Shown here piece after piece: positions 1 to 49,340 of a DNA stretch of 49,340 bases (the first letter of the stretch is position 1; each line of letters begins with the position of its first letter). The DNA is from Pseudomonas sp. GM78 (GTDB lineage: Bacteria; Pseudomonadota; Gammaproteobacteria; Pseudomonadales; Pseudomonadaceae): positions 1 to 49,340 of the forward strand of contig NZ_AKJF01000009.1 in NCBI RefSeq assembly GCF_000282475.1. The letters run 5' to 3'. The notes beneath the pieces were generated by a model. The model was not told the DNA's origin and did not search any database. It was given only the letters and a program-made list of their open reading frames with translations. Made by a program: the position numbers and the translations under genes.

Positions 1-20
1 TGCGGCAGCTCCTACAGGGG
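1..20. repeat. Right arm of a REP element cut by the window edge
   Basis: The first bases end in AGCTCCTACAGG, the outer end of the REP arms seen elsewhere in this window. The rest of the element lies outside the window, just beyond the 3' end of dut. Confidence 0.4.
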
Positions 21-34
21 GGGTGGATCAGGTG

Positions 35-490
35 TCAGTGACTGCCGGAATGACCGAATCCGCCGGTACCACGCTGGGTTTCGACGAACTCTTCAACCAT
101 CTCGAAATGCGCCTGCACCACCGGCACCAGCACCAATTGCGCCAGGCGCTCGCCGACGGCCATGGTGAAGTCGGTCTGGCCACGGTTCCAGCACGAGACC
201 ATCAGCGGCCCCTGGTAGTCGGAGTCAATCAGCCCGACCAGGTTGCCCAGCACGATGCCGTGTTTATGGCCCAGACCTGAGCGCGGCAGGATCAGCGCTG
301 CGAGGTTCGGGTCGCCGATGTAGATCGACAGGCCCGTCGGGATCAGTACCGTTTCACCCGGCTTGATCACGATGTCCTGCTCCAGCATGGCGCGCAGGTC
401 GAGGCCGGCGGAGCCTGGCGTGGCGTACTGAGGCAGCGGGAATTCGGTACCGATGCGGGGGTCAAGGATCTTGGCTTGCAAAGCGTGCAT
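35..490 (-). CDS. dut: dUTP diphosphatase
   Basis: Hydrolyses dUTP to dUMP and diphosphate, which keeps uracil out of DNA and feeds dTMP synthesis. At 151 residues it has the length of the trimeric dUTPases. Visible motifs are the N-terminal [10 protein letters not shown], the substrate loop [10 protein letters not shown], the catalytic segment [10 protein letters not shown] and the glycine-rich C-terminal flap [11 protein letters not shown] that closes over the nucleotide. It starts 5 bases after the stop of coaBC on the same strand, so the two are probably one transcript, the usual Pseudomonas arrangement. Confidence 0.97.
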
Positions 491-495
491 GTAAA

Positions 496-1704
496 TTAAA
501 CCTGGTTCAGACGTTCGGCGATAAAAGTGATCAGCTGGCGAGCAATCTTGCTCTTGCTGGTCTGGGCGAAGAGTGTGGCGTGAAGTTCACGGTCGATCAC
601 GCTGCAGGCGTTTTCTTCACTGTTGAAGCCAATGCTCGGGTTGGCGACGTCGTTGGCGACGATCAAATCGAGGTTCTTGTCTTTCAGCTTGCGGGCAGCG
701 TAGTCGAGCAGGTGTTCGGTTTCGGCGGCGAAACCGACACTGAACGGACGGTCGGGGCGTGTGGCGATGCTGGCCAGGATGTCCGGGTTGCGCACCATTT
801 GTAGCAACAAGCCGTCGCCGTTCGTAGGATCTTTCTTGAGTTTCTGTGGTGCGACGACTTCCGGGCGGTAATCCGCGACCGCTGCCGAGGCGATGAACAG
901 GTCGCAAGGAATCGCGGCTTCGCACGCGGCGAGCATGTCGCGGGCGCTGACGACGTCTATGCGCGTAACGCGGTCCGGGGTCGGCAGATGCACAGGACCC
1001 GTGATCAGGGTGACGCGGGCGCCGGCTTCAACCGCCGCTTCGGCCAGGGCAAAGCCCATTTTTCCGGAGCTGTGGTTGGTGATGTAGCGCACCGGGTCGA
1101 TGTTTTCCTGGGTCGGGCCGGCGGTGATCAGCACGTGCTTGCCGGTCAGTGCCTGACGCTGGAAGCAGTCTGCCGCGCATTGAGCCAGCTCCGTGGCTTC
1201 GAGCATGCGCCCCAGGCCGACGTCACCGCAGGCTTGGCTGCCCGAGGCCGGACCGAAGGCCTTGATGTCGCGGCTTTCGAGGGTTTGCAGGTTGGCCTGG
1301 GTGGCCGGGTCGCGCCACATGGCCTGGTTCATTGCCGGAGCGACGGCAACCACGGCGTCGGTGGCCAGCACCAGCGTGGTCAGCAGGTCATCGGCAATGC
1401 CCTGGGCCAGGCGCGCGATCAAATCGGCGGTCGCGGGTGCGATCAGCACCAGGTCGGCCCATTTGGCCAGTTCGATGTGGCCCATCGCCGCTTCGGCCGC
1501 CGGGTCCAGCAGGTCCAGGTGGACCGGATGTCCGGACAGGGCCTGCATGGTCAGCGGGGTGATGAACTCGGCGCCGCCACGGGTCATGACCACGCGCACT
1601 TCGGCGCCCTGATCGATCAGGCGGCGAACCAGGTCGGCGCTCTTGTAGGCGGCAATACCGCCGCCCACGCCCAGAACAATGCGTTTCCGATACAGCCGCT
1701 GCAT
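496..1704 (-). CDS. coaBC: Bifunctional phosphopantothenoylcysteine decarboxylase / phosphopantothenate-cysteine ligase
   Basis: Carries out two consecutive steps of coenzyme A synthesis in the cytoplasm: joining cysteine to 4'-phosphopantothenate, then FMN-dependent decarboxylation to 4'-phosphopantetheine. The N-terminal CoaC half starts with [19 protein letters not shown] and contains PAMNQAMW, the conserved substrate/FMN motif; the CoaB half has [14 protein letters not shown] and the [12 protein letters not shown] nucleotide segment. The open frame runs upstream to 1947, but the family begins at [12 protein letters not shown], so I set the start at 1704, giving 402 residues, the family length. 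The upstream extension lies over the radC promoter and start. It leads the coaBC-dut pair and diverges from radC. Confidence 0.96.
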
Positions 1705-1840
1705 AGGCCTGCCTTTCATTTTCGTTGATGACTGCGTTGCGATACCCCCTCCCCAGGAGTGAAATCGCCCGCAAAAAAGATGGGCTACGATATCACAGCG
1801 ACCGCTACGGAACAGCGGCGCCCACAGACAGGGAGGTGCT

Positions 1841-2515
1841 ATGAGTATTCGCAATTGGCCGGCGTCGGAACGGCCGCGGGAGAGGTTGCTTGAACAGGGT
1901 CCGGGAAGTCTTTCGGACGCCGAGTTGCTGGCGATATTTTTACGCACCGGCGTGGTGGGAAAAAGTGCCGTAGATCTGGCGCGACATCTGCTGAATCAGT
2001 TTGGCAGCCTGCGTTTGCTGCTGGAGGCCGACCAGGAAACGTTCAGTAAGCAATTGGGGCTCGGGCCAGCGAAATTCGCGCAGTTGCAGGCTGCTCAAGA
2101 AATGAGCAGGCGCCATTTGGCCGAGCGTGCGCGCGAAAAGTCGGCACTGGAAAATCCGCAGGCGGTGCGTGAATACCTCAAATCGATGCTGCGACATGAG
2201 CCCCACGAGGTGTTTGGCTGCCTGTTTCTCGACTCCAGGCATCAGGTGTTGACTTTTGAGGTGCTGTTTCGCGGCTCGATCGACAACACCAGCGTTCATC
2301 CGCGGCAAGTGGTCAAGCGTGCACTGGCTCACAATGCGGCGGCACTGATCCTCTGCCACAACCATCCGTCGGGTAACACTGACCCCAGCCAGGCCGACCG
2401 GCTGCTGACAAAGCGCCTGCAAAAGGCGCTGGACCTGATCGATGTGCGGGTGCTTGACCATTTCATCATTGGCGATGGCAACCCGCTGTCGATGGCGGAG
2501 TACGGGTGGATGTGA
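1841..2515 (+). CDS. radC: RadC family JAB/MPN-domain protein
   Basis: 224 residues, full length for RadC. The N-terminal helix-hairpin-helix-like part ([34 protein letters not shown]) is followed by the JAMM metalloprotease-like signature [15 protein letters not shown] near residues 173-187, with the metal-binding His residues and the Asp intact. Despite the name, a direct role in DNA repair is not established for the family. The start has a GGGAGG ribosome site. It is divergent from coaBC and ends just before a REP pair. Confidence 0.93.
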
Positions 2516-2521
2516 ACCCCT

Positions 2522-2615
2522 CCTGTAGGAGCGAGCCTGCTCGCGATTGCATTCTTTCAGTCACTGGTCAGGTTGACTGACACGACGCTATCGCGAGCAG
2601 GCTCGCTCCCACAGG
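2522..2615. repeat. REP inverted doublet
   Basis: Two 24-25 base arms, starting CCTGTAGGAGCGAGCCTGCT and ending AGGCTCGCTCCCACAGG, face each other over a 44-base centre. It sits between the convergent ends of radC and the peptide-binding protein gene. Confidence 0.9.
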
Positions 2616-2633
2616 GTTTTGTGTTGAGGCGGA

Positions 2634-4220
2634 CTATTTGATGTTGACCTTGGAGTAGTCCTGCCGCCCGAACGGGCTGACCGAGTAACCCTCGACATCC
2701 TTGCTGGTCAGGGCGAAGGCGGTTGGGTGCGCCAGGGGCAGCCACAATGCCTGTTGCTGGATCTGCGTCTGGGCCTGTTCGTAGAGTTTGGTGCGCACAC
2801 CTTGCTCGCCGGTGGTCTTGCCAGCGCCGATCAACTTGTCCAGGTCCTGGTTGCAATAGCGGGCAAAGTTGGTGCCGGACTTGACCGCCGCGCAGGAAAA
2901 CTGCGGCGTGAGGAAGTTGTCCGGGTCGCCGTTGTCACCAGCCCAGCCCATGAACAGCAGGTCGTGTTCGCCGGCCTTGGCGCGGCGAATCAGCTCGCCC
3001 CATTCGATCACACGGATTTCGGCTTGAATGCCGATTTCCGCCAGATCGGACTGGAGCAGTTGGGCGCCGAGACTCGGGTTGGGGTTCAGCAGGCTGCCGG
3101 AAGGGCGGGTCCAGATCGTGGTCTGGAAGCCCTCCTTGAGCCCTGCCTTGGCCATCAACGCCTTGGCCTTCTCGATGTCGTGCGGGTAACCCGGCAACGT
3201 CTTCGCATAGCTCCAGGTGTTGGGCGGGTAGGGGCCGTTGGCGGGTTCGGCGGTGTCTTCGAACACGGCCTTGACATAGTTGGCCTTGTCGAAGGCGAGG
3301 TTGATCGCCTGGCGCACTTCAGGTTTGTCCAACGGGGGGTGCTGGCTGTTGATGGCAACGAAGGCGGTCATGAAAGCGTCAGTCTTTTCGACTTTCAGCG
3401 TCGGCTCTTTCAGCGCGGCTTGGACATCCAGGGGCTTGGGCGACAGGGCGATCTGGCATTCATTGCGGCGCAATTTCTGCAGGCGCACGTTGGCGTCAGG
3501 GGTGATGGCAAAGATCAGCGGGTCGACCGAGGGCTTGCCGCCGAAATACTCGGCATTGGCTTTGTAGCGAACGGTGGCGTCCTTCTGGAATCGCGTGAAA
3601 ACGAACGGGCCAGTGCCGATCGGCTGGCTGTTGAGCTTCTCCGGCGTGCCGGCTTTCATCAGCTTGTCGGCGTACTCGGCCGAATAGATCGAGGCGAATC
3701 CCATGCTCAGGGTGGCGAGAAAGGTGGAGTCCGGGTGATCAAGGGTAAAGCGTATGGTCAGCGGGTCCAGTGCGTCGATCTTCTTGATCAGTGCAGGCAA
3801 TTGCATCGACTGGGCATGGGGAAAGCCGCTCTGGGCGACTTTATGCCATGGGTTGGCCGGGTCTAGCATGCGGTCGAAACTGAACTTCACGTCCTCGGCA
3901 GTCAATTCGCGCGTTGGGCTGAAATAGTCGGTGCGATGAAATTTCACCTGCGGGTGCAACTTGAAGATGTAAGTCAGGCCATCCGGCGTGACCTCCCAGC
4001 TGTCCGCGAGGCTGGCGACCACTTTGCCGCTGGCCGTGTCGAAGTCCACCAGGCGGTTCATCAGCACGTCGGCCGAGGCGTTGGTGGTGGTCAGCGAGTT
4101 GTATTGCACCACGTCGAACCCTTCGGGGCTGGCCTCGGTGCAGACGCTCAGGGCGGCGGCGTAGGCCTGTGGGCCCAGCAGAAGCGGGGCAAGCAACAGC
4201 GGTAGGGCAGCGAGGCGCAT
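2634..4220 (-). CDS. Peptide/oligopeptide ABC transporter substrate-binding protein (SBP_bac_5)
   Basis: A 528-residue periplasmic binding protein of the DppA/OppA family. Residues 1-21 form a signal peptide (LLLAPLLLGPQAYA, then ALSVC), followed by the family opening EASPEGFDVVQYNSLTTTNA and the AEDVKFSFDRML segment typical of dipeptide-binding proteins. No permease or ATPase gene is adjacent, so it probably serves as an alternative receptor for a Dpp-type transporter encoded elsewhere. Ligand specificity cannot be read from the sequence. It occupies the PA5317 position in the PAO1 order. Confidence 0.9.
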   Translation of the reverse strand: MRLAALPLLLAPLLLGPQAYAAALSVCTEASPEGFDVVQYNSLTTTNASADVLMNRLVDFDTASGKVVASLADSWEVTPDGLTYIFKLHPQVKFHRTDYFSPTRELTAEDVKFSFDRMLDPANPWHKVAQSGFPHAQSMQLPALIKKIDALDPLTIRFTLDHPDSTFLATLSMGFASIYSAEYADKLMKAGTPEKLNSQPIGTGPFVFTRFQKDATVRYKANAEYFGGKPSVDPLIFAITPDANVRLQKLRRNECQIALSPKPLDVQAALKEPTLKVEKTDAFMTAFVAINSQHPPLDKPEVRQAINLAFDKANYVKAVFEDTAEPANGPYPPNTWSYAKTLPGYPHDIEKAKALMAKAGLKEGFQTTIWTRPSGSLLNPNPSLGAQLLQSDLAEIGIQAEIRVIEWGELIRRAKAGEHDLLFMGWAGDNGDPDNFLTPQFSCAAVKSGTNFARYCNQDLDKLIGAGKTTGEQGVRTKLYEQAQTQIQQQALWLPLAHPTAFALTSKDVEGYSVSPFGRQDYSKVNIK

Positions 4221-4489
4221 GGTCGGGTTCCTTTACAGATCGAAGGCCCATCTGCAAGTGCAGTCTGGAAAAGGCTTACCCTAGTGGGCTGGATTGTAAA
4301 TGACTATCCCCTTTTTCATTTTCAGGGGACTATAGCCGATCGATTCTGGTGAGCGCTGGTTGGAAAAACTCTGGATTGGCCTGTCGGGAAGATTCTCTGC
4401 GACGAGCGGTCGCAATCGACGATAGCCTTGATCCAAGGCGCCTGGCGCCTGAAAAATGGGGTTTTTATCAATTCAACGCACACCGAATG

Positions 4490-4518
4490 TTGTTGCTCTC
4501 CAGTCTTTCTGGTATAAA
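4490..4518 (+). promoter_or_regulatory. Sigma-70 promoter for rpmB-rpmG
   Basis: TTGTTG at 4490-4495 and TATAAA at 4513-4518 are separated by exactly 17 bases, a near-consensus promoter. It would give a leader of about 140 bases before rpmB. Confidence 0.65.
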
Positions 4519-4623
4519 GCAGCGCTCTTTTCTAGGGGCCCGGTTCCTTCACTGTAGGTGTAGCCGGTAAGACCTCTAAAGAATCGCGGCGCCTGGCGCC
4601 ACAATGACTAGAGATTAAGCGGC

Positions 4624-4653
4624 CAACCCATGCCGGGTTGGGCATGTGGTTTT
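4624..4653 (+). promoter_or_regulatory. Overlapping alternative hairpins in the rpmB leader
   Basis: CAACCC (4624-4629) can pair with GGGTTG (4635-4640). Alternatively ACC-CATGCC (4626-4634) can pair with GGCATG-T-GGT (4641-4650), which runs straight into TTTT. The two hairpins share bases and cannot form together. This is an attenuator-like layout 14 bases before the rpmB start. Function is inferred only. Confidence 0.35.
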
Positions 4654-4666
4654 AGAGGGCTGAGGC

Positions 4667-4900
4667 ATGTCTAGAGTATGTCAAGTTACCGGTAAGGGTC
4701 CGGTAACCGGGAATAACATTTCCCACGCAAACAACAAAACCCGTCGTCGTTTCCTGCCGAACCTGCAGCATCACCGCTTCTGGGTTGAAGAAGAGAAACG
4801 TTTCGTGCGTCTGCGCGTATCTGCCAAAGGCATGCGTATCATCGACAAGCGTGGCATCACTGTCGTGCTGGCCGAAATCCGCGCCGCTGGCAAGATCTAA
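4667..4900 (+). CDS. rpmB: 50S ribosomal protein L28
   Basis: 77 residues, opening with [20 protein letters not shown] and containing [16 protein letters not shown], both diagnostic of L28. A structural component of the large ribosomal subunit. A GAGGG/GAGG ribosome site precedes the ATG. It is first in the rpmB-rpmG operon, with 11 bases between the genes and a strong terminator after rpmG. Confidence 0.98.
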
Positions 4901-4911
4901 GGGAGCTAATC

Positions 4912-5067
4912 ATGCGTGAATTGATTCGTTTGATTTCGAGCGCCGGTACTGGTCACTTCTACACTACCGACAAGAACAAGCGTACTACCCCGGACAAAAT
5001 CGAGATCAAGAAATTTGATCCGGTTGTTCGCAAGCACGTGATCTACAAGGAAGGCAAAATCAAGTAA
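4912..5067 (+). CDS. rpmG: 50S ribosomal protein L33
   Basis: 51 residues, [20 protein letters not shown] to KEGKIK, the standard length and sequence of bacterial L33. It is the type without the zinc-binding cysteine pairs: no cysteine is present. GGGAGC ahead of the ATG serves as ribosome site. Cotranscribed with rpmB. Confidence 0.98.
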
Positions 5068-5087
5068 TTGATTTTTCCCGACTTACG

Positions 5088-5122
5088 AAAAAGGCCCGTA
5101 TCGCGAGATACGGGCCTTTTTT
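5088..5122 (+). terminator. Rho-independent terminator of rpmBG
   Basis: AAAGGCCCGTATC, a GCGA loop and GATACGGGCCTTTTTT form a long perfect stem followed by a T run, 20 bases after the rpmG stop. Confidence 0.93.
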
Positions 5123-5138
5123 GTTGCCTGCAAAAAAA

Positions 5139-5501
5139 TCAGGCCTTCTGTTCAAACGCCACATAGATCTTGCGGCAAGGCTCCAGCACTTCCCAGGTAC
5201 CCCGGAACCCGGCCGGGATCACGAAGCGATCACCCGCGCGTACGGTTTTGCTGTTGCCGTCGTTGTCGCGCAGCACAGAAACACCCTGCACGATTTCGCA
5301 GTATTCATGCTCGGTGAAATTCACCAGCCACTGGCCGACGGCGCCTTCCCACACGCCGGCATTCAACTGGCCGCAAGGGCTGTTGTAGTGGTTGTACACT
5401 GCTTGCTCGGGATCGCCCTTGAGGACTTTCGCCGGGTCTGGGCGATAGCGTTCGACGGCAGTGGTGGCCTGGCTGAAGTCGACGATGTTCTGGATGCTCA
5501 T
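5139..5501 (-). CDS. Cupin domain protein (DUF861/EutQ-like)
   Basis: A 120-residue single-domain cupin. The middle carries the two cupin motifs in relaxed form: EHEYCEIVQGVSVLRDNDG and GDRFVIPAGFRGTWEV. This group of small cupins (cupin_3) often sits beside amino-acid and polyamine catabolic genes. It diverges from kauB, sharing a 234-base region that contains two PauR-like sites, so joint polyamine control is plausible. Substrate unknown. In PAO1 the aminotransferase gene gabT2 lies in this neighbourhood; here it is absent. Confidence 0.8.
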   Translation of the reverse strand: MSIQNIVDFSQATTAVERYRPDPAKVLKGDPEQAVYNHYNSPCGQLNAGVWEGAVGQWLVNFTEHEYCEIVQGVSVLRDNDGNSKTVRAGDRFVIPAGFRGTWEVLEPCRKIYVAFEQKA

Positions 5502-5552
5502 TGTTGTATTCCCCCGTGATTGCGACGCGAGTGGTTGAAAGAGCCAAAGTCT

Positions 5553-5572
5553 ATGTTTATTAAAATGAACAT
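5553..5572. promoter_or_regulatory. Candidate PauR operator 1 (kauB / cupin)
   Basis: ATGTTTATTAAAATGAACAT is a 20-base near-perfect dyad (8 of 10 pairs). It shares the TGTT-N8-TGAAC pattern with the site before pauR, and its right half resembles the E. coli PuuR target ending TGAACA, as I recall it. It lies between the divergent starts of the cupin gene and kauB. Confidence 0.5.
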
Positions 5573-5594
5573 CGCAAGGCCGTTTGCCGGCCTT

Positions 5595-5613
5595 ATGTCA
5601 AATATATTGAAAC
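5595..5613. promoter_or_regulatory. Candidate PauR operator 2, over the kauB -35 region
   Basis: ATGTCAAATATATTGAAAC has the pattern TGTC-N8-TGAAA, close to operator 1. Its TTGAAA (5607-5612) could be a -35 box, with TAGGGT 18 bases on as a weak -10, so binding here would block the promoter. Confidence 0.4.
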
Positions 5614-5735
5614 TTCACCTGCCGCTGGTTTAGGGTGGTGGTTGCCTTCGGCCGTAAGCAGGCTGACGGGGCAGAATTCCTGACAGCGCCCGCGAAGAAC
5701 GCGGGTGTCGTATTCAATAAGAGGAGGACACTCGC

Positions 5736-7229
5736 ATGACCACCCTGACTCGTGCCGACTGGGAACAACGCGCTCGCGATCTGAAGATCGAAGGCCGCGC
5801 CTACATCAATGGTGAATACACCGATGCCGTCTCCGCCGAGACCTTCGAGTGCATAAGCCCGGTCGATGGTCGCCTGCTGGGCAAGATCGCCAGCTGTGAC
5901 GCCGCCGATGCCCAGCGCGCTGTTGAAAACGCCCGCGCCACTTTCAATTCCGGTGTCTGGTCGCGCCTGGCGCCGACCAAGCGCAAAGCCACCATGATTC
6001 GTTTCGCCGGCCTGCTGAAACAGCACGCCGAAGAGCTGGCCCTGCTTGAAACCCTGGACATGGGCAAGCCGATCAGCGACTCCCTGTACATCGACGTTCC
6101 CGGCGCGGCGCAAGCCCTGAGCTGGAGCGGCGAAGCCATCGACAAGATCTACGACGAAGTGGCGGCTACCCCGCACGATCAGCTGGGGCTGGTCACTCGC
6201 GAGCCTGTCGGCGTTGTCGGCGCCATCGTGCCGTGGAACTTCCCGTTGATGATGGCCTGCTGGAAACTCGGCCCGGCGCTGTCCACCGGTAACTCGGTGA
6301 TCCTCAAGCCGTCGGAAAAATCCCCGCTGACCGCCATCCGAATCGCTGCCCTGGCGGTCGAAGCCGGCATTCCGAAAGGCGTGCTCAACGTGCTGCCGGG
6401 TTACGGTCACACCGTCGGCAAGGCCCTGGCCCTGCACAACGATGTCGACACCCTGGTGTTCACCGGTTCGACCAAGATCGCCAAGCAACTGCTGATCTAC
6501 TCCGGCGAGTCGAACATGAAGCGCGTCTGGCTCGAAGCCGGTGGCAAGAGCCCGAACATCGTGTTCGCCGATGCACCGAACCTGCAGGATGCCGCGGAAG
6601 CCGCTGCCGGCGCCATCGCCTTCAACCAGGGCGAAGTCTGCACCGCCGGTTCGCGCCTGCTGGTGGAACGCTCCATCAAGGATAAATTCCTGCCGCTGGT
6701 GATCGAGGCCCTGAAAGGCTGGAAGCCGGGCAACCCGCTGGACCCGGCGACCAACGTCGGCGCGCTGGTCGACACCCAGCAGATGAACACCGTGCTGTCG
6801 TACATCGAGTCTGGCCATGCCGACGGCGCCAAGCTGGTGGCCGGTGGCAAGCGTACGCTGCAGGAGTCGGGCGGCACCTACGTTGAGCCGACCATTTTCG
6901 ACGGCGTGAGCAACGCGATGAAAATCGCCCAGGAAGAAATCTTCGGGCCAGTGTTGTCGGTGATCACCTTCGACAACGCCGAAGAAGCCGTCGCCATCGC
7001 CAACGACACGCCTTACGGCCTGGCCGCAGCGGTGTGGACCGCCGACATTTCCAAGGCTCACCTGACCGCACGCGCACTGCGTGCCGGTAGCGTCTGGGTC
7101 AACCAGTACGATGGCGGCGACATGACGGCGCCGTTCGGTGGCTTCAAGCAGTCCGGCAACGGTCGCGACAAGTCGCTGCACGCGTTCGACAAGTACACCG
7201 AGCTGAAGGCGACCTGGATCAAGTTGTAA
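5736..7229 (+). CDS. kauB: Aminoaldehyde dehydrogenase KauB/PauC/PuuC-like
   Basis: NAD(P)-dependent aldehyde dehydrogenase of 497 residues. In Pseudomonas this enzyme oxidises 4-guanidinobutyraldehyde and the aldehydes arising from polyamine breakdown (gamma-glutamyl-aminobutyraldehyde, 3-aminopropanal). VGAIVPWNFPLMMACWKLGP and LKPSEKSPL form the cofactor site, FTGST is the Rossmann turn, WLEAGGKSP holds the general base Glu267 and FNQGEVCTAGSR holds the catalytic Cys302. GAGGAGG precedes the ATG. It lies opposite the cupin gene with candidate PauR sites upstream. The related pauB-like oxidase, dadA and pauR follow within 12 kb. Confidence 0.92.
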   Translation: MTTLTRADWEQRARDLKIEGRAYINGEYTDAVSAETFECISPVDGRLLGKIASCDAADAQRAVENARATFNSGVWSRLAPTKRKATMIRFAGLLKQHAEELALLETLDMGKPISDSLYIDVPGAAQALSWSGEAIDKIYDEVAATPHDQLGLVTREPVGVVGAIVPWNFPLMMACWKLGPALSTGNSVILKPSEKSPLTAIRIAALAVEAGIPKGVLNVLPGYGHTVGKALALHNDVDTLVFTGSTKIAKQLLIYSGESNMKRVWLEAGGKSPNIVFADAPNLQDAAEAAAGAIAFNQGEVCTAGSRLLVERSIKDKFLPLVIEALKGWKPGNPLDPATNVGALVDTQQMNTVLSYIESGHADGAKLVAGGKRTLQESGGTYVEPTIFDGVSNAMKIAQEEIFGPVLSVITFDNAEEAVAIANDTPYGLAAAVWTADISKAHLTARALRAGSVWVNQYDGGDMTAPFGGFKQSGNGRDKSLHAFDKYTELKATWIKL

Positions 7230-7271
7230 TGTGACGCGAGCCCTGGCTATGCCGGGGCTCAACGCAGATCC

Positions 7272-7364
7272 CCTGTGGGAGCGAGCCTGCTCGCGATAGC
7301 GGTATGACAGTCGACGTCAATGTTGAATGTTGCTCCGTCATCGCGAGCAGGCTCGCTCCCACAG
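7272..7364. repeat. REP inverted doublet
   Basis: Arms CCTGTGGGAGCGAGCCTGCT... and ...AGCAGGCTCGCTCCCACAG face each other between kauB and the MFS gene. Same family as the copy at 2522-2615. Confidence 0.9.
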
Positions 7365-7405
7365 TGTTTTGTGCTGTACAAAAATTATCCACAGGAGCGT
7401 GGAAC

Positions 7406-8551
7406 ATGCGTTGGGCGACGTATTTCGCCGTGTTGGCGTCTGTCTTGAGTGTCGGCCTGGCCCTGGGTGTCAGCATGCCGCTGGTGTCGTTTCGCCTGGA
7501 AAGCTGGGGCTACGGCTCGTTTGCCATCGGCGTGATGGCGGCGATGCCGGCCATTGGTGTGTTGTTGGGCGCGAAGATTTCCAGTCATCTGGCGGCGCGT
7601 CTCGGCACGGCCAATCTGATGCGCTTGTGTTTGTGGGGCGGGGCCGTGTCCATCGGTCTGCTGGCGTTGTTGCCCAGCTACCCGATCTGGCTGGTGCTGC
7701 GCTTGATGATCGGCGTGGTCCTGACCCTGGTGTTCATCCTGGGTGAGAGCTGGATCAACCAACTGGTGGTGGAAGAGTGGCGCGGGCGGCTGGTGGCGCT
7801 GTACGGCAGTAGTTATGCGTTGAGCCAGTTGGCCGGCCCGATATTGCTGGGCGTACTTGGCACCGAGCACGATTATGGCTTCTGGGTCGGCGTTGGATTG
7901 CTGGTGGCGGCACCGTTGCTGCTGTTGGGCCGCAGTGGCGCGCCCAGCAGTGAGGCCTGCAGCGTGACCTTCGGTGATTTGCTGACCTTCTGCCGCGGTT
8001 TGCCGGCGATTGCCTGGGCGGTGTCGCTGTTCGCGGCGTTTGAAGCCATGATCCTGACGTTGCTGCCGGTGTATTGCCTGCGCCAGGGCTTCACCACTGA
8101 AATCGCCCTGGCGATGGTCAGCACAGTGGTGGTGGGGGATGCTTTGCTGCAATTGCCGATCGGCGCGCTGGCGGACCGGATGTCGCGCCGTGCATTGTTC
8201 ACCTGGTGCGCGGTGGTCCTGCTGGTGTCGAGCCTGGCGATCCCGTTGCTGATCGACACCCTGCTGGTCTGGCCGTTGTGGGTGCTGTTCGGCGCCAGTG
8301 CTGGCGGTCTGTTTACCTTGTCGCTGATCCTGATTGGCGAGCGTTATCGCGACGATGCCCTGGTTCGAGCCAACGCTCACATCGCACAGCTGTGGGGGAT
8401 CGGTTGTCTGCTTGGGCCGTTGATCGCCGGTGCCGGCAGCCAGTGGATCAGCGGGCATGCGTTGCCATTGCTGATGGCGGCGGGGGCGCTGGGCCTGGTG
8501 ATTCTGCTGTCGCGCCAAGGGGCATTTGGTACGGTTGTCGAACCGGCCTAG
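7406..8551 (+). CDS. MFS transporter, YcaD-like
   Basis: A 381-residue 12-helix major facilitator protein. The open frame starts earlier, at 7304, but that extension runs through the REP arm. AGGAG at 7393-7397 precedes the ATG at 7406, and the protein then opens directly with helix 1 (MRWATYFAVLASVLSVGLAL). The helix 2-3 loop holds the degenerate motif A segment SSHLAARLGTANLMRL, and the second half has GALADRMSRRALF. Substrate unknown. Its stop overlaps the stop of the convergent PLD gene by 4 bases. Confidence 0.87.
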   Translation: MRWATYFAVLASVLSVGLALGVSMPLVSFRLESWGYGSFAIGVMAAMPAIGVLLGAKISSHLAARLGTANLMRLCLWGGAVSIGLLALLPSYPIWLVLRLMIGVVLTLVFILGESWINQLVVEEWRGRLVALYGSSYALSQLAGPILLGVLGTEHDYGFWVGVGLLVAAPLLLLGRSGAPSSEACSVTFGDLLTFCRGLPAIAWAVSLFAAFEAMILTLLPVYCLRQGFTTEIALAMVSTVVVGDALLQLPIGALADRMSRRALFTWCAVVLLVSSLAIPLLIDTLLVWPLWVLFGASAGGLFTLSLILIGERYRDDALVRANAHIAQLWGIGCLLGPLIAGAGSQWISGHALPLLMAAGALGLVILLSRQGAFGTVVEPA

Positions 8552-10116
8552 AGCATGCGCTCCAGCCCCACCGTGGTGCTGAGCCAGGCATTGAAGCGTC
8601 GCCACCAACTGGCCGGCTCCTCGGTCAGGGTGTGCATTTTGCCGTCGTCTTCGGTCACCCATACCACTTGGCCATTCTCCAGCCGTGCCTGATAACTCAG
8701 GGCCGGCGCCATGCCTTCCAGTGCCAGTTCGCGTACGCGGGCTGCGAGTTCGGGGCTATCCACCAGCACGCCGACTTCGGTGTTCCACAGCACCGAGCGC
8801 GGATCGAAGTTGAATGAACCAATGAAGGATTTCTGCCGGTCGAAGATGATCGCCTTGCTGTGCAGGCTGGAATCGGACTCGCCATAGGATCTACTGGAAA
8901 ACAGGCGAGGCCCGCTGCCACTTTCATCGCCGGGCTGGCGGCGCAGCTCGAAGAGTTGCACGCCATGCTCCAGCAACGCTTTGCGATACGGGGCGTAGCC
9001 GCCATGCACTGCCGGCACGTCCGTGGCCTCCAATGCATTGGTCAGCAACTTCACCGACACGCCAGCATCGGCGCGACCGGTCAGATACACCAGGCCCGGC
9101 TGACCGGGCACGAAATAGGCCGAGATCATCACCAGCTCTTTGCTGACGCCATCGAGTGCGGGCGCCAATTGGGTGGTCAGCAGCAGCTGCGGGTCTGGCT
9201 CGCCGTCCGCCAGCACTTTGCTCGGTGCATCCCACAGCGCCTGGTTCCAGGCCCAGATCAGCTCTTTGCGCCAGGTATCCAGGCGCGGGTCGGTGGCAAA
9301 CTTCATCAGCTGTTGAAAGAGTGCATGGTTCTGTTTGCGTGATTCTTCCAGGGATTGTTCCAGCCGGGTCCGGGTGTTTTTCAGGTCCTGCGCGGTCGGT
9401 TTGCTCGACAGGAACTGCTCGATGGGCTTGCTCAGCGCACTGTTCCAGTACTGGTCAAAACTGTGGCCCAACTGCTCGGCGACGGGGCCGACGCCGAGTA
9501 TGTCGATATCGGTGAAATTCAGATTCGGCTCGGCATCGAAATACTCGTCCCCCAGATTGCGCCCGCCAACGATGGCCATGCTGTTATCGGCCAGCCACAA
9601 CTTGTTGTGCATGCGCCGGTGTTGCTGCGACAGGTTGAGCAGGCGGCCCATGGTGCGTGTGACGCCCGTGCTGCGCCCCAGGTGCAACGGGTTGAACACA
9701 CGAATCTGAATCTGTGGATGCGCCGCCAGGGTGGCGATGGTGACGTCCTGGCCGTCGCTGGTGGTGTCGTCGAGGAGAATGCGCACACGCACGCCGCGGT
9801 CGGCGGCCTTGAGCATTTCCTCCACCAGCATTCGCGTGCTGACGCCGTCATGCACGATGTAGTACTGCAAATCGAGGCTGCCCTGGGCGTTACGGATCAG
9901 TTCGGCGCGGGCGGTGAAGGCTTCGGTGCTGTCCGATAACAGGCGAAAGCCGGATTTCCCTTCATGGATCGCCGCCTGGGCCTGGACCGAGCGGCCAAAT
10001 GCCGACGCGCTTGCCGGCAGTGCCTGGCTCGGTTGGCGCTGCACGTCGAAGCTGGCGCAGCCGCCAAGGAACGAAGCAATTAACACAAGAGCTGGCAGGA
10101 GCTGTCTGACTCTCAC
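8548..10116 (-). CDS. Phospholipase D-family lipoprotein (ClsC/YmdC-like)
   Basis: 522 residues. A lipoprotein signal (MRVRQLLPALVLIASFLGGC) places it in the envelope. Two HKD catalytic motifs are intact: HNKLWLAD with the following GGRNLGDEYF, and HSKAIIFDRQKSFIGSFNFD. Two HKD motifs with this spacing are seen in bacterial cardiolipin synthases of the ClsC type and in related PLD phosphodiesterases. Phosphatidyl transfer between membrane lipids is the likely reaction but is not proved by sequence. It is convergent with the MFS gene. Confidence 0.85.
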   Translation of the reverse strand: MRVRQLLPALVLIASFLGGCASFDVQRQPSQALPASASAFGRSVQAQAAIHEGKSGFRLLSDSTEAFTARAELIRNAQGSLDLQYYIVHDGVSTRMLVEEMLKAADRGVRVRILLDDTTSDGQDVTIATLAAHPQIQIRVFNPLHLGRSTGVTRTMGRLLNLSQQHRRMHNKLWLADNSMAIVGGRNLGDEYFDAEPNLNFTDIDILGVGPVAEQLGHSFDQYWNSALSKPIEQFLSSKPTAQDLKNTRTRLEQSLEESRKQNHALFQQLMKFATDPRLDTWRKELIWAWNQALWDAPSKVLADGEPDPQLLLTTQLAPALDGVSKELVMISAYFVPGQPGLVYLTGRADAGVSVKLLTNALEATDVPAVHGGYAPYRKALLEHGVQLFELRRQPGDESGSGPRLFSSRSYGESDSSLHSKAIIFDRQKSFIGSFNFDPRSVLWNTEVGVLVDSPELAARVRELALEGMAPALSYQARLENGQVVWVTEDDGKMHTLTEEPASWWRRFNAWLSTTVGLERML

Positions 10117-10176
10117 GTGGGACCGTTCCGATTGGCGGCAGATGTTGGCATATGGACGCTAATCTCCGCGGAAAGG

Positions 10177-11610
10177 TCAGTCGGTCAGCCCATCGGTCTC
10201 CGCTAGCAGTTTGATGGCGGCGGCTCCGACCTTGCGCACGGCTTCCTCAATCTGTGCCGTTGGCTTGGCAGCGTAGTTCATGCGCAGGCAATTGCGATAT
10301 TTGCCCGAGGCGGAAAAAATGCTGCCGACGGCAATCTGTACGCCCTGGTCGTGCAAGGCTCGATTGAGTTTCAGGGTGTCAAAGCCTTCCGGTAGTTCCA
10401 CCCACAGCATGAAGCTGCCTTGCGGGCGGCTGGCGCGGGTGCCTGCGGGGAAATAGCGCGTGACCCAATCGATCATCGCGTCGCGATTGCGCTGGTATTG
10501 GGTGCGCATCCGCCGCAAATGCGGTTCGAAATGACCGGCCTTGAGAAACTCGGCGATGGCAATCTGCGGCTGCGGCGCGGTCGAGCCGGTGCTGATGTAT
10601 TTCATGTGCAGCACGCGTTCCAGATAGCGTCCCGGTGCGACCCAGCCGATACGCAGGCCCGGAGCGAGGGTCTTGGAGAATGAACTGCAGAGCAGAACTC
10701 GCCCGTCTTCGTCGAAGGATTTGATGGTGCGCGGGCGCGGATAGCTGTAGGCCAGTTCGCCATACACATCGTCTTCGATGATCGCCACGTCAAAACGCTG
10801 CGCAAGCATCAACAGCGAGCGTTTGCGCGACTCCGGCATGATATAGCCCAGCGGGTTGTTGCAGTTGGGGGTCAACTGTATGGCCTTGATCGGCCACTGT
10901 TCCAATGCCAGTTCCAGTGCGTCCAGGCTGATTCCGGTGAGCGGGTCGGTGGGGATTTCCAGGGCTTTCATGCCCAGGCCCTTGAGGGTTTGCATGGCGC
11001 CATGAAAGCTCGGCGAATCCACGGCCACGATATCGCCCGGCTCGCAAATGGAGCGAATGCTGGTGGACAGCGCTTCATGGCAGCCGGTCGTAACCACCAG
11101 GTCGCCGGAGCCCAGTTGGCAGCCGGAATCGAGCATCAGCCGGGCGATTTGCTCGCGCAGTTCGAGGTTGCCGTGGATGTTGTCGTAATACAGGCCAGGC
11201 ATGTCCTGTCGGCGACTGAGCTGCGCCAGGCCACGCAGCAACGGTTTGAGGGTCGGGGTGGTGATGTCCGGCATGCCGCGACCCAGTTGCACGACATCCT
11301 TGCGCGGCACCGCGCGGATCAGCTCCAGTACCTGATCCCATTGGGAAATGTCCACCGGCCGCTGCGCCGGGCGGCCCACCGCTGGCAGTTCGGGCAGCTC
11401 GCGGCTGACCGGCACGAAATATCCGGATTTAGGCCTTGGCGTGGCCAGCCCACTGTCTTCGAGCACGCGATAAGCCTGCTGCACCGTGCTCAGGCTGACG
11501 CCATGTTCAACGCTCAACGCCCGCACCGACGGCAGTCGGTCACCGGGGCGATAGAAGCCCTGTTCGATTCGCATGCCGAGCAATTCGGCGAGGTTGACGT
11601 AGAGCGTCAT
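10177..11610 (-). CDS. MocR-type regulator: GntR DNA-binding domain fused to PLP aminotransferase fold
   Basis: 477 residues. Residues 1-75 are a winged helix of the GntR family (FYRPGDRLPSVRALSVEHGV, STVQQAYRVLEDSGLATPRP). Residues 100-470 are a fold-type I aminotransferase with the PLP lysine in SSFSKTLAPGLRIGWV and the cofactor contacts TPNCNNPLGY and IIEDDVYGEL. Proteins of this kind bind PLP or an amino-compound adduct and regulate neighbouring genes. It diverges from the DUF1127 gene and has a clean inverted repeat in front. The exact ligand is unknown; the polyamine/amino-acid context is suggestive. Confidence 0.9.
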   Translation of the reverse strand: MTLYVNLAELLGMRIEQGFYRPGDRLPSVRALSVEHGVSLSTVQQAYRVLEDSGLATPRPKSGYFVPVSRELPELPAVGRPAQRPVDISQWDQVLELIRAVPRKDVVQLGRGMPDITTPTLKPLLRGLAQLSRRQDMPGLYYDNIHGNLELREQIARLMLDSGCQLGSGDLVVTTGCHEALSTSIRSICEPGDIVAVDSPSFHGAMQTLKGLGMKALEIPTDPLTGISLDALELALEQWPIKAIQLTPNCNNPLGYIMPESRKRSLLMLAQRFDVAIIEDDVYGELAYSYPRPRTIKSFDEDGRVLLCSSFSKTLAPGLRIGWVAPGRYLERVLHMKYISTGSTAPQPQIAIAEFLKAGHFEPHLRRMRTQYQRNRDAMIDWVTRYFPAGTRASRPQGSFMLWVELPEGFDTLKLNRALHDQGVQIAVGSIFSASGKYRNCLRMNYAAKPTAQIEEAVRKVGAAAIKLLAETDGLTD

Positions 11611-11691
11611 GTTGCAGTCTCGTCAGAGGTCATGTAGTTGACCAGTACAGATGGGGCCAAAAATCAGGATTCAGTGCGTCTGGCGGCAAAT

Positions 11692-11710
11692 CTGTATGGA
11701 GATAATACAG
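11692..11710. promoter_or_regulatory. Inverted repeat before the MocR-type gene
   Basis: CTGTAT-N7-ATACAG is a perfect 6-base inverted repeat 82-100 bases upstream of the MocR start. Related CTGTA/TACAG half-sites recur at 11643-11650 (CAGTACAG) and 11722-11726. It is a likely operator for the regulator itself and possibly for the divergent DUF1127 gene. Confidence 0.45.
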
Positions 11711-11789
11711 CTTGGTTGAATCTGTAATGCTTTTCGCCGTCCACGCATCATGAAAGCTCTGGCTACCCAAGTAAACAGGAGCAATCAAA

Positions 11790-12035
11790 ATGAACGGCTT
11801 GAGCGATGTGCGGCTGACGTTACACAGTCAGGAGCTGACGGCAGGGCAAGATCACGGTGCGCGCGAGGTGGGCATGCGCAATGCGCCGTCCGGCCTGAAC
11901 CGCTGGAATCGGTTCTGGAGTCGTCTGCACACGCGCAAGGCATTGCTGGAGCTGACACCGGCCCAGCTCAAGGATGTCGGGCTGACGCGTGAGCAGGCGC
12001 GGGAGGAGGGGCTTAAGCCTTTCTGGCGGATCTGA
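11790..12035 (+). CDS. DUF1127 small protein
   Basis: 81 residues. The C-terminal 45 residues (WNRFWSRLHTRKALLELTPA, QLKDVGLTREQAREEG) are the DUF1127/YjiS pattern: arginine-rich, with the L-x-D-I/V-G-L-x-R core. Proteins of this family in other proteobacteria act as small RNA-binding regulators in phosphate, carbon or nitrogen response; none of that is shown here. AGGAG lies ahead of the ATG at 11790. Divergent from the MocR-type gene. Confidence 0.8.
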   Translation: MNGLSDVRLTLHSQELTAGQDHGAREVGMRNAPSGLNRWNRFWSRLHTRKALLELTPAQLKDVGLTREQAREEGLKPFWRI

Positions 12036-12054
12036 ATTCTGTAGCGGTCTTTAG

Positions 12055-12157
12055 GGCCTCATCGCGGGCAAGCCCGCTCCCACAGTTATTGCGGGTGTTC
12101 ACAAGATTTGTGAGTACAGCTAATTCCTGTGGGAGCGGGCTTGCCCGCGATGAGGCC
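12055..12157. repeat. REP inverted doublet, inverted arm orientation
   Basis: GGCCTCATCGCGGGCAAGCC...CCCACAG and CTGTGGGAGC...GATGAGGCC pair over about 30 bases. Here the CCCACAG ends point inward, the reverse of the copies at 2522 and 7272. Confidence 0.88.
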
Positions 12158-12177
12158 CATAAGAACACCGGTAGCTT

Positions 12178-13491
12178 TCAGACCAACTCTTTGAACCGAT
12201 GCCACAACATCCCCAATGCCAACAACGGCGAGCGCAAATGTTTGCCGCCGGGGAAGGTAATGTGTGGCACCTGGGCGAACAGATCGAAGCCTCCACTGTG
12301 CTGCCCGCTGATGGCCTCGGCCAGCAACTTGCCCGCCAGGTGCGTTGCGTTCACGCCATGACCTGAATAGGCCTGGGCGTAATACACGTTCGGCTGATCC
12401 TTGAGCCGCCCGATCTGCGGTAGACGGTTGGCGCCGATGCCGATCATCCCGCCCCACTGATAATCGATCCTCACGCTGGCCAATTGCGGGAAGACGTCCA
12501 GCATCTTTGGCCGCATATAGGCGGCGATGTCTTTCGGATCTCGCCCCGAGTAATGGCAGGCGCCGCCGAACAGCAAGCGGCGATCTGCCGAGAGTCGGTA
12601 GTAATCCAGCGCCACCCGTTGATCGCAGACCGCCATGTTTTGTGGCAATAGCGCGTGGGCTAATTCTTCGCTCAAGGGTTCGGTGGCGATGATATAGCTG
12701 CCGGCGGGCAGCACCTTGCCGCTGAGTTCAGGGTTGAGTTCATTGAGGTAGGCGTTGCAGCCCAGTACCAGCGTTTTTGCCCGTACCGAGCCTTGGGCCG
12801 TATGTACCTTGACCTCGGGGCCGTAATCGATGCGCGTGACGGCCGACTGCTCGAACAGCTTCACGCCCAATTGCTGCGCGGCGGCGGCTTCGCCCAGCGC
12901 CAGGTTCAGCGGGTGCAGATGCCCGGAGCCCATGTCGATCAGGCCGCCGACGTAGCGGTCGGAGCCGACCACGGTGTGCATCTCATGAGGTTGCAGCAAG
13001 CGGGTTTCGTAGCGGTAACCGAGGCTGCGCAATTCTTCGGCGTCTTCGGCGAAACCTTCGAGATCACGGGGCTTGTTGGCAAGGTCACAGTAACCCCAGG
13101 TCAGATCGCAGGGGATCTGAAAACGCTCGACCCGCTGGCGAACGATTTCCACCGCTTCCAGGCCCATGAGCTTCATCTGGCGTACACCGTCGGTGCCGAT
13201 CACGTTGGCAAACTGATCAAGGCCATGGCCAACCCCCCGAATCAACTGCCCGCCATTGCGGCCGCTGGCGCCCCAGCCGATTTTATGGGCTTCAAGCAGC
13301 ACCACGCTCAGGCCGCGCTCCGCCAGTTCCAGCGCTGTGTTCAACCCGGAGAATCCACCACCGACCACGCAAACGTCAGCCAGGAGTTCGCCAGTCAGCA
13401 GCGGATATTCAGGCTGAGGCAGGCTGCTGGCGGCGTAATAGGAGGCGGTGTGCCGGTGATTCGGGGCAGGCTGCTGGGCACGGCCATTCAT
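12178..13491 (-). CDS. FAD-dependent amine oxidoreductase, PuuB/PauB-like
   Basis: 437 residues of the DAO (D-amino acid oxidase-type) fold. The N-terminal Rossmann motif is DVCVVGGGFSGLNTALELAE, followed by LLEAHKIGWGASGRNGGQLI, the signature of the gamma-glutamylputrescine oxidase group. YYAQAYSGHGVNATHLAGKL near the end closes the FAD site. Expected reaction: oxidative deamination of gamma-glutamylated polyamine to the aldehyde that kauB then oxidises. PA5309 (PauB4), as I recall it, is the counterpart. Only one such oxidase is in this window. Divergent from the YkgJ-like gene. Confidence 0.85.
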   Translation of the reverse strand: MNGRAQQPAPNHRHTASYYAASSLPQPEYPLLTGELLADVCVVGGGFSGLNTALELAERGLSVVLLEAHKIGWGASGRNGGQLIRGVGHGLDQFANVIGTDGVRQMKLMGLEAVEIVRQRVERFQIPCDLTWGYCDLANKPRDLEGFAEDAEELRSLGYRYETRLLQPHEMHTVVGSDRYVGGLIDMGSGHLHPLNLALGEAAAAQQLGVKLFEQSAVTRIDYGPEVKVHTAQGSVRAKTLVLGCNAYLNELNPELSGKVLPAGSYIIATEPLSEELAHALLPQNMAVCDQRVALDYYRLSADRRLLFGGACHYSGRDPKDIAAYMRPKMLDVFPQLASVRIDYQWGGMIGIGANRLPQIGRLKDQPNVYYAQAYSGHGVNATHLAGKLLAEAISGQHSGGFDLFAQVPHITFPGGKHLRSPLLALGMLWHRFKELV

Positions 13492-13637
13492 GTGCGTGAT
13501 CCTGATGGGTGCGTCTGGAAAATTTGTCGGAGCATAAGCCGGACCTCGAAGGCGGGCAACATTGGTCGGCCGGTACTGTCTGGATCGGGGCTTTTACGTC
13601 AGAATCCGCTTCTGTTTCGAGATCGGTAGTGGTTTGC

Positions 13638-13991
13638 ATGAGCTGCAACAGTCAGAAAATTCGCACGTTGCGCCAGCAGATTCCCTCGTTCGAGTGCGTC
13701 CCCGGCTGCCACGACTGCTGCGGCCCGGTAACGACCTCGCCGGAGGAAATGTCCCGCCTGCCACGCAAGAGCCGCGCCGAGCAGGATGCGGCGATGGATG
13801 AACTCAATTGCGTCCATCTGGGGCCGAACGGCTGCACGGTGTATGACGAGCGACCGCTGATCTGCCGGTTGTATGGCACCACCAAGACCTTGCCGTGCCC
13901 GAATGGGCGCGGGCCGGTGGAGTTGATTCATCCGAGTGTCGAGAAGCAGGTCTTTGAGTACATGGCCTCGAATCGGCAGGTGCTGGTTTAA
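13638..13991 (+). CDS. YkgJ family cysteine-cluster protein
   Basis: 117 residues from the ATG at 13638, where the family sequence begins (MSCNSQKIRTLRQQIPSFEC); the open frame upstream shares bases with the divergent promoter region. Cysteines fall in the family pattern: CVPGCHDCCG, then CVHLGPNGC and ERPLICRLYG. These cysteines are thought to bind zinc or an iron-sulfur cluster. No function is known. Convergent with dadR, 7 bases apart. Confidence 0.85.
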   Translation: MSCNSQKIRTLRQQIPSFECVPGCHDCCGPVTTSPEEMSRLPRKSRAEQDAAMDELNCVHLGPNGCTVYDERPLICRLYGTTKTLPCPNGRGPVELIHPSVEKQVFEYMASNRQVLV

Positions 13992-13998
13992 AAGGTCT

Positions 13999-14487
13999 TC
14001 AATCCGGAATCGGCAGGCTCAAGCTCTCCTTCACCTCTTCCATCACGATATAGCTCTTGGATTCGCGCACATGCGGCAGCTTGAGCAGGATGTCGCCCAG
14101 CAGTTTGCGGTACGAGGCCATCTCGGAAATCCGCGCCTTCACCAGGTAATCGAAATCTCCTGACACCAGGTGGCACTCCAGGACGTGGGGCAGCTTCAGC
14201 ACCGCACGCCGGAACTCTTCGAAGGTATCGCCGGACTTGTAATCGAGGCTGATCTCGACGAACACCAGGAGACTGCCCTTGAGGTGCTGCGGATTGAGCC
14301 GGGCGTTGTAGCCCATGATGATCCCTTCGCGCTCCAGGCGCCGCACCCGCTCGGTACAGGGCGTGGTCGAGAGTCCGACCTTTTCCCCAAGCTCGGTAAA
14401 GGATATGCGCCCGTCCGCTTGCAGGATCCGCAGGATGTTGCGGTCGATCTTGTCCAGCTCACGTTTGGTCTGAGTGTTGGTACGCAT
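13999..14487 (-). CDS. dadR: Lrp/AsnC regulator of D-alanine catabolism
   Basis: 162 residues from MRTNTQTKRELDKIDRNILR; the longer open frame to 14610 would read through the intergenic promoter region. GGAGGCG stands ahead of this start. The N-terminal HTH (LDKIDRNILRILQADGRISF, TELGEKVGLSTTPCTERVRR) is typical of Lrp, and the C-terminal RAM domain follows. The divergent position beside dadA matches P. aeruginosa DadR, which activates dadA-dadX in response to L-alanine. Confidence 0.9.
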   Translation of the reverse strand: MRTNTQTKRELDKIDRNILRILQADGRISFTELGEKVGLSTTPCTERVRRLEREGIIMGYNARLNPQHLKGSLLVFVEISLDYKSGDTFEEFRRAVLKLPHVLECHLVSGDFDYLVKARISEMASYRKLLGDILLKLPHVRESKSYIVMEEVKESLSLPIPD

Positions 14488-14525
14488 AGGGGATGCGCCT
14501 CCGTGAAAAGGGTTTTTGCCGAGAA

Positions 14526-14554
14526 TTGTCGCCAAATATAGGCGCTTATATAGT
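14526..14554 (+). promoter_or_regulatory. Candidate promoter of dadA
   Basis: TTGTCG (14526-14531), 17 bases, TATAGT (14549-14554). The surroundings are AT-rich (CCAAATATAGGCGCTTATAT), as expected for Lrp-type binding by the divergent regulator. Confidence 0.45.
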
Positions 14555-14644
14555 GAAAAGCACTGGCAAATCTTTTTTACACTGCGCACATCCGAAGCTT
14601 TGAACAACAAACGTCAGCGGTTAGCCGCGATGAGGGAAATGAAA

Positions 14645-15949
14645 ATGCGCGTTATGGTCTTGGGTAGCGGCGTCATCGGTACCACCAGTGCTTATTATCT
14701 GGCGCGTGCCGGGTTTGAAGTGGTGGTGGTGGACCGGCAGCCGGCTGCTGCCATGGAGACCAGTTTCGCCAACGCCGGGCAGGTCTCGCCGGGCTATGCC
14801 TCGCCGTGGGCCGCGCCGGGTGTGCCGCTCAAGGCCATCAAGTGGCTGCTGCAGCGCCATGCGCCTTTGGCGATCAAGGCCACTGCCGACATCGACCAGT
14901 ACCTGTGGATGGCACAGATGCTGCGCAACTGCACCGCCAGCCGTTACGCGGTGAACAAGGAGCGCATGGTCCGCCTGTCCGAGTACAGCCGTGATTGTCT
15001 CGACGAACTGCGCGCCGAAACCGGTATCACCTACGAAGGCCGCAGCCTCGGTACCACACAACTGTTCCGCACCCAGGCCCAGCTCGACGGCGCCGCGAAA
15101 GACATCGCCGTGCTGAAAGAGTCCGGCGTGCCGTTCGAACTGCTCGACCGCGAAGGCATTGCCCGCGTCGAACCGGCCTTGGCCAGCGTCACCAACATCC
15201 TCGCCGGTGCCCTGCGTCTGCCGAACGACCAGACTGGCGACTGCCAGATGTTCACCACCAAGCTTGCCGAAATGGCCACTAACCTCGGTGTGCAATTCCG
15301 TTTCGGCCAGGACATCCAAAGCCTCGACTTCGCCGGTGATCGCATTAACGGCGTGTGGATCGACGGCAAGCTGGAAACCGCTGACCGCTACGTGCTGGCC
15401 CTCGGCAGCTACTCGCCGCAACTGCTCAAGCCGCTGGGCATCAAGGCGCCGGTGTATCCGCTCAAGGGTTACTCCCTGACCGTGCCGATCACCAACCCGG
15501 CGATGGCCCCGACTTCGACCATTCTCGACGAGACCTACAAGGTCGCGATCACCCGTTTCGACAACCGCATCCGCGTTGGCGGCATGGCGGAGATCGCCGG
15601 TTTTGACCTGTCGCTGAACCCGCGTCGGCGCGAAACCCTGGAGATGATCGTCAATGACCTTTATCCTCAGGGCGGCAACCTGGCCGAGGCCAGCTTCTGG
15701 ACCGGCCTGCGTCCGACCACGCCGGACGGCACGCCGATTGTCGGCGCGACCCCGTTCAAGAACCTGTTCCTGAACACCGGTCACGGCACCCTCGGCTGGA
15801 CTATGGCTTGTGGCTCCGGCCGCTTGCTGGCTGACCTGATGGCCAAGAGAAAGCCGCAGATCAGCGCCGAAGGCCTCGATATTTCCCGGTATGGCAGCAA
15901 TCGTCAGGAGCCGGCAAAACATGGCAATCCAGCCCCGGCTCACCAGTGA
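14645..15949 (+). CDS. dadA: D-amino acid dehydrogenase, small subunit
   Basis: 434 residues, the DadA length. The protein starts at [20 protein letters not shown], a Rossmann FAD motif; the frame extends further upstream, but an ATG nearer the GATGAGGG sequence fits the family. [15 protein letters not shown] and the C-terminal [17 protein letters not shown] are DadA signatures. A membrane-associated flavoenzyme that turns D-alanine and other D-amino acids into 2-oxo acids, passing electrons to the respiratory chain. DadX (racemase) follows after a terminator-like hairpin. Confidence 0.96.
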
Positions 15950-15996
15950 GTTCACTGTAGTCGCGCTGCGATAGGCCACAACGCAAGATCCCTCTC

Positions 15997-16042
15997 CCGG
16001 TGCTACTGGCGGTTATCGCCGCCCGCAGCGCCGGTTTTTTTT
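15997..16042 (+). terminator. Terminator or attenuator between dadA and dadX
   Basis: CCGGTGCT (15997-16004) pairs fully with AGCGCCGG (16027-16034), with an inner GGCG/CGCC stem, followed by eight T. It lies only 26 bases before the dadX ATG. A 17-codon frame with a GGAG site (15921-15974, [17 protein letters not shown]) overlaps the end of dadA just before it. Confidence 0.75.
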
Positions 16043-16068
16043 AAACGACCGACCAGAAGTCTGCCGCC

Positions 16069-17142
16069 ATGCGTCCTGCCCGTGCCCTGATCGACCTCCA
16101 AGCCCTGCGCAACAACTACCGACTCGCCCGTGAAGTCACGGGGGCCCGTGCCCTCGCGGTGATCAAGGCCGATGCCTATGGCCATGGGGCCGTGCGTTGT
16201 GCCCAGGCGCTGGAAGCCGAGGCGGATGGGTTCGCCGTGGCCTGCATCGAAGAGGCCCTGGAGTTGCGGGCGGCGGGCATTCGCGCGCCGGTATTGCTGC
16301 TGGAAGGTTTTTTCGAAGCCGATGAGCTGTCGCTGATCGTCGAGCATGATTTCTGGTGCGTGGTGCATTCGCTGTGGCAACTCGAGGCGATCGAGAAAGC
16401 CGCATTGAGCAAGCCGATCACGGTCTGGCTCAAGCTCGACTCGGGCATGCACCGGGTTGGTCTGCATCCGAAGGATTATCAGGCGGGCTATCAACGGCTG
16501 CTGGCCAGCGGCAAGGTCGCGAAGATCGTGCTGATGAGCCACTTCGCTCGTGCCGACGAATTGAACTGCCAGGCCAGTGCCGAGCAGGTCGCAGTCTTCG
16601 AAGAGGCGCGTCAGGGTTTGTCGGCCGAAGTCAGCCTGCGAAATTCCCCTGCGGTGCTCGGTTGGCCACAGATTCCAAGTGATTGGGTGCGCCCTGGCAT
16701 CATGCTCTACGGCGCCACGCCGTTCGAGGAGGCCAACGCCGTGGCCTCGCGCCTGCAGCCGGTGATGACCCTTGAATCGAAGGTGATCAGCGTCCGTGAA
16801 TTGCCAACCGGCGAGCCAATCGGCTATGGCGCCAAATTCATCACCCAGAAGCCGATGCGCGTTGGCGTAGTGGCCATGGGTTATGCCGATGGCTATCCGC
16901 GGTTGGCGCCGACCGGCACGCCAGTATTGGTCGCTGGGCAACGTAGCCAGTTGATCGGCCGGGTGTCGATGGACATGCTGTGCGTCGATCTGACTGATAT
17001 TCCACAAGCGGGTCTGGGTTCGACCGTCGAGTTGTGGGGTAAAAACATCCTCGCCAGCGACGTGGCGATCGCCGCCGGCACGATTCCTTATCAGATCTTC
17101 TGCAACCTGCGCCGGGTGCCAATGCTCTATTCCGGTAGCTGA
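16069..17142 (+). CDS. dadX: Alanine racemase, catabolic
   Basis: 357 residues. PLP lysine in [16 protein letters not shown] (Lys33 or so), and the catalytic tyrosine region [20 protein letters not shown] with [13 protein letters not shown]. It interconverts L- and D-alanine so that DadA can oxidise it. Gene order dadR-dadA-dadX is conserved, but the RidA-like gene that I recall between dadA and dadX in PAO1 is missing; a strong hairpin with a T tract occupies the gap. Confidence 0.95.
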
Positions 17143-17195
17143 CGCCGGGCGGTACGAACCGGAAGTCGCCTCGCCGAACAGGATTCAGGTCAAGG

Positions 17196-17212
17196 TGTTG
17201 TAAATACTGAAC
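17196..17212. promoter_or_regulatory. Candidate PauR operator before pauR
   Basis: TGTTGTAAATACTGAAC repeats the TGTT-N8-TGAAC pattern of the kauB site. TTGTAA inside it, with CATGAT 17 bases later, could be the pauR promoter, which suggests autoregulation. Confidence 0.45.
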
Positions 17213-17270
17213 GCTGTCGCCATGATAACGCTCAATATTCCAACAACCTGAATCCCTGGAGGCTCCTGCA

Positions 17271-17819
17271 TTGGACGTCGGTGAACGACTGCAATCAATC
17301 CGCAAGCTCAAAGGTCTTTCCCAGCGTGAGCTCGCCAAACGCGCGGGCGTCACCAACAGCACGATTTCGATGATCGAGAAGAACAGCGTCAGCCCCTCGA
17401 TCAGTTCGCTGAGGAAGGTGTTGGGCGGGATTCCCATGTCCATGGTCGAGTTCTTTTCCGAAGAAATCCTGCAGGAAAAACCGACTCAGATCGTCTACAA
17501 AGCCAACGAGCTGATCGATATTTCCGATGGTGCAGTGACCATGAAACTGGTCGGCCGGGCACACCCGAGCCGCGCTATCGCATTCCTCAATGAAATCTAC
17601 CCACCAGGCGCCGACACCGGTGACGAGATGCTCACCCATGAGGGCGAGGAAACCGGCATTTTGGTGGAAGGGCGACTGGAACTGGTGGTCGGGCTTGAAA
17701 CATTTGTGCTCGAAGCCGGCGATAGCTACTACTTTGAAAGTACCAAGCCGCATCGTTTCCGTAATCCGTTCGATGCGCCGGCGCGACTAATCAGCGCAGC
17801 AACACCCGCGAACTTTTAA
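17271..17819 (+). CDS. pauR: PauR/PuuR-type polyamine repressor (XRE-cupin)
   Basis: 182 residues. Residues 8-62 are an XRE helix-turn-helix (LQSIRKLKGLSQRELAKRAG, TNSTISMIEKN), and residues 105-180 a cupin sensor (EEGEETGILVEGRLELVVG-like, AGDSYYFESTKPHRFRNP). The length and sequence match PuuR of E. coli and PauR of P. aeruginosa, which repress polyamine catabolic genes. I place the start at a TTG with GGAGG seven bases ahead (17258-17262). It lies after dadX on the same strand. Confidence 0.9.
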   Translation: MDVGERLQSIRKLKGLSQRELAKRAGVTNSTISMIEKNSVSPSISSLRKVLGGIPMSMVEFFSEEILQEKPTQIVYKANELIDISDGAVTMKLVGRAHPSRAIAFLNEIYPPGADTGDEMLTHEGEETGILVEGRLELVVGLETFVLEAGDSYYFESTKPHRFRNPFDAPARLISAATPANF

Positions 17820-17989
17820 GGAAAGAGGCGCCCTGCCAGCATGGCCGAGGCACCCAAGACGTTTGACCGTTGCGCAACAAGACCCCTTCGACTTTGGGGT
17901 TGTTTCAGTGTCGCGGGCTTACCGCTATACTTGCGCCCGCCTGCGAACCGTGGCCGTAGGCGTGACTAGCCACCATTGAGGGTGAACGC

Positions 17990-18415
17990 GTGAATCTAAT
18001 TATGAAAATGCTGGCCGCACCAGCAACCGTACTGGCCCTCTGGGCTGCCAGCGCTCAAGCTGCGACCAACGACGAAATCGCCAAGCGCCTTGAGCCAGTC
18101 GGCCAGGTCTGTGTCCAGGGCAAAGAGTGCAAGGGCATGGAAGTCGCTGCTGCGGCGGGCGGCGGCGGTGGTGCCAAGGCACCCAAGGATGTGATTGCCA
18201 AGCATTGCAATGCTTGCCACGGCACCGGCCTGCTGGGCGCGCCGAAGATCGGTGACAAAGCCGCGTGGAAAGAACGCGCCGATCACCAGGGCGGCCTCGA
18301 CGGCATCCTGGCCAAAGCCATTACCGGTATCAACTCGATGCCGCCAAAAGGCACCTGCGCCGACTGCTCCGACGACGAGCTCAAGGGCGCCATCAAAGAG
18401 ATGTCCGGCCTGTAA
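17990..18415 (+). CDS. Cytochrome c5, periplasmic monoheme
   Basis: 141 residues from the GTG at 17990; an alternative ATG lies at 18002 (MKMLAAPATVLALWAASAQA). A signal peptide ends at AQA-ATNDE. The heme-binding site is CNACH, followed by the loop GTGLLGAPKIGDKAAWKER and the distal methionine in INSMPPKG. A second pair CADC near the C-terminus is typical of the c5 family. It carries electrons in the periplasm. A TATACT at 17926 may be the -10, and a perfect terminator follows the gene. Confidence 0.92.
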   Translation: MNLIMKMLAAPATVLALWAASAQAATNDEIAKRLEPVGQVCVQGKECKGMEVAAAAGGGGGAKAPKDVIAKHCNACHGTGLLGAPKIGDKAAWKERADHQGGLDGILAKAITGINSMPPKGTCADCSDDELKGAIKEMSGL

Positions 18416-18434
18416 CCGGTCCGCCTCTTTCGCG

Positions 18435-18461
18435 AAAAAGCCGCTTGCGAGCGGCTTTTTT
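18435..18461 (+). terminator. Rho-independent terminator after cytochrome c5
   Basis: AAAAAGCCGCT, loop TGCG, AGCGGCTTTTTT: an 11-base perfect stem with a T tail, 19 bases after the stop. Confidence 0.93.
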
Positions 18462-18554
18462 GTGCCTGCAATTTGCCGCCCGAGGCTGTTCATTGCAGCA
18501 AAGACCCGGCAAGCTCGGTCCAACCCCACTTCATGGAATGTACGGGAGGATCGG

Positions 18555-20477
18555 ATGGTGCAGCTGTGTTCTATCGAGCAAGCGGTCGATGAGGTGTTGG
18601 CGAGGTTGCCGGCGCATATCCACATGGGCCTGCCCTTGGGCCTGGGTAAACCCAACCCCTTCGTCAACGCGCTGTATCAACGTGTCGCGCAATTGCCGCA
18701 GCGGCAACTGACGATCTACACCGCCCTGTGCCTTGGTCGTCCCGCCTTGGGCGATGGATTGCAAAAGCGCTTTCTCGAGCCCTTTATCGAACGGGTCTTT
18801 GGCGATTATCCGGAACTGGATTTTCTCGCCGCCCTGCAGCGCGATAACCTGCCGGCCAACATTCACATCCAGCAGTTTTTCATGCAGCCGGGCAGCCTGC
18901 TCAACAGCGCCTCGGCCCAGCAGGATTACGTCAGCAGCAACTACAGCCATGCCGCCCGGGACATCAACGCCGCCGGGTTGAACCTGGTCGCGCAACGGGT
19001 GGCCAGCCATGCCGAACACCCCGATCGCCTGAGCCTGAGCTGCAACCCGGACATCACCCTCGACCTGCTGCCGATGATCGCCAGGCGCCGGGCGGCCGGG
19101 GAGACGATCCTGATGGTCGGCCAGGTGCACGACGATTTGCCCTACATGCCCGGTGACGCTGAAGTCGGCATCGACACCTTCGACCTGCTGATCGACGAGA
19201 AAGACAGCACCACGCTTTTTTCCACGCCGAACATGCCGGTGGGTTTGCAGGATCACTTCATTGGCCTGCACGCCAGTACGCTGGTGCGTGATGGCGGCAC
19301 CCTGCAGATCGGCATCGGTTCCATGGGCGATGCGCTGACCGCTGCATTGCTGGCGCGTCAGGCCGACAACGACGCTTACCAGGCTTTGCTGAGCGACCTG
19401 GATCTCGGCCAATGGGCACGACTGATCGAGCGCGAGGGTGGCATCGAACCGTTCGCCAAGGGCCTGTACGGCTGTAGCGAAATGTTCGTCAACGGCTTGC
19501 TGGTGCTGGCCGATGCCGGGATCGTGCGGCGCAAGGTGTACCCGGATGTGCCGACCCAGCAGCAAGCGAATGCCGGCACCCTCGACGAAGCGGCGCAAAC
19601 CGACGGCATTTCGGTGCATGGCGGCTTCTTCCTCGGCCCGCGTAGTTTCTATCAGCGCCTGCGCGAGTTGCCGCAGAGCAAGCGGCTCGAATTCAACATG
19701 ACCCGCATCAGCTACATCAATGAGCTGTACGGGCAGGAAGAGCTCAAGCGCCTGCAGCGGCTCGACGCACGATTTATCAATACCGCGTTTACCGTAACCC
19801 TGCTAGGCGCCGGTGTGGCAGATCAGCTGGAGGACGGTCGCGTGCTCAGCGGTGTAGGCGGGCAGTACAACTTCGTTGCCCAGGGGCATGCGCTGGAAGG
19901 CGCACGGTCGGTGTTGCTGCTGCGTAGTTGGCGGGAGTCGGGCGGTGACGTCAGCTCCAACATTGTCTGGGAGTACGGTCATTGCACCATCCCGCGACAC
20001 CTGCGCGACATCGTGGTCACCGAGTACGGCATCGCCGATCTTCGCGGCAAGACGGACGCGGCGGTGATCGAGGCCCTTTTGAACATCAGCGACTCGCGTT
20101 TTCAGCCGGGCTTGATCGAGCAGGCACAGAAGGTTGGCAAGTTGCCGAAGGGTTTCCATCTGGATCCGCGTTTCACCGACAACACACCACAGCGCTTGCA
20201 GGCGATTCAGGCGCGGCATTCGCCGTTGTTTCCGGAGTATCCGCTGGGTTGTGATTTCACGGAGGTGGAGCGGGATGTGTTGCGGGCGCTGAACTGGTTG
20301 AAGAGCAAGTTCAAGCTGAGCGAAGTGCTGGAGCTGGGCAAGGCTGCGCTGGATGCACCGGAGCCTTCTTCGTATCCGGAACATCTGGAGCGCATGCAAC
20401 TGACCAGCCCGGATGGTTTGAAAGAAGACCTGTTTCAGCGGTTGCTGCTAACCGGCCTGAAGGCCACCGCGCAATAA
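18555..20477 (+). CDS. Acetyl-CoA hydrolase/transferase family protein
   Basis: 640 residues from the ATG at 18555, preceded by GGGAGG. The same frame is open back through the cytochrome gene, but that part has no family similarity and crosses a terminator. Segments GIGSMGDALTAALLA, GVGGQYNFVAQGHAL, RSWRESGGDVSSNIVWEYGH and VTEYGIADLRGKTD are those of the acetyl-CoA hydrolase/4-hydroxybutyrate CoA-transferase C-terminal domain, which moves CoA between carboxylates via a glutamyl thioester. True substrate unknown. The extra 150 residues at the C-terminus are longer than in short family members. Confidence 0.8.
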   Translation: MVQLCSIEQAVDEVLARLPAHIHMGLPLGLGKPNPFVNALYQRVAQLPQRQLTIYTALCLGRPALGDGLQKRFLEPFIERVFGDYPELDFLAALQRDNLPANIHIQQFFMQPGSLLNSASAQQDYVSSNYSHAARDINAAGLNLVAQRVASHAEHPDRLSLSCNPDITLDLLPMIARRRAAGETILMVGQVHDDLPYMPGDAEVGIDTFDLLIDEKDSTTLFSTPNMPVGLQDHFIGLHASTLVRDGGTLQIGIGSMGDALTAALLARQADNDAYQALLSDLDLGQWARLIEREGGIEPFAKGLYGCSEMFVNGLLVLADAGIVRRKVYPDVPTQQQANAGTLDEAAQTDGISVHGGFFLGPRSFYQRLRELPQSKRLEFNMTRISYINELYGQEELKRLQRLDARFINTAFTVTLLGAGVADQLEDGRVLSGVGGQYNFVAQGHALEGARSVLLLRSWRESGGDVSSNIVWEYGHCTIPRHLRDIVVTEYGIADLRGKTDAAVIEALLNISDSRFQPGLIEQAQKVGKLPKGFHLDPRFTDNTPQRLQAIQARHSPLFPEYPLGCDFTEVERDVLRALNWLKSKFKLSEVLELGKAALDAPEPSSYPEHLERMQLTSPDGLKEDLFQRLLLTGLKATAQ

Positions 20478-20495
20478 CGCCAACACCCAAAACAA

Positions 20496-20586
20496 CTGTG
20501 GGAGCCAGCCTGCTGGCGATTGCTATCTGCCAGTCAGGAAGATGTTGACTGACACAACGCCATCGCCAGCAGGCTGGCTCCCACAG
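20496..20586. repeat. REP inverted doublet, CTGGC variant
   Basis: CTGTGGGAGCCAGCCTGCTG... faces ...CAGCAGGCTGGCTCCCACAG between the convergent CoA hydrolase and xpt genes. The core is GCCAGCCTGCTGGC instead of GCGAGCCTGCTCGC: both arms changed together, so pairing is kept. Confidence 0.9.
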
Positions 20587-20590
20587 GGGG

Positions 20591-23229
<2,639 letters not shown>

Positions 23230-23483
23230 AGGTAAATTCAGGAGTCAGTCACGAAATGGGCCGGCATTTTAACAGGCTCAGCGAATTGTGCTGCTCTCTC
23301 CGACTTGTGACGTATAACGCGATCTGTATTTGCCGGTTTTGTTACTTTCACGCAGGATGCACAACAAAATCGCGTCTAATGTTCGTAATTCCGGATACAA
23401 AGGCCTCGGATGTCCATTGGTCATCAGGGATCGGCGCGGCATAATGCCGGCGCCTACATCTTTGCAGAGTCTAGGGAGCTAGC

Positions 23484-25157
23484 TTGTCTACGCCTGTCGA
23501 ACCCTTGCGTTTGCTGCTATTGGCCGAAGAGCCAGCGTGGGCAGCGTTGTTGCGCGAGTGTCTGGCTCCGATGGGGAGCTCGGCCGTGCTCATCAGCGCG
23601 CCGAGCTGGGAGTCGGTCAGCAGTCTGTTCGAAGACAGCCGCAGTGCGGTGTTGTTGACGATCCCGGCTCTCCAGCCGGCGCCGGGCCGTTGCTGCCTGC
23701 CGACGGTGTTGCTGCTCGAGCATGAGCCCCTGATCCCGCCCGATGGCGTCAGCGACTGGCTGGTACGCGATCATCTCGACCCGGGCATGCTGCGCCGTTG
23801 CCTGCGCCATGTGCGTGAACGCGGCTTGCTGGAAAACACCCTGCAACGCCTGGCCGAGCAAGATCCGCTGACCGGCATCGCCAACCGCCAGGGTTTCCAG
23901 ACCCTGCTCACGGCACGGCTGGCGGAAAACGACGGACGCGGCCTGGCCCTCGGTCATCTTGACCTCGACAACTTCCGTTACGCCAACGATGCCCTTGGCC
24001 ACCAGGCCGGTGACCGCCTGATTCTGCAGGTGGTCGCGCGGCTCAAAGGCCAGCTCGAAGCCGGCGATCAACTGGCGCGACTGGGCAGCGACGAGTTCGC
24101 CTTGCTGATCGACACCCGCCGCGCGCCTCAACGCGCGGAATGGATGGCCGAGCGCATCACCGAAGCGCTGGCCGAGCCTTATTGGGTCGACGGCGAAAGC
24201 CTGCTGATCGGCTCCAGCCTGGGCATTGCCCATGCACGGGCCCAGGCGGGCGCCGACCCGTTGATGTGGCACGCGCATATCGCCATGCAGCAGGCCAAGA
24301 GCACCCAGGGCTGTACGTTTCATATTTTCAACGAACGCATCAACCGCAATGCCCGCAGCGTCGCCGACCTTGAGACCGAACTGCGCCGGGCCTTGCGTCG
24401 CGATGAGCTGGAGTTGCATTACCAGCCCCGGATGAACCTTGAAGACGGGCAAATCGTCGGCCTCGAAGCCTTGGTGCGCTGGCGTCATGCCGAGCGCGGC
24501 TTGCTGCCACCGAGCGAGTTCGTGCCGCTGGCCGAGCAGAGCGGTTTGATCGTGCCGCTGGGTTACTGGGTCATTTCCCGGGCCTTGCGCGATATGCAGG
24601 CGTTGCTTGAACTCGGTTTGCCGCCGTTGCACATGGCGATCAACCTGTCGTTCCGGCAGTTTCAGGACAGCCAGTTGCTCTCGACCCTGAGCCGGTTGAT
24701 CAGCGAGCGCGGTGTCGAAGCGCAATGGCTGGAATTCGAACTGACCGAAACCGCGGTCATGCGCCGCAGCGACCTGGTCAAGCAGACCATGGATGCCCTT
24801 GGGCGCCTGGGTGTGCGCTTCTCCCTCGATGACTTCGGTACCGGCTTTTCATCCTTCGTGCACCTCAACAGCCTTCCAATCACGTTGCTGAAGATCGACA
24901 AGAGTTTTGTCGGCGGCATGGAGCAGCGCCAGGAAAACCGCCAACTGGTGCATGCGATGATCAACCTGGCGCACAACCTCAACCTGGAAGTGGTTGCCGA
25001 GGGCGTGGAAACACCTGAGCAACTGGAGCTGTTGCGCGGGTTCAATTGCGATCAGGTGCAGGGGTATTTGATCAGCAAGCCGTTGCCGTTGGCGGATCTG
25101 GTGGAATACCTGATGTTTGACGGCAATCAGCAGGCGCCGCTGGAAATCGTCGTTTAA
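23484..25157 (+). CDS. Cyclic-di-GMP phosphodiesterase, degenerate GGDEF plus EAL
   Basis: 557 residues from a TTG start with GGGAG ahead. Residues 1-115 form a receiver-like domain without a clear phospho-acceptor Asp; residues 120-285 are a GGDEF domain with LGSDEFALL in place of GGDEF; residues 295-550 are an EAL domain with EALVRWRH (328-330 for EAL), ELTET, DDFGTGFSSF, LLKIDKSFV and VVAEGVETPEQ, all apparently intact. I therefore expect c-di-GMP hydrolysis, with the GGDEF part as sensor or GTP-binding regulator. The PAO1 counterpart PA5295 has been described, as I recall, as phosphodiesterase ProE acting on exopolysaccharide. Confidence 0.88.
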   Translation: MSTPVEPLRLLLLAEEPAWAALLRECLAPMGSSAVLISAPSWESVSSLFEDSRSAVLLTIPALQPAPGRCCLPTVLLLEHEPLIPPDGVSDWLVRDHLDPGMLRRCLRHVRERGLLENTLQRLAEQDPLTGIANRQGFQTLLTARLAENDGRGLALGHLDLDNFRYANDALGHQAGDRLILQVVARLKGQLEAGDQLARLGSDEFALLIDTRRAPQRAEWMAERITEALAEPYWVDGESLLIGSSLGIAHARAQAGADPLMWHAHIAMQQAKSTQGCTFHIFNERINRNARSVADLETELRRALRRDELELHYQPRMNLEDGQIVGLEALVRWRHAERGLLPPSEFVPLAEQSGLIVPLGYWVISRALRDMQALLELGLPPLHMAINLSFRQFQDSQLLSTLSRLISERGVEAQWLEFELTETAVMRRSDLVKQTMDALGRLGVRFSLDDFGTGFSSFVHLNSLPITLLKIDKSFVGGMEQRQENRQLVHAMINLAHNLNLEVVAEGVETPEQLELLRGFNCDQVQGYLISKPLPLADLVEYLMFDGNQQAPLEIVV

Positions 25158-25165
25158 ACGCGAAA

Positions 25166-25272
25166 CCTGTAGGAGCGTGGCTTGCCCGCGAAGGCCGTTA
25201 CACCGTGTATCAGTAACACCGAGTAATGCCATTCGCGGGCAAGTCGGAACGCCGCCCGCTCGCTCCTACAGG
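25166..25272. repeat. Hybrid REP doublet
   Basis: The left arm CCTGTAGGAGCGTGGCTTGC and the right arm ending GCTCGCTCCTACAGG pair at the ends and at GCGGGCAAG/CTTGCCCGC. The right arm carries about 15 extra bases (TCGGAACGCCGCCCG), as if two REP varieties were joined. It lies between the phosphodiesterase and MATE genes. Confidence 0.8.
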
Positions 25273-25273
25273 G

Positions 25274-26671
25274 CTAGGCGGCCTCGAAACTGTGTGCCGT
25301 CGCAGGCTCCCGCCGAATCATCCGCTTCATCTTCCACTCAAACGCCAGCGTCAGGGCCACCGCCGCGAATGCCAGCCCCAGCGCCAGGCCCCACCAGACG
25401 CCCGTTGGCCCCCAGTCCAGGTGGAACGCCATCCACCAGGCGGCCGGGGCGCCAATCAACCAATAGCAACCCAGGCCGACGAGGAACGTGGTCTTGGCGT
25501 CCTTGAGCCCGCGAATGCAGCCCATGGCAATGGTTTGCACGCCGTCGAACAACTCGAACCAGGCCGCCACCGCCAGCAAGCTCACGGCGAGGTTGATGAC
25601 ATCGGCAAACGCCGGGTCGTTGTGGTCGAGGAACAGGCCGACCAACGGGTTTGGCAACAGCCAGAAGACCATGGCGAAACACAGCATCGCCGCCGCTCCG
25701 AAGGCAATGCCGACCCGTCCGGCCAGCCGTGCGTCCAGTAACTGCCCGGCACCGTAATGCTGACCGATGCGCATGGTGATCGCGTAGGAAATCCCCGCAG
25801 GCACCATGAACGCCACCGAGACGATTTGCAGGGCGATCTGGTGTGCCCCCAGTTGCGTGCTGCCCATGGTGCCCATGCACAACGCAGCGAAGGCAAACAG
25901 CCCGACCTCCACGGCGTAGGTGCCGCCAATCGGCAGGCCCAGGCGCCACAGTTCCTTCAGATACTTGCGGTTGAGCCGCGACAAGCCTTGGCGCAGTGGA
26001 TAGGCGTCGTAGGCCGGGTGCCGGCGAATGTGCCACGCCAGCGCCAGGGCCATCAGGTTGGCGACAATCGCCGTGACCAGGCCGATACCCATCAGCCCCA
26101 GTTTCGGCAAGCCAAACATCCCGGTGATCAACGCGTAATTCAGCAGGAAGTTGGCGACGGTACCGCCCAGGCTGATGACCATGACCGGCGTTGCCCGGCC
26201 GATGGCGCTGGTAAAGCCACGCAGGGCCATGAAGCTCAGGTAGCCGGGCAGGGCGAACGGCAGGAAGATCAGGAACTGACCGGCCGACTGGACGTTGCTT
26301 TCGGTCTGGCCGAACAGCAGCAGTACCGGCTTGAGGTTCCACAGCAGCAGGCCGGCGCCCAGCGCCATCAACCATGCCAGCCACAGCCCGGCCTGGGTCA
26401 ACCGGGTGGCGCCGAGAATATCGCCGGCACCCTGGCGGATGGCCACCAGCGTACCGACCGCAGCGATCACGCCGATGCAGAAAATCGACACGAACGAATA
26501 GGTCGCCGCGCCGAGTCCACCACCGGCCAGTGCCTCGGGACTCAGGCGCGCCATCATCAGGGTGTCGGTGAGGACCATCAGCATGTGCGCCAACTGCGAG
26601 GCGATCAACGGCCCCGCCAGCCGCAGGATGGCCCAGAGTTCAATACGCGCTGGATGCTGCATGGTCATCAC
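25274..26671 (-). CDS. MATE family multidrug efflux protein (NorM-like)
   Basis: 465 residues with 12 predicted membrane helices in two halves. The opening ELWAILRLAGPLIASQLAHM and the first-half helices with QTESNVQSAGQFLIFLPFAL and FTSAIGRATPVMVI are NorM features. Expected to export cationic drugs in exchange for Na+ or H+. The C-terminus has a basic tail (FEWKMKRMIRRE). Divergent from a LysR regulator with an LTTR-type box between them, which suggests that the regulator controls it. Confidence 0.9.
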   Translation of the reverse strand: MMTMQHPARIELWAILRLAGPLIASQLAHMLMVLTDTLMMARLSPEALAGGGLGAATYSFVSIFCIGVIAAVGTLVAIRQGAGDILGATRLTQAGLWLAWLMALGAGLLLWNLKPVLLLFGQTESNVQSAGQFLIFLPFALPGYLSFMALRGFTSAIGRATPVMVISLGGTVANFLLNYALITGMFGLPKLGLMGIGLVTAIVANLMALALAWHIRRHPAYDAYPLRQGLSRLNRKYLKELWRLGLPIGGTYAVEVGLFAFAALCMGTMGSTQLGAHQIALQIVSVAFMVPAGISYAITMRIGQHYGAGQLLDARLAGRVGIAFGAAAMLCFAMVFWLLPNPLVGLFLDHNDPAFADVINLAVSLLAVAAWFELFDGVQTIAMGCIRGLKDAKTTFLVGLGCYWLIGAPAAWWMAFHLDWGPTGVWWGLALGLAFAAVALTLAFEWKMKRMIRREPATAHSFEAA

Positions 26672-26751
26672 GCTCGTTTATCAAAGAGAACTGGAAAGCG
26701 TCGATTCTCGGCGCTCTACGGCGATTGCACAAAGGGATAAAAAGGATGGGT

Positions 26752-26772
26752 AGCATGATTCAAACTCATGCT
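26752..26772. promoter_or_regulatory. LysR-type (T-N11-A) operator
   Basis: AGCATGA and TCATGCT form perfect 7-base arms around TTCAAAC. The centre contains T-N11-A (TGATTCAAACTCA). It lies 47 bases before the LysR start and 80 bases before the divergent MATE start. Confidence 0.6.
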
Positions 26773-26819
26773 GGAGAGTTTCTGCTAGGGTATTCAAAAT
26801 TGCTGTAGGAGCTTTCCTG

Positions 26820-27761
26820 ATGTCCCGTCGTCTTCCTCCTTTATATGCCCTGCGCGCATTCGAAGCGGCGGCGCGGTACACGTCGTTTACCCGGGCCGCG
26901 GAAGAACTGTCGATTACCCAAAGTGCAGTCAGTCGGCATATTCGTACCCTCGAAGAGCATTTTGCCTGCCGCCTGTTTCACCGCAGTGGTCGTAATCTGC
27001 AGCTGACCGAATCGGCGCGGTTGATCCTGCCGGGCATTCGTGACGGTTTCACCGCCCTGGAGCGCGCCTGCAATACCTTGCGCGCCGAAGACGACATCCT
27101 GCGCATGAAAGCCCCGTCGACCTTGACTATGCGCTGGTTGCTGGCGCGGCTCAGCCGTTTTCGGCACCTTCAACCGGGCAATGAAGTACAGCTGACCAGC
27201 GCCTGGATGGACATCGACTCGGTGGACTTCAACCAGGAACCGTTCGATTGCGCCGTGATCCTCAGCAACGGGCATTTCCCGCCGGACTGGGAGGCTACGT
27301 TGTTATTTCCAGAGGAACTGATTCCGGTGGGCGCGCCTAACCTTCTGAACGATCAGCCTTGGGACGTCGCCCGCCTGGCCAGCACCGAACTGCTCCACCC
27401 AACGCCTGACCGTCGCGACTGGCGCAGTTGGCTGGAGCGCATGGGCCTGACCGATCAAGTTTCACTCAAGGGCGGCCAGGTGTTCGACACGCTAGAGCTG
27501 GGGATGATCGCCGCCGCCCGAGGCTATGGGGTGTCCATGGGTGATTTGTTGATGGTGGCTGAGGACGTTGCGCAAGGGCGTCTGAGCTTGCCGTGGCCGA
27601 CGGCGGTCGCCAGCGGTGAGAATTATTACCTGGTCTGGCCCAAAACCCGCCCCGGAGGCGAGCGTTTGCGCCGCCTCAGCGTTTTCCTTCTGGGCGAGGT
27701 TCGGGCCATGGAGCTACCGGCGGTCGAGCACCTGGGTCACCTCAATTCAGCATCACGCTAA
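26820..27761 (+). CDS. LysR family transcriptional regulator
   Basis: 313 residues, close to GcvA/AmpR-type regulators: MSRRLPPLYALRAFEAAARY then the HTH segment SFTRAAEELSITQSAVSRHI. Effector domain from about residue 90. It is divergent from the MATE gene and the intergenic LTTR box fits autoregulation. Its stop overlaps that of the convergent vWA gene by 4 bases, marking the boundary of the Srf block. Confidence 0.9.
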   Translation: MSRRLPPLYALRAFEAAARYTSFTRAAEELSITQSAVSRHIRTLEEHFACRLFHRSGRNLQLTESARLILPGIRDGFTALERACNTLRAEDDILRMKAPSTLTMRWLLARLSRFRHLQPGNEVQLTSAWMDIDSVDFNQEPFDCAVILSNGHFPPDWEATLLFPEELIPVGAPNLLNDQPWDVARLASTELLHPTPDRRDWRSWLERMGLTDQVSLKGGQVFDTLELGMIAAARGYGVSMGDLLMVAEDVAQGRLSLPWPTAVASGENYYLVWPKTRPGGERLRRLSVFLLGEVRAMELPAVEHLGHLNSASR

Positions 27762-29269
27762 TTGCATTTGGCATTGCTGGAGACTTCCTTGCTCGCCTGT
27801 TTCAACAGGTTACCCAGCTCAGCCGCATTGGTGCTGTTGTAAATCCGACCTCCGGTGTTTTCCGCGATACAGCGTGACGGGCCGCCAGCACCGATTTTCA
27901 CCACGTTGACCCGAAGGCGCGGTTGTTCCCTGGCGATTCGACGGGAAACCGCGCAAACGTCCTGCCCGCAACCGTCTTCGCCGTCGACAAACATCACGAT
28001 GACCGCATCGTTATTGCGCCCGTCGACGGTACTCGCCGCATGGGCCAGGCTGTCGGCCAGCGGTGTGCCGTCGTCGGGCACCAGGCCTCGAATCCCGTTG
28101 ATCAGCCGCGGGCGGTCGCCGAACTTATATATACCCCGGTCGGGTGTTCTTTCGCAGCCGGCGAAGGTGATCAGGCGTGTGTCGATCTTCGGGTCCAGCC
28201 CGTTGATCATGCCGGCCAGCGATTCCTTGGCGACGTCCATGCGGCTGGGTCTGGCGGTGAGCCGCATGGTGCGGTTCGGGTCCAGGAGCTTGTTGAGGTC
28301 AGGACCGTAGAACCAGTCCTCGTCGGCTTTCACTGCCTTGATGTTCAAATCCATCGAGCCTGAAGTGTCGAGCACCACCACGAACTGCGGGACCTCTGAC
28401 TTCGGCGCCGTTTTGCGGCATGCGAAGTTGTCCAGCGTCGGGGCGGGTGGCGGGGCCGCCACTTCCGGTTTGGGTGGTGGAACCGGTTTGGGTGGCGGGG
28501 TCGGCTTGGGTTCCGGTGCAGGAGCGGGTGCCGGTTTGGGTGGCGGGACCGGCTTGGGTTCCGGTACCGGTACCGGTTCTGGCGTGGGTTCTGGTGGCGG
28601 AACAGGTTTCGGTTCCGGTTCCACGACTGGCGCGGGAACAGGCTCAACCGGCTTCTCAACGGGCTTCTCAACGGGCTTCTCAACCGGTTTCTCAGCTGGC
28701 GTAACCACCGGCGCTACAGGCGGAACCACGACAACCGGCTCACGGTGCAGGAACCACCAGAGCCACAGCGCCAGAAGCAGCAACAGCAGCGCGAGCAAGG
28801 CCGCCGCGAGCCACCAGCCACGCCGCGACGGTGGTACGACCGGTGCCACCGGAATCACCGGTGGCACGATCGGTTTGGGTGGACGCTGGTTCCAGCGCAC
28901 CACCAAAGGCTCACCGTTGAGGCTGTAGAGTTTGTCCAGCTCAGGCGTGCCGAGCAGGCTGCGCAGGTCCTCCGCTTCCGTCGCTTGACCGCGTTTTTGC
29001 AGTTCATCCGCCAGCTGTCCGAGGGACGTCTGACGCACCTCATAGGTTTGCAGCAAACGTCGTTGCGCGTCCTCGTTGAGATCGGCATAAGGCGTGGGTT
29101 GGCCGCCCAGTTCGGTCCACCATTCCAGAACGTCGCCACTGCCCATCCGCGGGATGGCAAACAGGCTGGCGACGGTCGGCGGAAAGTGTTTCTGGATGAG
29201 GGCGACTTTGGCTTGCAGTGCACTCATCCCCTCCGATGTGGCTTGCGCATCCCTGATGACCCGCTGCAT
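27758..29269 (-). CDS. Membrane-anchored proline-rich vWA protein
   Basis: 503 residues. An N-terminal cytoplasmic part (1-150) is followed by one membrane helix (152-174), a proline-rich linker (177-290) built of EKPV and PxP repeats, and a vWA domain (296-490) with a perfect MIDAS DTSGS at 302-306. Six or more cysteines lie in the vWA part, compatible with a periplasmic location. It is the last gene of the eleven-gene Srf block, set apart from the upstream gene by 57 bases containing a terminator-like hairpin. AGGA stands 10 bases before the ATG. Function unknown; metal-dependent ligand binding is expected from the MIDAS. Confidence 0.85.
   Translation of the reverse strand: MQRVIRDAQATSEGMSALQAKVALIQKHFPPTVASLFAIPRMGSGDVLEWWTELGGQPTPYADLNEDAQRRLLQTYEVRQTSLGQLADELQKRGQATEAEDLRSLLGTPELDKLYSLNGEPLVVRWNQRPPKPIVPPVIPVAPVVPPSRRGWWLAAALLALLLLLLALWLWWFLHREPVVVVPPVAPVVTPAEKPVEKPVEKPVEKPVEPVPAPVVEPEPKPVPPPEPTPEPVPVPEPKPVPPPKPAPAPAPEPKPTPPPKPVPPPKPEVAAPPPAPTLDNFACRKTAPKSEVPQFVVVLDTSGSMDLNIKAVKADEDWFYGPDLNKLLDPNRTMRLTARPSRMDVAKESLAGMINGLDPKIDTRLITFAGCERTPDRGIYKFGDRPRLINGIRGLVPDDGTPLADSLAHAASTVDGRNNDAVIVMFVDGEDGCGQDVCAVSRRIAREQPRLRVNVVKIGAGGPSRCIAENTGGRIYNSTNAAELGNLLKQASKEVSSNAKCN
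28650..28697. repeat. 12-base tandem repeat encoding EKPV units
   Basis: Four copies of GGCTTCTCAACG (last two diverged) inside the proline-rich linker gene segment. Unit length is a multiple of three, so gain or loss alters only linker length. Confidence 0.8.
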
Positions 29270-29283
29270 GACGACGATTCCTG

Positions 29284-29315
29284 AAAAAGTGCAGGCATCC
29301 GTCGGGATGCCCTGC
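29284..29315 (-). terminator. Intra-operon terminator-like hairpin before the last vWA gene
   Basis: Read on the minus strand: GCAGGGCATCC, loop CGAC, GGATGCCTGC, then ACTTTTTC. The stem has one bulged base and is followed by five T. It would lower expression of the last gene relative to the ten before it. Confidence 0.6.
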
Positions 29316-29326
29316 GGGGTGAAAAG

Positions 29327-29833
29327 TTACTCTTCGTAGCCGAGGCTGAATTGCAGCTGATTGACCTTCTTCTGCAACGATTTCAGCTCTTGCTGCCTGG
29401 CCGCCAGTGCCGCTGGCGATGCTTTGGCCGTTGGCGCCACTTGCGTAGCCTTGAGCTGCTTCTCGAGGTCGGCAATCTGCTTCTGCACCTGGGCTTCATT
29501 GCCACGCCGGGCCTTGAGCGAGTTCAGCAATTGCGTCAGCGACTGATTCAGCGCCGCCTGGGATTTCTGCTGGCTGGCCAGATCGGCCTTGGTGCTGAGC
29601 TGCTGGGCCTGAATGTTCTCGTACACCTGACGGAACATTGCGTTTTGCTTTCGGGACTCGCTCAGGGCCACTTCCTTCTGCTTGACCTGATCGCTGTAAC
29701 CACCGGAATAGTCGCAGTTCATCTTGGTCAGCATGCTGCTGTCGCGATTGGTTGCATCGCACTCGCCCGGCGTGGTCGCACAGCCGCTCAGGGCCAGGAC
29801 GGCAGTGATGACCATCAGTTGTCGTAGCGTCAT
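29327..29833 (-). CDS. Coiled-coil outer-membrane lipoprotein
   Basis: 168 residues. Lipobox VLALSGC, with Cys18 and Ala at +2, predicts outer-membrane sorting. Residues 50-165 are a heptad-rich coiled coil (KADLASQQKSQAALNQSLTQ, AQVQKQIADLEKQLKATQ). Starts 4 bases after the preceding lipoprotein's stop. I do not recognise the family; its position after the TagQ-like lipoprotein suggests a partner in the same envelope complex. Confidence 0.8.
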   Translation of the reverse strand: MTLRQLMVITAVLALSGCATTPGECDATNRDSSMLTKMNCDYSGGYSDQVKQKEVALSESRKQNAMFRQVYENIQAQQLSTKADLASQQKSQAALNQSLTQLLNSLKARRGNEAQVQKQIADLEKQLKATQVAPTAKASPAALAARQQELKSLQKKVNQLQFSLGYEE

Positions 29834-29837
29834 GTGC

Positions 29838-30575
29838 TTAACCCAGGGTAATTGCGGAGCGTTGGCTGTACAGGGCGTCGACTTCCTTCTGCAGGCTGAC
29901 GACTTTCTGGTTCATTCTCTGAATGTTCATCTCCACTTGCCGGATCTCGGCGCTGGAGCCTTGTGAACGCTCGGCATCTGCCACCTTGCGGTACTCGGTG
30001 ACTTTGGTACGCATGTTGGCAAGGTCTTTGCGCAGGCGTGCGATGTCCGAATCGATCCCGGCGATTTGCGCCTGGGCCCTGTTCTTGTCGACTTTCTTGT
30101 TGGCGATGTCCTTTTTGATCTGGGCAATTTGCGCACGGTCATCATTGATCACTTGCTGAGCGGTCGCTGTCCGGGCGATCACGTTCTGCGTGTCTTGTTC
30201 GACGTCGCTGTTCATCTTCGCCAGGCGGGTGGTGGTGTCGGCGTATTGGGCGCGACGTTGATCCAGGTAATAGTTCGCGCCCATGGCCACGCCACACGCG
30301 GTAATACCGGCGGCGATGACGCACACGGTTTTGTTGTTGCTGTTGGACAGCGCGCAAGCAAGGATGCCGACACCAGCGCCGACGGCGCAGGCCTGGTATC
30401 CGGACTTGCTGAAGAACTCTGCGTCATTGCCCTGGGTCAGGCGCGGGTCGGGACCTTCACCTTCGCCATCGCCGAGCATGGAACTGCCAGTGTTGGCGCA
30501 ACCGGTCATTAGCAGGCTGCTGGCGACTACGAAAGCGATCTGTAGTTTGAAGCGAGTCCAAAGGCTGCGCGACAT
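29838..30575 (-). CDS. Coiled-coil lipoprotein in the TagQ position
   Basis: 245 residues. Lipobox SLLMTGC with Cys26, and Ala at +2, so probably outer membrane. Residues 62-106 are a glycine- and alanine-rich hydrophobic stretch (ACAVGAGVGILACALS, VIAAGITACGVAMGA) that may insert in a membrane; residues 110-235 form a coiled coil. In the T6SS threonine phosphorylation pathway the lipoprotein TagQ follows tagR and anchors TagR at the outer membrane. The position here is the same. Sequence kinship with TagQ I cannot confirm. Confidence 0.75.
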   Translation of the reverse strand: MSRSLWTRFKLQIAFVVASSLLMTGCANTGSSMLGDGEGEGPDPRLTQGNDAEFFSKSGYQACAVGAGVGILACALSNSNNKTVCVIAAGITACGVAMGANYYLDQRRAQYADTTTRLAKMNSDVEQDTQNVIARTATAQQVINDDRAQIAQIKKDIANKKVDKNRAQAQIAGIDSDIARLRKDLANMRTKVTEYRKVADAERSQGSSAEIRQVEMNIQRMNQKVVSLQKEVDALYSQRSAITLG

Positions 30576-30609
30576 GGTGAAACTCCTACGTAACGGTGTT
30601 GACGCGTTG

Positions 30610-32154
30610 TTATTGAGTGACGGTTTTGCAGCTGTTCAGCCAGGCTGCAGTGTCGATTTTTTGCTTTTGCAGGAACGCTTTCTGATTGGCCCAGTGCGTG
30701 CGCAAGTAAGGTTTCAGGTCTTGCAGCTGCTTGTTGCGGGTGATGATTTCTTCCATCACCGGGACTTGCGTTTCAAGCAGTGGCTGGCCGTACAAGGTAG
30801 CCGACTCCACCAGGCTGCTGGCGTAGTAACGGCTGAGTTTGTGCAGGCGGTCCTTTTGCTCCTCGAGCTTGCCTTTACGCATGTCGCAACTGGCGTCTTT
30901 GTCCGCACCTTCGCAATTGAGCTTGTAGTTCTTTTGCAGGAAGTCCACGTACTGGCCGTCGTCGAGCATCTTGGTGCACAGGAACGCACCCAGGTTGAGG
31001 CTGGCGCGGATCGCCTGGTCGCGGGTTTCTTCCTGCTGCTGGTTACTCGCGCGCAGCTGGTTCTCGAGGGCCTGGAGCTTTTCCTTGAGCGCTTTGTCTT
31101 CGACGCCCGAGGCGAGGCTGTTCAGCGATTGCACGGTGCCTTTGTCGGCGGATTCGGGTTCCTGGCTGCCGGTGCCGAGTTTCTTCCAGCTGCTCTCGAT
31201 GCTGGCGACTCGCTCGCGAGAGGTGAGGGTCGGGGAGACCAGTACCAGTCGCAGGCCGGTGGTCTTGTTTTTCACCTGGCCTTCGGCATTGTAATACGGT
31301 TCTTCCTTACGTAATGCAGTGTGCAGGTCGGCCTGCGCGGTCAGGTAGTTTCCGCCACGGACGACGTAGCCACCGGCCTGACCGTGCTGGCGGTCGAGTT
31401 TGTTCAGGCGAAACGGCTCGAACATCATTTCGTCGACGTTACCGAGCATGTCATGCAGGCCTAGCGGGTTGGGCTTTTGCAGGCCGGTCAATTGCACTTT
31501 GCCATTGGACGATTGCGCCCCGGCGAACCACTCGTAGGCGTTGATGCCTTCTGGCATCGGGTAGTGCGTGTCGCGGAATTCAGCAGCACCGACTTCCAGC
31601 CCGCCGCGCGCGGCGAACTCCCATTCGACCTCGGTCGGCAGGCGCAGGAAACCCAAGGCGCCGTCCTCCTTTGGCAGCTTGCCGGCGGCGTTTTTGCGCA
31701 GCCACAGGTTGTACTTGTCGGCGGCGTCGATGGCTTGCACCCAGCTCACCGCCGTTTGCGGCAAGCGCAGCTTGGTGGCGGCGGTGGGGCAGGTCGCTTC
31801 GGTCAGTGCGGCGTATTGCAACTGACTCATCTCGTACTTGGCCATCAGGTAGTAGCGGGACTTGTCGTTCTTGGCCCCGGTAAAACTGCCGGCGATAAAG
31901 GTCGGGCGGGTCTGCTCGACATAGCCGTATTCCGCGCCGTCCTGACCGATGTTGATCGGGTAGTCATCCAGGGGGCCTGCGACCGGAATGAACACCTTGC
32001 GAAACACCATCGAACCGTCGCAGGGCATCGGCAGCACGACATCGCCAGCCTCGGGCATTGGGTTGTAATACTTCTCTTCCCAGCCCGCCGCCGAGGCGTC
32101 GAGCAAGTAGCCGAGGCTCAGGGGCAACAGCAAGCCAAAACGTTTATAGCTCAC
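30610..32154 (-). CDS. TagR-like SUMF1/FGE-fold periplasmic protein without catalytic cysteines
   Basis: 514 residues. Signal peptide 1-23 (cleavage near ASA-AGW). Residues about 45-310 form a SUMF1/formylglycine-generating-enzyme domain: RYYLMAKYEMSQLQYAALTE, FLRLPTEVEWEFAARGG, NPLGLHDMLGNVDEMMFEP, YVVRGGNYLTAQADLH. Where true FGE has two cysteines after RGGS (about six residues apart), this protein has Thr and Leu, so it cannot be a formylglycine-generating enzyme of the known type. Residues 315-514 are a helical extension absent from simple SUMF proteins. It overlaps the permease gene by 11 bases. In T6SS, TagR binds the periplasmic part of the kinase PpkA. Confidence 0.83.
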   Translation of the reverse strand: MSYKRFGLLLPLSLGYLLDASAAGWEEKYYNPMPEAGDVVLPMPCDGSMVFRKVFIPVAGPLDDYPINIGQDGAEYGYVEQTRPTFIAGSFTGAKNDKSRYYLMAKYEMSQLQYAALTEATCPTAATKLRLPQTAVSWVQAIDAADKYNLWLRKNAAGKLPKEDGALGFLRLPTEVEWEFAARGGLEVGAAEFRDTHYPMPEGINAYEWFAGAQSSNGKVQLTGLQKPNPLGLHDMLGNVDEMMFEPFRLNKLDRQHGQAGGYVVRGGNYLTAQADLHTALRKEEPYYNAEGQVKNKTTGLRLVLVSPTLTSRERVASIESSWKKLGTGSQEPESADKGTVQSLNSLASGVEDKALKEKLQALENQLRASNQQQEETRDQAIRASLNLGAFLCTKMLDDGQYVDFLQKNYKLNCEGADKDASCDMRKGKLEEQKDRLHKLSRYYASSLVESATLYGQPLLETQVPVMEEIITRNKQLQDLKPYLRTHWANQKAFLQKQKIDTAAWLNSCKTVTQ

Positions 32155-33367
32155 GCAGACTCTCCGCAGGTTGGATGTTGATGGCTCGCAGGGCGCCGAT
32201 CATGGCCACCAATGCAGCGACCAGGAAGGTCAGGAGCAGGGCGGCGACGCCATGCCAGACGGTGATGTGGCAAACGAAGGTGCCGGTGGCCTGGCTGCCA
32301 CCGAGCAGGTAGTCGAACAAATGACTGCCCACGGCATAAGACCCCAGCCCGCCCACGTAGCCGGCCAGACTCAGCACCAGCGCCTGCAGGACCACGAAAC
32401 CGCCGACGGACCTGCGCTTGAAACCCAGCAGGCGCAGGACTGCCAGGCTTTTGCGTTTACGATCGATGTTGGCCAGGAACGCGCCAACCATGGACGCCAC
32501 GCAGCCGATCAGCGCCGCGATGGCGATCACACCGAAGATCAACCCCAGCACATGGTTGATGGCTTTGACGTTGTCGATGTCGGCCAGTTGGCTCGACGTT
32601 TCGATGTGTTGTTCGTTGAGCCAGTGTTCCAGCGGCGCGACTTGATCGATGTCACGCGCATACACTCGGGCGCGGGCATACAGCGGTTGCAGGTTATCCT
32701 GAGGCTTGCCGGTGGTAATGCCGAACTCACTGACCTGATAACCGTCGCGAAAGCGCTCCAGAGCCAGCAACAGCGGCGGGGCGACAAACCCGGCAGCGCG
32801 ACCGAAGCGGGCACCGTCGAGCACGGCCAGTACCGTCAGCGTCATTTCGCCACGTTCATTGACACCCTCCAGGCGGCGCAAGGCCCGCAGCTGCACGCTG
32901 TCACCGGCCTTGGCTTGCAGGCGCTGCGCTGCGCTGGCGCTGAGGATCACTTGATTGCCGACGGGGTTGAGTGACGCCAGGTTCAATTGTGGGTCGCCGG
33001 GCTCGGTGGCGATGATTTCCGCGCCTTCGACAAACCGTTGCATGCCGATCAGCAGGTCAGCCTGGGTATTGAGCGAGCGGGTCTGGCCGAGGGCAAAACC
33101 GGTCTCGGGGCGTTGGCGCAAACGCTCGATCCAGGCCGAGTCGTAGTTGCCGTTGCTGAGCATCTTCACTTCAAGGTTGCGCGGGTCGCGCAGCAGTTCG
33201 TCCTGCAGTTGGCTGACCACCCCATGCTTGAGCCCGAACAGCAACAACAACGGCGCGATGACCGCCACCAGGGAGGCGGCGATACACAGCGAGACCTTGC
33301 GGTCGTGCCACAGGTCTTGCAGTGCCAGTGAGCCCAGCAGGCACAAGCGATCAGTCCATCGGTTCAA
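32144..33367 (-). CDS. FtsX/MacB-type ABC permease (TagS-like)
   Basis: 407 residues with one membrane helix near 22-46, a large periplasmic domain (50-265) and three helices at about 272-298, 325-350 and 375-396, the FtsX/LolE topology. The C-terminal LRAINIQPAESLREL is typical of this permease group. It begins 17 bases inside the ATPase gene and its end overlaps the SUMF gene, so the three are translationally linked. It has no role in bulk transport that can be read from sequence; members often transmit ATP-driven conformational change through the membrane. Confidence 0.85.
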   Translation of the reverse strand: MNRWTDRLCLLGSLALQDLWHDRKVSLCIAASLVAVIAPLLLLFGLKHGVVSQLQDELLRDPRNLEVKMLSNGNYDSAWIERLRQRPETGFALGQTRSLNTQADLLIGMQRFVEGAEIIATEPGDPQLNLASLNPVGNQVILSASAAQRLQAKAGDSVQLRALRRLEGVNERGEMTLTVLAVLDGARFGRAAGFVAPPLLLALERFRDGYQVSEFGITTGKPQDNLQPLYARARVYARDIDQVAPLEHWLNEQHIETSSQLADIDNVKAINHVLGLIFGVIAIAALIGCVASMVGAFLANIDRKRKSLAVLRLLGFKRRSVGGFVVLQALVLSLAGYVGGLGSYAVGSHLFDYLLGGSQATGTFVCHITVWHGVAALLLTFLVAALVAMIGALRAINIQPAESLREL

Positions 33368-34052
33368 ACAGCGTCTCCCCTTGATGGCTGATAGCGCCGA
33401 GTCGCGGCAAGCCGAAATCCTTCAGCAAGGCCCAATCATGGGACACAACGAGCGCACTCAGGCCCATGCTCGACACCAGGCTCAGGAGCAACTCGAACAA
33501 ACGCCGTGCACCGTGAGGGTCGAGCGCGGCGGTTGGCTCGTCGGCCAACAGCAGCAGCGGTTCATGGGCAATTGCCCGAACGCAGGCAACGCGCTGGCGT
33601 TCGCCGATCGACAAGGCCTGAGGTTGTTTATCCAGCAACCCTTGCAGGCGCAACACGTCAACCGCGTGGTCGATGTGATCGCTCCTGGCCGGCATTCCGA
33701 GCAAACGGCGCGGCAGGCTGATGTTGTCGCGCACGCTCAGGAACGGCAGCAAGCCACCGCTCTGCAAAATGAATCCCAAGTGCCGTGAACGCACCGCTGC
33801 CAGAGCAGGCTGGTCGTCCGTGGCGAGCAGTTGGGCGATATCCTGGGCGTGCGTCGGGCCCAGCCGAAAGCGCTCGAGTTCCACCGGCGCGAGCAACAGG
33901 CCGATGGCTTCGAGCAACGTGCTTTTGCCGCTGCCGCTCTCACCGGTGATGGCGAGGATTTCCCCAGCGCCGACCTGCAACTGCGGCAGTCGCACATGAT
34001 GAGCCTGTGCGCCTTCACCACGGCGCACCAGCAGGTTCTTGATATCGAGCAT
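33351..34052 (-). CDS. LolD-like ABC transporter ATPase (TagT-like)
   Basis: 233 residues. Walker A GESGSGKST (37-45), Q-loop FILQSGG, signature LSIGERQRVA (LSxGE instead of LSGGQ), Walker B LLLLADEPTAALD, switch His in VVSHD. Cytoplasmic partner of the permease that overlaps its end. The order ATPase, permease, SUMF protein, lipoprotein is that of tagT-tagS-tagR-tagQ. Confidence 0.88.
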   Translation of the reverse strand: MLDIKNLLVRRGEGAQAHHVRLPQLQVGAGEILAITGESGSGKSTLLEAIGLLLAPVELERFRLGPTHAQDIAQLLATDDQPALAAVRSRHLGFILQSGGLLPFLSVRDNISLPRRLLGMPARSDHIDHAVDVLRLQGLLDKQPQALSIGERQRVACVRAIAHEPLLLLADEPTAALDPHGARRLFELLLSLVSSMGLSALVVSHDWALLKDFGLPRLGAISHQGETLFEPMD

Positions 34053-34062
34053 GGGCGTCTCG

Positions 34063-36054
34063 TTAAGGCATCATTTCCAGCGGTACGGGGTAGACGTTGT
34101 CCCGCGCATCGCTGTCTTTGGCTAAAGCGACCCAACGATCGACATCGGCGTTGTAACGCTGGTAATGCCGCAGTTTGGTGTTCAGCGTGCGGATGAATTT
34201 TTCCTGTGCCAGGCCATCCCAGCTCTTCCAGGTCTCTTCATCCAGGTTCAGCACTTCACTCTGATAAGGCAGGTCTTCGAGGTATTCACCGAGGACGCCC
34301 ATGTCCGCCAGCTTGGCATTGCTGTTCTGCTTGAGCTGATTGGGATCGGCGCCCATGGTCGCCGCCACCGAGCGCAGGCGATTGAACATGTCTGTCGGCG
34401 AAATCAGGCCTTCGTTGGCAGCATCGAGAATCTGCTTCATCACGTCGCTCAAGTCGCTGAGCTGTGACTTGGTCAGCAGCACCCGCACGTCGGTGGTCGG
34501 GATGTTCTGCTTGATCAGGTCGCGGTCGGTGATCCATGCCTTGAACACTGGCGGTGCTTTGCTGTTGGTCTTCTCGCCGAGATAGGCCAGTTGCATGGCG
34601 TGGCCGATCAGCGCCGCGTCTTCGAGCATTTTTTTATCGGCCGGGTCCTGCTTGGCGTACGCCGCACTGCCGATGGCGTCTTCGCCCATATAGGCCGCTT
34701 TGACTTGTGTAGTGATCGCTGCGGCCAGTGCGTCAACCTTGCGCCCGAATTCCTGCACGTCGCCAGCGTTCACCGGGTAGTACAGCGAAGTGTTGGTGCC
34801 CGGGTAGGTCGACAGGTCCTTGTATTGCGCCTCGGCCTTCGCGTGGTCCTTGGCTCCGGCCGGGGTTTTCAGGTGCAGGGTGTAAATCGCCACGCCCGGG
34901 TTGGCGGCTTCAATACGCACCTGTGCAGCGCTCAAGCCGGTCTTGGACAGCTTGTCGTCACCTTCGATGGCGCCCGCATCGGTGATCAGCACCACGTAGC
35001 GTGCGCCGAACTGGTTCCAGTCGACCTTGTCGATGCTCTCCATGACGCCGGCAAACGAGTCTTCATCGAAGCTGCTGCTCGACACGGTGGCCTGTTTGAG
35101 GTCGGCAATCTTTGCGAAAAAGTCGGCGCTGTCTTTCACCTTGGTAGGGTCGGCGTACATCTTGGTGGTGTATTCCAGCCCCGGCACCGCCTGGGTGTTG
35201 GAGCGGAAAGCTACCAGGCCGAACTTGACCTGCTTGCCGAGGTTCTGCGCTTCGATCTTCTGGTAAACCTTGCGGATCGCCTCGCGGGTGCGGTCGATGT
35301 AGGGGTCCATCGAGATCGTCGAGTCGATGACAAATACCACGGCCGCACTGAATTCCTTCAGTTGGTTGGCCTTTTTGTCTTCGGCTTCCTTGCTGCCTGC
35401 AGCGCTGCCTGCAGCACCGCCCTTGGCGTTCTTGTCATCCGGCTTGCTGACGGAAGCGACGTTGAGCAGGCGCGTGCGGAAACCGCTTTCGGTCATGACT
35501 TCTTCGCCACTGAGCACCGGCAGCAGGTAGAACTGCTTTTGCAGGTCGACGAAGTATTCAGGTTCTTCAGCCAGCACGCCGGGTGCTTGCTGGCCCTTTT
35601 TCAGCGTGGCCCGCAGCGGCGCCACTTTGCTGACCGGGTCCGGCGCATCAAGAATGCCCTCGACGGTGGCGCGGTCCTTGAAAAACAGCAGCCGGTCGCG
35701 GTTGGCCGGGTTGGTGAAGGCCAGCGTCAGTTGCATCTTCCAGTCGGTGGTGCAGCTGGCAGGCAGCCAGCCAATGGTTTTGCCGTAGCTGTCGGGGCCG
35801 ACTTTCAGCCACTCGGCGTTGTTCGCCTGGGCGCGCTCGTACACATAAAAGCGGCTGAAGACGGGCGGTGCGTCGCCTGCCGCACCGCCCGCCGTCGGGC
35901 TGACTTTGCAGCCCGGCGTGGTCAGCACGCGTTGGAACAGGGTCTTTTTACCGGCCTGGATCAGCGGTTTGTCATCGGCCTGGGACAGCGGGCTGATGCA
36001 CAGCGCCAGTAATGCGGCACCGCTCAGCAGGAATCGACTCAGGGGCGAACGCAT
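34063..36054 (-). CDS. Secreted vWA protein resembling the periplasmic part of PpkA
   Basis: 663 residues from MRSPLSRFLLSGAALLALCI, with cleavage after SQA (residue 26); an upstream frame exists but loses the signal peptide. Residues 60-130 look like a small SH3-like domain (FYVYERAQ, TIGWLPASCTTDWKMQLTLA); residues 236-440 are a vWA domain whose MIDAS reads DSTIS, with Thr for the first Ser, and SFDEDSF and LITDAGA as other metal contacts. T6SS kinase PpkA has such a vWA domain after its transmembrane helix; this gene codes for that half alone, with no kinase. The start TGATG overlaps the stop of the upstream gene. Confidence 0.78.
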   Translation of the reverse strand: MRSPLSRFLLSGAALLALCISPLSQADDKPLIQAGKKTLFQRVLTTPGCKVSPTAGGAAGDAPPVFSRFYVYERAQANNAEWLKVGPDSYGKTIGWLPASCTTDWKMQLTLAFTNPANRDRLLFFKDRATVEGILDAPDPVSKVAPLRATLKKGQQAPGVLAEEPEYFVDLQKQFYLLPVLSGEEVMTESGFRTRLLNVASVSKPDDKNAKGGAAGSAAGSKEAEDKKANQLKEFSAAVVFVIDSTISMDPYIDRTREAIRKVYQKIEAQNLGKQVKFGLVAFRSNTQAVPGLEYTTKMYADPTKVKDSADFFAKIADLKQATVSSSSFDEDSFAGVMESIDKVDWNQFGARYVVLITDAGAIEGDDKLSKTGLSAAQVRIEAANPGVAIYTLHLKTPAGAKDHAKAEAQYKDLSTYPGTNTSLYYPVNAGDVQEFGRKVDALAAAITTQVKAAYMGEDAIGSAAYAKQDPADKKMLEDAALIGHAMQLAYLGEKTNSKAPPVFKAWITDRDLIKQNIPTTDVRVLLTKSQLSDLSDVMKQILDAANEGLISPTDMFNRLRSVAATMGADPNQLKQNSNAKLADMGVLGEYLEDLPYQSEVLNLDEETWKSWDGLAQEKFIRTLNTKLRHYQRYNADVDRWVALAKDSDARDNVYPVPLEMMP

Positions 36055-37091
36055 CACTTCTGCAACTCCTCGAAGCGCTGCTTGGCTTCGGCGTTGTTCG
36101 GGTCCTGGGTCAGGATGGTTTCGTACCAGTAGGCGGCGGTGGCGTTGTCCGCAGTCGGGAAGCACTCGCTGGCCTTGAGGTATTTAGGGTCGTATTCACG
36201 GGCATAGGCGTTGGCGATCAGCGCGTCACCGGCCTGGGCACGGTTGGCGTACAGGCGCTGGGCGACGCCGCAGTGCTTGCTGGCCTTGGCCTGGTTGATG
36301 ATCTCCAGCAATTTGGCACTGTCGGGCGCCGCCTTGATGCAGGTCTGGACGAAGGTCAGCTCGGGCAGGCTGTTCATGCTGTCGAGGGTGCAGGCTTGAG
36401 CGTCGGCGCCGGCAGGTGCGACGGGGGCGGTGGCAGTGGTGGCAACCGCAGGGGCCGGGGTGCGTTTGTAGAACCAGAATCCGGCGCCTGCCGCCAGCAG
36501 CAACACCACAATCAACAGACCGATCAGGCCTTTGTTGCTTTTTTTAACCGGTGCGGGAGGAGGCGAATAGGCAGGCTCGGTGTGCACCGACTCCAACTCC
36601 AGTTCTGGCTCGGCGGTGGACAGGGTCAGTTCAGGCAGGTCCGGGATCTCCGGGATCTCTGGTTCCGGTGCCGGTGCGCTCGGCGCCGTCAATTCGGCAC
36701 TGCCGTAAGTCGAACGTGTCTGGCCACCGGCCGTGGACGGCAGCAAACCAACGCCAGGGCGAACCACGCCTTTATCGGCATGACCGTGGCTCTGTTCGCG
36801 CAGTTCGATCTGGAATTGCGAGTTGGCGACGCCTTCCAGCAGCGGGTCGACCACGTCCGGACCGACCTGCGTCTCCAAAGCTTCGCCGTCGGCCGAGAGG
36901 TTGAAACGCGAGACCTTGAACCAGAATGGATTGTTGCTCCAGGCCTTTTGGTCCTGAAGGTAAAAACCGTCCTGGTTGCGCTGAATGGAAAACTCCAGCT
37001 GTTCCTCGCCACCCTGCCATTTCTTCACAGTGAGGCGGGCCTGGCCAGGCACATTGGGCTCTAACGCGAGCAGGTCGACACGAATTGGCAT
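36054..37091 (-). CDS. Single-pass membrane protein with FHA-like or beta N-terminus
   Basis: 345 residues. The N-terminal 100 residues look beta-rich (MPIRVDLLALEPNVPGQARL, DGFYLQDQKAWSNNPFWFKV); residues 135-182 are a Pro/Glu-rich linker; residues 188-208 form one membrane helix (GLIGLLIVVLLLAAGAGFWF); residues 225-345 are a periplasmic domain of helical repeats with paired cysteines, ending in a TPR-like unit (AAYWYETILTQDPNNAEAKQ). Not recognised as a named family. It lies 3 bases after srfC's stop and shares a TGATG with the vWA gene, so it very likely belongs to the complex. Confidence 0.75.
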   Translation of the reverse strand: MPIRVDLLALEPNVPGQARLTVKKWQGGEEQLEFSIQRNQDGFYLQDQKAWSNNPFWFKVSRFNLSADGEALETQVGPDVVDPLLEGVANSQFQIELREQSHGHADKGVVRPGVGLLPSTAGGQTRSTYGSAELTAPSAPAPEPEIPEIPDLPELTLSTAEPELELESVHTEPAYSPPPAPVKKSNKGLIGLLIVVLLLAAGAGFWFYKRTPAPAVATTATAPVAPAGADAQACTLDSMNSLPELTFVQTCIKAAPDSAKLLEIINQAKASKHCGVAQRLYANRAQAGDALIANAYAREYDPKYLKASECFPTADNATAAYWYETILTQDPNNAEAKQRFEELQK

Positions 37092-37094
37092 TGC

Positions 37095-39809
37095 TTATCT
37101 CGCTGCGAAGGCTGTGAGCACTTGGCCCAGCCGTTCGTTCTGTTCAGGGGTGATTTCACGTCCGGCACCATGGCCGGCATTGTCCTGGGTGATGTAGGCC
37201 AGGCCCGAGAGCCAGTCGCCCAGGTACCGTTGCGCCTGGTTCGACGGTTGCGCCGGCAGTTCGGGCACTTGTCCCGGGCTAATGTCGGTGTAGAACGAAA
37301 ACAAGGGCGCCTTGGCTCCGGTGCGGCTGTTCGGGCGCTCGTTCACCGGCTTCTGGAGGTAGCCGAACCAGGACACGAAATCGCGCAGCACACGTTGCAC
37401 TTCCAGTACCTGGCGCTCGACCAGTTGATCGCGCCGCGCGCCACTTTGTGCGCGCTTGAGGACGGCGCGGCTCAATTGCCCCGGCAGGTCCTGGCGATAG
37501 CCGGCGGTGATCAGTTCATCGACCACCGCTTCCAGCAAGGCCTTTTCCAGCCCCAGCAGGTTGAGCAGGCTTTGCCGGGTGGTCAGTTCCCGCAGGTGCG
37601 CGATCCAGGCCTTGAAGGCCGCTTTGGCAAAGCGATGCTCATTGCTTTGCAGCTCGGGCGCCGGGGTGCCGGTTTTGTTGCTCGCCGGCGTGCTGGTGGG
37701 GCTCAGGTCGTCACCGAAATCGAAGTCGAAACCGGCGTCGTTGCCGTACAGGCTCTGGCTCGGCGTCGGCGCGACCGGTTCGTCGGTCACGGCCGGCTCG
37801 TCATCGGTTTCGTACACGCCGCTGAGGTACAGGTCGCGCACCTCTTCGCTCGGCATGTCGAGTTGATCGATCAATTCGCCAAGTACGGCCGGGCGACGGC
37901 CCAGGCCCGTCAGAATCATTTGCGCCTTGGCTTTCTTGGCGGCTGCGGCGCTGTCGTCGTCAGCGTGGTACCAGCTGCTCAGGCCGTGAGTGGTCAGGCC
38001 TTCGAGGCATTCGCTCAATTGCTCGCGGATGCGCTGCAATTTGAATTCGATATTGGCCACGCCTTTGAAACTGCCGCTGAAGTGGCTGATGCCACCGTCA
38101 TCGTTGCGCAGCATTTCTGTCCAGGCGTTGGCCGGGCTCTTGATGTGTTTGCACACCAGAGCGTTGCTGGCGAAGCTGGTGCCCAGCGCGCTGACACGTT
38201 CCTGATAGAGGGCATTGAGGCCGGTTTCCGCACCGGTCGCGTCTTGCCCGATGAACGCCGCGTCCATACGCGGTTTGCGCACCAGGTAGGTGTTCTGGAA
38301 CGGTGTGCCGGCCCAGTCGTTCATCCAGCTCAGGCTGCCGAAACGCTCCAGCATGGTCAGCTTGATCATGCCGTTCCAGCTCTCGTCGTACTGATCAGGC
38401 GTCAGGCTCAGGGAGTTGGTGATGCGCAGGTCGAGCATGGTCAGCGCCCAGATCAGGCCGGTGTCGCGCTTGCTGCGGGCGGCCGAGTCGGCGCCCTGGG
38501 TTTTTTCGATCCAGCGGGTCAGTACCGGGCCCACGTCGTTGACGTCGCTCTGTTTGGTCGAGCCTGTGCACACCACCAGCGCGTTCATTTCCTGATTGTC
38601 GGTGTAGCGTTCGAACAGGTAGGCGACCTTGCCGCGCAGGATCAGCTGGGAAACGGAGTTGTCCTTGGCGGTAGACTCGGGGTCGCTGGAATCGGCGATC
38701 TCGTGCAGTTTCTGGCGCCCGCGATAACCGGGGAAGTCCAGCAGGTCGACCTGATTGACGATGTCATCTACTGGCGCTTCGATCAGGCGGAAGGTCATTT
38801 CGGCGGTCAGTGCCGCCAGTTGCGCGACCGCAATGGCCTGACTGTTTTGCAGGCGATCGCCAACCAGTGGTCGAACATCGATCGGCAAGTCCTGCGGGCT
38901 GCCGAAGCGTTCGAGGATGTCGACGTTCATGATGCTGTCGCGCTGGCTGTAGGTGTCGTTGTCGAAACTCACCAAGGCCTTCAGAGGTGCGAATACGGTC
39001 TCGGGCAGACCCAGCTTGTGCAGCGCACCGGCCAGTTGCTGGTACACGCGCGTCAACTCGCGTTGCTCACCCCAGAGAATCGAAAACAGCTCGGCCCTTT
39101 CCTGGAAATTCAGGCGTGGCGCCAGTTGCAACGCTTTGGGCCAGTACAGGTGCTCGAGCTTCTTCACCGAGTTGCGGAAGTTGTCGCGCAGGTAATCCCA
39201 CAGCGACACCAGATCGTCGGCGTTGACGCCCGTTTGCAGCGGCCCGGTTTCGCGGCCTTCGAACGGTTTGAGCACGCGTTGGATGCGCTCTTCATCGATC
39301 TCGTAGGAAATCCGTTCAAGGTCGAAATCCTTGAACCAGGCGTTGGCGAGAATCTTCGCCAGCTCGATTTCCTTGAACAGCGTGAGTTCTACAGGGAAGT
39401 CATTGTCCTGACTGACCGTCGCCCGACGGCTGAAACGCGTTACCAGGCCGGTGGCTTCCTTGCCACCACCCACCGGGTTGATGTGTTTGATGAAGTCCAG
39501 GCGCTGGTCGCCGAACTCGGTTTCCAGCTTGCCGTTCTGACCGGCGGCGAGGGCCGAAATCAGGTAGGACTTGCCGGCCTGGGACAAGCCGAAAAAGCCA
39601 ATGGTCATCGGCGTGCAGGCCACGCGACCGAGGCTTTGGGCCAGGTTGCGGGCGCGGTGCAGGCGGATGTTCAGGTTGTCGGCTTCGCTGTCCAGGCGCG
39701 GTGCATTGCCGCGTGTCTGGCCAATCCAGTCCAGCGCCTGACCGGCGCCTTCATAAACAGCGGCCCAACTGGCAGAGAGCTGAGTTTGATCAGGGGTCAG
39801 GTCGTTCAT
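37095..39809 (-). CDS. srfC: SrfC-like P-loop GTPase
   Basis: 904 residues. P-loop GLSQAGKS (74-81), G3-like motif LLDFPGYRG, and many leucine-rich helices after residue 500, a layout resembling dynamin-like or septin-like large GTPases. A family annotated as putative virulence factor SrfC. In Salmonella srfABC is controlled by SsrB, but its biochemical role is not established to my knowledge. It shares an ATGA with srfB (4-base overlap), so the two are coupled. GTP specificity and membrane activity are inference. Confidence 0.82.
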   Translation of the reverse strand: MNDLTPDQTQLSASWAAVYEGAGQALDWIGQTRGNAPRLDSEADNLNIRLHRARNLAQSLGRVACTPMTIGFFGLSQAGKSYLISALAAGQNGKLETEFGDQRLDFIKHINPVGGGKEATGLVTRFSRRATVSQDNDFPVELTLFKEIELAKILANAWFKDFDLERISYEIDEERIQRVLKPFEGRETGPLQTGVNADDLVSLWDYLRDNFRNSVKKLEHLYWPKALQLAPRLNFQERAELFSILWGEQRELTRVYQQLAGALHKLGLPETVFAPLKALVSFDNDTYSQRDSIMNVDILERFGSPQDLPIDVRPLVGDRLQNSQAIAVAQLAALTAEMTFRLIEAPVDDIVNQVDLLDFPGYRGRQKLHEIADSSDPESTAKDNSVSQLILRGKVAYLFERYTDNQEMNALVVCTGSTKQSDVNDVGPVLTRWIEKTQGADSAARSKRDTGLIWALTMLDLRITNSLSLTPDQYDESWNGMIKLTMLERFGSLSWMNDWAGTPFQNTYLVRKPRMDAAFIGQDATGAETGLNALYQERVSALGTSFASNALVCKHIKSPANAWTEMLRNDDGGISHFSGSFKGVANIEFKLQRIREQLSECLEGLTTHGLSSWYHADDDSAAAAKKAKAQMILTGLGRRPAVLGELIDQLDMPSEEVRDLYLSGVYETDDEPAVTDEPVAPTPSQSLYGNDAGFDFDFGDDLSPTSTPASNKTGTPAPELQSNEHRFAKAAFKAWIAHLRELTTRQSLLNLLGLEKALLEAVVDELITAGYRQDLPGQLSRAVLKRAQSGARRDQLVERQVLEVQRVLRDFVSWFGYLQKPVNERPNSRTGAKAPLFSFYTDISPGQVPELPAQPSNQAQRYLGDWLSGLAYITQDNAGHGAGREITPEQNERLGQVLTAFAAR

Positions 39810-42800
39810 TTGCGTTTCACACTTCCACTGTCGAGCCAGTACTTGGTCTCGCTCAGGCCGGCGTCGAGCATGGTGTTGAGTTCCAGCTCGAGGTCGCTGC
39901 GCGGGTTGAAGTTGACGTTGTTACTGTTGGATTCGATGTCGCGAACCGAGAGGCGGTCGCTGACCAGATCCTGCTTGCGGGTGTATTTGTCCGCCGGTTT
40001 GACCTCGAACCGTACCTTGAGCAGCGGCGCGCTGCCGTTTTCACCGATCGCGCGGGAGAACTTCTCCCGACCCGCCTTGGTGAACCGCAAGGTATACAAC
40101 GGCGAAGCGGCCCAGCGTTCAGCGGCCAACTGGCGGAAACCGAGGCGCAGATCGCCGCGCATTTCCAGCTGTGGCGTGTCGGCGGCGTCGCCATCGCCAA
40201 TTACCGGTAGCTTGATTTTGTAGTCTTCGGACTGGATATCGCGGTACAGCACGTCGGCGTCCTTGATCACGTTGTTCAGATCGATGACGCCGATGTTCTT
40301 GACCGTCGAATACGGCTTGAGCGCCGATGCCCGGAAGTAGAAGTTCGGCACGCTGTGGTTGGCGCACAACAGGCAGAGCATGGCACCGACCGAGGCGGTG
40401 CTTTTCGGGTCGTCGATCCGGCCGTTCTTGTGAAACGGATACCAGCCGCCGGTGCGGTAGTTTTGCAGCGCCAGAATGCGCCCCGGTGGCAGCGGCAGCA
40501 CCTTGCGAATGAACGCCTGGATGCCGGGCAGGCGCGAAGGGCGGCCTGTCAGCAGCAGGACATCACACGGGTAATGCGCGACCACTTCACACAGCGCCCC
40601 GAGGATCTTGGTGATGTTGATCTGGTCGTTGAGGAACGCGGCGTGGAGCTTTTGCAGGTCGAAGCTGATCGGCGCGGCATACAGGTCGAAACCGCTCTGG
40701 GCGCCGACATCGCGACGCACGGCGGCATTGACGTAGTCGAGCACGGTCTGGCTGATCGCGTTGTCACCGAGCAATTGGCGGTAGCTTTGCGGGATGACTT
40801 CTTGCGGGACCTGCGGATCGTAATGCTCGTACGCCTTGAGCAGCGCCAGGCCCAGCGGGGCGAACACCTGGAGGTTCAATTGCTGACGCAGGATCATGTC
40901 CTGGGCACTGACCGATTCATCGCCACACAGCCGCGACATCAGTGAGTTCGGGGCCTTCACGCCGGCGTTCTGCAAGGCTTTTTCGAAACTCGGCAGGATG
41001 AAGTCCTGAATCACGTCCAGCAGGATGTCGTCGCCGGCCACTTTGAAGCCATCGCGAAAACGCTGTTCGGGCACGATGTGCACGTTGCTGCCGCTGCCGG
41101 TATTGCCCGCGCGGTCGAGACGATAGTCGGTGATCACAAGGTCCGTGGTGCCACCGCCGATGTCGATGGTCGCGAGGGTGATGCGTTGGCGGTCGGCCTT
41201 GTCCGGTCGGGCGATGGTGTCAAAAAACTCTTCCGGGTGACCGGCGAAGTTCTCATTGACCTCGGTGTACAGGTAAACCAGCTGGCCGCAGGACGCTTCG
41301 TCCCATTCCACACGGATACTCGGGATCGGCGTGCGCGGGCTGACGGCCTGGTCCAGATGTGGATCTTCCTCACCGGCATGCCAGCCGAGGCTTTTCCACA
41401 CCAGGCCGATGGCCTGCAGCATGCGTTCGTTGAGGATGCTGCGCTCGGCCTGCGGCATGCCCGGCGGCACGGTCAGGGTAATACTGTTGAGCTGGCGCGG
41501 CACGCGGGTGTGACCCTGGCGCGAGCGCTGGGCCGGGCTGTTGATTTGCGACAGCGCCTGGGCCAGTACTTCGGCGAGCATGAAGGTCATCAGCGAGCTG
41601 CGTGAGTAACGCGGCATGAACACCGGCAGGCGATCGTCTTCTTCGAGGCTGTAAAGCGCCTCGCCGGTTTCGTTGATCAGGTGCGAGAACGGCGCGGCGG
41701 TGGCAAACGGTTCATTGTCGGTCTTGATGTACGAGCAGTTGAAGCGCCAGCCGTGGCCATAGGCGTTTTCGTCCCACAGATAGCGTTTCGGGCTGGACAG
41801 GCCAGTGGAGCCTTCGGTGCCGCGACGACGACTGGCCAGGCGACCGGCCTCATTGCCGACACGGGCAATCGTCGCCCATTGGAACGCATCGTGACGACCA
41901 CTCTTGACCGAACAGTGGTCCTTGCCGAAATACGCTTGGGCGAATTCCACGCGGCTTTCGAACGGCAGGTTGTAGGTGTGTTCGGGGGTGATCAGGTCGC
42001 GCAGTTCCAGCACGTAGTTCTGCTTCAGTCCGGAACCGGCCTGACCGTGGTTTTCGATCAGGATGCCGCAGGTGCGCGAGTTGCCGACGTCCAGCACCAG
42101 GTCCACCGGTATCGGTTTGACCAGGCCATTGCTGTCGTTGGCAACCACTTTCAGCTCGGGGATTTCAACTTTCGCCTGGACCTTCGACTGTTGGGCGGCT
42201 GACGGTTTGCTCAACAGGCTGAGCAAGTTGAGGTAGTGCGCCAGGTGGTGGTTGGCGCGGATATCGATGTCCAGCTCTGCGCGCGAACGGTGGGCATTGC
42301 CCTCATTGAACACTTCCAGCAACCACTCGTTGACCCACGGCTGCGCCAGAAACCAGCGGGTTTCGCTCGCTTTGGTCGCCAGTTTGAAAGACACGCCGGA
42401 GCTGATGTCTTCTTCGTTGGGCGCCAGATAGGCAGTGCCGTCACGCTTGGGCATCACACGGCTGTCGAACGCCATCGTCAGGCGGTGGGTGTTGCCGTCG
42501 ATGTCGGGAGTCTCCAGTTTCACCAAGCGCATGCGCGACCAGTTGCTCGGACCTTCGTCGAAGCGATGCGGCGGCATGAAGCGGAAAAACGGGATCGGCA
42601 GCCAGATACCGTCGAGCAAATCGAGGCTGCTTTTCATGTCGACGCTGAACGCAGGTTTGGCTTTTTCGACCTTTTCCGGTTCAGGTTCGTAGAAAAAGAA
42701 GTCTTTCTCTTCGTTGTACGCCAGGCGGCAGATCAGCCCACTGATCATCGGTGCGAACTCGCCCGCCGGTTCCTTGCGGGGATCCAGGCGCAGGGCGAAA

Positions 42801-42871
42801 TCCATGAACTGGATGCCGGTGTCGCTGACCAGCGTGACGGTGTCTTCGAATTGAGTGACTTCAGGCAACAT
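39806..42871 (-). CDS. srfB: SrfB-like actin/Hsp70-fold ATPase
   Basis: 1021 residues. Two nucleotide-binding motifs of the actin-Hsp70 superfamily are visible: LVLDVGNSRTCGIL (258-271, phosphate 1) and ATIDIGGGTTDLVITDY (567-583, phosphate 2), with a later adenosine-site segment LLTGRPSRLPGIQ. The first 250 residues and the tail after 850 are extra. Probably cytoplasmic. The pair SrfB/SrfC has two different NTPases made in a coupled way. Named from the srfABC operon of Salmonella, where no clear function has been shown. Confidence 0.84.
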   Translation of the reverse strand: MLPEVTQFEDTVTLVSDTGIQFMDFALRLDPRKEPAGEFAPMISGLICRLAYNEEKDFFFYEPEPEKVEKAKPAFSVDMKSSLDLLDGIWLPIPFFRFMPPHRFDEGPSNWSRMRLVKLETPDIDGNTHRLTMAFDSRVMPKRDGTAYLAPNEEDISSGVSFKLATKASETRWFLAQPWVNEWLLEVFNEGNAHRSRAELDIDIRANHHLAHYLNLLSLLSKPSAAQQSKVQAKVEIPELKVVANDSNGLVKPIPVDLVLDVGNSRTCGILIENHGQAGSGLKQNYVLELRDLITPEHTYNLPFESRVEFAQAYFGKDHCSVKSGRHDAFQWATIARVGNEAGRLASRRRGTEGSTGLSSPKRYLWDENAYGHGWRFNCSYIKTDNEPFATAAPFSHLINETGEALYSLEEDDRLPVFMPRYSRSSLMTFMLAEVLAQALSQINSPAQRSRQGHTRVPRQLNSITLTVPPGMPQAERSILNERMLQAIGLVWKSLGWHAGEEDPHLDQAVSPRTPIPSIRVEWDEASCGQLVYLYTEVNENFAGHPEEFFDTIARPDKADRQRITLATIDIGGGTTDLVITDYRLDRAGNTGSGSNVHIVPEQRFRDGFKVAGDDILLDVIQDFILPSFEKALQNAGVKAPNSLMSRLCGDESVSAQDMILRQQLNLQVFAPLGLALLKAYEHYDPQVPQEVIPQSYRQLLGDNAISQTVLDYVNAAVRRDVGAQSGFDLYAAPISFDLQKLHAAFLNDQINITKILGALCEVVAHYPCDVLLLTGRPSRLPGIQAFIRKVLPLPPGRILALQNYRTGGWYPFHKNGRIDDPKSTASVGAMLCLLCANHSVPNFYFRASALKPYSTVKNIGVIDLNNVIKDADVLYRDIQSEDYKIKLPVIGDGDAADTPQLEMRGDLRLGFRQLAAERWAASPLYTLRFTKAGREKFSRAIGENGSAPLLKVRFEVKPADKYTRKQDLVSDRLSVRDIESNSNNVNFNPRSDLELELNTMLDAGLSETKYWLDSGSVKRK

Positions 42872-42877
42872 GTCGGG

Positions 42878-44296
42878 TTATTCCGTTTTTTCGGCCACTT
42901 GCCGCATGGACATGGGGAATTGTTCTTTTCCGTAACCGCCGGTGCAGTCCGCGATCGTGGTCGCCCCTGGGCGGCAGTTGACCTTGGGCATCTCGTAAGT
43001 GCTGCCATCGGCGCAAACGGCCTGGCCCTGGCTGTCGATGGCCAGGCTGCCACCCTTCATAGTAGCGCTCACCGGCCCACTGCATTTCGATCCGTTGGCC
43101 TGGTGGACGGTGACTTGGCCCTTACCGTCCTTGAGCTGGTATTCCAGGCGCAGCGGTTTGCCGGTTCGGCTGTCCTGTATCCCGGCGCCTGCGCTGTACT
43201 GGCCATCGAGAAATTTGGCGGCACCGTCGGCGGCGTCTGGCGGGATGCTCAGGGGCGGGCCGGATTTTGCGGCGGCGGATTTTTCTGCTTCGGGCGATGT
43301 GACATCCGGCGGCGCGGTTTTGTTTTCGGGTGGCGCGGTCTTGTCTTCAGGTGACTCAGTTTTGTTTTCGGGTGGCGCAGTTTTGTTTTCAGCTGCGGGG
43401 TCTATGGCCGGGTCTTTGCTCAAGTCGGCGGGTGCCATGTCAGCCTCGTTACCCTCGACGGCCGGCGTTTCCACACCCTGCGTTCCGGTCACGGCGGTGC
43501 CGGTTCCAGTGGTTGAGCCTATAACGGTGCCTGTCACCGGGACGCCATTCAGCGTCGTGACATTGCCGGTCAGAGGCGGCTCTTCCAGTTGTTTTTCCAC
43601 CGGTACAACGCCCTTGGGCAGAAAATCTACCGCCACCAACGGGATCGGGACGCACCCTCGCAGGCCGAGCAACAGCCACAAAAGCAGCAGCAGGAGCGGC
43701 AGCAGCAACAGCCACCACCAACGACGCCACCACGGACGGGCAACCACCGGCACGACAGGCGCAACAACAGGCGCTTCGGCCACGGGTGGCAGCGTGAACG
43801 CGGGCGGGACCTGATAGAGGCAGTGCAGGGGATCGCTATTGCCAGTACCGGCATGCTCGAAACCCCAGAAGGTCAGCACCGGCTTGCCTTGCACCAGATA
43901 AACGAAGTTTTCGTCCGGGAAATGAATCACGCGCTTGAGTAGCTTGCCGAACACGGCTTTGTCGCCTTGCTGCTGTTCGGCGGAGTCAGTACCCAGGAAA
44001 CGCTGGCTCAATTCTTCGAGCGCGGTCTTCAGCGCTTCAAGCTGGCGGCGGGCAGGGGCGCGTTCTTCTTCGGTCGCGCTGCTCCACGGAATCACATCGC
44101 CGTCGAGGGCGCTGTACCAATCGATCTGGTTACCGAGCTCATCGCTTTGAGGGATGGCCAGATGATCTACCAAATCGGGATTCTTGCGGCGAATGGCTTC
44201 GCGCAATTGCAGGGCTGCCCGGTAGACCGGTTGACCTGTTTCGCCGAGGGCAGTGAATGACCCGCTCTTACCGCTGCGTAATAGTGCCCCGCGCAT
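42878..44296 (-). CDS. srfA: SrfA-like single-pass membrane protein
   Basis: 472 residues. N-terminal cytoplasmic part (1-188), one strong membrane helix with a Trp/Arg stop (RPWWRRWWWLLLLPLLLLLL, about 187-210), a repeat-rich linker (about 308-335, units of PPENKTA) and a C-terminal periplasmic part (about 350-472) with paired cysteines (SKCSGP, QAVCADGS, VNCRPG, ADCTGG). GGAG precedes the ATG. It is the first gene of the block; the name is by position and by resemblance to the SrfA family, with moderate certainty. Confidence 0.72.
   Translation of the reverse strand: MRGALLRSGKSGSFTALGETGQPVYRAALQLREAIRRKNPDLVDHLAIPQSDELGNQIDWYSALDGDVIPWSSATEEERAPARRQLEALKTALEELSQRFLGTDSAEQQQGDKAVFGKLLKRVIHFPDENFVYLVQGKPVLTFWGFEHAGTGNSDPLHCLYQVPPAFTLPPVAEAPVVAPVVPVVARPWWRRWWWLLLLPLLLLLLWLLLGLRGCVPIPLVAVDFLPKGVVPVEKQLEEPPLTGNVTTLNGVPVTGTVIGSTTGTGTAVTGTQGVETPAVEGNEADMAPADLSKDPAIDPAAENKTAPPENKTESPEDKTAPPENKTAPPDVTSPEAEKSAAAKSGPPLSIPPDAADGAAKFLDGQYSAGAGIQDSRTGKPLRLEYQLKDGKGQVTVHQANGSKCSGPVSATMKGGSLAIDSQGQAVCADGSTYEMPKVNCRPGATTIADCTGGYGKEQFPMSMRQVAEKTE
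43311..43394. repeat. 21-base tandem repeat encoding PENKTAP units
   Basis: Four copies of a 21-base unit, GGCGCGGTTTTGTTTTCGGG plus T and variants, inside srfA. Each encodes seven linker residues, so copy number changes keep the frame. Confidence 0.8.
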
Positions 44297-44407
44297 TCAA
44301 ACTCCATACGATCCGTTGCGCAAAAATGACAGACAAATGTGCCTGTACCTGCTCCTGCATTTGGCAAGTGACCATGATGCCATAATGGTGTCGCCGTCAA
44401 GCTGCAG

Positions 44408-44421
44408 GAGGTTTAAACCTC
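44408..44421. promoter_or_regulatory. Perfect 14-base palindrome upstream of srfA
   Basis: GAGGTTTAAACCTC lies 112 bases before the srfA start, next to a -35-like TTGACG on the minus strand (44395-44400). No good -10 was found 17 bases on. Operator role is inferred. Confidence 0.4.
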
Positions 44422-44503
44422 ATGAGACTAACGTAAGCGTGCGGAGGTTGCATAAGGTCAATATTAATTGGCTCTGGAAGGCTAGGGGGTGCACTTTTTA
44501 AGC

Positions 44504-44532
44504 TTGCTGAATCGTTTCATCAGCGCTATAAA
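44504..44532 (+). promoter_or_regulatory. Promoter of the DUF4432 gene
   Basis: TTGCTG (44504-44509), 17 bases, TATAAA (44527-44532), giving a leader of about 24 bases. Confidence 0.6.
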
Positions 44533-44562
44533 AAATGCACAACTCCAAGAAAGGCTTTCCCC

Positions 44563-45774
44563 ATGTCCCCGCTCAAACTCCTCGTTGTCCTTGGCGCGCT
44601 GTCCGCCTCCCACGCCATGGCTTGGGATTACGTCCTGCTCGACAGCGACAAAGCCGCGCAAAACTGGCAGATCACCAGCCAGCAACTCGGTGTGAAAACC
44701 GACCAACCCTTCTCCGTGACACTTCGTACCTTGCACGGCGGGCGGCAAGAGGGCGTCAGCATCGTCGACATCGATAACGGCACGATGAAGCTCTCGGTGG
44801 TGCCGACTCGCGGGATGAACGTGCTGCAGGCGTCGGTCGGTAGTGTGCGCATGGGCTGGGATTCGCCAGTCAAGGAAGTGGTCAATCCGTCCTTCATCGA
44901 ACTCAATGGCCGCGGTGGTCTGGGCTGGCTGGAAGGTTTCAATGAGCTGGTCACCCGCTGCGGCTACGAATGGGTCGGCCACCCCGGCGTCGACAACGGC
45001 GAACTGCTGACCCTGCACGGTCGAGCCGCCAACATTCCTGCGAACAAAGTCACCCTGCACATCGATGAAAAACCACCGTACGCCATCACCTTGCGCGGCG
45101 AACTGAAAGAGCAGGCGTTCAAGAAAGTCGACTTCTCCGTGGCGACAGAACTGGTCACCGAACCCGGCAGCGTAACGTTCGCGCTCAACGACACCCTGAC
45201 CAACAACGGTGACTATCCGAAGGAATACCAGGCGCTGTATCACAGCAACTTCAGCACGCCGTTCCTGGAACAGGGCGCCCGCTTCGCCGCACCGGTGAAA
45301 CAGGTCTCACCGTTCAACGACAAAGCCAAAGGCGATCTGTCGGACTGGCAAACCTACCGCGCACCGACCAAGGACTACGACGAGACGGTTTACAACGTGG
45401 TGCCGTATGCCGATGCCAAGGGCGATACGTTGACCGTGTTGCACAACAAGGCCGGCAGCCTGGGGGTTTCGGTCGGCTTCAACACTCAGACACTGCCCGT
45501 TTTCTCCCTGTGGAAAAACACCGATACCCAAGGCCAGGGCTATGTCACGGGGCTGGAGCCGGGAACAAGTTTTTCCTACAACCGCCGTTATCAGCGGCCA
45601 CTGAACCTGGTACCGACAATCGGGCCGAAGGAACGCAAGCAGTTCCGCATCAGCTACAGCTTGTTGGCGGATAAGGCGGCTGTGGATAAGGCCTTGAAGC
45701 AGGTGAGCGAGATTCAAGGTGGGCGGGAGACTGAGGTGCGGCAGACGCCGTTGGTCGATCTGACCAAGGGGTGA
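44563..45774 (+). CDS. Secreted DUF4432 protein, aldose-epimerase fold
   Basis: 403 residues with a signal peptide (MSPLKLLVVLGALSASHAMA, then WDYVLLD). The rest matches the DUF4432 group of the galactose mutarotase-like superfamily: PTRGMNVLQASVG, RCGYEWVGHPGVDNGELLTL with candidate catalytic His, and GLEPGTSFSYNRRYQRPLNL. Most DUF4432 proteins I know of have no signal peptide. Function is probably on a sugar or sugar polymer; substrate unknown. Divergent from srfA. Confidence 0.82.
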   Translation: MSPLKLLVVLGALSASHAMAWDYVLLDSDKAAQNWQITSQQLGVKTDQPFSVTLRTLHGGRQEGVSIVDIDNGTMKLSVVPTRGMNVLQASVGSVRMGWDSPVKEVVNPSFIELNGRGGLGWLEGFNELVTRCGYEWVGHPGVDNGELLTLHGRAANIPANKVTLHIDEKPPYAITLRGELKEQAFKKVDFSVATELVTEPGSVTFALNDTLTNNGDYPKEYQALYHSNFSTPFLEQGARFAAPVKQVSPFNDKAKGDLSDWQTYRAPTKDYDETVYNVVPYADAKGDTLTVLHNKAGSLGVSVGFNTQTLPVFSLWKNTDTQGQGYVTGLEPGTSFSYNRRYQRPLNLVPTIGPKERKQFRISYSLLADKAAVDKALKQVSEIQGGRETEVRQTPLVDLTKG

Positions 45775-45780
45775 CGCTGG

Positions 45781-47274
45781 CTAGAGCGTTGTCGGTCGAT
45801 ATTGCAGCGCCTCGGCCAAATGTTCGCGCCTGATTCCGTCGGCTTGTTCAAGGTCCGCCAGTGTGCGCGCGACCTTGAGCAACCGGTGCGCTGAACGCAG
45901 GGAGAGGTTCAGCCGCTCACAAGCGGTTTCCAGCCAGTTTTCATCGACTGTGGATAACTTGCAGTGCTTACGCAGCCCCGGCAGATCGAGAAAGGCATTG
46001 GCACAGCCCTGACGTTTCTGTTGGCATTCGCGTGCCTCGGCCACTATCAATGCAGCGCTGGCGCTGTCCTCTCCCGGTTTCACGGCTGGATTCAGGGCCG
46101 TGGCCTCCCGTGCCACGGTCAGGTGCAAGTCGATCCGATCCAGCAGCGGGCCCGACAGCTTGTTGCGATAGCGCTGAACCATGTCAGGTGTGCAGGAGCA
46201 GCGCCCGGTAGGTTCGCCAAGATATCCACAGGGGCAGGGATTCATCGCCGCCACCAACTGGAACCGCGCTGGAAACCGTACGCGATCCTTCGCCCGGGAA
46301 ATAACGATATGCCCGGACTCCAGGGGCTCTCTTAATACCTCAAGCACCCTGCGTTCAAACTCTGGAAGCTCGTCCAGAAACAACACGCCATGGTGCGCAA
46401 GGGTGATCTCGCCCGGCTGCGGTTTCGAGCCGCCGCCCACCAGCGCGGGCCCTGAGGCAGAGTGGTGGGGTTGGCGAAACGGCCGATGCGGCCAATGGCT
46501 CAGCGGTACGCAACTGGTGACCGATTGAATCGCCGCCACCTCCAGCGCTTCGCTTTCCGACAGCGGCGGCAGGAGCCCGGGCAGGCGACTGGCCAACAGC
46601 GTTTTTCCGGTCCCCGGTGGCCCGCTGAGCAGAAGGTTGTGCGCGCCCGCCGCGGCAATCAACAGCGCTCGTTTGGCTGCCTGCTGACCCTGCACTTCAT
46701 TCAAATCGGGATAGGGCTTGCTGGCGTAGAGCAAACCATTGGAGACATAGGGCTCGATCGGTGTATGCCCATTGAAATGCGCGACCGCCTCCAGCAAATG
46801 ATCCACCGCAATCACTTTCAAGCCCGACGCCAGGCACGCTTCCTCGGCATTGGCCCGCGGCACCACCAAAGAACGCCCGGCCTTGCGCGCCGCCAATGCC
46901 GCCGGCAATACACCACGCACGGCCCGGACCGCACCTGACAGCGCCAGCTCTCCCAGGCACTCCACATCATCGAGCGTCAGAGTCGGCACCTGCACGCTGG
47001 CCGAGAGAATCCCCAGCGCAATCGCCAGATCGAAGCGCCCGCCATCCTTGGGCAAATCCGCCGGCGCCAGATTCAGCGTGATGCGCCGTGGCGGAAACTG
47101 CAGCCCCGAATTGATGATCGCACTGCGCACCCGGTCCTTGCTTTCCTTCACCGCCGCCTCGGGCAGGCCGACCATGGTCAGCGATGGCAAACCATTGGCC
47201 AGATGGACTTCAACGGTGACAGAGGGAGCATCCACGCCAACCTGGGCGCGGCTGTGGACGATGGATAGGGACAT
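45781..47274 (-). CDS. comM: Mg-chelatase-like AAA+ protein ComM/YifB
   Basis: 497 residues from MSLSIVHSRAQVGVDAPSVT, the usual ComM start; the frame upstream to 47364 lacks support. N-terminal Lon-like domain (1-170), AAA+ domain with Walker A GPPGTGKTLLASRLPGLLPP and Walker B VLFLDELPEF, and a zinc-like cysteine cluster NPCPCGYLGEPTGRCSCTPD. ComM is a hexameric helicase that widens branch migration during natural transformation. In PAO1 it precedes glnK-amtB; here accessory genes follow. Confidence 0.94.
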   Translation of the reverse strand: MSLSIVHSRAQVGVDAPSVTVEVHLANGLPSLTMVGLPEAAVKESKDRVRSAIINSGLQFPPRRITLNLAPADLPKDGGRFDLAIALGILSASVQVPTLTLDDVECLGELALSGAVRAVRGVLPAALAARKAGRSLVVPRANAEEACLASGLKVIAVDHLLEAVAHFNGHTPIEPYVSNGLLYASKPYPDLNEVQGQQAAKRALLIAAAGAHNLLLSGPPGTGKTLLASRLPGLLPPLSESEALEVAAIQSVTSCVPLSHWPHRPFRQPHHSASGPALVGGGSKPQPGEITLAHHGVLFLDELPEFERRVLEVLREPLESGHIVISRAKDRVRFPARFQLVAAMNPCPCGYLGEPTGRCSCTPDMVQRYRNKLSGPLLDRIDLHLTVAREATALNPAVKPGEDSASAALIVAEARECQQKRQGCANAFLDLPGLRKHCKLSTVDENWLETACERLNLSLRSAHRLLKVARTLADLEQADGIRREHLAEALQYRPTTL

Positions 47275-47412
47275 GGTCGTTCCTTGAGGTGACGGAGGCC
47301 GCTTCCTGCGGTTTTTCAAGAGTAGACGTAGGCTGAGGCTTTGATGGGGTAGCTGATGGGGCAAACTTTCACTGGATGTTGCGAGTGAGCTGATACCTAG
47401 TCAAAAGCCCAG

Positions 47413-47607
47413 TCAGGTGGTTAATTTTGGAGGGTCTTTATAGGCACTTCCGCCTGCAAGCCAACCACTTGGCTCAAGCTCTTTGCCCCGAGCAAGAGCG
47501 ACCTCCAAAAAACGGAGTTGATTGGCTGAAAGGTTCCCGGCTAACCGGCGTGCCTCGTTATGAAGTTGAACGATGTGTAGTAGTTTTGCTCGACGGCTTT
47601 TTTTCAT
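47413..47607 (-). CDS. Small basic hypothetical protein
   Basis: 64 residues beginning MKKSRRAKLLHIVQLHNEAR. GGAG stands eight bases before the ATG on the minus strand, which is the reason for calling it. No family recognised; the N-terminal half is basic and helical. It lies between comM and HigBA. Confidence 0.5.
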   Translation of the reverse strand: MKKSRRAKLLHIVQLHNEARRLAGNLSANQLRFLEVALARGKELEPSGWLAGGSAYKDPPKLTT

Positions 47608-47838
47608 AGCGAGCTCCAGTTGTGTGTGAGCTTTTTTTCGTCAGTTAGCTTAAGAGGCAAGCACGGTCCGGACGCAATGAGAATTGCCGTATGTTTTTGT
47701 AGGCATCAGCTGGATTTCAAAGGCTTTCTGAAGGCTGCTTGTAGTCCTTTTCCTAAAGTTCTGAAAGGGTGGCCAAGCTTCGTCATAGCGCGTTTGCATT
47801 TATGGTTTCAGGTTATACACTCAAGATTAATGCATAAC

Positions 47839-47870
47839 GTTAAGCTTTAAATTATGATCGTTAGCTTTAG
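47839..47870. promoter_or_regulatory. Candidate HigA operator over the higB start
   Basis: CGTTAAGCTTTAA (47839-47851) and CGTTAGCTTTAG (47859-47870) are near-repeats 20 bases apart, flanking the higB ATG. TTATAC at 47812-47817 may be a -10. Confidence 0.35.
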
Positions 47871-48132
47871 GTGTTCTGAGACCGAGTATCTGTTTTGCAA
47901 CGGTAAGACCCGTTTGTTTTCAGCCATTCTGAGTGTCGCGGAACGAAAGTTGACGATGCTTGATGATGCTGTGGCGCTGAAAGATCTTCGATCTCCGCCG
48001 GGCAATCGCCTGGAGGCGTTGGAGGGAAATCGAAAAGGGCAGCACAGCATCCGCATCAACGCTCAATGGCGAATTTGCTTTGTCTGGGGCTATAACGGGC
48101 CGGAGAATGTCGAAATCGTCGATTATCACTGA
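47854..48132 (+). CDS. higB: HigB-type mRNA endonuclease toxin
   Basis: 92 residues of the RelE/HigB family. The core RSPPGNRLEALEGNRKGQHS followed by IRINAQWRICFVW and the C-terminus VEIVDYH are the HigB signature. It cuts mRNA on the ribosome when free of HigA. Toxin comes before antitoxin, the order special to higBA, with 8 bases between the genes. No good ribosome site precedes the ATG. Confidence 0.93.
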   Translation: MIVSFRCSETEYLFCNGKTRLFSAILSVAERKLTMLDDAVALKDLRSPPGNRLEALEGNRKGQHSIRINAQWRICFVWGYNGPENVEIVDYH

Positions 48133-48140
48133 GGTGAGTA

Positions 48141-48446
48141 ATGACTAAGAATGGTATGCGCCCGGTACACCCTGGCGAGATCCTCAAAGAGGAATACCTG
48201 GAGCCTTTGAGCCTGACTGCTGCTGCTCTGGCCAGAGCATTGAACGTGTCGACACCTACGGTGAACGATATTGTGCTCCAGCGTCGGGGCGTCAGTGCTG
48301 ATATGGCTCTAAGGCTATCGATTTGTCTGGACACGACCCCAGAATTTTGGCTGAACCTTCAATCGACTTACGATTTGCGTAAAGCCGAGATTGAACGAGG
48401 GGCTGCGATTCGAGATCAGGTCGAGCGGCTTGCGCACTGCGCATGA
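48141..48446 (+). CDS. higA: HigA-type antitoxin
   Basis: 101 residues of the XRE/HigA family: MRPVHPGEILKEEYLEPLSL and TAAALARALNVSTPTVNDIV, the helix-turn-helix. An alternative start at 48156 is MRPVHPGE. It binds HigB and represses the operon. Followed by a strong terminator. Confidence 0.93.
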   Translation: MTKNGMRPVHPGEILKEEYLEPLSLTAAALARALNVSTPTVNDIVLQRRGVSADMALRLSICLDTTPEFWLNLQSTYDLRKAEIERGAAIRDQVERLAHCA

Positions 48447-48468
48447 TTGTAGTCTGGGATTTATTGAG

Positions 48469-48495
48469 CCCCACGCCAAAAGCGTGGGGTTTTTT
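48469..48495 (+). terminator. Terminator of higBA
   Basis: CCCCACGC, loop CAAAA, GCGTGGGG, then TTTTTT. Eight-base perfect stem, 22 bases after the higA stop. It lies at the 3' end of the convergent BRO gene too. Confidence 0.9.
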
Positions 48496-48497
48496 AT

Positions 48498-49025
48498 TCA
48501 AAATGCGTGAAGCATCTTCGCGGCTCTTTTCCACCAAGGCGCATTGATCGCGCACCTTGGAGTGTCTTGATCAGGCAGTATCTGCGGAACATCCTGCAAC
48601 CGAATCCACGGCTGGTTGTTCCAGTGCAGCAAGCTTAGCGACATTTCCGGCCAGTTGAGCAGGCTCAGAATCGGGCGTTCGGCTGAGGTTGGCAGGTGAG
48701 CATCTCTCAAAGCTGGGACGACTTCGTGGGTCAGCCATTCGCGCAGGCCTCGGTATTCGGGGCAATAGTGATAGACCAACAATGCGTAAACACCGGATTC
48801 GCTGATCAGCAGGGTGTTTTCGATGCGGCCGTAGATGAGGGTTTTGGTAGTTTGGTATTGGTCGGGATCGAGTTTTCGGAGTTGGCGGTCGTTGAGGTAA
48901 ATGCGCAGTAGGCGGCCGAGGTCGCGGGCGCTGAACCAGGGTTGGTTTTGCAGGAGTACGGCGTGGAAGTGGAGTTTGTGGCGGGTGAAGACGTGGGGGA
49001 TCAGGTAAGCATCATCTCGATTCAT
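48498..49025 (-). CDS. BRO-N domain protein
   Basis: 175 residues. The first 100 residues match the BRO-N antirepressor type: FHAVLLQNQPWFSARDLGRL, LISESGVYALLVYHYCPEYR, GLREWLTHEVVPALR. The remaining 75 residues carry a second tryptophan-rich part (LSLLHWNNQPWIRLQDV) that resembles the opening of the BRO-N domain again, so this may be a fusion of one and a partial copy. Such proteins occur in prophages and as single chromosomal copies. No phage structural gene is near. Confidence 0.82.
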   Translation of the reverse strand: MNRDDAYLIPHVFTRHKLHFHAVLLQNQPWFSARDLGRLLRIYLNDRQLRKLDPDQYQTTKTLIYGRIENTLLISESGVYALLVYHYCPEYRGLREWLTHEVVPALRDAHLPTSAERPILSLLNWPEMSLSLLHWNNQPWIRLQDVPQILPDQDTPRCAINAPWWKRAAKMLHAF

Positions 49026-49221
49026 TGATACAGCTCCTTTTGCTTAAGGGCTGCCGGCAATTGTCGCCAAACAATTGGGTGGCAGTTGTACGCGGGTTGG
49101 CGAACCGGAGCAAAAGGAACCCGGCAGACCCGGAGGTCTCCCACGCACAACCGCCATGACTTGCATCGATGGTCGTCATGCTCCTTAAGCTTCCAGGTCG
49201 CCAAACCCAGAGCTGAAACAT
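49012..49221 (-). CDS. Possible small ORF upstream of the BRO gene
   Basis: 69 codons, MFQLWVWRPGSLRSMTTIDA to CINESR, overlapping the start of the BRO gene by 14 bases. An inner start at 49179 (MTTIDAS) has AAGGAG, but only one base away. A second frame (49022-49204) covers the same stretch, so coding is uncertain. The overlap with a regulatory gene makes it a candidate leader gene. Confidence 0.3.
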   Translation of the reverse strand: MFQLWVWRPGSLRSMTTIDASHGGCAWETSGSAGFLLLRFANPRTTATQLFGDNCRQPLSKRSCINESR

Positions 49222-49340
49222 TCAGCTGAGGGTGAGCTTAGGAACCGGAGGATCGCGGCGCAATCGGACGGCGGATGAGAATTTTGTAGGACGTTGCCTG
49301 GATTGTTGCGGGGCTTAGGATCAAAAAATCGCAGCCTTCG
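49222..49340. other. Right edge, nothing recognised
   Basis: 119 bases without a recognisable gene, repeat or promoter. Confidence 0.5.

What the first reader, a model, noticed from the sequence alone, without database searches (positions are those of the whole stretch)
27758..44296. Eleven-gene Srf-Tag-vWA block: a candidate new envelope-to-cytoplasm signalling system
Seen: one strand, eleven genes, most gaps 10 bases or less or with overlap (ATGA, TGATG, 11- and 17-base overlaps). Parts: srfA (one membrane helix), srfB (actin/Hsp70-fold ATPase), srfC (P-loop GTPase), a second one-helix protein, a secreted vWA protein, an ABC ATPase and FtsX-type permease, a SUMF-like protein, two lipoproteins, and a membrane vWA protein. 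Known: srfABC is named from a Salmonella SsrB-controlled operon of unclear function. Inference: the block spans both membranes and has two NTPases inside, sensors and vWA adhesive domains outside, so it could turn envelope contact or damage into an NTP-driven cytoplasmic act.
Basis: partly seen in the sequence, partly recalled or inferred. Interest (0 to 1): 0.92.

Follow-up and report, generated by a model that had tools for sequence, protein, structure and literature searches.

The report
Envelope-damage sensor wired to dynamin-Hsp70 pair
Eleven linked bacterial genes join a known outer-membrane damage sensor, stripped of its usual protein kinase, to two large motor-like enzymes that resemble a membrane-shaping dynamin and an Hsp70 chaperone, which suggests a machine that answers a torn cell envelope.

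Summary
The eleven genes are real and keep one order in the window and all 15 other genus genomes found with SrfB. The second half of the block is not a new sensor. Gene 5 is the periplasmic half of the type VI secretion kinase PpkA (38.5-39.9% identity over ~640 aa, kinase missing). It is followed by TagT-TagS-TagR-TagQ in T6SS order. In P. aeruginosa that set reports outer-membrane damage (PMC11881912, passages). Predicted structures give SrfB an Hsp70-type fold and SrfC a bacterial-dynamin fold. SrfA and the last gene share a cytosolic domain. Six of 23 cassette-bearing genomes show no T6SS sheath gene, and no genus genome of 149 has both this block and PpkA. The neighbourhood itself was printed in 2013 (PMC3608642). 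In the phylum sample 13 of 21 SrfB genomes lack the cassette; 12 of them are one reduced branch. Best reading: envelope damage drives an Hsp70-like/dynamin-like pair that reshapes or seals the inner membrane. Sensor origin and folds are supported; the output is inferred.

The parts
42878..44296 (-). srfA, 472 aa: cytosolic N-domain, one membrane helix (~191-226), periplasmic C-part with cysteines
   Evidence: NF040486 437 bits; hydropathy; N-domain homologous to gene 11 N-part
39806..42871 (-). srfB, 1021 aa: Hsp70-type ATPase (nucleotide-binding domain ~254-838, beta-rich C-part) with a 250-aa N-extension
37095..39809 (-). srfC, 904 aa: bacterial dynamin-like GTPase
36054..37091 (-). gene 4, 345 aa: N-domain (cytosolic by inference), one membrane helix (184-210), Sel1/TPR-like tail; core partner of srfC
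   Evidence: follows srfC in 90 of 107 loci; hydropathy; Sel1 in homologue L070; TPR/Sel1 PDB matches
34063..36054 (-). gene 5, 663 aa secreted vWA protein = periplasmic half of PpkA without kinase
   Evidence: 38.5-39.9% identity over ~640 aa to the C-half of 12 PpkA-type proteins; D244/T246/S248/D359 invariant in A1; no kinase
33351..34052 (-). tagT-like ABC ATPase, 233 aa
   Evidence: PF00005 80 bits; its profile finds TagT in 8 of 8 T6SS loci at 225-231 bits
32144..33367 (-). tagS-like FtsX permease, 407 aa
   Evidence: PF02687 47.6 bits; 321-340 bits to T6SS TagS
30610..32154 (-). tagR-like SUMF/FGE-fold periplasmic protein, 514 aa; no Cys in the stretch after the RGG/KGG motif in any of 11 homologues, read by eye (that FGE keeps its catalytic Cys there is recall)
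   Evidence: PF03781 106.7 bits; 268-299 bits to T6SS TagR; alignment A2
29838..30575 (-). tagQ-like lipoprotein (lpA), 245 aa
   Evidence: NF041250 TagQ E 8.4e-6, below cut-off; profile finds TagQ after TagR in 8 of 8 T6SS loci, 46-58 bits
29327..29833 (-). second lipoprotein (lpB), 168 aa, coiled coil
   Evidence: conserved in position; not seen in the 8 T6SS loci by profile
29293..29312 (-). terminator- or attenuator-like hairpin between lpB and gene 11
   Evidence: stem in 16 of 16 genus loci, -12.8 to -23.5 kcal/mol
27758..29269 (-). gene 11, 503 aa: cytosolic SrfA-type N-domain, one membrane helix (149-177), proline-rich stem, periplasmic vWA domain
   Evidence: VWA_2 33.9 bits; N-domain homologous to SrfA: hhalign 97.5%, E 5.1e-12
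44297..44494 (-). upstream region of srfA with a shared TTGAC element (possible -35)
   Evidence: TTGAC within 140 bases of the picked start in 16 of 17 loci (alignment); the consensus scanner found no promoter above its threshold in 27700-44600

Best explanation
The block is an envelope-damage response system with a borrowed sensor and an unusual output. Sensor: the lipoprotein TagQ-like lpA, the periplasmic TagR-like protein, the TagT/TagS-like ABC unit and the secreted vWA protein g5 (PpkA periplasmic half) form the module that in P. aeruginosa reports outer-membrane damage. Transmission: because g5 has no kinase or membrane anchor, the signal must cross through the single-pass proteins made with it: gene 4 (next to srfC in 90 of 95 loci outside the short forms), SrfA and gene 11. 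The last two show the same cytosolic domain inside and different parts outside. Output: these recruit or release SrfB, an Hsp70-type ATPase, and SrfC, a dynamin-like GTPase, at the damaged spot. SrfC assembles on the inner membrane and tethers, reshapes or seals it, and SrfB drives its assembly or disassembly cycle much as Hsp70 proteins strip coats. Shown here: gene set, order, sensor homology, loss of the kinase, presence without a T6SS sheath gene, folds by prediction, shared adaptor domain. Inferred: the damage signal in this setting, topology, the path through gene 4/SrfA/gene 11, any contact of SrfB with SrfC, and membrane repair as the result.
For: g5 is co-linear with the PpkA C-half, and the cassette order g5-TagT-TagS-TagR-TagQ equals the T6SS order in 8 of 8 fetched T6SS loci. 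TagQRST-PpkA reports outer-membrane damage (PMC11881912 passages). No kinase match among 7,078 ORFs of 118 sequences; the positive control, 8 T6SS loci, gave 8 of 8 but shares proteins with the profile. Long SrfC keeps P-loop and DFPG in 22 of 22 TagS-bearing loci of the SrfB-selected set, while the 12 short forms keep the P-loop consensus in 4 and DxPG in 3: GTP site and sensor decay together, though in one branch. SrfB keeps its phosphate motif in both forms. Folds. g4 follows srfC in 90 of 107 loci. SrfA/gene 11 N-domain. Precedent: B. subtilis DynA supports membrane integrity (PMC8844932 abstract), and a dynamin-like partner of BDLP1 carries a DnaJ-like domain (PMC6104087 passage), which links dynamins to Hsp70.
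Confidence: 0.5

Rival explanations
1. A defence or sacrifice module: the same sensor and enzymes detect phage or contact attack and either slow lysis or kill the cell by breaking the inner membrane.
For: Patchy (16 of 149), inserted at a site that is empty in G021; a dynamin-like protein delays lysis by phage in B. subtilis (PMC8844932 abstract); no genus genome of 149 has both this block and PpkA.
Against: No PADLOC match that looks specific; no mobile or other defence genes noticed at the junctions, though none were searched for; strict order and wide spread suggest upkeep of the envelope.
Confidence: 0.2
2. A surface-behaviour system: envelope or surface contact is sensed to adjust swarming or motility.
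For: Salmonella srfC mutants, and srfB or whole-operon mutants in earlier work it cites, swarm poorly, and the operon is under FlhDC (PMC4219756 passage).
Against: By recall the Salmonella operon is the short form without the cassette; no sigma-28 box was seen upstream of srfA by eye, which was not scanned for.
Confidence: 0.1
3. SrfABC is a secreted toxin or effector and the Tag genes control its release, as suggested for Xenorhabdus and for host-associated Deltaproteobacteria.
For: Cytotoxicity of SrfABC from X. stockiae (PMC6950479 passages); PMC3608642 suggested that PpkA could trigger SrfC export.
Against: SrfB and SrfC resemble cytosolic NTPases; SrfA is membrane-anchored by hydropathy; the PpkA-like protein has no kinase; 6 of 23 cassette-bearing genomes show no T6SS sheath gene; relatives occur in genera that I recall as free-living, such as Reyranella and Elioraea.
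Confidence: 0.06
4. The block is a regulator of the host's own T6SS.
For: Its sensor cassette is homologous to the T6SS regulator; the own genome has a T6SS sheath gene on contig C78.
Against: No kinase; no tag or ppkA homologue found on the 21.5 kb contig C78; 6 of 23 cassette-bearing genomes show no VipB match.
Confidence: 0.05

Closest known systems
TagQRST-PpkA threonine-phosphorylation pathway of H1-T6SS (P. aeruginosa)
   Same: PpkA periplasmic half, TagT, TagS, TagR, TagQ, same order
   Different: no kinase domain, an added second lipoprotein and SrfABC-g4-g11; separate branch of the cassette tree
srfABC operon (named from Salmonella)
   Same: SrfA, SrfB, SrfC in the same order
   Different: the 12 short forms lack g4 and the cassette and have a shorter SrfC, with decayed GTP motifs in most
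srfABC-tagQRST-'ppkA' neighbourhood of host-associated Deltaproteobacteria (PMC3608642, 2013)
   Same: the same neighbourhood
   Different: that paper reads ppkA as a kinase; no kinase was found in the Srf loci read here, Desulfovibrionaceae included. No fold, and no mechanism beyond possible SrfC export, in the passages seen
Bacterial dynamin-like proteins (BDLP, SynDLP, Cj-DLP1/2, LeoA, IniA, DynA)
   Same: predicted fold and G1/G3/G4-type motifs
   Different: its neighbours are an Hsp70-type ATPase and a trans-envelope sensor; no hydrophobic paddle found by hydropathy
Hsp70/DnaK
   Same: nucleotide-binding domain, and loosely the beta-domain, in the model
   Different: 250-aa N-extension, no long helical lid in the model's C-part, no sequence-level match

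Membership tests
TagQRST-PpkA (TPP) pathway | TagT-TagS-TagR-TagQ directly after a PpkA-type periplasmic vWA domain | tested here: met
TagQRST-PpkA (TPP) pathway | Ser/Thr kinase domain of PpkA | tested here: not met
   kinase profile: 0 of 7,078 ORFs in 118 sequences; 8 of 8 T6SS loci as control
TagQRST-PpkA (TPP) pathway | a T6SS in the same genome | tested here: not met
   no VipB match in 6 of 23 cassette-bearing genomes, some of them drafts; present in 17
TagQRST-PpkA (TPP) pathway | response to outer-membrane damage | not testable with these tools
   known for the T6SS version (PMC11881912 passages)
srfABC | SrfA, SrfB and SrfC families in order | tested here: met
   NF040486, PF07520, PF10139 above cut-off
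Bacterial dynamin-like proteins | dynamin-type G domain and helical stalk | tested here: met
Bacterial dynamin-like proteins | GTP hydrolysis and membrane binding | not testable with these tools
   no hydrophobic paddle seen
Hsp70 | Hsp70-type nucleotide-binding domain | tested here: met
Hsp70 | substrate-binding domain | tested here: inconclusive
   some alignments run to model residue ~1000 with about 451-466 residues but rmsd ~7
Hsp70 | sequence match to the HSP70 family | tested here: not met
   only SrfB in the Pfam scan at E 0.1
Known anti-phage systems | match to PADLOC system proteins | tested here: not met
   10 of 11 proteins scanned (lpB not): generic ABC-ATPase matches of tagT (mad3 86 bits), coiled-coil matches of lpA, and PD-T4-6 at 15.4 bits over the proline-rich stem of gene 11

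The most novel reading that the evidence does not exclude
SrfB and SrfC are a dedicated Hsp70-dynamin machine of bacteria: a chaperone-type ATPase that assembles or strips a membrane-remodelling dynamin coat at sites of envelope damage, with exchangeable sensors plugged in (TagQRST plus kinase-less PpkA here; a dCache/PAS/GGDEF/EAL protein in Competibacteraceae). The low-confidence linker of SrfC (669-719) holds a short acidic-aromatic motif in many homologues that could be the Hsp70-like docking site. This would be a bacterial parallel to Hsc70-driven coat removal and an envelope repair pathway distinct from Psp and Cpx.
Probability: 0.3. Interest if true: 0.92.

Novelty: new variant of a known kind. 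Interest (0 to 1): 0.73.

Why it matters
srfABC has long been called a virulence factor, and later a toxin, without a mechanism. If its enzymes are an Hsp70-type and a dynamin-type motor and its old partner is the outer-membrane damage sensor of T6SS, then the operon has a testable job and a known stimulus. It would also show that the 'tit-for-tat' sensor is a portable module that can drive something other than counter-attack.

Tried and rejected
Adhesive role for the vWA proteins: rejected for g5 by full-length homology to PpkA. Recent transplant of the Pseudomonas T6SS cassette: the 8 T6SS cassettes are one side of a branch, apart from the Pseudomonas Srf cassettes (quick unrooted tree; only genus T6SS sampled), so the split looks old. 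Gene 4 as a relic of the PpkA middle part: its profile matches PpkA only over the membrane/proline stretch, so it was not counted. PDB sequence searches: none for SrfB or g5; a guanylate-binding protein at E 1.5 for SrfC. Single-sequence BLASTP of SrfA against gene 11 found nothing; only profiles show the shared domain. In 2 of 14 PpkA loci (L095, L097) my longest-ORF pick was another frame; identities are for the other 12, and the kinase profile was built from 12 ORFs. In one search eight hairpins were not folded because of a script flaw; one search repeats it for the 16 genus loci. The PpkA/Srf exclusivity (0 of 149, 5.3 expected, p 0.0011) takes no account of kinship, and at most 8 candidates per genome were scored (3). 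The 90-row tree carried long-branch warnings; one search was run for that reason. Literature: (srfC and dynamin) gave 4 papers, unrelated by title; (2 of 5 terms, 15 of 3,930 listed) was too broad to settle SrfB and Hsp70.
Full report
What is there. The block holds eleven minus-strand genes between a LysR gene (26820-27761) and a DUF4432 gene (44563-45774). Junctions are tight except tagR-lpA (34) and lpB-g11 (57), the latter with a terminator-like hairpin whose stem folds in 16 of 16 genus loci, followed by four or more T in 13. In genome G021 the flanking LysR and DUF4432 genes lie next to each other, with 85.4% and 89.9% DNA identity to the two sides of the window and about 74 bases that do not align (L225). 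Of the 30 DUF4432 loci read, L225 alone showed this; five, the window's own among them, had srfA next door, and the other 24 showed neither srfA nor this LysR gene within 1.5 kb. G+C of the block is 0.613; left flank 0.609, right flank 0.569.

Conservation. SrfB occurs in 16 of 149 genus genomes and in 22 of 398 phylum genomes, 21 above cut-off. I fetched 35 loci besides the window and mapped genes by iterated profiles. All 16 genus loci have the eleven genes in one order (in L047 gene 11 is cut by the contig end; L052 and L053 have a second gene-11-type copy), as do L062, L057 and L067: 19 of 36. L071-L073 (SrfB of L073 is identical to that of Commensalibacter melissae) have srfB-srfC-g4-g5-tagTSR, with lpA and lpB in two of three and no SrfA match. 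Twelve loci of one family code (f14) have srfABC without g4 or cassette; five of them show an ABC ATPase elsewhere that hits the tagT profile, without a TagS. L069 is cut, but its genome carries the cassette on another contig (L209). L070 has two srfA-type genes, srfB, srfC and g4 only. So in the phylum sample 8 of 21 SrfB genomes have the cassette and 13 do not.

Named relatives. One scan with a SrfC alignment gave 80 named loci, the best of 568: Acetobacteraceae and relatives, Desulfovibrionaceae including Bilophila, Reyranella, Competibacteraceae, and one MAG labelled Anaerolineae among others. Of 52 with at least 8 kb after srfC, 35 have TagT and TagS there. Gene 4 follows srfC in 90 of 107 loci; 12 of the 17 exceptions are the short forms. 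In Competibacteraceae locus L159 a dCache-PAS-GGDEF-EAL protein lies between srfB and srfC, and L152 has a protein of like size and start there; L145 has a DUF3592 protein instead. L152 has an NMT1-type binding protein after gene 4. So SrfB-SrfC-gene 4 looks like the core, with varying inputs.

The sensor cassette. A profile of g5 finds two kinds of protein in the genus: 16 Srf-type and 49 longer ones, mostly about 1,000-1,300 aa of open frame, whose last ~620 residues match nearly all of g5 (in G051 and G080 the match is in two pieces). A kinase profile built from 12 of them finds the kinase in 8 of 8 fetched loci, where they are followed by TagT, TagS, TagR and TagQ; by eye the upstream neighbours in L107 look like T6SS genes. 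They are PpkA by domain layout and order; for the other loci of the 49 the kinase was not checked, and the name is recalled from the literature. Window g5 is 38.5-39.9% identical to 12 of them over ~640 residues. In the Srf loci no kinase is found: 0 of 7,078 ORFs in 118 sequences. No genus genome has both kinds (0 of 149; 5.3 expected, not corrected for kinship). In the phylum sample 15 of 398 genomes match at E 1e-20: 8 Srf-type, all with SrfB, 6 PpkA-type, and G162, whose cassette has neither kinase nor SrfB. Six of 23 cassette-bearing genomes show no VipB match, so the system seems not bound to a T6SS; 17 do have one.

Trees. On g5+TagT+TagS+TagR (43 rows) the eight T6SS rows form one side of a branch (100*), and the Pseudomonas Srf rows group with Srf rows of other families (quick, unrooted). 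On SrfB (90 rows) the 12 short forms are one side of a branch next to L067, a full-length locus of the same family code (with long-branch warnings). A careful 22-row tree with 7 of the 12 short forms, rooted on five alpha- and delta-type rows, agrees (short forms 100/100, with L067 100/100; one clade of cassette-bearing gamma rows p-AU 0.029). The simplest reading is that this branch lost the cassette and gene 4. That it is enterobacterial, and that Salmonella's own operon is of this short kind, is recall and inference, not tested.

Adaptors. The SrfA N-domain profile finds 19 of 21 gene-11 N-parts (E 1.1e-11 to 2.6e-6) and none of 420 shuffled copies or 106 gene-4 N-parts; profile-profile probability is 97.5%. 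So SrfA and gene 11 present the same cytosolic domain with different outer parts. Gene 4 has its own N-domain and a Sel1/TPR-like tail. Membrane helices are by hydropathy and sidedness by inference.

What is known. PMC3608642 (passages) reported srfABC with tagQ/R/S/T, ppkA, ligA and a Hap-like gene in host-associated Deltaproteobacteria and noted that only one of them has T6SS machinery; it read ppkA as a kinase that might trigger SrfC export. PMC6950479 (passages) calls X. stockiae SrfABC a cytotoxin and notes T6SS-control genes nearby. PMC4219756 (passages) gives a swarming defect for Salmonella srfC. PMC6657622 (passages) shows that TagQ, TagR and PpkA are needed for contact-induced T6SS assembly, and PMC11881912 (passages) that the TagQRST-PpkA pathway carries the outer-membrane damage signal in P. 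aeruginosa. PMC8844932 (abstract and outline) and PMC6104087 (passages) cover bacterial dynamins in membrane integrity and tethering, and the DnaJ-like domain of one partner. In the listings, several of them cut short, I saw no paper that assigns these folds to SrfB or SrfC or joins them to this sensor as a mechanism; most subscription papers, and preprints of bioRxiv, are not in the library.

Verdict. The new content is the kinase-less PpkA, the presence without a T6SS sheath gene, the Hsp70-like/dynamin-like assignment, the shared adaptor domain, the joint decay of sensor and GTP site in the short form, and a concrete testable model.

Noticed in passing
window 29327-29269; L039-L053: A hairpin lies between lpB and gene 11 in 16 of 16 genus loci, with four or more T after it in 13; it may set the dose of gene 11.
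   Followed up: partly
window 44297-44494; L039-L053, L062: Upstream of srfA a TTGAC element is shared (16 of 17 loci), and a small inverted repeat is seen near it by eye in several loci: a possible operator.
   Followed up: partly
L208 (G162), 10520-19684: A g5-TagT-TagS-TagR-TagQ-lpB cassette with neither kinase nor SrfB/SrfC, followed by an S41 peptidase: a possible third output for the same sensor.
   Followed up: partly
L145, L152, L159 (Competibacteraceae and Contendobacter): srfB and srfC are separated by other genes: in L159 a dCache-PAS-GGDEF-EAL protein, in L152 one of like size, in L145 a DUF3592 protein; an NMT1_3 binding protein follows gene 4 in L152. Another input to SrfBC.
   Followed up: partly
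genus sample: Srf-type and PpkA-type cassettes never share a genome in 149; possible cross-talk avoidance.
   Followed up: partly
SrfC residues 669-719 (window 37095-39809): A low-confidence linker holds a short acidic-aromatic motif (such as DLFGD or DVFGD) in many homologues; D[ILMVF][FL] in 13 of 15 rows of A3 and 28 of 51 of A7, not in the window's own copy, which reads FDFGDD.
   Followed up: partly
L067, 14609-16516: SrfA with the N-domain twice in one frame.
   Followed up: no
G000 C78: The own genome's single VipB match lies on a 21.5 kb contig on which no tag or ppkA homologue was found.
   Followed up: partly
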